From assembly GCA_020848995.1 (NCBI GenBank), contig JADLHA010000046.1, positions 1-51,011 of the forward strand: a stretch of 51,011 nucleotides of DNA, in the 5' to 3' direction. The notes below the pieces were generated by a model. It was not told where the DNA came from. It worked only from the letters and a program-made list of their open reading frames with translations, and made no database searches. Positions 1 through 51,011 of this stretch are shown here, piece after piece. Every line of letters starts with the position of its first letter. The stretch's first letter is position 1. Origin of the DNA: Saprospiraceae bacterium. Its GTDB lineage: Bacteria; Bacteroidota; Bacteroidia; Chitinophagales; Saprospiraceae. Both the position numbers and the translations under genes were made by a program.

Positions 1-57
1 CAGAGGAATGTCCACTTTGAATACCCTTCGGTTGCTTTTAGTAAAGGAGGAGGTAAT

Positions 58-150
58 ATGCCCCTGGATGAACAGATTCCAGAACACCAGGGGTGGCAAG
101 CTGGCAATCGAAGCGTGCAGACGGATGCATTGCCAGGAAGGATGCGTTAG
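58..150 (+). CDS. possible 30-codon small ORF with a strong Shine-Dalgarno
   Basis: An ATG at 58 opens a 30-residue frame that stops at 148-150. It is preceded by AAAGGAGGAGGT, a purine-rich stretch unusually close to a classical Shine-Dalgarno for this phylum, where such sites are rarely used. The early coding part lies within a 7-bp inverted repeat (CCCCTGG at 61-67, CCAGGGG at 87-93). No homology is recognised and the product would be hydrophilic. It could be a leader peptide, the end of a structured RNA, or chance. Its upstream context lies mostly outside the window. Confidence 0.2.
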   Translation: MPLDEQIPEHQGWQAGNRSVQTDALPGRMR

Positions 151-174
151 AAGGAGGGATACGCTTTCAGTAGA

Positions 175-663
175 TCAAAGGGATTCCAATTCGTCAAACC
201 AGCGGTCTAGGAGGTCGAAGTCGTAATGGCCATCGGGGTCGCGATTGCCAGGGTCGATGAAGTATCCGGTCAGAGGAGGAGAGAGAGCCGTGAGAGGGGT
301 GCGGTTTAAATGCACCCGAAGCAGGCTGCGCGGAACCGGCACAACAAATGAACCGGGATCGACAATCTCAAACCGCTGGCCCGATACCGACAAAATGAGT
401 TCCGTGCCGATCAATAAGCCGTCCAAGAGCTTGGTATGGGGTTCGGCAAGGGCTGGGTCGCTGCATATTCCGATGATCAGAGGGCCTTCCAACCAGGCCT
501 GCAAGGCGGAAAGCAAAGGACTGGCGTCCTGCCCCTCTGACTCGTTCAGTGGAATGCACAGCAGGTCAGTACCCCGGGCGCTGAGGTAGCGCGCCATTTC
601 CAGGTCGCGAACAGGACCCGCTGCGACCCATACTTTATCAGGAGGTTCCATCGGTGGAAACAT
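175..663 (-). CDS. conserved-looking hypothetical protein downstream of rnhB
   Basis: A 162-residue protein of unknown function with no signal peptide or membrane segment, so probably cytoplasmic. The N-terminal third alternates hydrophobic strands and helices (KVWVAAGPV, then a helix, then TDLLCIPL), followed by a second such unit (PLIIGICSD). This weakly recalls beta/alpha units, but I cannot assign a family. The C-terminus is acidic (DPDGHYDFDLLDRWFDEL). The ATG at 663 lies inside the last codons of rnhB, a 26-bp overlap on the same strand, so the two are probably co-transcribed and translationally coupled. An alternative start is the ATG at 651. Confidence 0.7.
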   Translation of the reverse strand: MFPPMEPPDKVWVAAGPVRDLEMARYLSARGTDLLCIPLNESEGQDASPLLSALQAWLEGPLIIGICSDPALAEPHTKLLDGLLIGTELILSVSGQRFEIVDPGSFVVPVPRSLLRVHLNRTPLTALSPPLTGYFIDPGNRDPDGHYDFDLLDRWFDELESL

Positions 664-1252
664 TGAAGTTCATGCTGACGCTAAAACTCTTCCGGTGGTG
701 TGCGGTAAGCCCATGTGCGAAAATGGCCTTCCGGTGTGACTCGGTGGCGTAGCCTTTGTTTTGCGCCCACCCGTATTCGGGAAATTGAAGGTGAAGCCGC
801 TGCATCCATTCATCGCGGTGGGTTTTCGCCAGGATCGAGGCCGCGGCAATGCTCTCAAAGCTGGCGTCGCCGTTTACGTGGCAGCTCTGGGGAATGTTGA
901 GTCCGGGGATGGGCTGGTTTCCGTCAACAATCACAGACAGAGGCCGAACCGCCAGTGCGGCAATTGCCTGGCGCATCGCCATCAGCGATGCCTGCAGGAT
1001 GTTGTGCCGGTCGATGTCATCCACCTCGAGCCAGGCCACCGCCCATGAATGGCACTTCTGTTCGATTTCATCGCGCAGCAGGGCACGCCGCCCGGCACTC
1101 AGCTTTTTGCTATCGTCCAGCCCTGCAATAGGGCAGTTGTTGTCGAGAATCACCGCAGCCGCAAACACAGGCCCCGCCAGGCAACCGCGACCCGCCTCGT
1201 CGCAACCGCATTCAAATTGTAAATTTTTATAATATGTTTGCAGGGATGGCAT
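638..1252 (-). CDS. rnhB: ribonuclease HII
   Basis: RNase HII cleaves the RNA strand of RNA-DNA hybrids and removes single ribonucleotides misincorporated in DNA. The 204-residue protein carries the family signature CDEAGRG near residues 17-23, with the acidic metal ligands D18 and E19. DDSKKL (the conserved DSKKL element), VIVDGN and the distal SILAKTHRDEW segment complete the active site. Length is normal. I chose the ATG at 1252 (MPSLQTYYKN) because the upstream extension is basic and unlike the family and would run into the promoter region of the divergent peptidase gene. It overlaps the downstream hypothetical gene by 26 bp. Confidence 0.95.
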   Translation of the reverse strand: MPSLQTYYKNLQFECGCDEAGRGCLAGPVFAAAVILDNNCPIAGLDDSKKLSAGRRALLRDEIEQKCHSWAVAWLEVDDIDRHNILQASLMAMRQAIAALAVRPLSVIVDGNQPIPGLNIPQSCHVNGDASFESIAAASILAKTHRDEWMQRLHLQFPEYGWAQNKGYATESHRKAIFAHGLTAHHRKSFSVSMNFNVSTDGTS

Positions 1253-1273
1253 TCCTTTTCTCTCCCTTTTTTC

Positions 1274-1281
1274 TATTTTTG
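1274..1281 (+). promoter_or_regulatory. candidate -7 element (TATTTTTG) of the carboxypeptidase gene
   Basis: TATTTTTG fits the Bacteroidota -7 consensus TAnnTTTG and lies 22 bp before the ATG at 1304. No good TTG/TTTG -33 element is found at the usual spacing, so this rests on the -7 match and its position. Confidence 0.4.
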
Positions 1282-1303
1282 CACGTCGCAAAGTAAGAAA
1301 AGT

Positions 1304-3637
1304 ATGCGTTTGTCCCCCGTGTCCCTGGTGTTACTCCTTTGCCTGTTAGCCGGTCCCGTTTCCGCCCAAACGCGGTGGCAGGCAGCTACCATCTACCTCG
1401 ACGGCCGGCCCATGTCGGATCTGCTGGGACTGGGCATCGCATTCGACCACGGCCATTACCATCCCGGGGAGCATTTTTCGGGCGACTTCACCCTGGAAGA
1501 GCTGGCACGCATTGAAGCGGCAGGATTTGTGGTGGAGCGCAGGGATTACCATGCACTCAGTTCCCGCGGCGGCAAAAACAACTGTAGCCTTTCAGACCAG
1601 GCCGCTCCGTATTTTCCGCTTCCGGCCAATTTCCCTTTTGGAGGCATGAACGGTTATCCGACCCTGAGCGAAGTGTATGAATCGCTGGAGCTGATGGAGG
1701 CGTTTTACCCCAACCTCATTACCGTGCGCCAGGTCATCGGGGATTTCAGGACGTTCGAGGGCCGCCGCATTTATTACGTCAAAATTTCTGACAACCCCAC
1801 CCTCGACGAAAGCGAGCCCGAAGTGCTGTTTACGGCCTTGCACCATGCGCGCGAACCCGCCGGCATGGCACAGATGCTCTTCTTCATGTGGCACCTGCTC
1901 GAGAACTACCAGCGGGATCCTCAGGTGCGTGCGCTGGTCGACAACCGGGAGCTGTTTTTTATTCCCTGCGTAAACCCCGACGGCTACGCCTACAACGAAG
2001 AGACCAATCCCTCGGGCGGTGGTTTCTGGCGAAAAAACCGCAACCCCAATCCCGACGACGTGGGTACCGACCTCAACCGCAACTACGGTTATGGCTGGGC
2101 CTACAACAACGACGGCTCGAGCCCGGCCGGAACTTCGGATGTGTTCAGGGGAACAGGCGCCTTCTCCGAAGTGGAGACCCAGGCGGTCAAATACTTCTGC
2201 GAACAACGCGACCTGTCCATTGCCCTCAACTACCACAGTTTTGGGAACCTGCTGATCCTTCCCTGGGGCTACCTCAACCAGGCAACCGAGGATTCGTTGC
2301 TCTACTACCGCATGGCCTACGATATGACGCGCTACAACCAGTTTACCGTGGGCACGTCTAACCAAACCCTCAATTACTCGGTCAACGGCGTTTCCGATGA
2401 CTGGATGTACGGCGAGCGCATCTCCAAAGGCAAGATCTTCGCCTTTACTCCGGAAGTGGGCTACGCCTTCTGGCCGGAACGCAAAGACATCACCCCGATC
2501 AACCAATCGACCCAGTACATGAATTTTGCAGCCTCCTGGAATGCGGGAAGCTGTGCACATGTCTCTGAAAACGGATCGCCGGCAATTTCCGGAGATACTT
2601 CCCGGCTTGACCTGGTCGTGACCCGGACGGGCATAGTTGGAAAGCCGGTAAACGTGCACCTCGAAAGCACCCATCCCGGCGTGCAGTTTCTCGACAACGA
2701 CCTAGAATGGGTCTTGGGGCCGGGCGAATCTGCAGGCCGCAGCGCACGTTTCGTCATCGATCCGCCGCCTGCTCGGGGCGACACCGTTCGCTTCACCATC
2801 ACCCTCAAGACCGACGTCTTTGAGGAAACCATCACCCGCTCAAAAATTTACGCAGGCGTTCCCAATTGGCGGGATGCATACAAAGACCTGTACAAATGGC
2901 AGATTGCAGGGCTCAGTGGCTGGAGCCTGACGGATGAACGCTTTGTTTCTCCTCCCTACTCCCTCACCGACAGCCCCCAGCGGCCAATGGATCCCAACGA
3001 AGCGAAAATCGTTCACACGACGGATCCCATCGACCTCACCAACGCACAATATGCCATCCTGCGCTTCCGCGCCCGTTGGCAAATGGACAAAGAAGCGGAC
3101 TTCGCCCAGGTAAAATTGTCGACCAACGGAAGCGATTACCATGCCCTTTGTGGAATGTATACCATCAACGGCAACTTCTCCCAGGCCTTCGACGAACCCG
3201 TCTACTGTGGCATACAGGACGACTGGGTGACGGAATGGATCGACCTCAGCGATTACCTCGGCCATGAAATCTACCTCCAGCTTTACCTGTACAGTGGACA
3301 AAACCTGAATGACTACGACGGAATGTACATCGACGACCTTGAGGTGTTTACCAATCGCAATGTGGTAGCCGACGAGAGATTGGAGTCATCCAGGCAGGGA
3401 CTGGTTTTCCCCCAGCCAAATCATGGGGTGTTTGCCTTGAAATTGTTGCCAGTTTGGCGTGTTGAGGCAATGCGCTTCACGCTAACCAATGCTTCGGGCG
3501 AATCGCAGGAGATCGTTCCCACAGTTGAACATGGTTTGGCCTTGTTCAACACCAATGCCCGGGCTCCGGGTGTTTACGTCCTGTCGGCGACGTTCCCCAC
3601 CGGATCGCCGCAACATATCAAGATCGTCATACACTGA
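1304..3637 (+). CDS. secreted M14 zinc carboxypeptidase with T9SS sorting domain
   Basis: An exported metallocarboxypeptidase of 777 residues. The start at 1304 gives a clean signal peptide (MRLSPVSLVLLLCLLAGPVSAQ); the in-frame upstream extension does not. M14 active-site elements are present in order: HHAREP with zinc ligands H181 and E184, the DLNRNYGYGW substrate-binding region, NYHSFG with the third zinc ligand H311, and FTPEVG with the general base E384. After the catalytic domain come beta-rich modules, including a jelly-roll-like stretch around residues 530-690. The last 70 or so residues look like a type-A T9SS sorting domain (GVYVLSATFP, then an IKIVIH end). It should be processed at the outer membrane and released or anchored on the surface. 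The stop is 2 nt before the next start, suggesting one operon. Confidence 0.93.
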   Translation: MRLSPVSLVLLLCLLAGPVSAQTRWQAATIYLDGRPMSDLLGLGIAFDHGHYHPGEHFSGDFTLEELARIEAAGFVVERRDYHALSSRGGKNNCSLSDQAAPYFPLPANFPFGGMNGYPTLSEVYESLELMEAFYPNLITVRQVIGDFRTFEGRRIYYVKISDNPTLDESEPEVLFTALHHAREPAGMAQMLFFMWHLLENYQRDPQVRALVDNRELFFIPCVNPDGYAYNEETNPSGGGFWRKNRNPNPDDVGTDLNRNYGYGWAYNNDGSSPAGTSDVFRGTGAFSEVETQAVKYFCEQRDLSIALNYHSFGNLLILPWGYLNQATEDSLLYYRMAYDMTRYNQFTVGTSNQTLNYSVNGVSDDWMYGERISKGKIFAFTPEVGYAFWPERKDITPINQSTQYMNFAASWNAGSCAHVSENGSPAISGDTSRLDLVVTRTGIVGKPVNVHLESTHPGVQFLDNDLEWVLGPGESAGRSARFVIDPPPARGDTVRFTITLKTDVFEETITRSKIYAGVPNWRDAYKDLYKWQIAGLSGWSLTDERFVSPPYSLTDSPQRPMDPNEAKIVHTTDPIDLTNAQYAILRFRARWQMDKEADFAQVKLSTNGSDYHALCGMYTINGNFSQAFDEPVYCGIQDDWVTEWIDLSDYLGHEIYLQLYLYSGQNLNDYDGMYIDDLEVFTNRNVVADERLESSRQGLVFPQPNHGVFALKLLPVWRVEAMRFTLTNASGESQEIVPTVEHGLALFNTNARAPGVYVLSATFPTGSPQHIKIVIH

Positions 3638-3639
3638 GC

Positions 3640-5169
3640 ATGGACCTTCAATTTTTAGAAGCGCTCGGTCTCCGCAACACGGCAAGCGGTAGCTGGAGTG
3701 GGAGCCGCCATTATCCTGCGGAGGCCAGCATTCCCTCCCATTCGCCGGTGGACGGGGCACTGATCGGACACGTTGGGATGACCACGCACGAGCAATACGA
3801 CGAGATCGTACGCCGTGCATTGGATGCCCAAAAACAATGGCAAGCCATTCCCGCTCCGGCACGCGGAGAGATCGTGCGACAGTTCGGCGACGCGCTGAGG
3901 GAAAAGAAGGAAGCGCTCGGAAGGCTGGTTTCTTACGAAATGGGCAAAAGCCTTCAGGAGGGCCTGGGTGAAGTCCAGGAAATGATCGATATCTGCTACT
4001 TTGCCACGGGCTTATCTCGCCAGCTCTATGGCCTGTCCATGCATTCGGAAAGACCTCAGCACAGGATGTACGAGCAATGGCATCCGCTTGGTCTTATCGG
4101 TGTCATCTCAGCTTTCAACTTTCCGGTGGCGGTTTGGTCCTGGAATGCCGCCATCGCCTGGGTTTGTGGCAATGCCGTGCTATGGAAGCCATCTGAAAAA
4201 ACGCCTTTGTGCGGTGTGGCCTGCCAGTTGATTGCCCAGGAAGTATTAGAAGCCAACGGAGTTCCCAATGGCATTTCCAGCCTCGTCAACGGCGGTCGTC
4301 AAACCGGGGAGTGGATGAGCTCCGACCCGCGCGTGGCACTGGTTTCGGCAACCGGGTCGGTGCGCATGGGAAAAGCGGTGGGAGCTGCTGTGGCGGCAAG
4401 GCTTGGCAAGACACTGCTCGAACTGGGTGGAAATAACGCGATCATCGTTTGCCCAAGTGCCGACCTGAACATCGTACTGAATGCAGTGGTCTTTGGCGCC
4501 GTGGGCACTGCCGGGCAGCGGTGTACGACCACGCGCCGGCTGATCGTCCACGAACAACTGTTCGACAAATTGCGCGATATGCTGGTACATGCTTACGGGC
4601 AATTGCGCATTGGAAATCCGCTTGAACCGGGGATCCACATGGGCCCGTTGATCGACCGCATTGCTGTAGACAACTACCTGCGTGCCATTGCAGACATCGA
4701 GGCGTCGGGAGGGCGCTTTCCCGTTCCGGGAGGGATGCTCACGGGACCTGAATATACTTCCGGCTGTTACGTGCGCCCTTGCATCGCCGAAGTGGCACAC
4801 GACAGCGCCATCGTTCACAGCGAAACCTTTGCCCCCATCCTCTACCTGATTCCATACCGCGAATTGCAAGAGGCGCTTGCCATCCAAAACGAAGTCCCCC
4901 AAGGGCTCTCGTCTTCCATCATGACCAACGACCTCAGGGAAGCCGAGTTCTTTTTATCGCATTCGGGTTCAGACTGCGGTATTGCCAACGTCAACATCGG
5001 CACCAGTGGTGCGGAGATCGGCGGCGCCTTTGGTGGAGAAAAGGAAACCGGAGGTGGCCGTGAAAGTGGTTCGGATGCCTGGAAAACCTATATGCGCCGG
5101 CAGACCAACACGATCAACTATTCCTCAGAACTGCCACTGGCTCAGGGCATCCGATTTAAACTCGACTGA
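3640..5169 (+). CDS. amaB: ALDH7-type aldehyde dehydrogenase (L-piperidine-6-carboxylate / alpha-aminoadipic semialdehyde dehydrogenase)
   Basis: A 509-residue NAD-dependent aldehyde dehydrogenase. FNFPVAVWSWNAA and LWKPSEKTPL form the cofactor-binding region. The general base is E261 in ELGGNNAI and the nucleophile is C295 in GQRCTTTRR. The C-terminal run SGAEIGGAFGGEKETGGGR and DAWKTYMRRQTNTINYS are diagnostic of the ALDH7 (antiquitin) clade, whose bacterial members oxidise L-piperidine-6-carboxylate to 2-aminoadipate in lysine degradation. Substrate is inferred from family. It follows the M14 carboxypeptidase with a 2-nt gap. A carboxypeptidase that released lysine would supply this pathway, but the peptidase specificity is not known. 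Confidence 0.92.
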   Translation: MDLQFLEALGLRNTASGSWSGSRHYPAEASIPSHSPVDGALIGHVGMTTHEQYDEIVRRALDAQKQWQAIPAPARGEIVRQFGDALREKKEALGRLVSYEMGKSLQEGLGEVQEMIDICYFATGLSRQLYGLSMHSERPQHRMYEQWHPLGLIGVISAFNFPVAVWSWNAAIAWVCGNAVLWKPSEKTPLCGVACQLIAQEVLEANGVPNGISSLVNGGRQTGEWMSSDPRVALVSATGSVRMGKAVGAAVAARLGKTLLELGGNNAIIVCPSADLNIVLNAVVFGAVGTAGQRCTTTRRLIVHEQLFDKLRDMLVHAYGQLRIGNPLEPGIHMGPLIDRIAVDNYLRAIADIEASGGRFPVPGGMLTGPEYTSGCYVRPCIAEVAHDSAIVHSETFAPILYLIPYRELQEALAIQNEVPQGLSSSIMTNDLREAEFFLSHSGSDCGIANVNIGTSGAEIGGAFGGEKETGGGRESGSDAWKTYMRRQTNTINYSSELPLAQGIRFKLD

Positions 5170-5236
5170 GCAAATCTGCATGGATATGGCTTTACGTAAT
5201 CACAGCGATAGCCGACGGATTCCCCCTTCAAAATTA

Positions 5237-5254
5237 CTAACGAACAATTGTTAG
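5237..5254. repeat. copy of the 18-bp palindrome family (15/18)
   Basis: CTAACGAACAATTGTTAG matches the window consensus CTAACGAACGTTCGTTAG at 15 of 18 positions. It coincides with the last codons and stop of the giant T9SS protein (LTIVR, stop), so coding constraint could explain part of the match. Confidence 0.45.
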
Positions 5255-8200
5255 GTCACCGGAAAGGTGCCGGTCGCTCCCCTGCGAAAATTGCACTATG
5301 GCCCGGAAAAGATAGGTGCCCGGAGGACAGGATTTTCCGTTGGTGCGGCCATTCCAGCCCAGCTCTGGACGGTTGCCTTCAAAATCTTCACCAACGAACA
5401 TCCGGTTGCCCCAGCGGTCGAAAATTTCGAGGATGCGGATGCGCTCCATGTTGCCGTAGAGGGTAAAAAAATCATTGACCTGGTCACCGTTGGGGCTGAA
5501 TGCATTGGGTGCGTAAACGCGCTGCTCAAAGACGCGAAGCAGCAGGGTGTCAAAGGCTTCGCATCCATCTGCGCCCTGGACGCGGCAAAACACCCATGCG
5601 TCGTGGTCAGGACGCGCAACCGGATCCGCACACTGGAGGCAGGACAACCATGCTGCACTGCTCCATTCGAGCAAGGAATAGCGACCTGTGATGTCTGCAT
5701 GAAGCGAGACAGGAGCCCCCTTCAGCAGATCGATATCCGGTCCAATATCGACTTGCGGAATTTCCGGTGCGGACAATTGGAAAGAACTGTCGGAAATACA
5801 GCCCAGCGCATCGCGCACCGCAAAAGTGTGGATCCCTTCCGTTAGCATCGTAAACACGGGTGCATTTTGATCATGCTTGCCGTCAATTGAAAAAAACAGG
5901 GGTGCGTGCTGCGAATAAACGTTCGTTAGTTTAAGACTCCCGTAGGGTTTTGTTTCATCACAGGGAATGGGGTCAACTTCCGCGGATCCCCAGTGCGGAG
6001 GCAGGGTGATCTCCAGGGCTACGCTGTCGATGTAAACACAGCGTCCGGAGTATCCTTGAAAAACGAAATGGTGTTTTCCGGGAGAGAGCCCATCCGTAAC
6101 TACGCGGCTTTGATCCAGCAGAGGGCCGGTCCACTGGTGACAGTCGTAAAGACCCCGGAGGAAGACGTTTAGGTCAAAGTGTAAGGGCGCATTGGCACAG
6201 GCATGCAACAGCGTATCGTCGATGGCGTTGCGAACCGGGCAATCGGGAGCTTTGCAACGTATGATGCCGCTGCTGACTTCAGAACACGGGCCATCGTCTT
6301 CGAGCGTCAGGAGGATGGCGGCGCTGTCGCTGGGGGCCTGGACGACAATCTGGTAACTGGTGTCGCTGGTGCGCATTCCGGGCCGCCCTTCGGTCTGGAG
6401 GACCCTGTAATTCCGTACACGGGGAATGCGCTTCCAGGAAAAAACAATCAGGCTGTCGCTGGCTTCACAGTCCACTACCGGCGGTGGCAGGGGAGCCAGC
6501 ACCTCAATGTCTTTAAAAAATTCGTCTAGACAGCGATGGTGGTTTAAGCGCAACCTTGGGCGCCGTTTGCCGGCAATGCTCCAGGAAACGGCCAGCTCGC
6601 GATTTCCGTTCAACTGCGTCGCGGTGCCGCCATCAAAGTCCCAGTTGAAAAGGGCAGAATCTGCGCGGCTACCCGTAAAGCGAATGATGAGGTTGGAGTC
6701 CTGGCAAACGACGTTGTCAGAAATAAACGCGGAAAGAGGATTTTCCCGGACGACGACCACCGTACTTCCGGCATAACGGCAATCCTGGTATTCAAAAACG
6801 GCAAAAACGCGCTGGTTGCCCGACCCCGAGCTGTCGGGATGAAAACTGCCCGCCAGGCTGTCGGTTATGCCTTTGCCATACCAAATCCAACGCCCCCCTG
6901 CCACCGGAGGCTGCGTGCTAGCCTGCAAACTCACCGGCTGCATACCCGGAACCCAGCAGATGGTATCGGGTGCGCTCAGGCTAACGGTCAGAGGAGGACA
7001 GGCTTTTGAGCGACAGGAGATCTCGGCCATCATCTCCCCACAGGGTGGGCGAACGGCGCGGATGCGCAGGCGGATCTCTTGGTCGCGGGATAATCCAACA
7101 AACATCGCGCTGGTGTCGGAAAGGCGAATGAAGGAAGCTCCTTGGAGGGTGTCGAAGAAGTAACTCTCCCCCGGGTGATTCTTCCAGAAAAAGAGAATGG
7201 TGCTGTCAGTGGTCTCACACATGGGTTCGGGCATCACCGGCAAAGGGTGCACAGCAAATTGCCGACAGGCGGAATCCACGCAATTTGCAAGGTCCATGCG
7301 GATGCACAATTCGTGAACACCGCGGGAGACCGGCGGGAGTATCCAGGAGGAATCGGATGTTGCCGTTGTCCAGTCGGTCTGTCCGTTGAGTTTCCAATGG
7401 GTATTGGCTGAATCCGAAGGCATCAGAAGTCTGATGCGAAGGCTGTCGTTTTCGCAGTAATCCGTTGTGCTGAGCGAAAAACCCGGATCGGGAATAGGCT
7501 TCGCGGCAATGTTAACTTGTGAGAAGGCAGGACACCTGGCGGAATCCGGCAGCAGGAAAAATGCCGTATCCGAAAGGATTTCTACAAGAGGCGGGGTGGA
7601 CAAGCTGTGAAGGCTGTCGTCTGAAGGCTGGGTGAAGTACCTGGCCCCTCCCGGGAAGTTGCCATTTTTGATGTGTGCCAATGAAGACAGGTCGACGAGC
7701 GTTCCACGACAAAAACTTTGGTCGTCGATTGAAATGTGCTCTTCGGCAAAAATGCGGATGAAAAATGGCAGTACATCCGTGCAATAGCCGGTACCCGCTT
7801 TGGCATAAAGCATGGTATCCGACCAAAACCTCCACAGGGTATCTCGCATCAGGTCTGTAGAGTCGCAAGCGGAACCATAATGATAGCTTACCGCAACGCC
7901 GGGATTGTTTCGGTCGACGATGGGCAGTTGACCGGGGTCGATCGCCTGTCCCGGACAATACCACAGGCTGTCCTGCTGTACGAGGTCCGCCGGGATTCGC
8001 GATCCGAAAACCTCGACAAAATCGCTCGATGCGCATTCGTGAAGCGAATCGGGTGTGTTGCGCAGGTGTAGAAAATAGCGGCCTGCCGTTTCGACGCGGC
8101 AGGTGTCTGAAAGGGACAGGGTGTCGCCGGCTTCGTTGGTCCAGACGAACCGAATTGCAGGTCCTTTACCCGAGAGGACAGTGTCTGCCCGCAGGGTGGC

Positions 8201-9334
8201 CGCGGTATCCTCGCAGTTGAGATCGCCGCTCTTGTACGCCCTGGCGCGCTGCCATGAGTAAAGCAGGTCGACGTAAAGGATTGAATCGCAAAAAGGGCTC
8301 AATTTCGATTTGAGCACCCATTTGTATTTACCGGTGGAGTCGATGCGCTTGTTTTGAATGACAAAGCTGTCTGGGTAGCAAACGGTGGTGTCGATCCGGG
8401 TTTCGATGGGTTCCAGGTTTTCGACGATCAGGAGGGTAATGCTGTCGCAACCATAGCGGTTTTGATGCTGAAAGGTCCAATGTCCGGAGGTATAGAGCAC
8501 ATTCTGGTAACGGTAGGAGGTCCCGGGGCACACAAAGAAGGGTCCGAGCTCGGTCATAGGAGAGGGCTCTCCGACTTCTACATCCAGGCATACTTCGTTT
8601 CCACTATGACAGGCATTCGTGCCCCGCACACAGATGCGACCTCTGCCGGGGGCATCCCACAAGACCTGGGCTTTCTCGTCTTTTGAGAAGAGAAGAGAGC
8701 CCCCTTCCACCCGCCATTCGTAGCCGCAGGCACCAAAGATCGGAGGAATGGAATAATCAGCCGTTTCTCCAACGCACACGAGGGCCTTTCCCGAGATCTT
8801 CTGCGTCGTGTTGGGTACGGGGGCAACCGTACTTCCAGAGACCACGGTAAACTGAACGTTGCATGAATTCGGTCCGTTCCCGTCGAAGACCAGGTAGTAA
8901 ATGCAACCGGGTTTGAGCGGTTCGGTATTGGTAAAGGACCAGGTCTGGTTGTTGTACATGTTGGTGTTGCAATTGCTAACCAATTTGAAGGTCTGGCAAT
9001 CGTCGGATGCGTAGATGCCCATCTCTACGCCGTTGTTCTGGTTACAGGCAGAGACGGCTACGCTGAAGGTCAGGTTGGCAGATCCCGCCACAAATGCCAG
9101 CCATTGCATGCTGTGGACCACCTGGGTGCAGTAACCGGCGGGTGCTTGTCCCGGTATGGTGTTGGTGGTCCGGGCGCTGACGCCGTTGAGGTCGCAGACC
9201 ATGCATGCGTCTGCACAGGCAGTGGAAAGGGGCACCGGGCTTCCTCCGCAGGGAGGATGCGGCTGTGCGGTGACTTTTGGCAAAACCCCAAAGGCAAAAA
9301 GCCCGCTCACGACGATCAGGATGTGGGCTTTCAA
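5237..9334 (-). CDS. large gliding-motility-type secreted protein with T9SS type-B C-terminal domain
   Basis: A 1365-residue exported protein. It begins with a signal peptide (KAHILIVVSGLFAFGVLPKVTAQ) and a Cys-rich module (CADACMVCDLNG) that I associate with large Saprospiraceae surface proteins. The middle is a chain of PKD/Ig-like and fibronectin-like beta domains (for example ADYSIPPIFGACGYEWRV and FNWDFDGG). The end is a gliding-motility-associated type-B sorting domain: YAPNAFSPNGDQVNDFF, ILEIFDRWGNRMF, WNG, and CPPGTYLFRAIV. It is presumably displayed on the surface as an adhesin-like protein. The start is odd: no in-frame ATG precedes the signal peptide, so a TTG at 9334 appears to be used. 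It converges on the dehydrogenase gene with a 67-bp gap. Confidence 0.9.
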   Translation of the reverse strand: MKAHILIVVSGLFAFGVLPKVTAQPHPPCGGSPVPLSTACADACMVCDLNGVSARTTNTIPGQAPAGYCTQVVHSMQWLAFVAGSANLTFSVAVSACNQNNGVEMGIYASDDCQTFKLVSNCNTNMYNNQTWSFTNTEPLKPGCIYYLVFDGNGPNSCNVQFTVVSGSTVAPVPNTTQKISGKALVCVGETADYSIPPIFGACGYEWRVEGGSLLFSKDEKAQVLWDAPGRGRICVRGTNACHSGNEVCLDVEVGEPSPMTELGPFFVCPGTSYRYQNVLYTSGHWTFQHQNRYGCDSITLLIVENLEPIETRIDTTVCYPDSFVIQNKRIDSTGKYKWVLKSKLSPFCDSILYVDLLYSWQRARAYKSGDLNCEDTAATLRADTVLSGKGPAIRFVWTNEAGDTLSLSDTCRVETAGRYFLHLRNTPDSLHECASSDFVEVFGSRIPADLVQQDSLWYCPGQAIDPGQLPIVDRNNPGVAVSYHYGSACDSTDLMRDTLWRFWSDTMLYAKAGTGYCTDVLPFFIRIFAEEHISIDDQSFCRGTLVDLSSLAHIKNGNFPGGARYFTQPSDDSLHSLSTPPLVEILSDTAFFLLPDSARCPAFSQVNIAAKPIPDPGFSLSTTDYCENDSLRIRLLMPSDSANTHWKLNGQTDWTTATSDSSWILPPVSRGVHELCIRMDLANCVDSACRQFAVHPLPVMPEPMCETTDSTILFFWKNHPGESYFFDTLQGASFIRLSDTSAMFVGLSRDQEIRLRIRAVRPPCGEMMAEISCRSKACPPLTVSLSAPDTICWVPGMQPVSLQASTQPPVAGGRWIWYGKGITDSLAGSFHPDSSGSGNQRVFAVFEYQDCRYAGSTVVVVRENPLSAFISDNVVCQDSNLIIRFTGSRADSALFNWDFDGGTATQLNGNRELAVSWSIAGKRRPRLRLNHHRCLDEFFKDIEVLAPLPPPVVDCEASDSLIVFSWKRIPRVRNYRVLQTEGRPGMRTSDTSYQIVVQAPSDSAAILLTLEDDGPCSEVSSGIIRCKAPDCPVRNAIDDTLLHACANAPLHFDLNVFLRGLYDCHQWTGPLLDQSRVVTDGLSPGKHHFVFQGYSGRCVYIDSVALEITLPPHWGSAEVDPIPCDETKPYGSLKLTNVYSQHAPLFFSIDGKHDQNAPVFTMLTEGIHTFAVRDALGCISDSSFQLSAPEIPQVDIGPDIDLLKGAPVSLHADITGRYSLLEWSSAAWLSCLQCADPVARPDHDAWVFCRVQGADGCEAFDTLLLRVFEQRVYAPNAFSPNGDQVNDFFTLYGNMERIRILEIFDRWGNRMFVGEDFEGNRPELGWNGRTNGKSCPPGTYLFRAIVQFSQGSDRHLSGDLTIVR
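5912..5929. repeat. copy of the 18-bp palindrome family (15/18), intragenic
   Basis: CGAATAAACGTTCGTTAG matches the consensus at 15 of 18 positions, with the right half perfect. It lies within the giant T9SS gene, encoding LTNVY on the minus strand, and uses CTA for Leu, which looks uncommon in this gene. Confidence 0.5.
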
Positions 9335-9339
9335 ACCTT

Positions 9340-9347
9340 CAAAGTTA
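9340..9347 (-). promoter_or_regulatory. candidate -7 element (TAACTTTG) of the giant T9SS gene
   Basis: On the minus strand TAACTTTG is a perfect TAnnTTTG match ending 5 bp before the TTG start at 9334. A transcript from here would begin at or next to the start codon, implying a leaderless or nearly leaderless mRNA. No -33 element is obvious. Confidence 0.45.
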
Positions 9348-9493
9348 ACAAACTCCCGTTACGGGAATTGCACACCTCGTTGCGATTTTTCGTTGGAGCG
9401 GTGGATCGGGCCGAAGCGCCTCATTTGGGGGAGGAGCAGCAATCTGACCTTTGGTCCGTGTGAACAAGCTAAATTCGCCTTTGTTTCGTTTTG

Positions 9494-11302
9494 ATGCACA
9501 TGAAGCGCCTTATTATATCCGCCCTGATTTTCCTTGCCCTGTCTTGTATCCAAGCCCAGGACACCCGCCTTGCGCAGGAGTATTTCAACAACGGCGAATA
9601 CGAAAAGGCTTCTCGCCTTTACCTCGAATTGTACCGGAAGCAGCCCACCAACACCTCCCATTTTGAACGTTATGTCGATTGCGTTCTGGCGCTTCGCGAT
9701 TACGAAACCGCAGAGAGTGTGCTCCGGCAGGAAATGCGCAGACGCCCAAAGGACGCCTTACTGCACATGCAGTTCGGCAATCTGTACGCCGTGCAAAACG
9801 AGGCCGAAAAAGCTGAAGCGCAGTATGAACAAGCCATTGAAAAAATGACGCCTGACGTCATGAGTGTCCACCGTCTGGCCAATGCCTTTGTTCAAAATGC
9901 CCAATACGATTTTGCCCTTCGCGTCTACGAAAAGGGCGAGCGCACGATCAAACCGCCAGCAAAGTTCACTTACAATCTGGCCGACATCCGCCGTCGAAAG
10001 GGCGATCTTCCGGGTATGCTGCGGCATTATCTCGACGGACTGGAGGACAAGTCGGTCCAGCTCCAACATGTGCAGACGCTGATCATCAACTACCTGAACG
10101 AGGAGGCCTATGCAGACCTGCAGGCCCAGTTGTTCGAGCGCATGGAGCGCAATCCCGACCATCGCGAATTTCCTGAGTTGCTGATGTGGTCGTACGTTCA
10201 ACTAAAGGATTACGGGAATGCGATGCGGCAGGCCATAGCCCTCGACCGCATCCGCAACGAAACCGGCAATTCCGTATACAACCTGTCGATGACGGCCTAC
10301 CTCGATGGCGATTACCGTACGGCAGTCGAGGGCTTCCGCTACGTGCGGGACAAAGGCCCCTCAGGGTCATTCTACCACGATGCGTATCGACAGTTGCTCG
10401 TCTCCCAGCGGCAATCCATCGTCGAAGGAAGGCAATATGGAACTGCTGAATTGACACAACTCGAGTCCGATTACCAGAAATACATCGCCGACGTGGGCAT
10501 GAACCACATTTCGGCATCGCTCGTCATCGAGTTTGCAGAGCTGGAGGCCCAGTACCTCGGCAAGCTCGATGCAGCCATAAGATTGTTGGATGCCCTCGTG
10601 AGGATTCCACAGGTGGAGCGGCACATCGTGGCAAAAGCCAAGCTCGACCTGGGCGATTACTTTCTGATCACCGGCGAGCGGTGGGAAGCCACCCTGCTGT
10701 ATTCACAGGTCGACAAGGATTTTAAGGAAGACGAACTGGGCGAGATGGCGCGCTTCAAAAATGCAAGGCTCTCCTATTTTGCAGGAGATTTCGAATGGGC
10801 GCAAGAACAGTTCGATATCCTAAAAAGCGCTACCAGCCGTTTGATTTCCAACGACGCCATAGACCTGTCCGTATTCATCCTCGACAACCTGAACCAGGAC
10901 ACCACCGGGGCCTCCCTGATGCAATATGCATCGGCAGAACTCGCCCTGTTCCAAAACAAGCACGATACCGCGTTGGCCATTTTGGCAGCCATTCCTTTCG
11001 GGGATCCGGAAATTCGCTTTCTGGAAGACGACGTGTGGTACCTGCAGGGTCAGATCTTTGAAGACCAGCAGCGCGACCAGGAGGCATTGGAAAAATACCG
11101 CCAGGTGCTGGAAAAACATTCGGAAGGCATCCGTGCAGACAACGCCTTGTGGAACATGGCGTCTATTTGCGACCACCGCCTGGGAGAGCATGCCCGCGCC
11201 ATGGAATTGTACGAAAAACTCTTCATCGATTTTAGCAACAGCATCCTCGCCGTTGAAGCGCGCAAGCGCTTCCGCGAACTGCGCGGCGATAAACTGCAGT
11301 AG
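9494..11302 (+). CDS. secreted tetratricopeptide-repeat protein
   Basis: A 602-residue protein with a signal peptide (MKRLIISALIFLALSCIQAQ), followed by helical TPR units along its whole length, such as EYFNNGEYEKASRLYLELY, AEAQYEQAIEK and ALEKYRQVLEKHSEG. TPR arrays bind other proteins. It probably sits in the periplasm or on the inner face of the outer membrane, but no partner can be named. Three starts cluster at 9491 (TTG), 9494 (ATG) and 9500 (ATG); I use the first ATG. A possible promoter is TTTG at 9450 with TAAATTCG at 9470 (one mismatch). It converges on the SCO-like gene. Confidence 0.85.
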   Translation: MHMKRLIISALIFLALSCIQAQDTRLAQEYFNNGEYEKASRLYLELYRKQPTNTSHFERYVDCVLALRDYETAESVLRQEMRRRPKDALLHMQFGNLYAVQNEAEKAEAQYEQAIEKMTPDVMSVHRLANAFVQNAQYDFALRVYEKGERTIKPPAKFTYNLADIRRRKGDLPGMLRHYLDGLEDKSVQLQHVQTLIINYLNEEAYADLQAQLFERMERNPDHREFPELLMWSYVQLKDYGNAMRQAIALDRIRNETGNSVYNLSMTAYLDGDYRTAVEGFRYVRDKGPSGSFYHDAYRQLLVSQRQSIVEGRQYGTAELTQLESDYQKYIADVGMNHISASLVIEFAELEAQYLGKLDAAIRLLDALVRIPQVERHIVAKAKLDLGDYFLITGERWEATLLYSQVDKDFKEDELGEMARFKNARLSYFAGDFEWAQEQFDILKSATSRLISNDAIDLSVFILDNLNQDTTGASLMQYASAELALFQNKHDTALAILAAIPFGDPEIRFLEDDVWYLQGQIFEDQQRDQEALEKYRQVLEKHSEGIRADNALWNMASICDHRLGEHARAMELYEKLFIDFSNSILAVEARKRFRELRGDKLQ

Positions 11303-11539
11303 CAATGGTCAGCCCATGTTGACCTGGGCCATGGTGTGCAGTGAGCACTTGCCACCACTGCAAAAAAATTTTAGGGATGCCTGACTGGTTGCAACAGGAT
11401 ATCCCTCCTGTAAACTTTTCCTTCGCATTGAAGATCAGTCCACCTCGTAGAACTCCCCCTCGTGCCTGTCTGCACGCCCATGTGCAATGGGGAGTCATTA
11501 GAAACGGCCCTCTGTGAAAAGAGGAAAAGCAAAATGTGG

Positions 11540-12286
11540 CTAGACGGCTTGTGACCGGCGACCGGCGACGGACAATCCCAGTAGGAGCAACAGCGTAGCA
11601 AAGGGAGCGAGGAGCAGGATCAGGAGGCCTGCGGCTGGTTTTTTAGTTCCCGTGAGCGGGTCGTAGCTGAAACAGGAGAGCATCGACTGGCCACCCGGCA
11701 GCGGGTGTGAGGGAATGAAATGCCGCCGCGTCTCTGCAAACAGCCGCTCCAGGGCCCGGGGATCCCCGGTTACCGAGAGACGCCTGCAGAGGTAACCGTC
11801 GTCATTGATGCCACCGACGAGTCCTTCGTGGTCGAATCCGTTGCGAGCGCTGTCCCACCGGGGCGAGAAACCCACAGAGCGGTTGAGGGAATCGACCTGA
11901 GGACTGGTGGCGAACATCCAGTGAGGATCGTTCTCCAGTCCGTAGCGACGGGCGAGGGTGCGCATATCGTCAACGCAATCGCGCGGATCAAAACTCAATA
12001 CCAGGATCTTATAGGGAAAATCTACGGGCAGCCACTGGGCTGACCCGGCGAGTTCGACCATCAACGGCGTACAAATGCCGGAACACCTCGTGTAGATCCA
12101 TGCGACGGCCAGGGGCCCACCGGAATAAAGCGACGAAAGACGACAGGTCCCCTCCGCGCGGACAATCTCGGCGTCGAACACCTTTTGGAAAAGCAGTTTC
12201 TCCTCCCCCATGCCGTAATCCACGGGAACGGGACCGGCCTGCACGGCCAGGGCGGTAAGGCTCAGCGCCGCAACGAGGGAACGCAT
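11540..12286 (-). CDS. SCO1/SenC/PrrC-type copper chaperone with C-terminal membrane anchor
   Basis: A 248-residue member of the SCO family, which delivers copper to the CuA site of heme-copper reductases. The copper ligands are visible: C68 and C72 in YTRCSGICTPLM (CxxxC) and H153 in GFDHEGLVGGINDDG, within a thioredoxin-like fold. It has a short N-terminal signal sequence and, unusually placed, a C-terminal hydrophobic segment (GLLILLLAPFATLLLLLGLSVAG) that should anchor it. The ATG at 12286 lies within the last codons of the catalytic subunit gene (25-bp overlap), showing operonic coupling. This fits assembly of the CuA centre in the subunit II encoded two genes upstream. Confidence 0.88.
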   Translation of the reverse strand: MRSLVAALSLTALAVQAGPVPVDYGMGEEKLLFQKVFDAEIVRAEGTCRLSSLYSGGPLAVAWIYTRCSGICTPLMVELAGSAQWLPVDFPYKILVLSFDPRDCVDDMRTLARRYGLENDPHWMFATSPQVDSLNRSVGFSPRWDSARNGFDHEGLVGGINDDGYLCRRLSVTGDPRALERLFAETRRHFIPSHPLPGGQSMLSCFSYDPLTGTKKPAAGLLILLLAPFATLLLLLGLSVAGRRSQAV

Positions 12287-13680
12287 TTTTTGATGATGCT
12301 GTAGGTGAACAGGACGAGGGCGGCCAGGTAAATGGTGGCAAAGAATGCCCCCACGAGAGCCATCCACCCGGCATCGGAGAAGAGCTCGGGATACACGTTG
12401 AATCGCCTGGGCACGGAGTAAGCGCCACTCAGGTAAAACATCAACACAAAGCCAAGCCCGCCAATGAGCAACAGAAATATTTTTAAATCATCCGAACGTT
12501 CGTTAGTTTGCTTGCCAGAAAACTCGTTGGCTGCCCAGTGAAAGAAAGCCAAGCTGAACAGCACGTTCCCCAGTACATTGTAGGTGTGGAAGTGGGCGGC
12601 AACCCAGAGGGTGTTGTGGAGGATGAAGTTGTTGGCGATGGTGGCGTCGATCACAGCGCCGATGCCTCCGATCAGCCAGCCCATCACGCCGGTAAAAAAC
12701 AGGGCATTGGTCAGCGACCACTTGATGGGGTTTCTGACCACGAGGGCCAGCACGCTGAACGCCGTGATGGAAGCTGCCGGCAGGCTCGCAAAATAGGAAG
12801 CGTATTGCCCGATGGCCTGAAAGGCCAGGGGTTGTGCAAAATCCATGTACATGTGATGGAAAAAGGCAGTAAGGATAAAGCAAAGCGTGCAATTCCAGGC
12901 AAGCGCCACGTACCAGGTGGTCCGGAAGCGAGGCCTGCCGCTCACTTCGGGGAATAACTCGTACAGGGATGCAAGCCCCAGGTAAAGTACTTCATTAAAC
13001 AACGTGTGGCCGAAGAAGAAAGTCAGGTTCTTCATCAGCAACGCGTCGTTGGTCACCGCCCTGCCGGAGAAATATTCGATGAAATAGAGAACGAGTACGA
13101 CGACGGCCGTAGCCAGGCTGAGCAGAACGCCGACGAGCGATACCGTCGAAATGAGCACCAATGGAGGCGTCTCGACCGCAGGCGCCTTTCTCAGGTGTTG
13201 CCAGGCAAAGGCCACGGGCAGGGAATATTTTTTGAAAATGGCCAGCAGCATGCCGGCAACCCAAACAGTCCAGCCAATGCCCAGCAAGCCTATGCCGACG
13301 AGAAAGCCGGGGCTGGCCCATTTTTCACCAACGGCATAAAAGGGAAGGGGGTATAAAAAGGTCCATCCCGTATGAAACTTCCCGGCAAAAATGACCAGAA
13401 ACAGCAACAGCACTCCGAGTACCGTCATCCCAAAAGCAAAGTAGCCGAGTTTAGGAGAGATGGAGACGTAGCGCTGCAACAGGTAGTGTAGGGCAGCCAG
13501 CCCGGCTACTACCCAAATGCCAATCATGGTAAGGCCGTGTGCGGTCATGGTCGAGTAAAAGCCAACGGGAGAGAGCTGTATGCTGTTGCCCTGATTCAGG
13601 CGCATGACAATTCCGAAGGTCACCGCCACCAAAAACAGGACGAGAACGGTGATGATCCAAAGGGCAGTTATTTTTTTCAT
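12262..13680 (-). CDS. heme-copper reductase catalytic subunit lacking the oxidase tyrosine (probable NO reductase-like)
   Basis: A 472-residue membrane protein with about 12 to 13 helices. Ligands of the heme-copper superfamily are present: H48 (TAHGL) and H365 for the low-spin heme, H363 (AHFH) for the high-spin heme, and H225, H275 and H276 (FFHHMY) for the second metal. The spacing matches B-family (ba3-like) enzymes. In oxygen reductases of that family a Tyr sits four residues after the first metal His (HPxVY). Here the segment is GHTLFNEV, so that position is N229, followed by E230. In cNOR the same position is the metal-binding Glu. The lack of Tyr suggests nitric oxide rather than oxygen reduction, but this is inference. 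It could be annotated as a cytochrome c oxidase subunit I. Confidence 0.85.
   Translation of the reverse strand: MKKITALWIITVLVLFLVAVTFGIVMRLNQGNSIQLSPVGFYSTMTAHGLTMIGIWVVAGLAALHYLLQRYVSISPKLGYFAFGMTVLGVLLLFLVIFAGKFHTGWTFLYPLPFYAVGEKWASPGFLVGIGLLGIGWTVWVAGMLLAIFKKYSLPVAFAWQHLRKAPAVETPPLVLISTVSLVGVLLSLATAVVVLVLYFIEYFSGRAVTNDALLMKNLTFFFGHTLFNEVLYLGLASLYELFPEVSGRPRFRTTWYVALAWNCTLCFILTAFFHHMYMDFAQPLAFQAIGQYASYFASLPAASITAFSVLALVVRNPIKWSLTNALFFTGVMGWLIGGIGAVIDATIANNFILHNTLWVAAHFHTYNVLGNVLFSLAFFHWAANEFSGKQTNERSDDLKIFLLLIGGLGFVLMFYLSGAYSVPRRFNVYPELFSDAGWMALVGAFFATIYLAALVLFTYSIIKKCVPSLRR
12489..12506. repeat. copy of the 18-bp palindrome family (15/18), intragenic
   Basis: CATCCGAACGTTCGTTAG matches the consensus at 15 of 18 positions. 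It lies in the reductase catalytic subunit gene, encoding the hydrophilic loop QTNERSDD between the last helices. Confidence 0.55.
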
Positions 13681-13689
13681 AGGGGGAGC

Positions 13690-14277
13690 TTACCGGGTTG
13701 ATGATTCGTTGCCTGAGATCACGTCGAACGACGCGCTCATATATGCATGTGCTGCTCCGCAGAATTCGATGCAGAGCAGCTGGTAGGTGCCGGGTTCATC
13801 GAATTTCCAGCGAAGCCGGTTTACATACCCGGGCATGGCCTGGGTCTGTGCCAGCAGGTGTCCGCGGTCGTTGTAAATGGCAAAGCCGTGGTTGACATCC
13901 AGGCTGGTCACCCGAAATTCTACGACCTTGCCAGCGTGCAATTGAATGGGCTGTGGTGCCGCAGCAGCACCCTGAGGATCGATGGCTTCTCTGGACAGGA
14001 CGTATGCAAACTGGCGCGCTGCCACGTACACGACCTCCGAAGGATCCTCATCTGAATAGGTGAAATAGGGTGAACGCGCAAAACTCACCGTCGATAGGAT
14101 CACTGCGATTCCGGCGAGCAGCAGAAAAAAGATCAGGCGCTTTTGGTTGGCGTTGGCTAAGCCCCCACGAGGTACCGCAAAGGGAAGAGACGACCGGTAC
14201 ACCCGGTAAAACACGTAGAGGATGGCAATGGCAACCGCAAGAAAAACCACGAGCAAAAAGGCGTGTTTCGGACTCAT
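13690..14277 (-). CDS. CuA-containing subunit II of the heme-copper reductase
   Basis: A 195-residue protein with two N-terminal membrane helices (residues 6-26 and 48-66) and a periplasmic cupredoxin domain. The CuA site is complete: H130 in DVNHGF, then C169, E171, C173, H177 and M180 in CIEFCGAAHAYM. Subunit II accepts electrons from a cytochrome c or cupredoxin and passes them to the catalytic subunit, whose gene starts 9 bp downstream. No heme c motif (CxxCH) is present, unlike cNOR subunit C. I chose the ATG at 14277 because it starts just before the first helix and just after a perfect palindrome. An upstream in-frame start at 14301 would put the palindrome inside the gene. Confidence 0.9.
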   Translation of the reverse strand: MSPKHAFLLVVFLAVAIAILYVFYRVYRSSLPFAVPRGGLANANQKRLIFFLLLAGIAVILSTVSFARSPYFTYSDEDPSEVVYVAARQFAYVLSREAIDPQGAAAAPQPIQLHAGKVVEFRVTSLDVNHGFAIYNDRGHLLAQTQAMPGYVNRLRWKFDEPGTYQLLCIEFCGAAHAYMSASFDVISGNESSTR

Positions 14278-14294
14278 AAACGAACGTTCGTTAC
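14277..14294. promoter_or_regulatory. palindromic operator candidate at the reductase operon start (15/18)
   Basis: TAAACGAACGTTCGTTAC contains the perfect 14-bp palindrome AACGAACGTTCGTT at 14279-14292, which ends only 2 bp before the subunit II start codon. On the minus strand CATTTTTG at 14308-14301 (one mismatch from TAnnTTTG) lies just upstream, so the palindrome would overlap the start of transcription, where a bound repressor would block it. The symmetry resembles TetR-family operators; the regulator is unknown. Confidence 0.5.
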
Positions 14295-14641
14295 GTTGCA
14301 CAAAAATGTCCTCCTGGCCAACGGCAACACATCAGCCGGAAGGACCGCTTCGCATACACCATATATGAGCCCGTTTCCGCATGCGGACATGCGGAAAATG
14401 CGCCCTCTGGCTTGGCTTGGGGGATGCCTGCATTGCTTTTTTCTGCTGGGGCAGAAAGGGCATTCACATCGCAATCAGGCGAAACGGTTGCTGCAAAGCT
14501 ATGATGGCCAAACTATTTCCGGCAATGTCTATGCAATTCAGTCAAATGTTTTTTTGTAAAACGGTCAAAAACACACGCAGCAAACGGAGCGGCATTCAAA
14601 TGTGAATGACACTCACCTGTCTAATGAAGCGGGAAAGGGAC
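14295..14641. other. intergenic region with a strong hairpin; no gene seen
   Basis: About 350 bp without a convincing gene. It holds the candidate reductase promoter at its left end and a 10-bp perfect inverted repeat with a 4-nt loop (TTTCCGCATG at 14374-14383, CATGCGGAAA at 14388-14397). A smaller CATTCA/TGAATG repeat lies near 14593-14608, just downstream of the DUF937 gene. The large hairpin has no T-run on either side, so it is not a classical terminator. Confidence 0.5.
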
Positions 14642-15289
14642 TCAGCCTTTGAAGACTTTGCGAAGGATGTTTTCGAAGATACTGCCGCCGCTGGTTGGCG
14701 ATTGGGTTCCGCCCGGTACGGAAAGACCGCCAAGCACACCGCTGAGCAGGTCTCCAAAATCGCCTTTCTGCGCATTCTGGGCAGACCCCATGAGGACACG
14801 CGCCAACTCGCCCATTCCTCCGGACCCTTGTGCCGGGCTGGGAGCTTCCTGCGGCGTCTTTTTGAGCATCCGGGCCAGCAGTGACATGGCAATGGGTGCC
14901 AGGATGGGCATGAGTTTGGCGACCTGGTCGGAACTCAAACCGGTCTTGTCTCCGATGTTTTGAGCTACCGCAGCCTGCCGGTCCCCCAGGATGTGCCCAA
15001 GAATACCGCTCCCATTGGTGTTTCTACCCGCAATGCTTCCGGTGAGCATCCCGCCTACAAAGCCAGCGAGGTCGTCGAGGGCGTTGCCGTCGTGATCCCT
15101 GTCCAGCGCAGCCACCAAAGCAGACAACCCGTCTTTGTTTGCGGTGTTTTGGGCAAGGCCTCCCAACAGGGCGGTAAAGATGCCGTTGGAGGCCGTAGCC
15201 GTCTGCTGCTCAGTGGCTCCGATCTGTCGGCTGATCTGGCCGATCACCGGTTCGCTGAGTTGTGCTTGAAGCATTTGCATTAAGTCCAT
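14642..15289 (-). CDS. DUF937 family protein
   Basis: A 215-residue cytoplasmic protein of the DUF937 family, whose function is unestablished. It has the family's N-terminal QLSEPVIGQISRQIGATEQQ helix, a Gly-rich central part (GGMLTGSIAGRNTNGSGILGHILG), the helix-forming SSDQVAKLMPILAPIAMSLLA, and a low-complexity Gly/Ser/Pro tail. It lies on the same strand downstream of ftsH with a 95-bp gap, so read-through from ftsH is possible. Confidence 0.85.
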   Translation of the reverse strand: MDLMQMLQAQLSEPVIGQISRQIGATEQQTATASNGIFTALLGGLAQNTANKDGLSALVAALDRDHDGNALDDLAGFVGGMLTGSIAGRNTNGSGILGHILGDRQAAVAQNIGDKTGLSSDQVAKLMPILAPIAMSLLARMLKKTPQEAPSPAQGSGGMGELARVLMGSAQNAQKGDFGDLLSGVLGGLSVPGGTQSPTSGGSIFENILRKVFKG

Positions 15290-15384
15290 GTAGCTTGAAT
15301 TTTAATTTTTGAATGGCAACCCTCTTTACAGGAAACGGCATAGAAGTGAATGCCGCGTGCTCTTGTTCATCGTTCGGCTGCGAA

Positions 15385-17388
15385 TTATGCGACTTCCTGA
15401 TTTTCCTTGCTTTCGGGGGTCTTCTCCCCATCCGGTTTTTCGTCGCTTACATGCTGGCCGCTTAGTGGCGGCGGTTCGGCAGATTTGTCTTTGTGGTAGG
15501 GTGAAGGCCCGATGAGTCGCTCCACATCGGATTTGTGAAGCACTTCTTTGCGCAGCAACTCCTGCGCGAGGATCTCGAGTTCTTTGCGTTTTTCGCGCAG
15601 CAGTTCCTGTGCCCGCTCGTACTGCGATTCGATCAGGTTGCGCACTTCGAGATCCATGATGCGCGCAGTGTCCTCGCTATACGGGCGTTGAAAGGCCTCC
15701 TGCATCAGTCCGTAGTAGGACACATTGCCCACCTTGTCGTTCATGCCGAAAATGTTGACCATGCTATAGGCCATTTTGGTCACGTGATCCAGGTCGCTCT
15801 GGGCACCGGTCGAGATCTTGTCGAACACAATCTTTTCGGAAGCGCGTCCGCCAAGGGTCATACACATCCGGTCGAGCAGGGCTTCTGTTCGTGTGATGTA
15901 CTCCTCCTTTGGCAGGTACTGGGCATATCCCAAAGTGCCGATGCCGCGCGGAACGATGGTGACTTTAACCAGAGGGGAAGCATGTTTGAGGTACCAGCCG
16001 ATGATGGCATGGCCGGCCTCGTGGAAGGCGATGATCTCCTTTTCCTCTGGTGCGATCAGCTTGTTCTTTTTTTCCAGGCCCCCGATCACGCGGTCAAGGG
16101 CATAGTTGAAATCGTCGAGGTCGATGGCTTTTTTGTCGCGCCGTGCGGCCACGAGGGCGGCTTCGTTGCAGACATTGGCGATTTCGGCACCGGCAAAGCC
16201 GGGCGTCATCTCAGCAAGGGCCTCCGGGGTGACGTCTTCGGCGAGCTTGAGGGGCTTGAGGTGTACCTTAAAAATTTCTTCGCGGCCCTTGAGGTCAGGA
16301 GGATCGATGCCGATCTGACGGTCAAACCTTCCGGGCCTCAGCAGGGCGCTGTCCAATACATCGGGGCGATTGGTTGCGGCCATCAGGATCACACCCGACT
16401 CCGTTCCAAAGCCATCCATTTCAACCAGCAACTGGTTAAGGGTATTTTCCCGCTCGTCGTTGCCACCCTGGAAGGTATTCCTTCCGCGGGCGCGGCCCAC
16501 GGCGTCGATCTCGTCAATGAAAACGATGCAGGGCGCTTTTTCCCGGGCCTGGCGGAACAGGTCGCGAACGCGGGAAGCCCCTACGCCAACAAACATTTCG
16601 ACAAAATCAGAACCCGAGATGGTAAAAAACGGAACCGCAGCTTCACCTGCTACCGCTTTGGCCAGAAGGGTCTTACCGGTACCCGGAGGCCCTACCAGCA
16701 AAACGCCCTTGGGGATCTTCCCTCCCAGCGCAGTGTACTTCTTGGGATTTTTGAGGAAATCGACGATCTCCATCACCTCCTCCTTTGCTTCATCGAGCCC
16801 GGCGACATCCTTGAACGTGACATTCGTCGATTCGTCTTTTTCAAACAGCGTGGCCTTCGATTTTCCAATGTTGAAAATCTGAGCACCGGGTCCGGCACCT
16901 CCGCCACCCACGCGCCGCATCAGAAACATCCAAATGGCCAGGATGATCAAAAAGGGTACGACAAACGAGAGAATGGGTCCGAGCCAGTTTTGCTTTTCCT
17001 CGTAACTGATGCTGATCTTGTTGGGCAGGGTCTCGTTGTACTTGTCAACTTTCTCCTGGAATTTTTCGGCGGGGCCAATGTTGAAAAAGTACTGGGGCCG
17101 CGTTCCCGGGGTTGCACTGAGTTTGTCCTTGTATTCTTCCTTGTTGAGGGCTTCAGGCCGGAGGTAAACATAGGCCTGCTTGAGGTTTACGACTTCAATT
17201 TTTTCGATGTCTCCCCGGGTCATCATGTCCTCAAAGCGAATGGAATTGATGTTGCCCTTGCCGGGAGAAGCCATGTAAAACAAATTGACCCCGATGATCG
17301 CCAATAAAATGATCCCGTATATCCAATACACGTTGAAGCCCTCTCCGGGCTTCTTGGGATTGGGGTTGACTGGCTGCTTTTTGTCCAT
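15385..17388 (-). CDS. ftsH: ATP-dependent zinc metalloprotease FtsH
   Basis: A 667-residue membrane-bound AAA+ protease that degrades unassembled membrane proteins and some regulators. Two membrane helices (residues 20-40 and about 137-157) flank a periplasmic domain. The Walker A motif GPPGTGKT is at 233-240 and Walker B IVFIDEID at 288-295, followed by the second region of homology [20 protein letters not shown]. The protease motif HEAGH is at 456-460, and a distal Asp ligand follows in the helical protease domain. The C-terminus is a charged, low-complexity tail, common in Bacteroidota FtsH. The gene follows rsfS on the same strand with a gap of about 60 bp, a conserved arrangement with birA divergent. 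Confidence 0.97.
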
Positions 17389-17450
17389 GTTGGGTGTAAC
17401 TGTACTAAACTTCTATGGTAAACGACGCGAAACGCAATTGGTTGCGAAAC

Positions 17451-17837
17451 TCAGAGATTCTGGTATTCGGTAAAATGGGCATCGCTCCACAGATCCTCCA
17501 GTTCGTAGTACTTCCGCGTTTCTTTGTCGAAGATGTGCACCACAAGGTCGAAGAAATCGACCAGCACCCATTTTGCACTGAGTTGCCCTTCCGAATGGGC
17601 CCGCATACTGGCTTCTTCTTTGGCCCGGCGCTCGACGTTGGCCGCAATGGCCTTGATCTGGGTGGAGCTGTCCCCCTCGCAGATCACAAAATAGGAGGCA
17701 GGGGCATCCGGAAGATGCCTCAGATCCAGCAGTACGATGTTCTTACCTTTGATATCGCGGATGGCGTCGATGATGAGATCGATGAATGCCTGTTCTTTTC
17801 TGGGTTGGAGTTTGCGTTTGATCAGCGTGTTCGTCAA
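17451..17837 (-). CDS. rsfS: ribosome silencing factor RsfS (Iojap family)
   Basis: A 128-residue Iojap-family protein. RsfS binds ribosomal protein L14 and blocks subunit joining when nutrients run low. The family core is clear: DIKGKNIVLLDLR, SYFVICEGDSSTQIKAIA and KWVLVDFFDLVVHIFD. No in-frame ATG precedes the conserved core, so TTG at 17837 (protein start TNTLIKRKLQ) is the likely start, with an AT-rich TACTTTTA upstream near 17862 resembling a -7 element. It lies between divergent birA and downstream ftsH. Confidence 0.93.
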   Translation of the reverse strand: MTNTLIKRKLQPRKEQAFIDLIIDAIRDIKGKNIVLLDLRHLPDAPASYFVICEGDSSTQIKAIAANVERRAKEEASMRAHSEGQLSAKWVLVDFFDLVVHIFDKETRKYYELEDLWSDAHFTEYQNL

Positions 17838-17906
17838 TGCAATCGTTGCCTTTAGTTGAGTAAAAGTAAAAAGAATTCCCGATTTTAAATATTAAGAAAA
17901 CATTTA

Positions 17907-18675
17907 ATGTATTTCGGATTTCCCCATCTGTACCTGCCGGAAACGGATTCGACCAATGCACAGCTTCTGAACATGCTGGCAAATTCCGTACCGCAGCACG
18001 GATTTATGGTCATAGCTGACTTTCAGTCGGAAGGCAGAGGACAATTTGGCAGGAAGTGGGTTAGCATGCCGGGGCAGAACCTGCTGGCCAGTTTTATGCT
18101 TGGCCCGCTGGAACATCCCGCAGACCGCATCTTCGACCTGCAACTTGCCGCTTCCCTCGCAATATTTTACAGCCTCGAAGCCTTCGAAATGGGCGATTTG
18201 TCGATCAAGTGGCCCAACGACCTATATTCTGGTGATGATAAGATTGCAGGCATCCTGCTCCAGAATGTCCTCAGGGGCAAACAGGTACACGGTTGCGTTG
18301 CTGGAGTGGGCGTCAACGTCAACCAGTCAGAATTTCCACCAGAACTGCAGGCCACCTCGATGTTTCTCCGGAGCGGCAGGCACTTTCAGGTTCCCGATCT
18401 GGCGGTCGAAGTGCGCCGCCAGCTCCTGCACTGGTTTGCCCGGCTGTCCGATCGGGCGTCCCTGCTGAAACAGTACAACGAACGACTTTATGGACGGGAT
18501 TGCTGGAAGCACTATGCCGAACAAGGGGGCGATCCGTTTTCGGCCATCGTCCGGGAAGTCCTGGACGACGGTCGCATCGCACTTATGGAAAAAAACGGAA
18601 ACTTACGAACGTTCGTTCATGGCACCCTCCAGGGTTCGCCACGCGGACAGACGCCGGAAACGGGCGGTACGGATT

Positions 18676-18692
<17 letters not shown>
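17907..18692 (+). CDS. birA: biotin--[acetyl-CoA-carboxylase] ligase, no DNA-binding domain
   Basis: A 261-residue biotin protein ligase that activates biotin as biotinyl-AMP and attaches it to a carrier domain such as that of acetyl-CoA carboxylase. The biotin/ATP motif GRGQFGRKW is at 43-51, KWPNDLY at 101-107 and KIAGIL at 112-117, with a C-terminal SH3-like domain. There is no N-terminal helix-turn-helix, so it is a group I enzyme that does not act as the biotin repressor. It is divergent from rsfS. Its 3' end overlaps the convergent ATPase gene by 17 bp, and it contains a copy of the 18-bp palindrome near its end. Confidence 0.94.
18602..18619. repeat. copy of the 18-bp palindrome family (15/18), intragenic
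   Basis: CTTACGAACGTTCGTTCA matches the consensus at 15 of 18 positions and includes the perfect 12-mer ACGAACGTTCGT. It lies in the birA C-terminal region (NLRTFVHG), written with TTA and CGA codons that look uncommon in this genome. Confidence 0.55.
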
Positions 18693-21180
<2,488 letters not shown>

Positions 21181-21213
21181 AAGTGAATGCAGCCGCAAGT
21201 TAACAGCCGGAAT

Positions 21214-22119
21214 TCAGAATAGGATGTAGTCGGAAGGGTTCACCGGCCGGCCGCCAAACCACAGTTCAAAGTGAAGATGGGGGCCATCCGTCAGGGTTCC
21301 CGTATTTCCGACAATGGCTATGGCTTCTCCGGCTTTCACCCGCGCTCCCGTCCGTTTGAGCAATGCAGAATTGTGTTTGTACATGCTGACCAGGTTATTG
21401 CCGTGCTGGAGGGCAATGGTATGGCCGTTTTCGACCGACCAGTCGGATTGGATCACGGTTCCATCCATCACTGCCTTGATCGGGGTATTCTTGGCAGCCA
21501 TGATGTCGACGCCCAGGTGACCGCTCTCGGGATGGTAGTCCGCACCAATGGGGCCGCGAAGCGGGGCACTCAAGTTGAGGTCCTCCTGTGCGGCGGTCAT
21601 CTCACCGGCAGGCAAACGAGCCTGGGTTTTCACGCGCGATGCCGCAGCGCCACGCTCCCGGGAAAGAGCGGTTTCAAACCCAGCGCGAAGCAGGCTGTCC
21701 TCTGGAATTTTGGGTGCAACTTCCGGCTTGACCTGGTGGATCTGCACGTTGCGGGCTACGTCTCCTTTGGTTTCGGGTCTGCCTTCCAATATGCGCTGCA
21801 CGCTTTGGAGGTAGGTGTCGCGCGCTGCGACCGATCGCTCCAGCGAGGCGATCTGTTGTTCGAGTTCTATAAATTCCCGCCGTGAGTAAATGTCGCCGTA
21901 ACCCGGAATGTAACGCTTCAATGGGGTGAAGGAGATGAGGAGAAAAAGCAGCACGCTTCCGGCAAGGACAACAGAACAGGACAGAATGTAGAGGTTCTTG
22001 AGGGTTAGCCGGTAGCTGGCCTTTTCCTCAAAGGTCTCTTCATTGCGAATGATCAGCAGAAATCGCTTTTCGAGATGCTGCTCAAGCCATTTTCTCGCCA
22101 AACGGAGCTTTGAAGCCAT
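21214..22119 (-). CDS. M23-family peptidoglycan metallopeptidase, membrane-anchored
   Basis: A 301-residue LytM-type protein. After a basic N-terminus there is one membrane helix (LYILSCSVVLAGSVLLFLLI), a coiled-coil stalk (SRREFIELEQQIASLERSVAARD), a linker, and a C-terminal M23 domain with the zinc/catalytic motifs GHLGVDIMA and GPHLHFELW. Such proteins cut peptidoglycan cross-bridges or, when inactive, activate amidases. The key His residues are present, so activity is plausible. Start ATG 22119 (MASKLRLARKW) was chosen because upstream codons overlap the divergent promoter region. Confidence 0.9.
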   Translation of the reverse strand: MASKLRLARKWLEQHLEKRFLLIIRNEETFEEKASYRLTLKNLYILSCSVVLAGSVLLFLLISFTPLKRYIPGYGDIYSRREFIELEQQIASLERSVAARDTYLQSVQRILEGRPETKGDVARNVQIHQVKPEVAPKIPEDSLLRAGFETALSRERGAAASRVKTQARLPAGEMTAAQEDLNLSAPLRGPIGADYHPESGHLGVDIMAAKNTPIKAVMDGTVIQSDWSVENGHTIALQHGNNLVSMYKHNSALLKRTGARVKAGEAIAIVGNTGTLTDGPHLHFELWFGGRPVNPSDYILF

Positions 22120-22143
22120 CCACAATAATACTGGGTTAAATAA

Positions 22144-22151
22144 TAATTTTG
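22144..22151 (+). promoter_or_regulatory. -7 element TAATTTTG of the porW/sprE promoter
   Basis: TAATTTTG followed by C is a perfect match to TAnnTTTG and lies 40 bp before the porW ATG, in the 72-bp divergent region with the M23 peptidase gene. A -33 TTG at the ideal spacing is not evident. Confidence 0.6.
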
Positions 22152-22191
22152 CGCGAAAGTAGTTATTTAAGACACCTCTTTCAGCCCATTC

Positions 22192-25110
22192 ATGAAATCT
22201 GCGTCGGGAAAGCAAATTGCCTCATTCATGCTGGTTGCCCTGCTGGCTACTGCCTGCGTCAGCCACCGCAAAAAAGGCCAGCCCTCAGCACTTGGGCGAT
22301 TCTACCACAACACAACGTCGAAATACAACGGCTATTTCAATGCAAACGAGCTGATGGACGAAGGGCTGCTTGCGCAAAGGCTGGGTTACAAAGATAATTA
22401 CAACAAGGTCCTGGCCGTGTTCCCGGAAGCGGCCTCCGGTTCGGCCGACGGCGTCAAACCCAAACTCGACAAAGCCATTGAAAAAGTGTCCGTGGTAATC
22501 ACCAACCACCGCGTCAGCCACTGGACCGACGACTGCTACCTGTTGCTCGCAAAAGCGCAATACCTCAAAAGGGATTACGAAACCGCTGAAAACTCCTTCC
22601 GCTATTTTCTGGAGAGCTTCGACCCCCTCAAGGACCGGCTGAAGACCAAAAAGATCAAAGCCAGGTCTGCAGAAGAAAAGAAGGAGGCGGCCGAAGCAAC
22701 GGCCAAGGATCGCAAAAAAGCCGCCGAACAGCGAGCTAAAGACCGAAAAAAGGCTCAAAAGGAAAAGGCCAAGGCCAAAAAGAAAGCTAAGAAAGAGGGT
22801 CAAAACAAATCCAAACCTGAAGCACAGACTGCTTTGAAGGAGGCTGCTACGATCCCGGCCCCCCAGCCTGTCGCTGCAACCGTTGCAAAAGAAGATGGCA
22901 ACAAAGCTTCCCTGACCAACGAGGGGTCGTGGTTATTTCCCCATTATCCCGCATACTGGGAAGGGGCGATCTGGGCGGGAAGAAACCTGGTAGAGAGGGG
23001 CAAACCTTACGAAGCTGAGCAGTTGTATCGAAAAGTCGAACAGGATCCTTACGCGCGACCCTCCCTTCGCGGATTGCTCCATGCGTCCTATGCTGACCTG
23101 TACCTGCGTACCGGAAACCAGGCAAAGGCCATTGCCTCCCTGAAGTCGGCCATTGAGTTTGCGGACTCCAAAACAGAGCGAGCCCGCTTTGCTTTTATTC
23201 TGGGACAGTTGTACCAGCAAAATGCGCGCTACGAAAGTTCGAACCAGTATTTTGAAACCTGCATGAAGCAAAAGCCCAGCTACGAAATGGCATTTCATGC
23301 TAGGCTTAACCTGTTGATCAACGAGGTTCGGGAAGGGAGCGAGCCCGCCAGCATTGCATCAAAGATCCAAAAGCTCATCGACGATCCCAAGAATGCGGAC
23401 TACCAGTCTACTATGTATTATGCCCTTGCAACGATTTATCTGCAACAGGGTGCAGTAGAGGAAGCCATGGCGCAGTTTCAGAATTCTTTGCGGGCCCCCA
23501 ACGCTTCCAATGACCAAAAGGCAGAAACGTATTACCAGTTGGCGGAACTTCATTTTGAACGCCAGCAATACCTGCCTGCAAAAAACCATTACGACAGTAC
23601 CATGGCCTTGTTGGCCAAAGAAGACGGACGCCGCTCGCAGGTGAGCAAAATCGTGGCCAACCTGGAGGAGATCGCCCGGCATCTCTCTCAAATAGCGCTG
23701 AACGACAGTCTGCTGCGCATAGCCGCGCTACCGATAAAGGAAAAGCGCGCCCTGGCCATTCAGCTGAAAAATGCCAAAAAGACGAAAGTTCAGGAGCCAC
23801 CCAAGGAGAACCGCACGCGGTTCGCTGAATTGGACGCCTTTGCCGCAACGCCATTTGACCGGACTGGCGGGGCCGGCAACCAAACTAAAAAAACGGCTAG
23901 CCAGTTTTTTGCGTATGATCAGCGCACCACGAATCGCGGCAGGTCACAATTCGAACAGCAATGGGGCGACCGGCCACTGGAAGACAACTGGAGAAGGAAA
24001 AACAAAACGAGTTTCATCGCTCCGGGCGCCGTGGTTGCTGAGGAGGCCGAAGCCGCCGACAGCCTGGAGGCCGACCTGGCCCAGATCCTAAAGGGAATTC
24101 CCGAAACGCCCGAGCAGGCAGAAGTGCTCCACAATTCGATTGCTGAATCGATGTTTCAACTGGGAGTGCTTTACCGCGAGAAACTGGATAACTACCTGAA
24201 ATCCAATCAGGCCTTCACCGACTTGCTGCAAAAATACCCCCGCACCGGGCGAAAGCCGGACGCGTTGTATTACCATTACCTGAACTGTCTCGATTTAGGT
24301 GATTCTGCATGTGCAAATTCTCTGGGTGACCAGATCGCCTATGAATTCCCAGGCAGCCACTATGCACGCCTGCTGAATGATAAGGATTACGTCAGGCAAC
24401 TCATGGAGCGCAAAGACGAAATCGCGCTTCAGTACGACGAAGCCTATCGTCGCTATCAAAACGGCGAATACCGCGAGGCTCAGGAGATCCTGGTGATCCT
24501 GCGCAATAAGATGGCGGGAGGTCATAAGCTCTTTGCCAAATCCACCCTCCTCAGCGCATTTTGCCTCGGCCAGACAGAAGGAAGGGATGCATACGTCAAC
24601 GCCTTGCGCGACGTCGTGGCCAATTTTCCCGGAACTCCTGAAGAGGTCAAGGCCAAAGAGATCCTTCGTTTTTTGAAGGGAGACCAGGATGCATTTGTTC
24701 AGATCCGGGAAAGCGAACTGGAAAAATTCAATTTTAAGGAAGAGGAAGATAAAATGCACTTCGTCCTGGTTCTCTTGTACAATCCGGAGGAGCGGAGGGC
24801 AAACAAAATAAAGATTTCCATTTCCGACTATCACGAAAACTACCATCGGCAGGACAAGTTGAAGATGACGAGCGTAGAGCTCGATACCGAATCGAACAAT
24901 CCCATTCTGGTCATTCGCAAATTTGACAATGCCCGTCAGGCCATGAAGTATGTGGAGGGCGTGATGAAAAGACCGCTTGAATACATTCAGGAATTTGACA
25001 ATTGGGAGATCCTGGCCGTGACACAAAACAACTACCGGGAGATTCTACGCCTCAAGAGCCTCTCCGAGTACAAGAGCTTTTACAAGAAAACATACGAAAA
25101 GACCAACTGA
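22192..25110 (+). CDS. porW: T9SS periplasmic lipoprotein PorW/SprE
   Basis: A 972-residue lipoprotein of the PorW/SprE family, required for type IX secretion and gliding motility in Porphyromonas and Flavobacterium. The signal peptide ends in the lipobox LATAC (C22). It is followed by the family-typical segment LGRFYHNTTSKYNGYFNANE, a Lys/Ala-rich low-complexity linker (about residues 150-210), and many TPR-like repeats (AEQLYRKVEQDPY, ESSNQYFETCMKQKP and others). It probably bridges the outer-membrane translocon and the gliding motor, facing the periplasm. The five sorting-domain proteins in this window would depend on it. Its stop lies 8 bp from the end of convergent comF. Confidence 0.93.
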   Translation: MKSASGKQIASFMLVALLATACVSHRKKGQPSALGRFYHNTTSKYNGYFNANELMDEGLLAQRLGYKDNYNKVLAVFPEAASGSADGVKPKLDKAIEKVSVVITNHRVSHWTDDCYLLLAKAQYLKRDYETAENSFRYFLESFDPLKDRLKTKKIKARSAEEKKEAAEATAKDRKKAAEQRAKDRKKAQKEKAKAKKKAKKEGQNKSKPEAQTALKEAATIPAPQPVAATVAKEDGNKASLTNEGSWLFPHYPAYWEGAIWAGRNLVERGKPYEAEQLYRKVEQDPYARPSLRGLLHASYADLYLRTGNQAKAIASLKSAIEFADSKTERARFAFILGQLYQQNARYESSNQYFETCMKQKPSYEMAFHARLNLLINEVREGSEPASIASKIQKLIDDPKNADYQSTMYYALATIYLQQGAVEEAMAQFQNSLRAPNASNDQKAETYYQLAELHFERQQYLPAKNHYDSTMALLAKEDGRRSQVSKIVANLEEIARHLSQIALNDSLLRIAALPIKEKRALAIQLKNAKKTKVQEPPKENRTRFAELDAFAATPFDRTGGAGNQTKKTASQFFAYDQRTTNRGRSQFEQQWGDRPLEDNWRRKNKTSFIAPGAVVAEEAEAADSLEADLAQILKGIPETPEQAEVLHNSIAESMFQLGVLYREKLDNYLKSNQAFTDLLQKYPRTGRKPDALYYHYLNCLDLGDSACANSLGDQIAYEFPGSHYARLLNDKDYVRQLMERKDEIALQYDEAYRRYQNGEYREAQEILVILRNKMAGGHKLFAKSTLLSAFCLGQTEGRDAYVNALRDVVANFPGTPEEVKAKEILRFLKGDQDAFVQIRESELEKFNFKEEEDKMHFVLVLLYNPEERRANKIKISISDYHENYHRQDKLKMTSVELDTESNNPILVIRKFDNARQAMKYVEGVMKRPLEYIQEFDNWEILAVTQNNYREILRLKSLSEYKSFYKKTYEKTN

Positions 25111-25118
25111 GCCGCTCC

Positions 25119-25844
25119 TTAGCAGGTCATGCCCAGGGTGAGCATCGACAAGCGGCAGAGGGGGGAGGCTTCCTTAAACTTCAGTGCGCAGGATTCCAAG
25201 GTGGCGCCCGTCGTCAAAACGTCGTCTACCAAAGCGATGTGATGCCCTGCAGTCATTTGTCTGCCAAGTGGGGTAAGGGCAAATGCAGCAGACATGTTCT
25301 GCATGCGTTCGTGTCGCCCTTTGCGGGTTTGGCTGTCCGTTTCCCTGGTTCGCACCAGCAGGTCTTCGCGAACGGGTATGCCCATGCTGCGGGAAAGCCC
25401 GCGGGCAATCCATGCCGATTGATTGTAACCGCGGAGGGCTTGCTTTTTGGGATGCAGCGGAACGGGAACGAGCCATTCGATGGATCGAAAGGGTTCGTTT
25501 TCGACGAGCAGTCGGCCGAAATACGCTCCCAGGGAAAGTCCGATGTTGGTTTCCCCGCGGTATTTAAGGCGCTCCATGAGTTGTTGCAAACGGGTGCCCT
25601 TTTCGTAATAGTACAAGGCAGCCCCCGCTGCGAGCTCAATGCGACCCCGGAAACGCGAGGCGACTTCGTTGTCTGGAAACCGGTACATGTCTGCCGGGTG
25701 CAGTTGGCTCTGGCAATCAAGGCAAAACAGGGCATCTTCCGCCAGCGTGCGCAATCCGCAGGAGAGGCAAAGCCGGGGAAATAACAGGTCGAGCAGGCCT
25801 TCGCGGCCCAATCGGAACGCATGCAACAGTGAGCGAGGTACCAT
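25119..25844 (-). CDS. comF: ComF-family phosphoribosyltransferase-like protein
   Basis: A 241-residue ComF/GntX-type protein, linked to natural transformation in other bacteria. The N-terminus carries the four-Cys zinc finger (CLSCG and CLDC). The C-terminal type I phosphoribosyltransferase domain has the PRPP-binding loop LVDDVLTTGATLESCA. Family signatures LVPVPLHPKKQALRGYNQS and RKGRHERMQNMSAAF are also present. It is cytoplasmic. An HtrA terminator lies just upstream, so comF needs its own promoter, which I cannot place with confidence. Confidence 0.92.
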   Translation of the reverse strand: MVPRSLLHAFRLGREGLLDLLFPRLCLSCGLRTLAEDALFCLDCQSQLHPADMYRFPDNEVASRFRGRIELAAGAALYYYEKGTRLQQLMERLKYRGETNIGLSLGAYFGRLLVENEPFRSIEWLVPVPLHPKKQALRGYNQSAWIARGLSRSMGIPVREDLLVRTRETDSQTRKGRHERMQNMSAAFALTPLGRQMTAGHHIALVDDVLTTGATLESCALKFKEASPLCRLSMLTLGMTC

Positions 25845-25846
25845 AC

Positions 25847-25874
25847 AAAAAAAATCCCGGCCTTGCGACCGGGA
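25847..25874 (-). terminator. Rho-independent terminator of htrA
   Basis: Read on the minus strand, a TCCCGG/CCGGGA stem (6 bp, arms 25855-25860 and 25869-25874, 8-nt loop) is followed by eight T residues (A-run at 25847-25854). It lies 60 bp past the htrA stop and just before the comF start. Confidence 0.8.
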
Positions 25875-25933
25875 CCTTCAAACAAAACGAAAAACCAACT
25901 TTATAGAAAGCTACAAAAGGCTACGCCTGATGT

Positions 25934-27139
25934 CTAAAGTACTTTTCTGATTTTGACGGGAATCTCTTTGCCCTTACCCTCGCGGATAATCTTGGTGTAG
26001 AGTGTCTCGCCAACCTTGGACAAAGCTACGACTTTTTGCAAATCCTCAACGGATTTTATTTGCTTATTATTTACTTCTACAATGACATCATTGGGAAGTA
26101 AACCAGCATATTTCGCAGAACCTTTATCCTCCAGTTCTGTGATTACAACGCCGTAGTCCCCAGAATAGTTCAGCTCTTTGCGCAATTCGTCGTCGAGGTT
26201 GATGATGCCGATTCCGAGTCGGCCGCGTTCAAACGTTCCATGTGCAATGAGCTCGCGAACGATTTTGGCCATGAGGTTTGAGGGAATGGCGAAGGAATAG
26301 CCGGAGTAATATCCCGTTTTGCTGGCAATGGCCGAATTGATGCCCACCAGCCGGCCGTTTACGTCGACCAGTGCACCGCCTGAGTTGCCGGGATTTACGG
26401 CGGCATCCGTTTGGATGAATTCCTCAATGCCCTTTCCAGCATTGCGGGAAGCGCCGCCGCCGTCAAACGGATTGAAGCCTTCGTCGCCATCGAGCAGGTT
26501 GAGATCGCGGCCCTTGGCGCTGACGATTCCGGCCGTAACGGTCGACGTGAGGTAACCAAAGGGGTTGCCTACGGCCAAAACCCACTCACCCACCTTGAGG
26601 TCGTCGGAATTGGCGATGGGAAGCACCGGCAGGTTGTCCGCTTCAATTTTCAATACGGCGAGGTCCGTCTTTGGGTCAGTGCCCACCTTTTTGGCGCGAA
26701 AGGTGCGTCCATCCTGAAGGATGACGTCGATCTCGTCGGCAAATTCGACGACGTGGTTGTTGGTGACAATGTAGCCGTCTTCAGAATAGATGACGCCGCT
26801 ACCGCTGCCTTTTTTGAGTTGGTACGGGAATCCGAAGCCAAATCCGCGCAAATCAAATTCCCGGAATAAGGGGTGATTGAAAAAGGGTTGCTGCTCTTCC
26901 ATCTTTTCCCGGGCGAGGCGCTCGCTTTCGCGGGCGTTGATCTGTACGACGACCTGCAAGGTCTTTTCGGCAGCAAGAGAAAAGTCAGGACCGGTTGTTG
27001 GGGCCGTTGTGAGGCTTACGCGCTGTGCCAGGGGAGCCACGGATTCGACAGCAGACTGGCTCCGGAATCCGGTGACACCGGCCATGACGATCAGTCCACC
27101 CAACAATCCCGAAGCGAGGTGCAACAAGTAAGTTTTCAT
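25934..27139 (-). CDS. HtrA/Deg-type periplasmic serine protease
   Basis: A 401-residue Deg-family protease and chaperone for misfolded envelope proteins. An N-terminal hydrophobic segment (LLHLASGLLGGLIVMAGVTGF) serves as signal or anchor. The trypsin-like domain has the triad H129 (TNNHVVEF), D159 (KTDLAVLK) and S253 (NPGNSGGAL). A single PDZ domain follows (about residues 300-395, GRLGIGIINLDDE and GLLPNDVIVEVNN). One PDZ rather than two, with a length near 400, resembles DegS-like enzymes and many Bacteroidota HtrA proteins. It ends at the strong terminator before comF. Confidence 0.94.
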   Translation of the reverse strand: MKTYLLHLASGLLGGLIVMAGVTGFRSQSAVESVAPLAQRVSLTTAPTTGPDFSLAAEKTLQVVVQINARESERLAREKMEEQQPFFNHPLFREFDLRGFGFGFPYQLKKGSGSGVIYSEDGYIVTNNHVVEFADEIDVILQDGRTFRAKKVGTDPKTDLAVLKIEADNLPVLPIANSDDLKVGEWVLAVGNPFGYLTSTVTAGIVSAKGRDLNLLDGDEGFNPFDGGGASRNAGKGIEEFIQTDAAVNPGNSGGALVDVNGRLVGINSAIASKTGYYSGYSFAIPSNLMAKIVRELIAHGTFERGRLGIGIINLDDELRKELNYSGDYGVVITELEDKGSAKYAGLLPNDVIVEVNNKQIKSVEDLQKVVALSKVGETLYTKIIREGKGKEIPVKIRKVL

Positions 27140-27291
27140 AAACTGTTTTTTTGGTTAGATGACATTAAAACGAAGATTAAAAAAACCCGGTTTTCGCCTC
27201 CGGCGCTTTAACACCGATTTAACGCTGCAGTGACCGCGGGCCGGGCACATATCCGAACATATAATATTATTTAGTAATTTGTAAAATATTG

Positions 27292-27300
27292 TAATTTTGC
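27292..27300 (+). promoter_or_regulatory. -7 element TAATTTTGC of the SPOR gene
   Basis: A perfect TAnnTTTG match plus C, in a very AT-rich tract, 26 bp before the ATG at 27327. The -33 element is unclear. Confidence 0.6.
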
Positions 27301-27326
27301 ATTTGTTCAGGTAACAATCCTCACCC

Positions 27327-28055
27327 ATGAAAAGTGCAATCAACATTTTGCTCGTAGCGCTGCTGGTTTTGCTGGTGGGCGCCATAGTTTACATGATCTA
27401 TCAGCGCAGTAAAAATCCGGTAGAAGACCTGCCCCCCGTGGCGGAGATGGCCGACAGTCTGTTCATGGATCCGCAATTCGGCGCAGATACGGCGCTGACC
27501 CCGGACGACCATATGGTCTATGACCTCACAGGCCAATACCCGGCACAGGTGGGGGCCCCGGCGGAAAATCAAACCGGCGCGCCCTCGGAAGGCCCGGTAG
27601 ACTATACCCAGGCACCTGAAGAGAAGCCAGCCTCAGCGGTGGAGAACACGAGTCCGAAAGCACTGAAGGCCACTGGGAGCGTAGCGTCAGGAAGCTCTGA
27701 TGGCAAGAGTACAGGCGCAGCGGTGGAAAAAGCCAGGGCCCCTGCGCCCACAGCAAAACCTGCAGCATCAAAACCCGCTGCGGCCAAGACCGCGACCGCA
27801 AAACCTGCGGCAACACCCGCCGAAAAGAAGCAGCAATTCTACGTAGTCTGCGGAAGTTTCATCAAGCCTGAAAATGCCGATGAACAGGTTGCCAAACTCC
27901 GCAAGATGGGGTATTCCGGTGCTGCGAGAAAGGTCTTTGGCTCATCGGAATATTACTCGGCCATAGTCGGAACCTACAGTTCCCGGGAAGAGGCTGAGCG
28001 CGTGGCGGCAAAGCTGGAAGCCAAAGGAGAGAAAGCCTTTCTCCGGGCTAAATAA
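27327..28055 (+). CDS. SPOR-domain membrane protein
   Basis: A 242-residue protein with one N-terminal membrane helix (AINILLVALLVLLVGAIVYMIY), a long Ala/Pro/Lys-rich linker (about residues 75-168), and a C-terminal SPOR domain (QQFYVVCGSFIKPENADEQVAKL to the end). SPOR domains bind denuded peptidoglycan glycan strands at the division septum, so a role in envelope or division is expected. It is followed by the SRAP gene 12 bp downstream on the same strand. The linker is highly repetitive (AKPAA and KPAAAK units). Confidence 0.88.
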   Translation: MKSAINILLVALLVLLVGAIVYMIYQRSKNPVEDLPPVAEMADSLFMDPQFGADTALTPDDHMVYDLTGQYPAQVGAPAENQTGAPSEGPVDYTQAPEEKPASAVENTSPKALKATGSVASGSSDGKSTGAAVEKARAPAPTAKPAASKPAAAKTATAKPAATPAEKKQQFYVVCGSFIKPENADEQVAKLRKMGYSGAARKVFGSSEYYSAIVGTYSSREEAERVAAKLEAKGEKAFLRAK

Positions 28056-28067
28056 ATTCCAGATCTG

Positions 28068-28760
28068 ATGTGCGGCAGAGGTTCGCTCACCGTTGTCGAA
28101 GCGGATCTTGAAAAGCGTTTCGATGCGGGTTTTTATTCGGAAGACCTGGAGCGTTACCGCCCTTTGCCCAGTTTCAACATTGCGCCCACGCATTGGCACC
28201 CGGTCGTGCCCCAGGAAGACTCCAAACACTATTGTTACCATCGCTGGGGCCTCATTCCGTTTTGGGCAAAAGATGCCTCGATTGGATCCAAAATGATCAA
28301 CGCCCGTGCCGAGACCGTCATGGAAAAACCTGCCTTCCGCAAAGCCTTTCAAAGCCGGCGTTGTCTGGTGCCCATGGATGGCTTTTACGAATGGCGGCGC
28401 GAAGCCGGTGGCAAGAAGATCCCCATGCGCATCCGGCTCAGGAGCGGAGGTGTGTTTTTCATGGCGGGGCTGTGCGATCACTGGCATGATCCCGTTGGAG
28501 GTCAGACCCTGAGCAGTTTCACCATCATCACCTGTCCTGCCAATGAGGTGGTCGCGCCGTTGCACGACCGGATGCCGGTCATCCTGATGGAGCAGGAGGA
28601 AAGATGGTGGATCGATCCCCACCTCCGGCCTGATCAGGCAGCGGCCATGCTGAAGCCCTTTCCCGACAAACTGCTCGAGGCGTATCGCGTCTCCGACCGG
28701 GTCAACAGCGTTCGCAACAACGATCCCGGTCTCGTCGAACCCGTAGAAGCATCCGGCTGA
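28068..28760 (+). CDS. yedK: SRAP-domain (YedK/HMCES) abasic-site protein
   Basis: A 230-residue SOS response-associated peptidase-like protein. SRAP proteins form a thiazolidine cross-link with abasic sites in single-stranded DNA through Cys2, shielding them from breakage. The catalytic set is complete: C2 (MCGRGS, exposed after Met removal), N78 (INARAETV), E108 (GFYEWRR) and H166 (APLHDRMP). Length is normal. It is probably co-transcribed with the SPOR gene. The 3' end is followed by a strong palindromic hairpin that could end transcription. Confidence 0.95.
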   Translation: MCGRGSLTVVEADLEKRFDAGFYSEDLERYRPLPSFNIAPTHWHPVVPQEDSKHYCYHRWGLIPFWAKDASIGSKMINARAETVMEKPAFRKAFQSRRCLVPMDGFYEWRREAGGKKIPMRIRLRSGGVFFMAGLCDHWHDPVGGQTLSSFTIITCPANEVVAPLHDRMPVILMEQEERWWIDPHLRPDQAAAMLKPFPDKLLEAYRVSDRVNSVRNNDPGLVEPVEASG

Positions 28761-28791
28761 TCTCCCTTTTGGGGCATAGTCCGTTTGAGCG

Positions 28792-28819
28792 ATAAATACG
28801 AACGTTCGTTCGTATTTAT
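28792..28819. repeat. long inverted repeat containing the 18-bp palindrome (14/18)
   Basis: ATAAATACGAA (28792-28802) and TTCGTATTTAT (28809-28819) are perfect 11-bp arms around CGTTCG. Inside lies AATACGAACGTTCGTTCG (28795-28812), 14 of 18 to the window consensus, with the perfect 12-mer ACGAACGTTCGT at its centre. It sits 32 bp after the SRAP stop. The hairpin with AT-rich flanks could also slow or end transcription. Confidence 0.55.
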
Positions 28820-28831
28820 TCTGATTTGTCA

Positions 28832-28861
28832 TTTGAAACTAACATTTGTTAGTATCTATGG
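28832..28861 (+). promoter_or_regulatory. candidate promoter whose spacer is a palindrome
   Basis: TTTG (28832-28835) and TATCTATG (28854-28861, one mismatch to TAnnTTTG) are 18 bp apart. The spacer contains ACTAACATTTGTTAGT (28838-28853), a palindrome with 7-bp perfect arms that shares CTAAC/GTTAG ends with the 18-bp family. A protein bound there would cover the promoter. Transcription would start near 28867, ahead of the structured region and the metalloprotease gene. Confidence 0.4.
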
Positions 28862-28866
28862 ATAGA

Positions 28867-29129
28867 TGGAGCGATCATCTGGTCCATTCGGTTGCTCCGA
28901 AAGGGGAATCGGCGATGTCCCCGTCCCGGGATCGGCCCGGGGCTTTTTTCAGGCGGGGAGTGCGACCGGGGAACCCCTGCGGGGTAGCCGGAACATGGCT
29001 GACGGCAAACTCAATCAGGCAAGTGGCGAACGGATAAACGCATGGCGCCGGTGAATAAACGGCGCTGAAGGGACAAGTTGCCTGACGATACCTTAGCCTG
29101 CATTCTTTCACACCTAAAATTAACACCCT
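28867..29129 (+). ncRNA. candidate structured leader or small RNA upstream of the metzincin gene
   Basis: A 263-bp non-coding stretch dense in stems. GGAGC/GCTCC pairs 28868-28872 with 28894-28898. CCCGGG/CCCGGG (28925-28930, 28936-28941) is followed closely by six T residues (28944-28949), a terminator-like element. ACCCC/GGGGT forms a stem near 28973-28985. TCAGGCAA/TTGCCTGA (near 29014-29021 and 29078-29085) encloses a GCGCCG/CGGCGC hairpin. This could be an attenuator, a riboswitch-like leader, or a small RNA ending at 28949. I recognise no known RNA family. Confidence 0.3.
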
Positions 29130-30716
29130 ATGAGACGACCTATTTTCCCGATTCTCGGGCTGTGGGCAATCCTGCAGTCCGCCACTGCGCAACAAATGGA
29201 GTACCTTTGTGCGTGGGAACCGCCGCAGGGGCAGGCCAGCGCATCCGGCGACAGTTGTCTGGATGTACAGTACATCCTCGACAACTGCATCAAGGTGTAC
29301 ATCCGGTTGAATGTGCACTATTTTGTTGGCGACGACTGCAGCGGCACCCTGCAGCAAACGGGATTGAACCAGGAGACTGCTTACCAAAATACAGAAGCAA
29401 TGATCCGGGCACTCAACCAGCAATTGAACGACAACAAACCCCAGAAGAGGCTGGGCGGCGTTGACCCGCCCTGCATCCCGCTCCGCTTTGTCCTTTCCGG
29501 AGTTTATGTCCATTGCCGGTCTAATGCCGTTGCAGAATTTAACACCACCTTACTCAACGCGGAATTTGGTGTTGACCGGCAGGGAACCGTCAATTTTTAC
29601 ATCGGCCATTTTCCCAACGGTGCAACCGGCGTCGGATACCTGAATGACAACAGCGGTTCCGCTTCGAGTTTCAACCTCTCTACCTGGTGGACGTTGGGCA
29701 ATCTCTATCACGAGTTGGGGCACATATTCGGGTTGAAACACAGCTTTAGCGTCGACGACTGCGATGATACGCCCATTTTTGGGCTAAGCTGGGACAAGAA
29801 CTGCAACGGCATCATTGAGTCTGATATCAATGGCAGACGCAACGAGCGCAACATTCAATGCTGGGGACTGCTCAGTCCCAACGTGGGCCCCGGAGCTCCC
29901 GGGTACGACGACGGCAACGACAATGGCGTCAACGATTGCGAAGAAGTTCCTCCGTGTACACCGAGCCCCTGTTGCTTTGAGGAGAACCTGGACAACAACG
30001 TGATGTCCTATTCTGCTGATAAATCAGCGCTGACGCGGTGTCAGTTGGAAAGGATGCTGCGTGTGATCAGTCAAAGCAAATGCGGCCTCATAGAACAGAT
30101 CGGAGGATGTCCCCCGACAAAGGCATTCATCGACCGTTTGCCCCGGGACCGGGTGGACAATGGGCGCTGCTGTCAGTGCCTGATGCTGGAGGGAAGCTGG
30201 GAAGAGGAATCTTACGAATTTGAACTCTACGAAGTGAATGGTGCCTTGCGCACTCTGGTTTACCAGACCGGCCGCGTGCAGGGACAGGCAACCCGGTTTT
30301 GTTACAAAACCAATGCGGCCTACATCGGCCCTTATCCACTGCTGCGACCGCACACCGCCTACCTGGCCGTGTTGCACACCTTTAATGCATGTTCTGATGA
30401 CGGCTACGAATTTCCCTTTGTCACAGGAAGTGAAGATTGCGAGGTCATTCCTTTTGTCTCCTGGGAAATTGCGCCCAATCCGGTGGAGGACGAATTGCGC
30501 GTTCGCATCGACGGCATGTTTGCCTCAGGAGAGTTGAGCGCAGATGCTTTTCACCTGGGCACACAGACAAACTGGCCGGTGATGGCTCCACGCACACTGG
30601 GTGGCGGAGACCACGAGCTCACCCTGAATACCTCAGGGCTTCCTTCTGGAGCCTACGCACTCATACTCACGAGTGCACAGGGATTGGCAACCTACAAAAC
30701 GTTTATAAAACAGTAA
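29130..30716 (+). CDS. secreted metzincin metalloprotease (pappalysin-like) with T9SS sorting domain
   Basis: A 528-residue exported protease. A signal peptide (FPILGLWAILQSATAQ) is followed by a Cys-rich region and a zinc-protease domain with the extended metzincin motif HELGHIFGLKH (H194, E195, H198, H204). The Met-turn lies in NNVMSYSADKSAL. This matches the M43 cytophagalysin/pappalysin group. A beta-rich module follows, and the C-terminus is a type-A T9SS domain (WEIAPNPVEDELRVRI, GAYALILTS, TYKTFIKQ). It is presumably surface-released and digests extracellular protein. The next gene starts 2 nt downstream, so the two form an operon behind a structured leader. Confidence 0.9.
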   Translation: MRRPIFPILGLWAILQSATAQQMEYLCAWEPPQGQASASGDSCLDVQYILDNCIKVYIRLNVHYFVGDDCSGTLQQTGLNQETAYQNTEAMIRALNQQLNDNKPQKRLGGVDPPCIPLRFVLSGVYVHCRSNAVAEFNTTLLNAEFGVDRQGTVNFYIGHFPNGATGVGYLNDNSGSASSFNLSTWWTLGNLYHELGHIFGLKHSFSVDDCDDTPIFGLSWDKNCNGIIESDINGRRNERNIQCWGLLSPNVGPGAPGYDDGNDNGVNDCEEVPPCTPSPCCFEENLDNNVMSYSADKSALTRCQLERMLRVISQSKCGLIEQIGGCPPTKAFIDRLPRDRVDNGRCCQCLMLEGSWEEESYEFELYEVNGALRTLVYQTGRVQGQATRFCYKTNAAYIGPYPLLRPHTAYLAVLHTFNACSDDGYEFPFVTGSEDCEVIPFVSWEIAPNPVEDELRVRIDGMFASGELSADAFHLGTQTNWPVMAPRTLGGGDHELTLNTSGLPSGAYALILTSAQGLATYKTFIKQ

Positions 30717-30718
30717 TC

Positions 30719-31672
30719 ATGAAAACAACATTGACCTTGTTTGCTTTTTGCTTTCCGGGATGGGTCCTGGCACAGGAACCCCCGATTCTCGAATTGCAAC
30801 TGACATTTGAGGATGCCCGGGGTAACCGCGACACCCTGGAAGTGGGATTCGACACAGCTGCCAATCTCACGTACAACCCCACCTTTGGAGAGCTGGACAT
30901 CGCTACGGCCTTTCAAGGGCCACTGGATGTCAGGGCCGCACACCGCAGCCTGCTCGACATGCCCAGCCATGAGGGCATTCTGAGCAAGCGCATCATTAGC
31001 CATGCAGAAGAAAATGTTCCTCCAAAGTGGTTCGACAAGCCCTGCTACTCCGGAGCACCCATCCTGTTGTTCATGCGTGCGGATCATTTTCCCGTCACGA
31101 TGCGATGGAATCCGGACGCATTTTGGGAAGGACGTGAGTGCACGACCCAAAGTTTTGTGACGCCCGATTCGAGGGTAGAGATTGCGGATCCCATGAGCGC
31201 ATGGATCGGCATTAAGGACAAGCGATTCAGTTGTATGATCAAAGCGGATTACTTTACCGTCAACCTCGATCCCGATTACAGCGCTTCGCATTTCAGCGAT
31301 GTGCCTTACCATTTGGTCCGGAATTTCGGACAGTCTTCCAACGACACCATTTATGGCATGGCTTTGTTTTTCACGGATCAAAAAGCCTTGAGTCCCTGCA
31401 GCGTGTACGTGAATGATTTTCAGGCAAACGGTGAAGCACAAGCCTTGAAGGTTTTTCCCAATCCCGCTTACGATCGATTGCACGTTGACCGGGAGGTTTT
31501 TGCGGGAGCCGACGAAGTGAGCATATGCGATTTGACGGGGAGAACCGTCATTCGGCTTTCCGCGGCGGACGTAACCGGAACGATCGACATTTCATCCCTG
31601 GAAAAGGGTTGGTACTACCTGGCCGCATACAGAGGCAATCAGCGGATCCAAGGGGCAGCTTTTGTCAAATGA
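30719..31672 (+). CDS. T9SS-exported hypothetical protein, partner of the metzincin gene
   Basis: A 317-residue protein with signal peptide MKTTLTLFAFCFPGWVLAQ, a central region of about 200 residues I do not recognise, and a type-A T9SS domain (FPNPAYDRLHVDRE, VSICDLTGRTVIRL, LEKGWYYLAAYRG). Several Cys residues (CYSGAP, ECTTQ, FSCMI, SPCS) suggest disulfides. It starts 2 nt after the metzincin stop, so a functional pairing (cofactor, substrate or inhibitor) is possible but unsupported. I chose ATG 30719 because the longer upstream frame runs through the protease gene and lacks a signal peptide. Confidence 0.85.
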   Translation: MKTTLTLFAFCFPGWVLAQEPPILELQLTFEDARGNRDTLEVGFDTAANLTYNPTFGELDIATAFQGPLDVRAAHRSLLDMPSHEGILSKRIISHAEENVPPKWFDKPCYSGAPILLFMRADHFPVTMRWNPDAFWEGRECTTQSFVTPDSRVEIADPMSAWIGIKDKRFSCMIKADYFTVNLDPDYSASHFSDVPYHLVRNFGQSSNDTIYGMALFFTDQKALSPCSVYVNDFQANGEAQALKVFPNPAYDRLHVDREVFAGADEVSICDLTGRTVIRLSAADVTGTIDISSLEKGWYYLAAYRGNQRIQGAAFVK

Positions 31673-31769
31673 TGAAGATGCTACAAAGGATCTCTTTTGA
31701 GCAAACATCATGACGAAGGGGATTTTCATTTGATGAGGGGCCGTACCTGCGGTCCCGGGGTTAAAAGAA

Positions 31770-31795
31770 ACCGCCTCTGCCGTGGCAGAGGCGGT
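31770..31795 (-). terminator. strong hairpin, terminator-like on the minus strand
   Basis: ACCGCCTCTGC (31770-31780) and GCAGAGGCGGT (31785-31795) are perfect 11-bp arms around a 4-nt loop. On the minus strand the stem is followed by TTTCTTTT, a U-rich tail. The plus side has no T-run. It lies about 100 bp after the T9SS partner gene, so it may end that transcript too, but its tail points left. Confidence 0.6.
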
Positions 31796-32048
31796 CATAA
31801 TCCCTTGTATGAAAATCTCATGAAAAAAGCCAATGGCGGAATTTGGGATGGGGGCTACGCCTCTTTGCTTTTGTTAAGACAAGTATAGAGTGCATTGGGT
31901 TATGGTGCAAGCAAATGCACTGAAAATGGGGGTTTCCACCGATAAAAATCCGGGTTTTTCCCGACGGCCGCCTGCCACAAAAGAGGCCTTTTGGAATGGG
32001 CAGTAAATTAAACGCAGGCCACATGATCGACGTAACGAAGCTGCGGAG
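31796..32048. other. intergenic region upstream of recA with small stems; no gene seen
   Basis: Together with 31673-31769 this makes a 407-bp gap. It contains AGTGCATT/AATGCACT arms (around 31890-31921), an imperfect AAAAATCCGGGTTTTT palindrome (31944-31959), and a CTGCC/GGCAG stem enclosing CAAAAG/CTTTTG near 31972-32006. Short open frames here span the hairpins and look non-coding. With the left-pointing terminator, a minus-strand small RNA is conceivable. Confidence 0.3.
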
Positions 32049-32056
32049 TACATTTG
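32049..32056 (+). promoter_or_regulatory. -7 element TACATTTG of recA
   Basis: A perfect TAnnTTTG followed by C, 23 bp before the recA ATG. No clear LexA-type box is recognised nearby. Confidence 0.6.
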
Positions 32057-32079
32057 CATCTATAAATAATTAGTTTAAT

Positions 32080-33129
32080 ATGTCTAAGGAAAGGGAAGAA
32101 AAGCTGAAAGCGCTGGCGCTCACGGTCGACCGCCTCGAAAAAACATACGGGAAGGGAAGCATCATGAAGCTCGGCGATAAACCGGTCATGGATGCCGTCG
32201 ATTCGATTTCAACGGGTTCGCTCGGACTGGATGTGGCGCTGGGAATTGGCGGGTTGCCCCGCGGAAGGGTCGTGGAGATCTATGGCCCCGAGAGCTCAGG
32301 AAAAACGACGCTGGCCATTCACGCCATTTCGGAATGCCAGAAGAAAGGGGGGATTGCAGCGTTTATCGATGCCGAACACGCCTTCGACAGGAGCTATGCG
32401 GAGGCACTCGGCGTCAATACAGAAGACCTGCTGATCTCTCAACCGGATAACGGCGAGCAAGCCCTTGAAATCACCGAAAACCTCATTCGTTCGGGGGCAA
32501 TCGACATCATCGTCATCGATTCGGTAGCGGCCCTCGTTCCCAAGAGCGAAATCGAAGGCGAGATGGGTGAATCAAAAATGGGTTTGCAGGCCCGCCTGAT
32601 GAGCCAGGCCTTGCGCAAACTTACCGCCGTTATCGGACGCACCGGCTGCTGCTGCATATTTATCAACCAACTGCGGGAGAAGATCGGCGTCATGTTCGGC
32701 AATCCGGAAACGACGACGGGAGGAAATGCACTCAAATTCTATTCGAGCATAAGACTCGACATCCGACGGACGAGCAACGCGATCAAAGACAAGGACGGAA
32801 ACATCGTTGGCAACCGCGTCAAAGTTAAGGTGGTCAAAAATAAAATGGCACCTCCCTTCCGGACCGCTGAATTCGACATTACCTACGGAGAAGGCATTTC
32901 AAAATCGGGTGAAATCGTCGACCTGGGGGCCGAACTCAACATCATTCAAAAGAGCGGTTCCTGGTTTAGTTACGAAGGCACCAAAGTTGCGCAGGGACGC
33001 GATGCGGCAAAGCAATTCATGGAAGACAATCCTGAAGTTGCGCGCGAAGTTGAAGAAAAGATCCGGGCTAAAATGTCTTCCGGAAAACTCGTCAAAGTGG
33101 AAGAAAACGTCGATGCCGGCGAATCCTGA
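32080..33129 (+). CDS. recA: recombinase RecA
   Basis: A 349-residue RecA that forms filaments on single-stranded DNA for homologous recombination and SOS signalling. The Walker A motif GPESSGKT is at 69-76 and the Walker B-type [10 protein letters not shown] follows. The L1 loop region [12 protein letters not shown], the L2 segment [30 protein letters not shown] and the KNKMAPPFR segment are all intact. Length and termini are normal, with an acidic C-terminal tail. It is monocistronic by appearance, with a promoter just upstream and a terminator at 33256-33293. Confidence 0.98.
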
Positions 33130-33147
33130 AAAAATTTATTTAACCCC

Positions 33148-33177
33148 TTGGAGAATTCAAGATCGGACCTATCTTTG
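33148..33177 (+). promoter_or_regulatory. Bacteroidota promoter TTG-N19-TATCTTTG
   Basis: TTG at 33148-33150 and TATCTTTG at 33170-33177 are separated by exactly 19 bp, a consensus promoter and the best in this window. It begins 18 bp after the recA stop and is followed within about 80 bp by a strong terminator, not by a large gene. Confidence 0.7.
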
Positions 33178-33190
33178 TTTCGCTTTGGAA

Positions 33191-33238
33191 ATGGCCTCAA
33201 AATTGAATGTAGGCAATATTGAGTTGTTTTTTCTCTAA
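33191..33238 (+). CDS. possible 15-residue peptide inside the recA-copA small transcript
   Basis: An ATG 14 bp after the -7 element opens the frame MASKLNVGNIELFFL, ending TAA at 33236-33238, 17 bp before the terminator stem. The peptide ends in a short hydrophobic run. Such a frame could be chance; its placement between promoter and terminator is the only support. Confidence 0.2.
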   Translation: MASKLNVGNIELFFL

Positions 33239-33255
33239 TTCCCATATATATCCGA

Positions 33256-33293
33256 AATAGCGAGATGATAATGTAGTCTCGCTATTCTTTTTT
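33256..33293 (+). terminator. Rho-independent terminator
   Basis: AATAGCGAGA (33256-33265) and TCTCGCTATT (33277-33286) form a perfect 10-bp stem with an 11-nt loop, followed by CTTTTTT (33287-33293). It can end both recA read-through and the short transcript starting near 33184. Confidence 0.88.
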
Positions 33294-33420
33294 GGGGAAT
33301 CTCCACCCCCTACGAAAATTGCCGGAATCAAAGGTCCCCGGCAGGCATTGAACCTGTGCAGACGCAATTTGTTGAATCGTACAAGCCCCGCCCGAATATG
33401 CAATGCTGCGAAGGTGACCC

Positions 33421-35817
33421 ATGCAACAACTAAATGTATCCTGGACTAAAGGCACTGACGAAAATGCCCTGGTGTCGTTGCAAAATATCCGAACTAAATG
33501 GAGTAACCGGATTGTGCTAAAGCTTTCAGGCGATTACCTGCAATTGGAAAGCCCCAAGCTACAGGAATATCTGGATGAACTGTTGAACGACCTCGAAACA
33601 GAGGGCATTTCAATATCGCGGGAGCGGCGTTCCTTCCGGGTGGAAGGGATGTCCTGTGCACAATGTGCGCTGAGCATAGAGCGCTTGATCAGGTCCATTC
33701 CTGGTGTACTCGATGCCCGGGTCAATTATGCCAACGCAATCCTCGATGTCGATTCGATTCGGGGAACCGCAGAATCCGGAGACCTTGAAAAGCTGGCGGC
33801 GGACATGGATTACCGGCTGGTGCCCATCGATGAGAAGGGTGCGGGGACAGATCCGGATGAATCGGAATCTTCGGTGCGTATTGGCAACTTGCGCCGCAGG
33901 GCCACTGCAGCCATCGTCCTCTGCGTTCCCATCGTTGCTCTGGGTATGTTTGCCATGCATTGGAAATGGACGTACTGGATTCTTTGGGGACTGTCTACCC
34001 CAGTCATCTTCTTTCTTGGCAGAGATTATTTTAAAAGAGCGATCGCCTTGGCGCGAAACCGCAGCATTGGTATGGATACTTTGGTGGCCATCAGCTCGGC
34101 GGTGGCTTATGGAACGAGTGTGGCATACCTCATTCTGGGCAAACAGGGAAATGATCATGCTGACGTGGAGCCGGTATATTTTGAATCGGCCAGCGTCGTC
34201 ATCGCCTTCCTGCTCCTTGGAAAGTGGCTGGAGGAAAAGACCAAGGCGCGCACGGGATCGGCCCTTCGGGCGCTGATGCAACTCCACCCCACCTCGGTGT
34301 TGCGCGAACACGGCGACGGGGAATTCGAAGCCATCGATCCGGTGCGGATCCAGGAAGGGGATGTCTTGCTCGCCCGTCCGGGCGACCGCATCGGTGCAGA
34401 TGGTGTCGTCGTATCGGGTGCAACCACGATCGACGAACAAATGATGACCGGCGAATCAATGCCGGTGTTCCGGCAAATGGGCGACTGGGTCACCGGTGGA
34501 ACCGTCAATCTGGATGGCTCCATCCGCTACCGGGCCACACGGGTAGGAGCATCCACGCAGCTTGCACGCATGATCCAATGGGTGCGACATGCCCAATCTA
34601 CAAAGGCTCCCGTACAGCGACTTACTGACCGAATTGCCTCTGTATTTGTCCCTGCAGTGATGTTGCTTGCAGCAATGGCCTTTGTGGTCTGGATGCTCGC
34701 AGATCCGCACGAGGGCTTTGCCCACGGACTTCTCGCCTTTGTCACCGTTTTGGTAGTTGCCTGTCCATGTGCCCTCGGACTGGCGACCCCTACTGCCCTC
34801 ATGGCGGGCATAGGCAAGGCCGCTCGTCACGGCATCCTGGTTCGCGATGCAGAAAGCCTTGAGCGCGCGCGAAAGGCCGACGTCGTCGTATTCGATAAAA
34901 CGGGCACCCTGACCGAAGGGAAACCAGAACTAACGAACGTTCGTTGGTTTACCGGAGAGGAGCAGATCACCAGGAGACTCGGTGCGCTGGCAAGGCAGTC
35001 GGAACATCCCCTTGCCCGCAGCCTTGCCGTCTCTTTTCCGGGGAAGGATGCCCTGCAAGAGGGCATCCTTTCGAATCATCCAGGACTTGGAATAGCATGG
35101 AGTTCGGGGCAGGAGCATCTGTATCTGGGCAGTGAGCGTTTTTACCGGCAGATCAGGGGAACCCAGGCACCGGAGGATGGTGAAACTGGCGCGGCGGGAA
35201 GTTGCGTGCTGTACTTCGGAAAAACGGAACTGTATGCCCGATTCACTTTTCAGGACCGCCTGCGTCCTCAAATCAAAGAGCTGGTTGACCAACTGAAGCG
35301 TTCGGGCATCGATCCCATCATGTTGACGGGAGACCGGGAAGCGGAGGCACAAAGAACGGCCATGGAGGCTGGTCTGGAAACATGGCATGCAGGGCTTCGC
35401 CCCGAAGACAAAATGCACATCATCGCTGGCTTGCAGCAACAGGGCAAAAGGGTGGCCATGGTTGGCGACGGCATCAACGATGGACCTGCGCTTCACCAGG
35501 CTGACCTGAGCATTGCCATGGGACTTGGAACTGACCTCGCCAAAGAAACGGCCAACATGATCCTGCTCGGATCAGACCTGCGCAAGCTTCCGGTAGCGCT
35601 CGAACTGTCCAAAATGACCATGCAGACCATCCGACAAAATCTGTTTTGGGCCTTTATTTACAATGTTGTAGGCATCCCCCTGGCGGCTGGAGTACTGTAT
35701 CCGGGTCTGGGAATTTGGCTTACTCCCATGATGGCAGGGGCTGCCATGGCCTTCAGCAGCGTCAGTGTGGTGCTCAACAGCCTCAGACTGCTCTACCGGC
35801 CTCTGTCGCGACGGTGA
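33421..35817 (+). CDS. copA: copper-translocating P1B-type ATPase
   Basis: A 798-residue heavy-metal pump that most likely exports Cu(I). An extra N-terminal segment (1-70) resembles a degenerate metal-binding domain without Cys. It is followed by an HMA domain with GMSCAQC (C79, C82). The pump core has TGES (343-346), the ion-path motif CPCALGLATP (C448, C450), DKTGT (D492) and GDGINDGPAL. The last helices carry FIYNVVG and MAFSSVSVVLNSL, fitting the YN and MxxSS residues of the Cu(I) class. It starts 128 bp after a terminator, with no clear promoter seen. A near-perfect copy of the 18-bp palindrome lies within the gene, just after the phosphorylation site. Confidence 0.93.
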   Translation: MQQLNVSWTKGTDENALVSLQNIRTKWSNRIVLKLSGDYLQLESPKLQEYLDELLNDLETEGISISRERRSFRVEGMSCAQCALSIERLIRSIPGVLDARVNYANAILDVDSIRGTAESGDLEKLAADMDYRLVPIDEKGAGTDPDESESSVRIGNLRRRATAAIVLCVPIVALGMFAMHWKWTYWILWGLSTPVIFFLGRDYFKRAIALARNRSIGMDTLVAISSAVAYGTSVAYLILGKQGNDHADVEPVYFESASVVIAFLLLGKWLEEKTKARTGSALRALMQLHPTSVLREHGDGEFEAIDPVRIQEGDVLLARPGDRIGADGVVVSGATTIDEQMMTGESMPVFRQMGDWVTGGTVNLDGSIRYRATRVGASTQLARMIQWVRHAQSTKAPVQRLTDRIASVFVPAVMLLAAMAFVVWMLADPHEGFAHGLLAFVTVLVVACPCALGLATPTALMAGIGKAARHGILVRDAESLERARKADVVVFDKTGTLTEGKPELTNVRWFTGEEQITRRLGALARQSEHPLARSLAVSFPGKDALQEGILSNHPGLGIAWSSGQEHLYLGSERFYRQIRGTQAPEDGETGAAGSCVLYFGKTELYARFTFQDRLRPQIKELVDQLKRSGIDPIMLTGDREAEAQRTAMEAGLETWHAGLRPEDKMHIIAGLQQQGKRVAMVGDGINDGPALHQADLSIAMGLGTDLAKETANMILLGSDLRKLPVALELSKMTMQTIRQNLFWAFIYNVVGIPLAAGVLYPGLGIWLTPMMAGAAMAFSSVSVVLNSLRLLYRPLSRR
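34930..34947. repeat. best copy of the 18-bp palindrome (17/18), intragenic
   Basis: CTAACGAACGTTCGTTGG differs from the consensus at one position. It lies within copA, encoding LTNVRW. The gene otherwise appears to favour CTG and CTC for Leu, so the CTA codon here suggests the DNA motif itself may be kept. Confidence 0.65.
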
Positions 35818-35929
35818 CCGACGATCCGGGATTGCCCTCATTTGGCGCCATTCTGCAGCATCGGCGAAGACAACTGTTTTTCTTACATTTAAGCTCAGAA
35901 TTTTTGGCATTTCGAACCCCTGCGCATTT

Positions 35930-36817
35930 ATGCAAACCTCTTCGCAACAAGTCATCGCATTCGAAAAATTTCGCTGGATAGACCTTACCAATCCATCGAA
36001 GCAGGAACTCAAAGAGTTTGCGGCCATCCACGAGCTGGACTGGAACCTCGTGCTCGACAGCCTGCAGCCGGGCCACCTTCCCAAGATGGAAAAACTCGAC
36101 CGGTACACCTTTATCCTGCTGCGTTCCTACACGGCACCCAAAGGCGAACGCATCACGCGCCACGGCGACCTGTCTAACAAAATCGCCTTCTTTCTCAACG
36201 ACGACCGCCTCATCACCGTGCACAGGAAAGCCTTTCATTTTCTCCAAATCGATCGAAGAGATTACGAACACCCGCAACAGCTCTTCCTCGACATTGCCTA
36301 TCAGATGATCACATCCTTTGGAGAACCTGTTGAGGCACAGTCAGAGTTGATCGACCGGTTTGAGCGAAACCTCTTTTTAAAAAGCGACGGGCAGATCCCC
36401 CTCGAAGAATTGTACTTCCAGAAAATCAAAGCACGCATTGGCAAAAAACTCCTCACGCTGACCCAAAGCGTCATGAGTCAGGTAATCGTCAGGGAAAATT
36501 ACCAGACGCAGCTACAGAATCTGCGCGACGAGCTCACGCATTCCATTCTGCTTTACGAGGAAATTCTCGACGACGCACACACCCTGCTGAATACTTATCT
36601 GTCCATTACTTCTAAACGCAGCAACGACGTAATGAAAGTACTCACCATTTTTTCTGCATTTTTTCTGCCACTGACTTTTATCGTGGGTATTTACGGAATG
36701 AATTTCGAAAATATGCCGGAACTTAAATGGGTCAATGGTTATTATTACAGCCTCCTCTTCATGGCTGTCGTTGGATTGTTCATCTACCTTTGGTTCAGAA
36801 GAATGCGCTTTATGTAA
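35930..36817 (+). CDS. corA: CorA-family Mg2+/Co2+ transporter
   Basis: A 295-residue CorA channel. The N-terminal cytoplasmic domain is followed by a long stalk helix and two C-terminal membrane helices (VLTIFSAFFLPLTFIVGIY and YYYSLLFMAVVGLFIYLWF). The selectivity motif GMN is in GIYGMNF, right after the first helix. Mg2+ uptake is the usual role. The ATG at 35930 (MQTSSQQVIAF) is chosen because upstream in-frame codons overlap the copA end and are unlike the family. A TACATTTA sequence near 35885 may be a weak -7 element. Confidence 0.93.
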   Translation: MQTSSQQVIAFEKFRWIDLTNPSKQELKEFAAIHELDWNLVLDSLQPGHLPKMEKLDRYTFILLRSYTAPKGERITRHGDLSNKIAFFLNDDRLITVHRKAFHFLQIDRRDYEHPQQLFLDIAYQMITSFGEPVEAQSELIDRFERNLFLKSDGQIPLEELYFQKIKARIGKKLLTLTQSVMSQVIVRENYQTQLQNLRDELTHSILLYEEILDDAHTLLNTYLSITSKRSNDVMKVLTIFSAFFLPLTFIVGIYGMNFENMPELKWVNGYYYSLLFMAVVGLFIYLWFRRMRFM

Positions 36818-36898
36818 ATTTCAACCGGGGAAAGGGTGAATTCTTTTGCTCTTTGCAGAAAAAACTGCGCTGCAGCTTACAAAATAGTTGAAAAAGGA

Positions 36899-36912
36899 CT
36901 ATAAATTTATAG
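36899..36912. promoter_or_regulatory. 14-bp AT palindrome upstream of the lipoprotein gene
   Basis: CTATAAATTTATAG is a perfect palindrome ending 12 bp before the ATG at 36925. It could be an operator or simply an AT-rich promoter core; the TAnnTTTG pattern is not met. Confidence 0.3.
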
Positions 36913-36924
36913 GAAAATTCCACC

Positions 36925-38061
36925 ATGAATCAGCTCATTAAAGTCTTTACCCTGTGGGGTATTTCAGGGCTCGTCGCTTGTGGTGCGCCGTCTGCCAGCC
37001 ATGAGGGCGAAGGCGAAAGGATGCAAGTTGGTGAGGGCGCGGAGCAAAGCGTGGATCGCGATGCAAATGCACAAAAACCAGGAGCAAAATACCTGAAGTT
37101 GAAGCGATACGACATTGTTGACCGGCAGGGAACGGGTCTCGTTGCGGTCAGTTGTCTGATTCCGGAGCAATGGCAGGTTCGCGATCAGGTGTTTTGGGAC
37201 TACCAGGATGCAACACAGCCTTTGCGTTACCAAGGGCTCTTTCAGGACCCCGGCGGTGCCCTTGCGGTACAGATCTATCCCGATCTGCGGTCTGTGTACA
37301 GCCAGGGACCCATGGGCACCTCGGGATATCCCCCACCGAGGGACGTGTTGTCGGCTCTGCGCGATTTCATAAGTCAGCAAAGGGGCCAGACCGGATTCCG
37401 CGTCATGGAATCCAAAGTGGTTGCACAATCGGGACCCACGGACAATTACATTTCCGGAACTTATTTTCAAACCACGACCCAATCGGGATTCATGCGGATT
37501 GCGTACAACGACCAACAGGGACCTTCCGAAGAGGAGTTTTATGCGCAACTGGAACTCACCAACTCTCTTTCACAGGGAGTGGTTGCTCTGGGCGGGGTCA
37601 TTTGGTCCTTTACCGGCATTTACAGTTGCAAGGCCCCACAGGGCAAACTGGAAAATTCCCGGCAAATTGCTTTGACCCTGAAGTCCTCCAGCAAACTGAG
37701 CCTCCCCTTTTACAACCGCTACATGCAGTTGGTTCAATTCCTGTCGGATGAGTCGTATCGCCGGATTTTTGCAGCGGGTGAAATCAGCAGGATCTTTAGT
37801 CAGACCAGTGCTCAGATCTCGCAAACCATTTCAGACAGCTACTGGCAAACACAGCGCGCCTACGAGCGTTCTAACAACCAGTTCAGCGATTACCTGCGGG
37901 GAGTAGAGCGCTACCAGGACGGGCAGACGCAGGTTCAGTTGCCGTCCGGATATTCCAATGCATGGGTAAACGACCGCGGCGAATACCTCCTCAGTGAAAC
38001 ACAGGCGTTTGATCCCAACAACCAACTTGAAGGAAACTGGCGTGCTCTGCAACGCAGGTGA
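36925..38061 (+). CDS. hypothetical lipoprotein
   Basis: A 378-residue protein of unknown function. The N-terminus MNQLIKVFTLWGISG ends in the lipobox LVAC (C19), followed by a Glu/Gly-rich stretch typical of exported Bacteroidota lipoproteins. The body contains SCLIPEQWQVRDQVFWDY and SFTGIYSCKAPQ, suggesting a globular ligand-binding or enzyme-like fold I cannot name. A Gln-rich region (FSQTSAQISQTISDSYWQTQ) lies near the C-terminus. It stands alone between corA and a convergent T9SS gene. Confidence 0.8.
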   Translation: MNQLIKVFTLWGISGLVACGAPSASHEGEGERMQVGEGAEQSVDRDANAQKPGAKYLKLKRYDIVDRQGTGLVAVSCLIPEQWQVRDQVFWDYQDATQPLRYQGLFQDPGGALAVQIYPDLRSVYSQGPMGTSGYPPPRDVLSALRDFISQQRGQTGFRVMESKVVAQSGPTDNYISGTYFQTTTQSGFMRIAYNDQQGPSEEEFYAQLELTNSLSQGVVALGGVIWSFTGIYSCKAPQGKLENSRQIALTLKSSSKLSLPFYNRYMQLVQFLSDESYRRIFAAGEISRIFSQTSAQISQTISDSYWQTQRAYERSNNQFSDYLRGVERYQDGQTQVQLPSGYSNAWVNDRGEYLLSETQAFDPNNQLEGNWRALQRR

Positions 38062-38142
38062 GGTGTAACACACCACGCCACAGTTAATGCAATTGCAGCG
38101 TGGAACTGCAATTGAAAAACCGGAAATGGAACTCGTCCGGAC

Positions 38143-39570
38143 TCAGTGTACGATCAGCACTGCAGTTCGAGATCTACCGTCGTTGGTGACGACTTGCAGG
38201 ATATGAGCACCGCAAGGTAGCCCATTCAAAGAGATCTGTCCGTTGGCATTCACCCGGTCTGTGCGCAGGGGTATTCCCGTCGATGTCCAGATGTGGTAGT
38301 TTCCTCCAGTCAAAGTGCTTTCTAAAAATATCGATCCCGTTGCGGGATTGGGCCAATACTCCAGGGCCTCGCCCTGGGGATTTTCCGTGCGAACGACTTC
38401 ATGATTGGAGTAATGGAAAGTAATCCGGTTGCGGTTGCCCCATTCGCCGGAAGGCGTTTTTTCTTCAAACAAGAGCACCTGTCGCACAGCACCGTCTTCA
38501 AATATATCGAATTGGAAAAGTGCGCTGAATAGATCCAGCAGGGGCAGGATGAGTCTTTGTTTGGGAAAGGCTGCGTCGTATTGCGTGAGGAATACCGAAC
38601 TCTCTACCCAGCCGGGCGCAGCATCGTCCCATTGCAACACCCGGATGCGGTCCGGATTGGCATTGCCATCGTATGAGAGCTCCATTTTTTCATCGTTGGT
38701 CCACGAAGATGAGACCTCATCCCATAACTGGAAGATGCGGTTTGCGGGTTTGCCGTTCGCATGGTAATCAACCAGTATGCGTTCCTCGTTGACAAAACTG
38801 CTGGTTCCATCCCAGGACAATTTGGTTTGCGTGAGCAAGTGCCCGGAAGCGTCGTACATATAGTCGGTGCGGTCTTCGCTCACCCAATTCTGGGTAAATT
38901 CATCCCAGTAAAATACATCTTCCCGGGTTAAATTGCCTTTGGCATCATATGTATAATGGGTTTGGTAGGTGAAATACCAATCCTGACCATCATAGGAGTA
39001 TTCAGATTCGCGAACAACGTTTCCGTTGGTCAGTTCGTATTCCGTCTTTTCATCTTTCTCCCAGGTACTTCCGGAAAAAAACTCACTTGAATCTTTGACC
39101 AGGTAGCCCGCACCATTGTATTCAAAGAAGGTCCGCGATTGAGGGTCGTATTTCCCTGTTGCCGGGTTCCATTCCCCGCTACCGGTCTCGGCTATCCGGT
39201 TGGCAGCATCGTAGCGGTAATAGACGTTGATGAACCCAACCCACATTTTGGTGGCTTCGTCCAGGATCAATAATTCAAAGAAGGTGTTTCGCTGCTGGAG
39301 ATCGTAGGCATACAAGCCTCTGATCGAATGGATCAGCCGGGTCGAGTCGAAAAACACAAAACTGTCGAGGCGCATTTTGAGCACTTCGGGGGATTTGCCG
39401 GGATCTTGTACGTTGAGCCAGGCCATTTTTTCCTCATAGGAAAGCTGGCGGAACCCGGATTCTTTGCCGGCGTTGAAAAGTTGTCTGGCCACTTGGCGAC
39501 CGTTTTGACCAAATGCTGCGAACTGAAGCGCTACAAACAGGAAAATGGCGATTGAACACTTTTTATGCAT
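38143..39570 (-). CDS. T9SS-exported protein with YD-like tandem repeats
   Basis: A 475-residue secreted protein. The signal peptide (KKCSIAIFLFVALQFAAFGQ) is followed by tandem repeats built on YDAxGNLTxExxxxWDExxxxWVxE units (for example YTYDAKGNLTRED and YMYDASGHLLTQTKLSWDG), reminiscent of RHS/YD or MORN-like beta repeats. It ends in a type-A sorting domain (YWPNPATGSIFLEST, GAHILQVV). The repeats probably form an extended beta structure at the cell surface. I use the ATG at 39570; upstream codons overlap the promoter. A perfect -7 element lies at 39590-39597. Confidence 0.88.
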   Translation of the reverse strand: MHKKCSIAIFLFVALQFAAFGQNGRQVARQLFNAGKESGFRQLSYEEKMAWLNVQDPGKSPEVLKMRLDSFVFFDSTRLIHSIRGLYAYDLQQRNTFFELLILDEATKMWVGFINVYYRYDAANRIAETGSGEWNPATGKYDPQSRTFFEYNGAGYLVKDSSEFFSGSTWEKDEKTEYELTNGNVVRESEYSYDGQDWYFTYQTHYTYDAKGNLTREDVFYWDEFTQNWVSEDRTDYMYDASGHLLTQTKLSWDGTSSFVNEERILVDYHANGKPANRIFQLWDEVSSSWTNDEKMELSYDGNANPDRIRVLQWDDAAPGWVESSVFLTQYDAAFPKQRLILPLLDLFSALFQFDIFEDGAVRQVLLFEEKTPSGEWGNRNRITFHYSNHEVVRTENPQGEALEYWPNPATGSIFLESTLTGGNYHIWTSTGIPLRTDRVNANGQISLNGLPCGAHILQVVTNDGRSRTAVLIVH

Positions 39571-39589
39571 ATGAGAATTGTCGATGGAA

Positions 39590-39597
39590 CAAAAGTA
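39590..39597 (-). promoter_or_regulatory. -7 element TACTTTTG of the T9SS repeat protein gene
   Basis: On the minus strand TACTTTTG fits TAnnTTTG exactly and lies 20 bp before the ATG at 39570. The -33 element is not clear. Confidence 0.6.
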
Positions 39598-39695
39598 ACA
39601 AGAAATTAAGGCGGATTGGTTCCCTTGGGCCACGCACTTTACAGGCCGTTGATGTCTTGAGGTTCGATTTGAAGTAGGAACAGCCGGTGGACGGC

Positions 39696-39703
39696 TATCT
39701 TTG
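39696..39703 (+). promoter_or_regulatory. -7 element TATCTTTG of the PAP2-like/dapD operon
   Basis: A perfect TAnnTTTG followed by C, 21 bp before the ATG at 39725. TTTG at 39668-39671 is a possible -33, with a longer than usual 24-bp spacer. Confidence 0.6.
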
Positions 39704-39724
39704 CGTGCAAACAGCTGATTTAAC

Positions 39725-40393
39725 ATGTTCATGCGCACGCTGGCACAGATCACAGCCTACCTTTTTCATCCCCTGCTGATGGTCTTTGCCGCATTGTTTC
39801 TCCTGCTCTGCCTCAAGCCCCATTTATTTGGCGTGCCCGTTTGGACGGAGCAGGCAACCCTGGTCGTATTGATCTTCATTTATACCTGCTTTATTCCGGC
39901 GGTGGCCATGGGCTTGTTAAGGCTGACCGGCTTGTTGAAGCGCCTGGATATGCCGGAACGGCACGATCGCTTCATTCCCATGATCATTTGTGCAATCTTC
40001 TATCTGTGGTTGTGGATCAATTTAAAATCCCAACCCGGCATTCCCCCGCTGATGAATGCAACCATTCTGGTCTCCATTGTGGGGGTATTCATGGCTTTTA
40101 TCGCAAATACCCTGATCAAGATCAGTCTGCACGGCGTGGCTATGGGCGCCTTTTGCACCTTATGGTGGTTGATCAGGACGGGGCATTCCGCGGATGGTGT
40201 GCTCCGGTTCCGGTTTGCCGAGACCGGGGTTTCCGAGGTTCACCTGCATTCGCTGATCGCTGGGTCACTGATTGTCGCAGGATGGGTTGGGCTGACCCGG
40301 TTGTGGCTTGGAGCTCATCGGCCTTCGGAGTGGTACCTCGGCTTGGCGGTGGGCTGCCTTTCCGCTATACTTGCATTTTCATACACATTCTGA
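39725..40393 (+). CDS. PAP2-like integral membrane protein
   Basis: A 222-residue protein of about six membrane helices. Two segments recall the phosphatidic acid phosphatase type 2 fold: KISLHGVAMG (the position of the central motif His) and TRLWLGAHRPSE (matching the Rx5Hx3[D/E] third motif). The first PAP2 motif (KxxxxxxRP) is not clear, so catalysis is uncertain. A lipid phosphate phosphatase such as one acting on undecaprenyl or phosphatidylglycerol phosphate is the likeliest role. It is 1 nt upstream of dapD, so the two share an operon. Confidence 0.65.
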   Translation: MFMRTLAQITAYLFHPLLMVFAALFLLLCLKPHLFGVPVWTEQATLVVLIFIYTCFIPAVAMGLLRLTGLLKRLDMPERHDRFIPMIICAIFYLWLWINLKSQPGIPPLMNATILVSIVGVFMAFIANTLIKISLHGVAMGAFCTLWWLIRTGHSADGVLRFRFAETGVSEVHLHSLIAGSLIVAGWVGLTRLWLGAHRPSEWYLGLAVGCLSAILAFSYTF

Positions 40394-40394
40394 T

Positions 40395-41210
40395 ATGGAC
40401 ACCCTAAAACAACACATCGATGCGGCCTGGGAGGACCGCAGCCTGCTTCGCGAACCCCCCTACAAGTCAGCCGTTGAAGAAGTCATTGCCCTGCTCGATA
40501 CCGGGAAGGTGCGCGTCGCCGAGGAGGGGGAAGGCGGTTGGGTCGTCAACGAATGGGTCAAAAAGGCCATTTTGCTGTACTTCCCACTAAGGGAGAACCG
40601 GGTGATACGAGCCGGGGATCTCGAGTTTTACGATAAAATCCCAACGAAAAAGGGATTTGAAGCCCTGGGCATCCGCGCAGTTCCCCACGCCGTAGCGCGC
40701 TACGGGGCCTTCATTGAACCCGGTGCCATCCTAATGCCCAGCTACGTAAACATTGGCGCCTGGGTGGGCAGCGGCACCATGGTCGACACCTGGGCTACCG
40801 TTGGCTCCTGTGCCCAGATCGGGCGCAACGTCCACCTGGCCGGTGGCGTGGGGGTCGGAGGGGTACTCGAACCCCCGCAGGCCCAGCCCAACATCATTGA
40901 AGACAACGCCTTCATCGGTTCTCGCTGCATCATCGTCGAAGGGACCCGCATCGGACGGGAAGCCGTGCTGGGTGCTAACGTCGTCATTACCGCCTCGACC
41001 CACATCCTGGACGTCACCGGAGAGGAGCCGCGCAAATTCCAGGGATACGTACCCCCGAGATCGGTGGTCATACCGGGCTCGTATCCCAAGCGCTTTCCGG
41101 CAGGAGAATTTCAAGTTCCCTGTGCTTTGATCATCGGTCAGCGCAAGGAATCTACCGACAAAAAGGTATCGCTCAACGATGCCCTGCGCACCTACGGGAT
41201 ATCCACCTGA
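40395..41210 (+). CDS. dapD: 2,3,4,5-tetrahydropyridine-2,6-dicarboxylate N-succinyltransferase
   Basis: A 271-residue trimeric left-handed beta-helix acyltransferase. It succinylates tetrahydrodipicolinate in the diaminopimelate/lysine pathway, feeding both lysine and peptidoglycan. Hexapeptide repeats run through the middle (AFIEPGAILMPSYVNIGAWV, GTMVDTWATVGS, IGRNVHLAGGVGVGG), followed by the family's EDNAFIGSRCIIVEGTRIG and YPKRFPAGEFQVPCALII. The ATG at 40395 follows the upstream stop by one base (TGATATG), so translational coupling is likely. No other dap genes are in the window. Confidence 0.96.
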   Translation: MDTLKQHIDAAWEDRSLLREPPYKSAVEEVIALLDTGKVRVAEEGEGGWVVNEWVKKAILLYFPLRENRVIRAGDLEFYDKIPTKKGFEALGIRAVPHAVARYGAFIEPGAILMPSYVNIGAWVGSGTMVDTWATVGSCAQIGRNVHLAGGVGVGGVLEPPQAQPNIIEDNAFIGSRCIIVEGTRIGREAVLGANVVITASTHILDVTGEEPRKFQGYVPPRSVVIPGSYPKRFPAGEFQVPCALIIGQRKESTDKKVSLNDALRTYGIST

Positions 41211-41274
41211 ACCTTTGCCGGAACCCCGGTGTTTTCATAGGATTCCGGCACGGAGGGCTGAAATTATTTTCTGC

Positions 41275-41281
41275 TATTTTG
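41275..41281 (+). promoter_or_regulatory. possible -7-like element of the DUF4175 gene
   Basis: TATTTTG followed by C is one base short of TAnnTTTG and lies 26 bp before the ATG at 41308. The same shortened form (TATCTTG) appears before the flippase gene at 49254-49260. Confidence 0.35.
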
Positions 41282-41307
41282 CGTTTTAATTAATTGAACA
41301 CTTGGTG

Positions 41308-44300
41308 ATGGCCTGGAAAGAGAACTATTACGAGCAACTGATCCTGAAGATCGACCAGTTTACCCGAAAGTTTTACATCAACCAATTGATCCGGGGCAGC
41401 CTCTATTTCGTTGGGCTGCTGACGCTGGTTTTTCTGGCTTACAATTTCCTGGAGGGGCAATTTTATTTCAGCCGGGGTGTTCGTACGGCGCTTGGAATTT
41501 CTTACCTGGCCCTTTTTGCCGGAACGGCGTGGTGGTGGGTGGCAAGGCCTGCCCTGCACTATTTCCGTTTGGGAAAGCTCATTTCACATGAGGAGGCTGC
41601 GCGCATCATCGGCACGCATTTTTCCGATGTAAGGGATAAGCTGCTCAACGTGTTGCAGCTCAAAGCACAATCGGTCAACTATACCGACCGAAGCCTGATC
41701 GAAGCCAGCATTGCGCAAAAGTCCATGGAATTGCAGCCGGTGCCCTTCATACACGCCATAGACCTTCAGAGAAATCGCAGATACCTTCACTATGCTGCAG
41801 GACCCCTGCTCCTGCTGGCAAGCCTGCTGGTATTTGCCCCGGGAATGATCCACAAGCCAACCCAGCGCCTGATCCAGGTGGACCGCGAATTTGAGCGGGA
41901 AGCTCCGTTTCACTTTGTACTGGAGACCGACACCCTCGCAGTCGAGCAAAACGGCGATTTCACCTTGCGCCTGCGCTCGGAGGGGACTGCCATTCCCGCC
42001 GAAGCGTTCATTGCCCGGGACGGCTACCAGTACCGCCTGCAAAAAGAAGGGCCCGAAACGTTTAAATACACGTTTAGCAATGTGCAAAGGGATGTTGCCT
42101 TTCACATCTTTTCGGGGGCGGTGAGTTCTCCTGAATACATACTCAGGGTCATGATGAAGCCTCTGATCGAACAATTCGAGGTGCGGCTGGAATATCCGCC
42201 CTACACGGGCAAAAAGAAGGAAACCGCATGGAACACGGGCGACCTGATAATTCCTGCCGGCACGCGCGTGCAGTGGACGTTCCATTCAGCACACACCGAT
42301 CAAATGTCGATGCGACTTTCCGGAGAACAGACACCCAGGTTATTGCAACGTTCCGGGGAAAGCGATTTCAGCGCTTCGCACAGTTTCCGTCAGGATGATG
42401 CGTACGTACTCTACCTGAGGAACCACCAACTGCCGCACGCCGATTCCGTCGTTTACCAGGTCAGGGTGATCGAAGATAAATATCCGCAGATCGACGTCGA
42501 AGCGTTTGTCGATAGCAGCCAGTGGAAGGTTCGCTATTTTGCCGGAACGGGATCAGATGATTACGGCATACGCACGATTTTATTCAAATACGCGGTACGA
42601 GATAAAAGTGGAACAGAACAGGCGGAAAAAAGCATCACCCTGGCGGCCGGAACCGTTGCCAAGGTGATAGATTTCCGCCACGTATTCGATATCGGCACGT
42701 TGAACCTGCAACCAGGGGAATCGGTAAATTACTATTTTGAAGTCTGGGATAACGACGGCGTAAACGGAAGCAAATCGAGCCGGAGCGAGGTCCATACCTA
42801 CCGCGAGGTCTCCGAAGACGAGCTCGCACAACAGGAATTGGCAAATAACGAGGCGATCAAAGATGAACTGCGCGAAGCCATCGACGATGCAAAAAAATTG
42901 CGCGAGCGCCTTGGCGATTTCAAAGACAGGCTTCGCCAGAAAAAGGACCTCGAGTGGCAGCACAGGCAATCGCTGGAAAAAATGCTGCAAGACCAACAGC
43001 GCATCCAGCAGCGGCTGGAAGAAGCCAACAAGCGCCTTGGGGAAAACATCCAGAAACAGCAGCCCGAAGACGAGAACGTCCGAAACAAACAGGAACAGTT
43101 GCAAAAGCTGTTTAACGAAACGGCAAGCCAGGAGATGAAAGAACTCATGCAGCAGATCCAGCAACTGATGAGTGAATTGAACAAGGAACAGACGCTCAAG
43201 ATGGCTGAGCAGTTTGAAAGTAAAAACGTTGACCTGGAAAAGGAAATGGAACGCTTGCTGGAATTGTTCAAGCAACTCGAGATGGAGAAAAATCTAAAGG
43301 ACCAGATCGCTGACCTGAGGGAAATGGCGGACAAGCAGGAAGCGCTTTCTGAAAAAACTGCTGGGGATAAGGAAAACTCCGATTCGTTAAAGCAGCAGCA
43401 GGATTCACTCTCAAAGCAGTTTGATGAATTCGGGAAAAAGCAGGATTCGCTGCAGAAGAAAAACGAGGGATTGAAACCGCCGCGCAAAATGGAAGACCGG
43501 AGTGGCCAGCAGGAGAATATTCAAAAGGACATGAAGGATGCCAGTCAGGAATTGGGCAAGTCCTCAAAGGAAAGCAAGCAGCAGGGCAAATCGAAAGCGG
43601 CAAAGAAGCAGAAGGAAGCGTCTGGTAAAATGAAAGAGATGGCGGATCAGATGGAGCAGGAAATGCAGGAGTCCGACCAGGAACAGGCGGAAGAGGACGC
43701 CCGTATGCTTCGTCAGCTGTTGGAGAACCTCGTGGCCTTGTCATTCGATCAGGAGCGGCTTATGAAGGAATTGGGCCGCGTGAACGCTCAGACGCCAAAA
43801 TACCTGAGTCTGGTGCAGGACCAGTTTCGCATCAAAGAGAATTTCCGAATCGTGGAAGACACACTCGACGTGCTGAGCAAGCGCGTAGTGGAGATACAAT
43901 CATTTGTGATGGACAAGGTCGGGGAGATTGGCGACAATTTCCGCGACGGGTTGAAGCACCTCGAGGAACGCCGTACCGGCGAAGCCTCCAACAATCAGGG
44001 GCGGATCATGAAGAACATGAACGACCTGGCGCTCATGTTGTCGGAAACACTCGATCAGAAACAGAAGGAATGCAAGGGAGGATCGTGTAAAAAGCCCGGT
44101 AGCAAATCTTGCCCCAATCCCGGAGCCAGCGGTTCAGGAAAAAGCGGAAGAAAACCGGCCGACAAGTTCACGGAGGGCATGCAGGGGCTCGAAAAGGGCA
44201 TGCAGCAGCAACTCGACCGCATGCGAAGCGGTCATCAGGGCACCGCTAAGGAATTTGCGGAACTGGCAGCGAAGCAGGCGAAGTTGCGAAAGATGCTGCA

Positions 44301-44670
44301 GGAACTCGAGAAGGAGAATAGCGAGAGCGGCCACGGTTCTTCGGAGGCACGTCAGGCCATGGAAGAAATGAACCGCATAGAGAAGCAGCTCGTCAACAAG
44401 CAACTCACCAACGAAATGCTGAAGCGAACCCAGGAGATCACCACGCGCCTGCTCGAAGCCGACCGGTCGGAACGCGAACGGGAATGGGACGAGCAGAGGA
44501 AATCAGAAACTGGTACGAATATTGAACGGAAATTTCCCCCGGGCCTGGAAGAATACATCAAAAAGCGTCAGGGAGAAACAGAATGGTTCAAGCAAATCTC
44601 TCCGGAACTACGGCCGTTTTACCGGAACCTGGTCGAACAATACTATCAGGGACTCAAAAAACAGGGATGA
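41308..44670 (+). CDS. DUF4175 membrane protein with very long coiled coil
   Basis: A 1120-residue protein of the DUF4175 family, function unestablished. Three membrane helices lie near residues 28-48, 56-76 and 150-170. They are followed by a beta-rich domain and then, from about residue 500 onward, an almost unbroken Gln/Glu/Lys-rich coiled coil (for example LRERLGDFKDRLRQKKDLEW and LEKEMERLLELFKQLEMEKN). The coil probably faces the cytoplasm or periplasm as a scaffold. I use the ATG at 41308; the preceding TTG and GTG codons are less likely. Its stop codon overlaps the next start (ATGA), indicating a coupled pair with the ATPase gene. Confidence 0.85.
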   Translation: MAWKENYYEQLILKIDQFTRKFYINQLIRGSLYFVGLLTLVFLAYNFLEGQFYFSRGVRTALGISYLALFAGTAWWWVARPALHYFRLGKLISHEEAARIIGTHFSDVRDKLLNVLQLKAQSVNYTDRSLIEASIAQKSMELQPVPFIHAIDLQRNRRYLHYAAGPLLLLASLLVFAPGMIHKPTQRLIQVDREFEREAPFHFVLETDTLAVEQNGDFTLRLRSEGTAIPAEAFIARDGYQYRLQKEGPETFKYTFSNVQRDVAFHIFSGAVSSPEYILRVMMKPLIEQFEVRLEYPPYTGKKKETAWNTGDLIIPAGTRVQWTFHSAHTDQMSMRLSGEQTPRLLQRSGESDFSASHSFRQDDAYVLYLRNHQLPHADSVVYQVRVIEDKYPQIDVEAFVDSSQWKVRYFAGTGSDDYGIRTILFKYAVRDKSGTEQAEKSITLAAGTVAKVIDFRHVFDIGTLNLQPGESVNYYFEVWDNDGVNGSKSSRSEVHTYREVSEDELAQQELANNEAIKDELREAIDDAKKLRERLGDFKDRLRQKKDLEWQHRQSLEKMLQDQQRIQQRLEEANKRLGENIQKQQPEDENVRNKQEQLQKLFNETASQEMKELMQQIQQLMSELNKEQTLKMAEQFESKNVDLEKEMERLLELFKQLEMEKNLKDQIADLREMADKQEALSEKTAGDKENSDSLKQQQDSLSKQFDEFGKKQDSLQKKNEGLKPPRKMEDRSGQQENIQKDMKDASQELGKSSKESKQQGKSKAAKKQKEASGKMKEMADQMEQEMQESDQEQAEEDARMLRQLLENLVALSFDQERLMKELGRVNAQTPKYLSLVQDQFRIKENFRIVEDTLDVLSKRVVEIQSFVMDKVGEIGDNFRDGLKHLEERRTGEASNNQGRIMKNMNDLALMLSETLDQKQKECKGGSCKKPGSKSCPNPGASGSGKSGRKPADKFTEGMQGLEKGMQQQLDRMRSGHQGTAKEFAELAAKQAKLRKMLQELEKENSESGHGSSEARQAMEEMNRIEKQLVNKQLTNEMLKRTQEITTRLLEADRSEREREWDEQRKSETGTNIERKFPPGLEEYIKKRQGETEWFKQISPELRPFYRNLVEQYYQGLKKQG

Positions 44671-45065
44671 TCAGGATTGCATCAGTCCCGGCAAACATTT
44701 GTAAGGTTGAGGAATACCTCGAGCGCATTTTTCAGGAGTACCAGCTCGACAAATCGCTCTATCCGAATGTGCTGATCTCCATCACGGAAGCCGTAAACAA
44801 TGCCATCCTGCACGGCAACAAGTCGGATGGCAGTAAGTTTGTGAGCCTGCGCACGGTCCGGATGCAAAAGCACATCTGCTTCCGCATATCGGATGAAGGA
44901 CAGGGTTTCGACCCGGAGTGCATTCCTGATCCCACCCTCCCCGAAAACATAGACAAGTGTGGTGGCCGGGGTGTGTTTTTGATGCAGCGGCTTTCCGACC
45001 GCGTCATTTTCTCGGACAACGGGCGTACTGTTGAAATCGGTTTTGAGCTGCGCGTGGAATCTTAA
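44667..45065 (+). CDS. RsbW-like GHKL ATP-binding protein (anti-sigma kinase type)
   Basis: A 132-residue stand-alone HATPase_c_2 domain, like the serine kinases RsbW and SpoIIAB. The N box is in EAVNNAILHGN, the G1 box in DEGQGFD and the G2 region in GGRGVFLMQRLSD. Proteins of this class bind and often phosphorylate anti-anti-sigma (STAS) partners to control a sigma factor or another process. No STAS protein or sigma factor is encoded nearby, so its partner is elsewhere or it acts with the DUF4175 protein, whose stop overlaps its ATG. Start ATG 44667 gives the normal family length. Confidence 0.88.
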   Translation: MIRIASVPANICKVEEYLERIFQEYQLDKSLYPNVLISITEAVNNAILHGNKSDGSKFVSLRTVRMQKHICFRISDEGQGFDPECIPDPTLPENIDKCGGRGVFLMQRLSDRVIFSDNGRTVEIGFELRVES

Positions 45066-45095
45066 GGGATGGTCCTGGTTTTTAACAGAAGATAG

Positions 45096-45113
45096 CTAAC
45101 AAACGTTCGTAAG
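45096..45113. promoter_or_regulatory. 18-bp palindrome copy (16/18) upstream of the ybeY fusion gene
   Basis: CTAACAAACGTTCGTAAG matches the consensus at 16 of 18 positions and ends 13 bp before the ATG at 45127. It is followed directly by TATCCTG, resembling the TATCTATG that follows the related palindrome at 28838-28853, so both may overlap the -7 region of a promoter. Confidence 0.55.
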
Positions 45114-45126
45114 TATCCTGAAGATC

Positions 45127-45891
45127 ATGCCTGCTCAGGGAAAAATAGGTTTTAATTTTCAGACGGAGGAATTTCACCTGCGCAAGGCGGGGATCACTAA
45201 ATGGCTTGAGCGCGTTGCAGAGAGTCACGGAAAAAAACTCCCCCGCATCGATTACATTTTTTGCAAAGATGATTACCTGCTGGAGCTCAATCGCCAATTC
45301 CTTCAGCACGATTATTTCACGGACGTAGTCACCTTCCCGGGAGGCAGCCCGGGTGAGGTTTCCGAATGTTACATCAGTGTGGACCGCGTACGCGAAAACG
45401 CGCGAACGTTCAATCAGGAGGAGGACGCCGAGTTGTTGCGCGTCATCGTACATGGGCTGTTGCACCTGCTGGGCTACGATGACAAGCAGCCCGAAGGCAA
45501 AGAGCGGATGCGGGAGGCAGAAGACCGTGCACTTGCGCTTTACGGGCAGGCGCTGATGTCTTCAAAGCATTATTTCGACTGGGTGTATGACGTGGTGAGG
45601 CAGATTCCCCGTGGGCGCGTTTGCACATACGGCGCAATCGCAGATTACCTGGCCCTGGGATCTGCCAGGATGGTGGGATGGGCGCTCAACCAGCTCAAAG
45701 GGACCGTAGGGGAAGTTCCCGCGCATCGCGTGGTGAATGTGCGGGGCGAATTGAGTGGCCGCATGATGTTTGGCGAGGCCGGGGAACGTATGGCGCGGCT
45801 GTTGCGCGAGGAGGGGGTTTGTGTGGAAGATCAACGGGTGGTTCCCATGGAGAAATATTTCTGGGATCCGGGCGAGCTCGAGACGGCCTGA
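45127..45891 (+). CDS. ybeY: YbeY rRNA endonuclease fused to an alkyltransferase-like (ATL) domain
   Basis: A 254-residue two-domain protein in one uninterrupted frame. Residues 1-140 form YbeY, a metal-dependent RNase for rRNA 3' maturation and quality control. NRQFLQHDYFTDVVTFP and HGLLHLLGYDD are present (H109, H113). The third metal ligand, normally His, is D119, a change I believe is common in this phylum. Residues 145-250 match the DNA-binding domain of O6-alkylguanine-DNA alkyltransferases (PRGRVCTYGAIADYL, SARMVGWALNQL), but the PCHR active site reads PAHR (A199). It is therefore an ATL protein that could flag damaged guanines without repairing them. The YbeY-ATL fusion is unusual. 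An internal ATG at 45556 could allow separate ATL production. Confidence 0.9.
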   Translation: MPAQGKIGFNFQTEEFHLRKAGITKWLERVAESHGKKLPRIDYIFCKDDYLLELNRQFLQHDYFTDVVTFPGGSPGEVSECYISVDRVRENARTFNQEEDAELLRVIVHGLLHLLGYDDKQPEGKERMREAEDRALALYGQALMSSKHYFDWVYDVVRQIPRGRVCTYGAIADYLALGSARMVGWALNQLKGTVGEVPAHRVVNVRGELSGRMMFGEAGERMARLLREEGVCVEDQRVVPMEKYFWDPGELETA

Positions 45892-45905
45892 CAGGACCGG
45901 AGCAT

Positions 45906-48900
45906 CTACCACCCCGGAATAAAATTAAAACCGAACTGGGCCCGGGAATTGGACCGCAGCGGCCATGCCCAATAGGGTTCGAGGACCAGTGCGCCAAAGA
46001 GGTTGATGCGAAATCCCAACCCCGTGCTGAAAACCGGTTTGGGTTTTAAAAAATCGATGTCTGAAGAGAAATCTGCCCAGTCGTCCCAGGCCATTCCCCC
46101 GTCGATAAACACGTTGAGCTCAATGGGAAGAAAGGGAGCATTGAGCAGGGCGAAGCGATCCGGACCGGTCAGGGGCAGGCGAAATTCGACGGATGCCAAG
46201 CCGATCTTGGATCCGCTGATCTGCTCGTATTCGATGCCGTAGCGTTGGCGCAATTCTTCGAGGTGATCGAAATCGTATCCGTGGATGAGTCCGTATTGGC
46301 CGATGAGTATGGGATAAAACCGGTTGGCATCGCTGCCATATCGCGCGTAGTGCATAAACCTGATGGCCAGGGCAAATGGCTTCATCCAAAAATACTTCCT
46401 CCCGTCGACGGTCAGGGCTGTGAAGTTGTACTGACCGAAATAGTTTTCAACACCGACCCGGTATCGGTGTCCCAACATGGGTGCCGTCATTCCAAAATAG
46501 GAGTTGTCGCCAACCCAGGCAGCATTGAAATTGGAGAGCCAGCCTTTTTCAATGGTGTAGGGACCAACCTGCACGACGTCGCCCGCTTTCAACTTTTCTT
46601 TTTGGCCTCCGAGGTAAAAGAACTTGTTGATGTCGTCGTAGAAATCGATGATCTGGTCGAGGCGGAAAAAGCGGTAGGAGGCGCCGGCTCCAAGTTCAAA
46701 CCGTTGGGTGACGGAGAACGGATAGTGGACAACCCCGCTCATCTCCTCTTCAAAAATGCGTAGGAGCAGGGTAGTATCCGTGTAAGCTGAAAAGACGTTG
46801 CCGTTTTCGTCTACAAAGTTTTGCCGTACAAATCCTGGTGTATAGTTGAAATACCGGGTTGGCAGGTGTTGCAGGTTGACACCCCAGGGGAGGCTCCATG
46901 ACCGGTTGAGATAACTCGCGACGGCAGCGACATCGTAGATCTCACCGTTCATGGCAAGACCGGTATAGAGCTGGTGGGAGCCCAGGATGTCGGTAAACAA
47001 CATATCAACGCCTCCCGAAAGTCCGATGCCGCTGGACAGGTAATTTCCTCCATAGCCGGTGCCCCCGGATGCGCCGACATAAGACAATCCAAACCGTGCG
47101 CGATAAGGCTTGATGCTGAAACGGTCTGTGGATGCGGAATCCAGCGCTTCCCTTTTGCTGGAAGAGGTATCGGGAAATAGCAGGGGTGCAGCTGTATCCA
47201 TGGGAAGGTATGCGGCACTCCGGTCAGCCGCTTCCTGGCCCACAGAGGAAGACAGCAGCTTATCCGTTGATACCTGGTAGATCCCGAAACCATTATCGCG
47301 AAACTGAGTGTAAACGATGCGGTCCCTTTTACCTGCAGCTGAAAATGCTGGGGCGTAGGCACTAACGCCCATGATTCCACCGGCAGACACCATCAGCTGC
47401 GAAAGCTGTGCAGAAGCGCTGTCCAGCCGGTACAGGGCGTGGACTCCGTTGCGATCGCTTAGGAAGAGCAAGTTTCCCGAGGCGTCGTATTGCGGATTGA
47501 AGTGGTTGTTGCCGTCAAATTGCATTGGGTAGCGGATGATCCCGTCGGACAGGTCGAGAAAGGCCAGGGAAAACGGCCAGTATCCGGAGCCTTGTCCCTG
47601 CTGCCAGGCTGGTGCGTCTGTACAAAAGGCGAGGGTCTTGCCATCGGGCGACCACTCGGGATGGATTTCAGACGCTGCATTGTCGGTGAGCCGGGTAGCT
47701 TTTTTGGATTTGAGGTCGATGAGGTAGAGATCTGTTTGCCCGCGATGGGTGCCTGTGACGACAATGGATTTCCCATCCGGCGACCAGGCAGGTTGGATAA
47801 AGTAGGGCAGGTTATCAAACTGCAGTTCGCGTTGCGTTTTTCCGGTTTCCACCTCTTTGATCACCAGCACGCTGCGGCCGCGCTTGAAAGCCGGAAAGGC
47901 AAAGCGGCGGGAATCCGGAGACCAGGTGCCGGCAGATTCGAGGCTGTTGAGCTGGTCGATGTGCCCCTCCCGAGCCTGTGAAAACAATTTGCGGATGATC
48001 TTGCCATCTTGTGCGCTCGCGAGGTAGAGATCCGTGGTGAAAAGGTCTTTCTCGGAAAGAAAACAGAGGTAGCGTCCGTTGGGGCTGATCGACGGGGAGA
48101 GGTTCATTCGGCCAGCATTGTCGGAAGAAAGAATCTCCTTTCCGGAAGCGGTTTGCGGCGGGGTAGGCCCGGAAAATTGGGAGACAAGCGTGCGCAGCCA
48201 TGTGCTATTCAGGGTATCGAAGGGGAAGCCGAGGTGTTCGAGACAAGCCGTTTCCAAACCGTACCGGCCGACCGAGATGAAAAAGGGTTTGATGCGGGCA
48301 TCGCCGAATAGGCTCGAAAAAAAGGACCAAAAAGCATGGCCGTAACGGTATGGAAAATATTCCGGGCGGTCCATTTTCTCCAGGTCTGGCAGTTGACCCC
48401 GGAGAACCGCATCGCGCATCCACATGGCCGTTTGCACGTCAACAGAACCTTTGGAGAGGTATTCTGCCAGGCCTTCTATGAGCCACAGCGGATAGTTTTG
48501 CAGGGATTCCATCGAGGTAGAGTCGCCGCGCAGGATCATGTTGTATTGGAACGCGTGGACGAGTTCGTGGCCAATGACGTGAAAGGTCTGGTCGTTGGTG
48601 ATGGCCAGCGGGAGTACAATGCGGTTGCGCAGGCCTTCGGTCACCCCTCCCGTACCGGCATCCACATTGCCCGAAATGACAAAATTTTGCTGAAACTCCC
48701 CGTGGTTATTGAAGAGAATGACCGGATTCCGCGAAGCGAATTGTTCGCCGAGCAGTTGTGAATGGCGATCGTACCACCATTCGAACCAGGATGCATAAAG
48801 GGCAATGCGCGCGCTGTCGAGATCGTAGTAGTAAATGTTAAAATGCGGCGTTTCAAAAATGCGGAAATCAAAGTCTCGGTATTTGGGTTTATTCCGGCCA

Positions 48901-48971
48901 AAGTATTGAGCTGATGCAGGAATAAAAGAAAGGGCAAGCAGGAGGCAGAGCAAAAGAGGTGCTGGGCGCAT
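45906..48971 (-). CDS. peptidase MA-like / beta-propeller / outer-membrane barrel protein
   Basis: A 1021-residue exported protein. After the signal peptide (LLLCLLLALSFIPASAQ), a gluzincin-like domain has HELVHAFQYN and the distal Glu in WLIEGLAEYLS, the zinc-protease pattern. The middle contains WD40/PD40-type propeller blades (SPDGKSIVVTGTHRGQTDLY and SPDGKTLAFCTD). The last 400 or so residues (from about 620) look like an outer-membrane beta barrel, ending with FGFNFIPGW, whose aromatic last residue suits BAM recognition. The order suggests a protease-propeller unit anchored to a barrel. It may sit facing the periplasm or the surface; the orientation cannot be decided. Confidence 0.85.
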   Translation of the reverse strand: MRPAPLLLCLLLALSFIPASAQYFGRNKPKYRDFDFRIFETPHFNIYYYDLDSARIALYASWFEWWYDRHSQLLGEQFASRNPVILFNNHGEFQQNFVISGNVDAGTGGVTEGLRNRIVLPLAITNDQTFHVIGHELVHAFQYNMILRGDSTSMESLQNYPLWLIEGLAEYLSKGSVDVQTAMWMRDAVLRGQLPDLEKMDRPEYFPYRYGHAFWSFFSSLFGDARIKPFFISVGRYGLETACLEHLGFPFDTLNSTWLRTLVSQFSGPTPPQTASGKEILSSDNAGRMNLSPSISPNGRYLCFLSEKDLFTTDLYLASAQDGKIIRKLFSQAREGHIDQLNSLESAGTWSPDSRRFAFPAFKRGRSVLVIKEVETGKTQRELQFDNLPYFIQPAWSPDGKSIVVTGTHRGQTDLYLIDLKSKKATRLTDNAASEIHPEWSPDGKTLAFCTDAPAWQQGQGSGYWPFSLAFLDLSDGIIRYPMQFDGNNHFNPQYDASGNLLFLSDRNGVHALYRLDSASAQLSQLMVSAGGIMGVSAYAPAFSAAGKRDRIVYTQFRDNGFGIYQVSTDKLLSSSVGQEAADRSAAYLPMDTAAPLLFPDTSSSKREALDSASTDRFSIKPYRARFGLSYVGASGGTGYGGNYLSSGIGLSGGVDMLFTDILGSHQLYTGLAMNGEIYDVAAVASYLNRSWSLPWGVNLQHLPTRYFNYTPGFVRQNFVDENGNVFSAYTDTTLLLRIFEEEMSGVVHYPFSVTQRFELGAGASYRFFRLDQIIDFYDDINKFFYLGGQKEKLKAGDVVQVGPYTIEKGWLSNFNAAWVGDNSYFGMTAPMLGHRYRVGVENYFGQYNFTALTVDGRKYFWMKPFALAIRFMHYARYGSDANRFYPILIGQYGLIHGYDFDHLEELRQRYGIEYEQISGSKIGLASVEFRLPLTGPDRFALLNAPFLPIELNVFIDGGMAWDDWADFSSDIDFLKPKPVFSTGLGFRINLFGALVLEPYWAWPLRSNSRAQFGFNFIPGW

Positions 48972-49270
48972 CGCACAAAGTTACCGGTTCAAGGTGACGG
49001 AATGACGGGTCATTAGTTCAATTTTCAAGACTTCTGAAGAACGGATTTGAAGGATGCCGTGGTACGGTAAGTGCGCGCCAAATTTTCAAAGACTGGCCCC
49101 GATGGGTGCGATTGAAGACAAGGATGGGGCCATTGGTGTTGAAATCCCGAGATTTTGTCAGGCAGACTCGGGCAGAGCGCGGCATTGATTGCCAAAGGCT
49201 CCATTTTTGCAGGAAGGCTGCCAGGACCAAAAGGGGTCATGGTGAAGGTGCCGTATCTTGCGAACGGCAA
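48972..49270. other. 299-bp divergent region with inverted repeats; no gene seen
   Basis: The gap separates the barrel-protease gene (minus) from the flippase gene (plus). It contains TGGCCCC/GGGGCCA arms near 49095 and 49126, and CCCGAG/CTCGGG near 49147 and 49168. A TATCTTG -7-like element at 49254-49260 lies 10 bp before the flippase ATG. Open frames here lack recognisable features. Confidence 0.4.
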
Positions 49271-50710
49271 ATGAAGAAGGAGTTTGCAATCAACGCCGCC
49301 TTGCTGCTTGGGAGCAATATGCTCATCAAGGTCTATTACCTTTTAGGAATAGACCGCAATTTCCAATTGCACATGGGGACGCAGGAGTACGGTCTGTACT
49401 ACGGCTTGTTCAATTTCACCCTGCTGTTTCAGTTCATCAACGATTTTGGCCTGCAAAACCTGGCCAGTCGACACGTAAGTCAGGAAGGGGAGAAGAGCCT
49501 CGACGCTTATCGAAGCTTCGGTGCGGTCAAGTGGATGCTGTCGGCAATTTATTTGGTCGTAGTGGCCGTTGCATGTTGGTTGAGTGGTTATCCCGCAGAA
49601 TGGCGGGGGCTGATCCTACACCTGGCGGCAAACCAGGTGCTGGTGAGCGTCATCTATTTTACCCGTGCCGGGATTGCAGGATTGGGACATTACCGCCAGG
49701 ACAGTTTTTTTTCCGTTTTTGACCGTTTTCTGCTCATCGGAATGGGAACTGCTGTATTGTGGGTACCTTCTTTGCGGGGATGGGTGAATGCCTCAGGTTT
49801 TGCGTGGATGCAGACCCTGTCCCTTGGAGTGACCTGGCTTTCTGCCGTTGTTTATTTAAGAGGTAAAGGGGTAGCCATTTGGCCAGACACGCGTATGTTC
49901 CATGCGGTCAGAAAAACCCTGCCTCCGGCGATTCCCTTCGCGGCGATCTACTTATTGGGATCGGTTTACAACAAGGTGGATTCGGTCTTACTGCAGCGGT
50001 GGCTCCCCGATGGGACCCACCACGCCGGGGTGTATGCGGCATCCCAGAGGCTATTTGAAGCATTCGGGATGTTTTCCCTGGCTCTTGCCGGCCTGTTGCT
50101 GGCCATGTTTTCCCGCTTGCACAGCGACAGAGAGAAGTTGAGTGGACTGTTCAAATTGTCTGTAAAGTGGCTGCTGGTGGGCACCATTCTCGTTTGCACC
50201 ACGGGATTTTGTTATGCTCCAGAGATCGTGCGCCTGCTTTACCATACGAGCGACCCCTATTGGTACGAACCCTTTTCATGGATCATGCTGGCCTTTTTGC
50301 CGGCCAGTCTGAATTACTTACTCGGCGCTTTTTACCAGTCGGTGCACCTGGAATGGCGCCTGGCCGGATTTTACTTATGGGCTGCGGTGTGCTGTGTGGT
50401 GCTGAACGGTCTTTTCATCCCCCAGGGTGCGGCGGTTGCGGCAGCCCAGGTGGCGGTAGTGGTGCACGGCAGTCTTTTTCTCGTACAGGCCATCGACATT
50501 CGCTTGCACAGCCTGGTCGACATCACCCGGGATTTTGTACTCTTCTCCGTGCTATTTGCCGGGATGAGCTGGCTGATCGCTCTGGGCGTAATGCAGCTGG
50601 ATGTGGACTGGAAGCTCCGGGCCCTGCTTTCAGGGGGGTTGATTGTGCTGCTCGCCTTTGCCTTCCGGATGATCTCCCTCGTCGAGATGCGCCGCCCCCA
50701 TACCCCTTAA
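49271..50710 (+). CDS. polysaccharide flippase-like (MATE/MVF superfamily) membrane protein
   Basis: A 479-residue protein of about 12 to 14 membrane helices with the N-terminal pattern of polysaccharide export flippases (INAALLLGSNMLIKVYYLLG, YGLYYGLFNFTLLFQFINDF, LQNLASRHVSQ). Such proteins move lipid-linked oligosaccharides across the inner membrane for capsule, O-antigen or exopolysaccharide. There are no glycosyltransferases next to it, so the substrate is unknown. ATG 49271 is preferred; a longer frame from 49106 would add a basic non-homologous extension. Confidence 0.85.
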   Translation: MKKEFAINAALLLGSNMLIKVYYLLGIDRNFQLHMGTQEYGLYYGLFNFTLLFQFINDFGLQNLASRHVSQEGEKSLDAYRSFGAVKWMLSAIYLVVVAVACWLSGYPAEWRGLILHLAANQVLVSVIYFTRAGIAGLGHYRQDSFFSVFDRFLLIGMGTAVLWVPSLRGWVNASGFAWMQTLSLGVTWLSAVVYLRGKGVAIWPDTRMFHAVRKTLPPAIPFAAIYLLGSVYNKVDSVLLQRWLPDGTHHAGVYAASQRLFEAFGMFSLALAGLLLAMFSRLHSDREKLSGLFKLSVKWLLVGTILVCTTGFCYAPEIVRLLYHTSDPYWYEPFSWIMLAFLPASLNYLLGAFYQSVHLEWRLAGFYLWAAVCCVVLNGLFIPQGAAVAAAQVAVVVHGSLFLVQAIDIRLHSLVDITRDFVLFSVLFAGMSWLIALGVMQLDVDWKLRALLSGGLIVLLAFAFRMISLVEMRRPHTP

Positions 50711-50777
50711 ACACGGAATCCCGCGGCCCTAAATTTTTTTGAACAAAAAATGGTTTTTAAAAAAGGGGCTTTAAAAC

Positions 50778-50785
50778 TATCTTTG
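50778..50785 (+). promoter_or_regulatory. -7 element TATCTTTG of the tRNA-Val gene
   Basis: A perfect TAnnTTTG followed by C, about 70 bp before the tRNA, in an A/T-rich tract with a T-run near the expected -33 position. Confidence 0.6.
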
Positions 50786-50821
50786 CCCTCCCTTACCGGA
50801 ATAAGTTCCAAGGACCACACA

Positions 50822-50838
50822 CCCCGCTTTTAGCGGGG
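50822..50838 (+). other. short GC hairpin in the tRNA leader
   Basis: CCCCGC (50822-50827) and GCGGGG (50833-50838) with a TTTTA loop form a 6-bp stem 16 bp before the tRNA. It lies between promoter and tRNA and may be part of the precursor 5' leader processed by RNase P. No T-run follows, so it is unlikely to be a terminator. Confidence 0.45.
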
Positions 50839-50854
50839 CAGGCACACTGGATTC

Positions 50855-50932
50855 GGGAGATTAGCTCAGCTGGTTCAGAGCATCTGCCTTACAAGCAGAG
50901 GGTCACTGGTTCGAACCCAGTATCTCCCACCA
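50855..50932 (+). tRNA. tRNA-Val (anticodon TAC)
   Basis: A complete cloverleaf: acceptor GGGAGAT/ATCTCCC, D arm GCTC/GAGC, anticodon stem TCTGC/GCAGA with loop CTTACAA (anticodon TAC at 50890-50892, reading GTA), and T arm ACTGG/CCAGT with loop TTCGAAC. The CCA end is encoded (50930-50932). It is followed at once by a strong terminator. Confidence 0.97.
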
Positions 50933-50940
50933 CGACAAAA

Positions 50941-50965
50941 GCCAACTCATCGAGTTGGCTTTTTT
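50941..50965 (+). terminator. Rho-independent terminator of tRNA-Val
   Basis: GCCAACTC (50941-50948) and GAGTTGGC (50952-50959) form an 8-bp perfect stem with an ATC loop, preceded by AAAA and followed by TTTTTT. Confidence 0.95.
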
Positions 50966-51011
50966 GTTTAGATCGGGTAAGACCTGATTGGTAATGGCTC
51001 CCGGGTCGCAA

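What the first reader, a model, noticed from the sequence alone, without database searches (positions are those of the whole stretch)
5237..45113. Recurrent 18-bp palindrome CTAACGAACGTTCGTTAG, in genes and promoters alike
Seen directly: sites at 5237, 5912, 12489, 14277, 18602, 28795, 34930 and 45096 match the 18-mer at 14 to 17 of 18 positions. My own estimate under equal base frequencies is about 0.02 chance sites with at least 15/18 in 51 kb, against seven seen. Copies occur in unrelated genes (copA, birA, the reductase, a T9SS gene) and in three intergenic regions, and at least two coding copies use uncommon-looking codons to spell the motif. Single operators do not explain intragenic copies. 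A genome-wide element is possible: a nucleoid or segregation protein site, a widely acting TetR-like regulator, or a HIP1-like iterated palindrome. This is the leading candidate for an undescribed system here.
Basis: partly seen in the sequence, partly recalled or inferred. Interest (0 to 1): 0.78.

Follow-up and report, generated by a model that had tools for sequence, protein, structure and literature searches.

The report
Chromosome-wide palindrome avoiding replication terminus
An 18-letter DNA palindrome sits at about 150 places on this bacterium's chromosome, inside genes and between them, but seems to be missing around the point where DNA copying ends, which is the layout of docking sites for proteins that stop a cell from dividing across its own DNA.

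Summary
The 18-mer (≤3 mismatches) occurs 148 times in the window's genome against 1 for the reversed pattern, and 167 times in one of eight other genomes of the genus; the other seven have 0-4. In 18 aligned copies 6.5% of letters differ against 21% in flanks, and synonymous-codon shuffles give 1.0 coding sites against 28 seen. Sites lie in genes and are enriched in convergent 3'-3' gaps, not divergent promoter gaps: 13 against 1 of 71. None lies in 397 kb of G064:C1, and none (even at 4 mismatches) in the syntenic 211-kb G000:C48, the contigs with a skew maximum and a conserved dif-like site. Contigs with the skew minimum carry sites normally. Elsewhere the same palindrome stands before TetR genes, and one TetR of this genome, TetR-B, has the best-matching recognition helix. 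Best reading: a Noc/SlmA-like, TetR-based nucleoid-occlusion or chromosome-domain system that arose within one genus of Saprospiraceae. The binder and the effect on division are inferred. Two draft genomes carry the case.

The parts
5237..5254 (.). palindrome copy, 3 mismatches; overlaps the stop codon of the T9SS-signal (CHU_C) ORF 5237-9334
   Evidence: kept in G064:C21 with 1 change
5912..5929 (.). palindrome copy, 3 mismatches; inside the same CHU_C ORF
   Evidence: kept in G064 with 1 change
12489..12506 (.). palindrome copy, 3 mismatches; inside the COX1-family ORF 12262-13680
   Evidence: in G064 with 1 change, then 4 mismatches
14277..14294 (.). palindrome copy, 3 mismatches; at the 5' end of the COX2-family ORF 13690-14301 (outside it if the start called at 14277 is right)
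   Evidence: kept in G064 with 1 change
18602..18619 (.). palindrome copy, 3 mismatches; near the 3' end of the biotin/lipoate ligase-family ORF 17907-18692
   Evidence: identical in G064
28795..28812 (.). palindrome copy, 4 mismatches; no gene called here between 28760 and 29196, though an ORF 27942-28832 (-) covers it
   Evidence: identical in G064
34930..34947 (.). palindrome copy, 1 mismatch; inside the P-type ATPase (copA-like) ORF 33421-35817
   Evidence: identical in G064
45096..45113 (.). palindrome copy, 2 mismatches; in the gap between ORFs ending at 45065 and starting at 45127
   Evidence: identical in G064

Best explanation
The palindrome is the binding site of a TetR-family protein, most likely TetR-B (186 aa, G000:C32:53346-53903, - strand), spread over the chromosome but kept out of the terminus region. 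Bound dimers would mark the origin-proximal and arm nucleoid. The likeliest output is nucleoid occlusion: assembly of the division ring is hindered over DNA that carries sites and allowed once the site-free terminus region lies at midcell, as described for SlmA and Noc. Shown here: the sites, purifying selection on them, their non-promoter placement, their absence from the contigs that look like the terminus, their restriction to two of nine genomes of the genus. Inferred: that those contigs are the terminus (skew and a dif-like site in draft genomes), that the binder is TetR-B, and that the output is division control.
For: 148 and 167 sites in two genomes, 0-4 in the other seven of the genus. 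21 of 324 site letters differ against 441 of 2088 flank letters, 16 of 18 aligned sites still within 4 mismatches; coding sites 28 against 1.0. Of 71 sites 45 coding, 13 convergent, 11 tandem, 1 divergent, 1 edge, where the sequence is 86.7, 2.7, 6.7, 3.5 and 0.5%. 0 sites in 397 kb of G064:C1 round the skew maximum and 0 in the syntenic 211-kb G000:C48 (9.9 expected, P 5e-5). Dif-like site 26 of 28 identical in the same orthologous gap of both. Skew-minimum contigs have 6 sites in 100 kb and 5 in 57 kb. CpG ratio and AACGTT density are ordinary in the empty contigs. Exact 18-mers stand 8-9 bp before TetR genes in two Bacillales and just before a Phenylobacterium TetR start; two 3-mismatch copies precede a Treponema TetR. 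TetR-B's recognition helix shares 5.8 of 10 residues with the five TetRs compared, against 3.2, 2.4 and 3.6 for A, C and D. TetR-B's best NCBIfam match is RefZ, 64 bits.
Against: No binding or division data. G063 has a TetR-B orthologue (37% identity) but no excess of sites. TetR-B has no site in its own promoter region. Over 24 HTH residues TetR-A ties with B for the Treponema protein (14 each); one of the five compared TetRs (SKYG42) was found by searching with B, so it cannot count as independent, and the two Bacillales ones are 80% identical. Three of the seven single exact copies and both exact Treponema copies were not seen beside a TetR gene. G000:C28 has a milder skew maximum with 9 sites; C8 (1 site in 138 kb) and C2 (3 in 254 kb) are sparse though not shown to be next to the terminus. 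dnaA lies on other contigs than the skew minimum; the parS-like pattern has 1 and 2 matches against 3 and 1 for its control. The dif consensus is recalled and gives 2-3-mismatch hits elsewhere, one in the window. DNA-binding families other than TetR and LacI were not surveyed.
Confidence: 0.6

Rival explanations
1. A chromosome-organising TetR protein without a division role: its sites build or mark an origin-and-arms domain (bridging, condensation or segregation), and the terminus is left out because it is handled otherwise.
For: The distribution, placement and conservation fit equally well. Close pairs or clusters of sites occur, for example at 20-bp steps in G000:C15:27157-27216.
Against: The best-described site sets with this layout that I met in the papers read in passages, SlmA and Noc, act on division (PMC4726725, PMC4331003, PMC6657595). 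Nothing in my data separates the two.
Confidence: 0.2
2. The system is as described, but the binder is another TetR of the genome: TetR-D, the SlmA-like one, or TetR-A, found only in the two motif genomes. This overlaps with the best explanation and differs in the protein only.
For: TetR-D's best NCBIfam match is SlmA (71 bits, cut-off 120) and its first seven PDB matches are SlmA chains. TetR-A is the one of the four whose relatives were not seen in the other seven genomes of the genus, and a site with 3 (G064) or 4 (G000) mismatches lies just past its operon.
Against: Recognition helices of A and D fit the motif-linked TetRs less well than B's. The SlmA site as I recall it (GTGAGTACTCAC) has 1 match at <=1 mismatch in the nine G000 contigs. 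A D-like gene is in G067, which has no sites.
Confidence: 0.2
3. A global TetR transcription factor with a large regulon.
For: TetR-type operator; global TetR regulators exist (HapR/LuxR type, recalled); 11 of 71 sites lie in tandem gaps, more than the 6.7% expected.
Against: 45 of 71 sites are coding and 13 convergent, 1 divergent. A regulon gives no reason for 397 kb without a site.
Confidence: 0.07
4. A repeat without a binder: a mobile or mutational element such as HIP1-like, REP-like or an uptake signal.
For: Many copies in two related genomes only.
Against: Conservation ends about three bases beyond the 18-mer in 23 sites; the sites are point-mutation variants held by selection and missing over hundreds of kb.
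Confidence: 0.03

Closest known systems
SlmA and its sites (SBS), nucleoid occlusion in Escherichia coli and other Gammaproteobacteria
   Same: TetR-family binder (here inferred), palindromic sites spread over the chromosome and under-represented at the terminus (passages of PMC6657595 and PMC4726725)
   Different: About 150 sites instead of 24-52; different site; the favoured protein, TetR-B, has no SlmA match in the NCBIfam listing, while TetR-D has one below the cut-off; action on FtsZ not tested
Noc and its sites (NBS), Bacillus subtilis
   Same: Palindromic sites over most of the chromosome, absent from the terminus region (about 70; passages of PMC4331003 and PMC4726725)
   Different: Noc is of the ParB family and its site is 14 bp; here a TetR operator type, 18 bp, twice as many sites
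RefZ and its motifs (RBM), Bacillus
   Same: TetR family; RefZ is TetR-B's best NCBIfam match, at 64 bits; near-palindromic chromosomal sites tied to division (passages of PMC6657595)
   Different: Five sites in Bacillus against about 150; TetR-B is far below the RefZ cut-off of 180; the RBM letters were not found in the passages read, so the sites were not compared
Local TetR operators with the same 18-mer (Terrilactibacillus, Paenibacillus)
   Same: The identical 18-mer 8-9 bp before a TetR gene, with an ORF that I read as an MFS transporter beside it (no family search on the transporter)
   Different: 1 site at <=3 mismatches in each of these genomes; about 150 dispersed sites here

Membership tests
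Nucleoid-occlusion site systems (functional class) | Many sequence-specific sites spread over the chromosome | tested here: met
   148 and 167 sites against 1 and 2 for the reversed pattern
Nucleoid-occlusion site systems (functional class) | Sites under-represented in the terminus region | tested here: met
   0 in 397 kb of G064:C1 and 0 in 211 kb of G000:C48; the terminus is placed by skew and a dif-like site in draft genomes
Nucleoid-occlusion site systems (functional class) | Binder inhibits division in a site-dependent way | not testable with these tools
   needs bench work
SlmA | Protein over the curated SlmA cut-off (NF007015, 120 bits) | tested here: not met
   of TetR-A to D, D 71.4 bits, A 26.3, B and C not listed at E <= 1e-5
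SlmA | Site GTGAGTACTCAC (recalled) | tested here: not met
   1 match at <=1 mismatch in nine G000 contigs; not searched genome-wide
Noc | Binder of the ParB family | not tested
   no ParB search was run; the TetR-operator link speaks for another family
RefZ | Protein over the curated RefZ cut-off (NF037937, 180 bits) | tested here: not met
   TetR-B 63.9 bits
RefZ | About five sites at fixed places near the origin and on the arms | tested here: not met
   148 sites
TetR family (binder candidate) | TetR_N domain over the Pfam cut-off | tested here: met
   TetR-B 55.5 bits, cut-off 24
Promoter-acting global regulator | Sites concentrated in promoter regions | tested here: not met
   45 coding, 13 convergent, 11 tandem, 1 divergent, 1 edge of 71; tandem gaps, some of which hold promoters, are above expectation
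LacI-type regulator | A LacI gene in the genome | tested here: not met
   none in G000 or G064; 1 of 9 genomes of the genus has one

The most novel reading that the evidence does not exclude
A third, independently evolved nucleoid-occlusion-type system, caught early: a TetR repressor of ordinary kind was recruited within one Saprospiraceae genus, and about 150 sites arose over the chromosome, in genes and in 3'-3' gaps but not near the terminus. Seven other genomes of the genus lack the sites, and one of these keeps a diverged orthologue of the protein.
Probability: 0.45. Interest if true: 0.9.

Novelty: new variant of a known kind. Interest (0 to 1): 0.78.

Why it matters
My paper searches for nucleoid occlusion together with Bacteroidetes and SlmA, Bacteroidota, or Flavobacterium, and for Saprospir with FtsZ and division, listed nothing on the point, and a search for pieces of the motif listed no relevant title; I saw listings, plus passages of one of these papers, and the library lacks most subscription journals. 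If true, this is a new lineage and a new site for the principle. Because seven of nine genomes of the genus lack the sites, it lets one ask how a chromosome comes by a terminus-excluding map of sites at all. The TetR candidates are four genes, so the claim can be tested directly.

Tried and rejected
LacI-type operator (suggested by the central AACGTT): no LacI gene in G000 or G064. A variant of the motif in sister genomes (TAACNNACGTNNGTTA, <=1 mismatch): 133 in each motif genome, 0-5 in the other seven; the reversed control gave 16 and 18 there and 11-75 in the seven, so this loose pattern has a high and uneven background. A like system in SKYG42 or the Treponema MAG (two exact 18-mers each): 6 and 5 sites only. 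The gene at the double site of G064:C5 and the two near sites of G063:C36 gave no binder.

Rows dropped: three <=3-mismatch hits at 6-10 kb of G064:C1 were left out; with their 4-mismatch neighbours they recur every 1743 bp, read as a repeat-bearing gene. G064:C21 was left out as the window's orthologue; other orthologous pairs count twice there. G000 alone gives 28 coding, 8 convergent, 7 tandem, 1 divergent, 1 edge of 45. In one search, eight of nine G000:C28 sites were not aligned because their orthologous contig was not fetched, and C12, C27 and C32 were not compared. Fractions expected pool both genomes.

Structure prediction was not run: the tool's list of accepted sources does not name loci from the genome search.

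Full report
Observation. Shuffled windows give none at <=3 mismatches. In the whole genome (G000, 3,141,349 bases, 52 contigs) there are 148 copies; the pattern read backwards gives 1. In 23 sites conservation fades within about three bases of the 18-mer, so this is an element of protein-site size and not a longer repeat.

Who has it. Of 60 other genomes of the family each has 0-4 copies. Of nine genomes of the genus only G000 (148) and G064 (167) have it; the other seven have 0-4. The exact 18-mer was sought in a collection of one genome for each of 84,980 species, from which records near the window's genome may be left out: 14 places, three in MAG Bin_50R (same count and places as G064), two each in a Chitinophagales MAG (SKYG42) and a Treponema MAG, one each in seven others. 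All ten of these genomes were counted: Bin_50R 167, SKYG42 6, Treponema 5, the rest 1-3.

Selection. The window and G064:C21 are collinear at about 86-90% identity, and all eight window sites are found there, with 0 or 1 change each. Over the paired contigs in hand 18 of 26 sites could be aligned: 21 of 324 site letters differ against 441 of 2088 flanking letters (Fisher P 1e-11), and 16 of 18 are still within 4 mismatches in G064. The two that are not, and one more with three changes, lie on the contig with the skew minimum, so single sites do turn over. Sites inside genes are not a by-product of codon use: 28 seen, 1.0 on average in 30 synonymous shuffles.

Placement in genes. Of 71 sites in the fetched contigs of both genomes 45 are coding, 13 convergent, 11 tandem, 1 divergent, 1 at a contig edge; the sequence is 86.7% coding, 2.7% convergent, 6.7% tandem, 3.5% divergent. 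For G000 alone the excess in convergent gaps has P 2e-5 and the convergent-to-divergent split P 0.013. An excess where promoters are not expected speaks against a regulon; tandem gaps are also above expectation.

Placement on the chromosome. G064:C14 holds a cumulative-skew minimum at about 60 kb and a parS-like site at 38.3 kb; G000:C38 is syntenic with it, has the matching skew change and the parS-like site at 56.6 kb. The parS-like pattern by itself is not above its control (1 and 2 matches against 3 and 1), and dnaA lies on other contigs (G064:C6, G000:C29). These two contigs carry 6 sites in 100 kb and 5 in 57 kb. G064:C1 (480 kb) holds a skew maximum at about 260 kb; its last site with <=3 mismatches is at 83.5 kb and 397 kb follow without one (three 4-mismatch hits do occur there). 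G000:C48 (211 kb, syntenic with C1:98.9-309.9 kb at 82% identity) has none even at 4 mismatches. A dif-like sequence, 26 of 28 letters alike, lies at C1:149,961 and C48:51,215 in the same gap between orthologous genes, in a stretch that otherwise does not align; the dif consensus is recalled, and it also gives 2-3-mismatch hits on other contigs, one in the window. Counts: C1 within 175 kb of the skew maximum 0 against 15.8 expected, P 1e-7; C48 0 against 9.9, P 5e-5; C48 and C24 together 2 in 406 kb against 146 in the rest, P 1e-7; C1 and C2 5 in 734 kb against 27 in 489 kb of other fetched G064 contigs, Fisher P 4e-7. The contigs were fetched because they looked poor or rich in sites, so these values are after the fact; the terminus was placed on them by skew and dif-like site without use of the sites. 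CpG ratio and AACGTT density are ordinary there. Against a simple picture: G000:C28 has a milder skew maximum near 80 kb with 9 sites, G064:C8 has 1 site in 138 kb at an unknown place, and C2 is sparse over 254 kb.

The binder. Exact 18-mers stand 9 and 8 bp before a TetR gene in Terrilactibacillus and Paenibacillus, just before a TetR start in Phenylobacterium and before a broken TetR in Peribacillus. None was seen beside the exact copies in Rhodopila, Actibacterium and Acidisphaera or the two of the Treponema MAG, but two 3-mismatch copies lie between a Treponema TetR and its neighbour. G000 and G064 have four TetR genes each; relatives of B, C and D were seen in other genomes of the genus, of A not. 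TetR-B's recognition helix shares 5.8 of 10 residues on average with five TetRs (the two Bacillales, Phenylobacterium, Treponema, SKYG42); A, C and D share 3.2, 2.4 and 3.6. Two cautions: the SKYG42 protein was found by a search with TetR-B, and over 24 residues A equals B for the Treponema protein. TetR-B is 95% identical between the two genomes, but C and D are as well (98 and 95%; A 84%). Its best curated match is RefZ at 64 bits, cut-off 180; 3vpr, PfmR, is its second PDB match and is the closest structure to RefZ according to PMC6657595 (passages). A site lies between TetR-B and the convergent glycosyltransferase gene in both genomes, and none in its promoter region. SKYG42 has a 30% TetR-B homologue on the contig that carries two of its six sites. 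G063 has an orthologue at 37% without the sites. TetR-D is the SlmA-like one.

Interpretation. SlmA sites (24-52) and Noc sites (about 70) are under-represented at the terminus, which is taken to let division begin there (passages of PMC4726725, PMC4331003 and PMC6657595). The layout here is the same with more sites and another site sequence. I commit to a TetR-based nucleoid-occlusion-like system at 0.6, with a purely structural role as the main rival and another of the four TetRs as the main doubt about the part. It works like SlmA and Noc in layout; by the curated cut-offs the candidate proteins are members of neither the SlmA nor the RefZ family.

Noticed in passing
window 45127-45891 (+): One 254-aa ORF matches YbeY (residues 23-137) and the DNA-binding domain of O6-methylguanine-DNA methyltransferases (152-231): a fusion or a frame worth checking.
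   Followed up: no
G000:C24:35906-36046 (+), L032: A SlmA-like TetR (TetR-D) in Saprospiraceae: the first seven PDB matches are SlmA chains, NCBIfam SlmA 71 bits, cut-off 120; a D-like gene is in G067.
   Followed up: partly
G000:C15:27157-27216, L201:10157-10218: A cluster of motif-like palindromes at 20-bp steps in a convergent gap; pairs 18-48 bp apart occur elsewhere.
   Followed up: partly
G068 (SKYG42, Chitinophagales MAG): C130, C136, C99, C166, C196: Six copies, two exact and two with 1 mismatch, against 0 in the control, in or at the ends of ORFs and not beside TetR genes; a TetR-B homologue lies on C136. Perhaps a small site set of another kind.
   Followed up: partly
L027:1689-1716 and L026:1418-1444: A 27-bp inverted repeat upstream of TetR-B with identical 11-letter arms and a different 5-letter loop in G000 and G064, perhaps a terminator hairpin.
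   Followed up: no
window 50855-50883: A 29-bp piece matches four places 71 bp apart in G064:C21, pointing to a tandem array there.
   Followed up: no
G064:C1:1646-13349: Weak motif hits recur every 1743 bp, which points to long near-identical repeats, probably in one gene.
   Followed up: no
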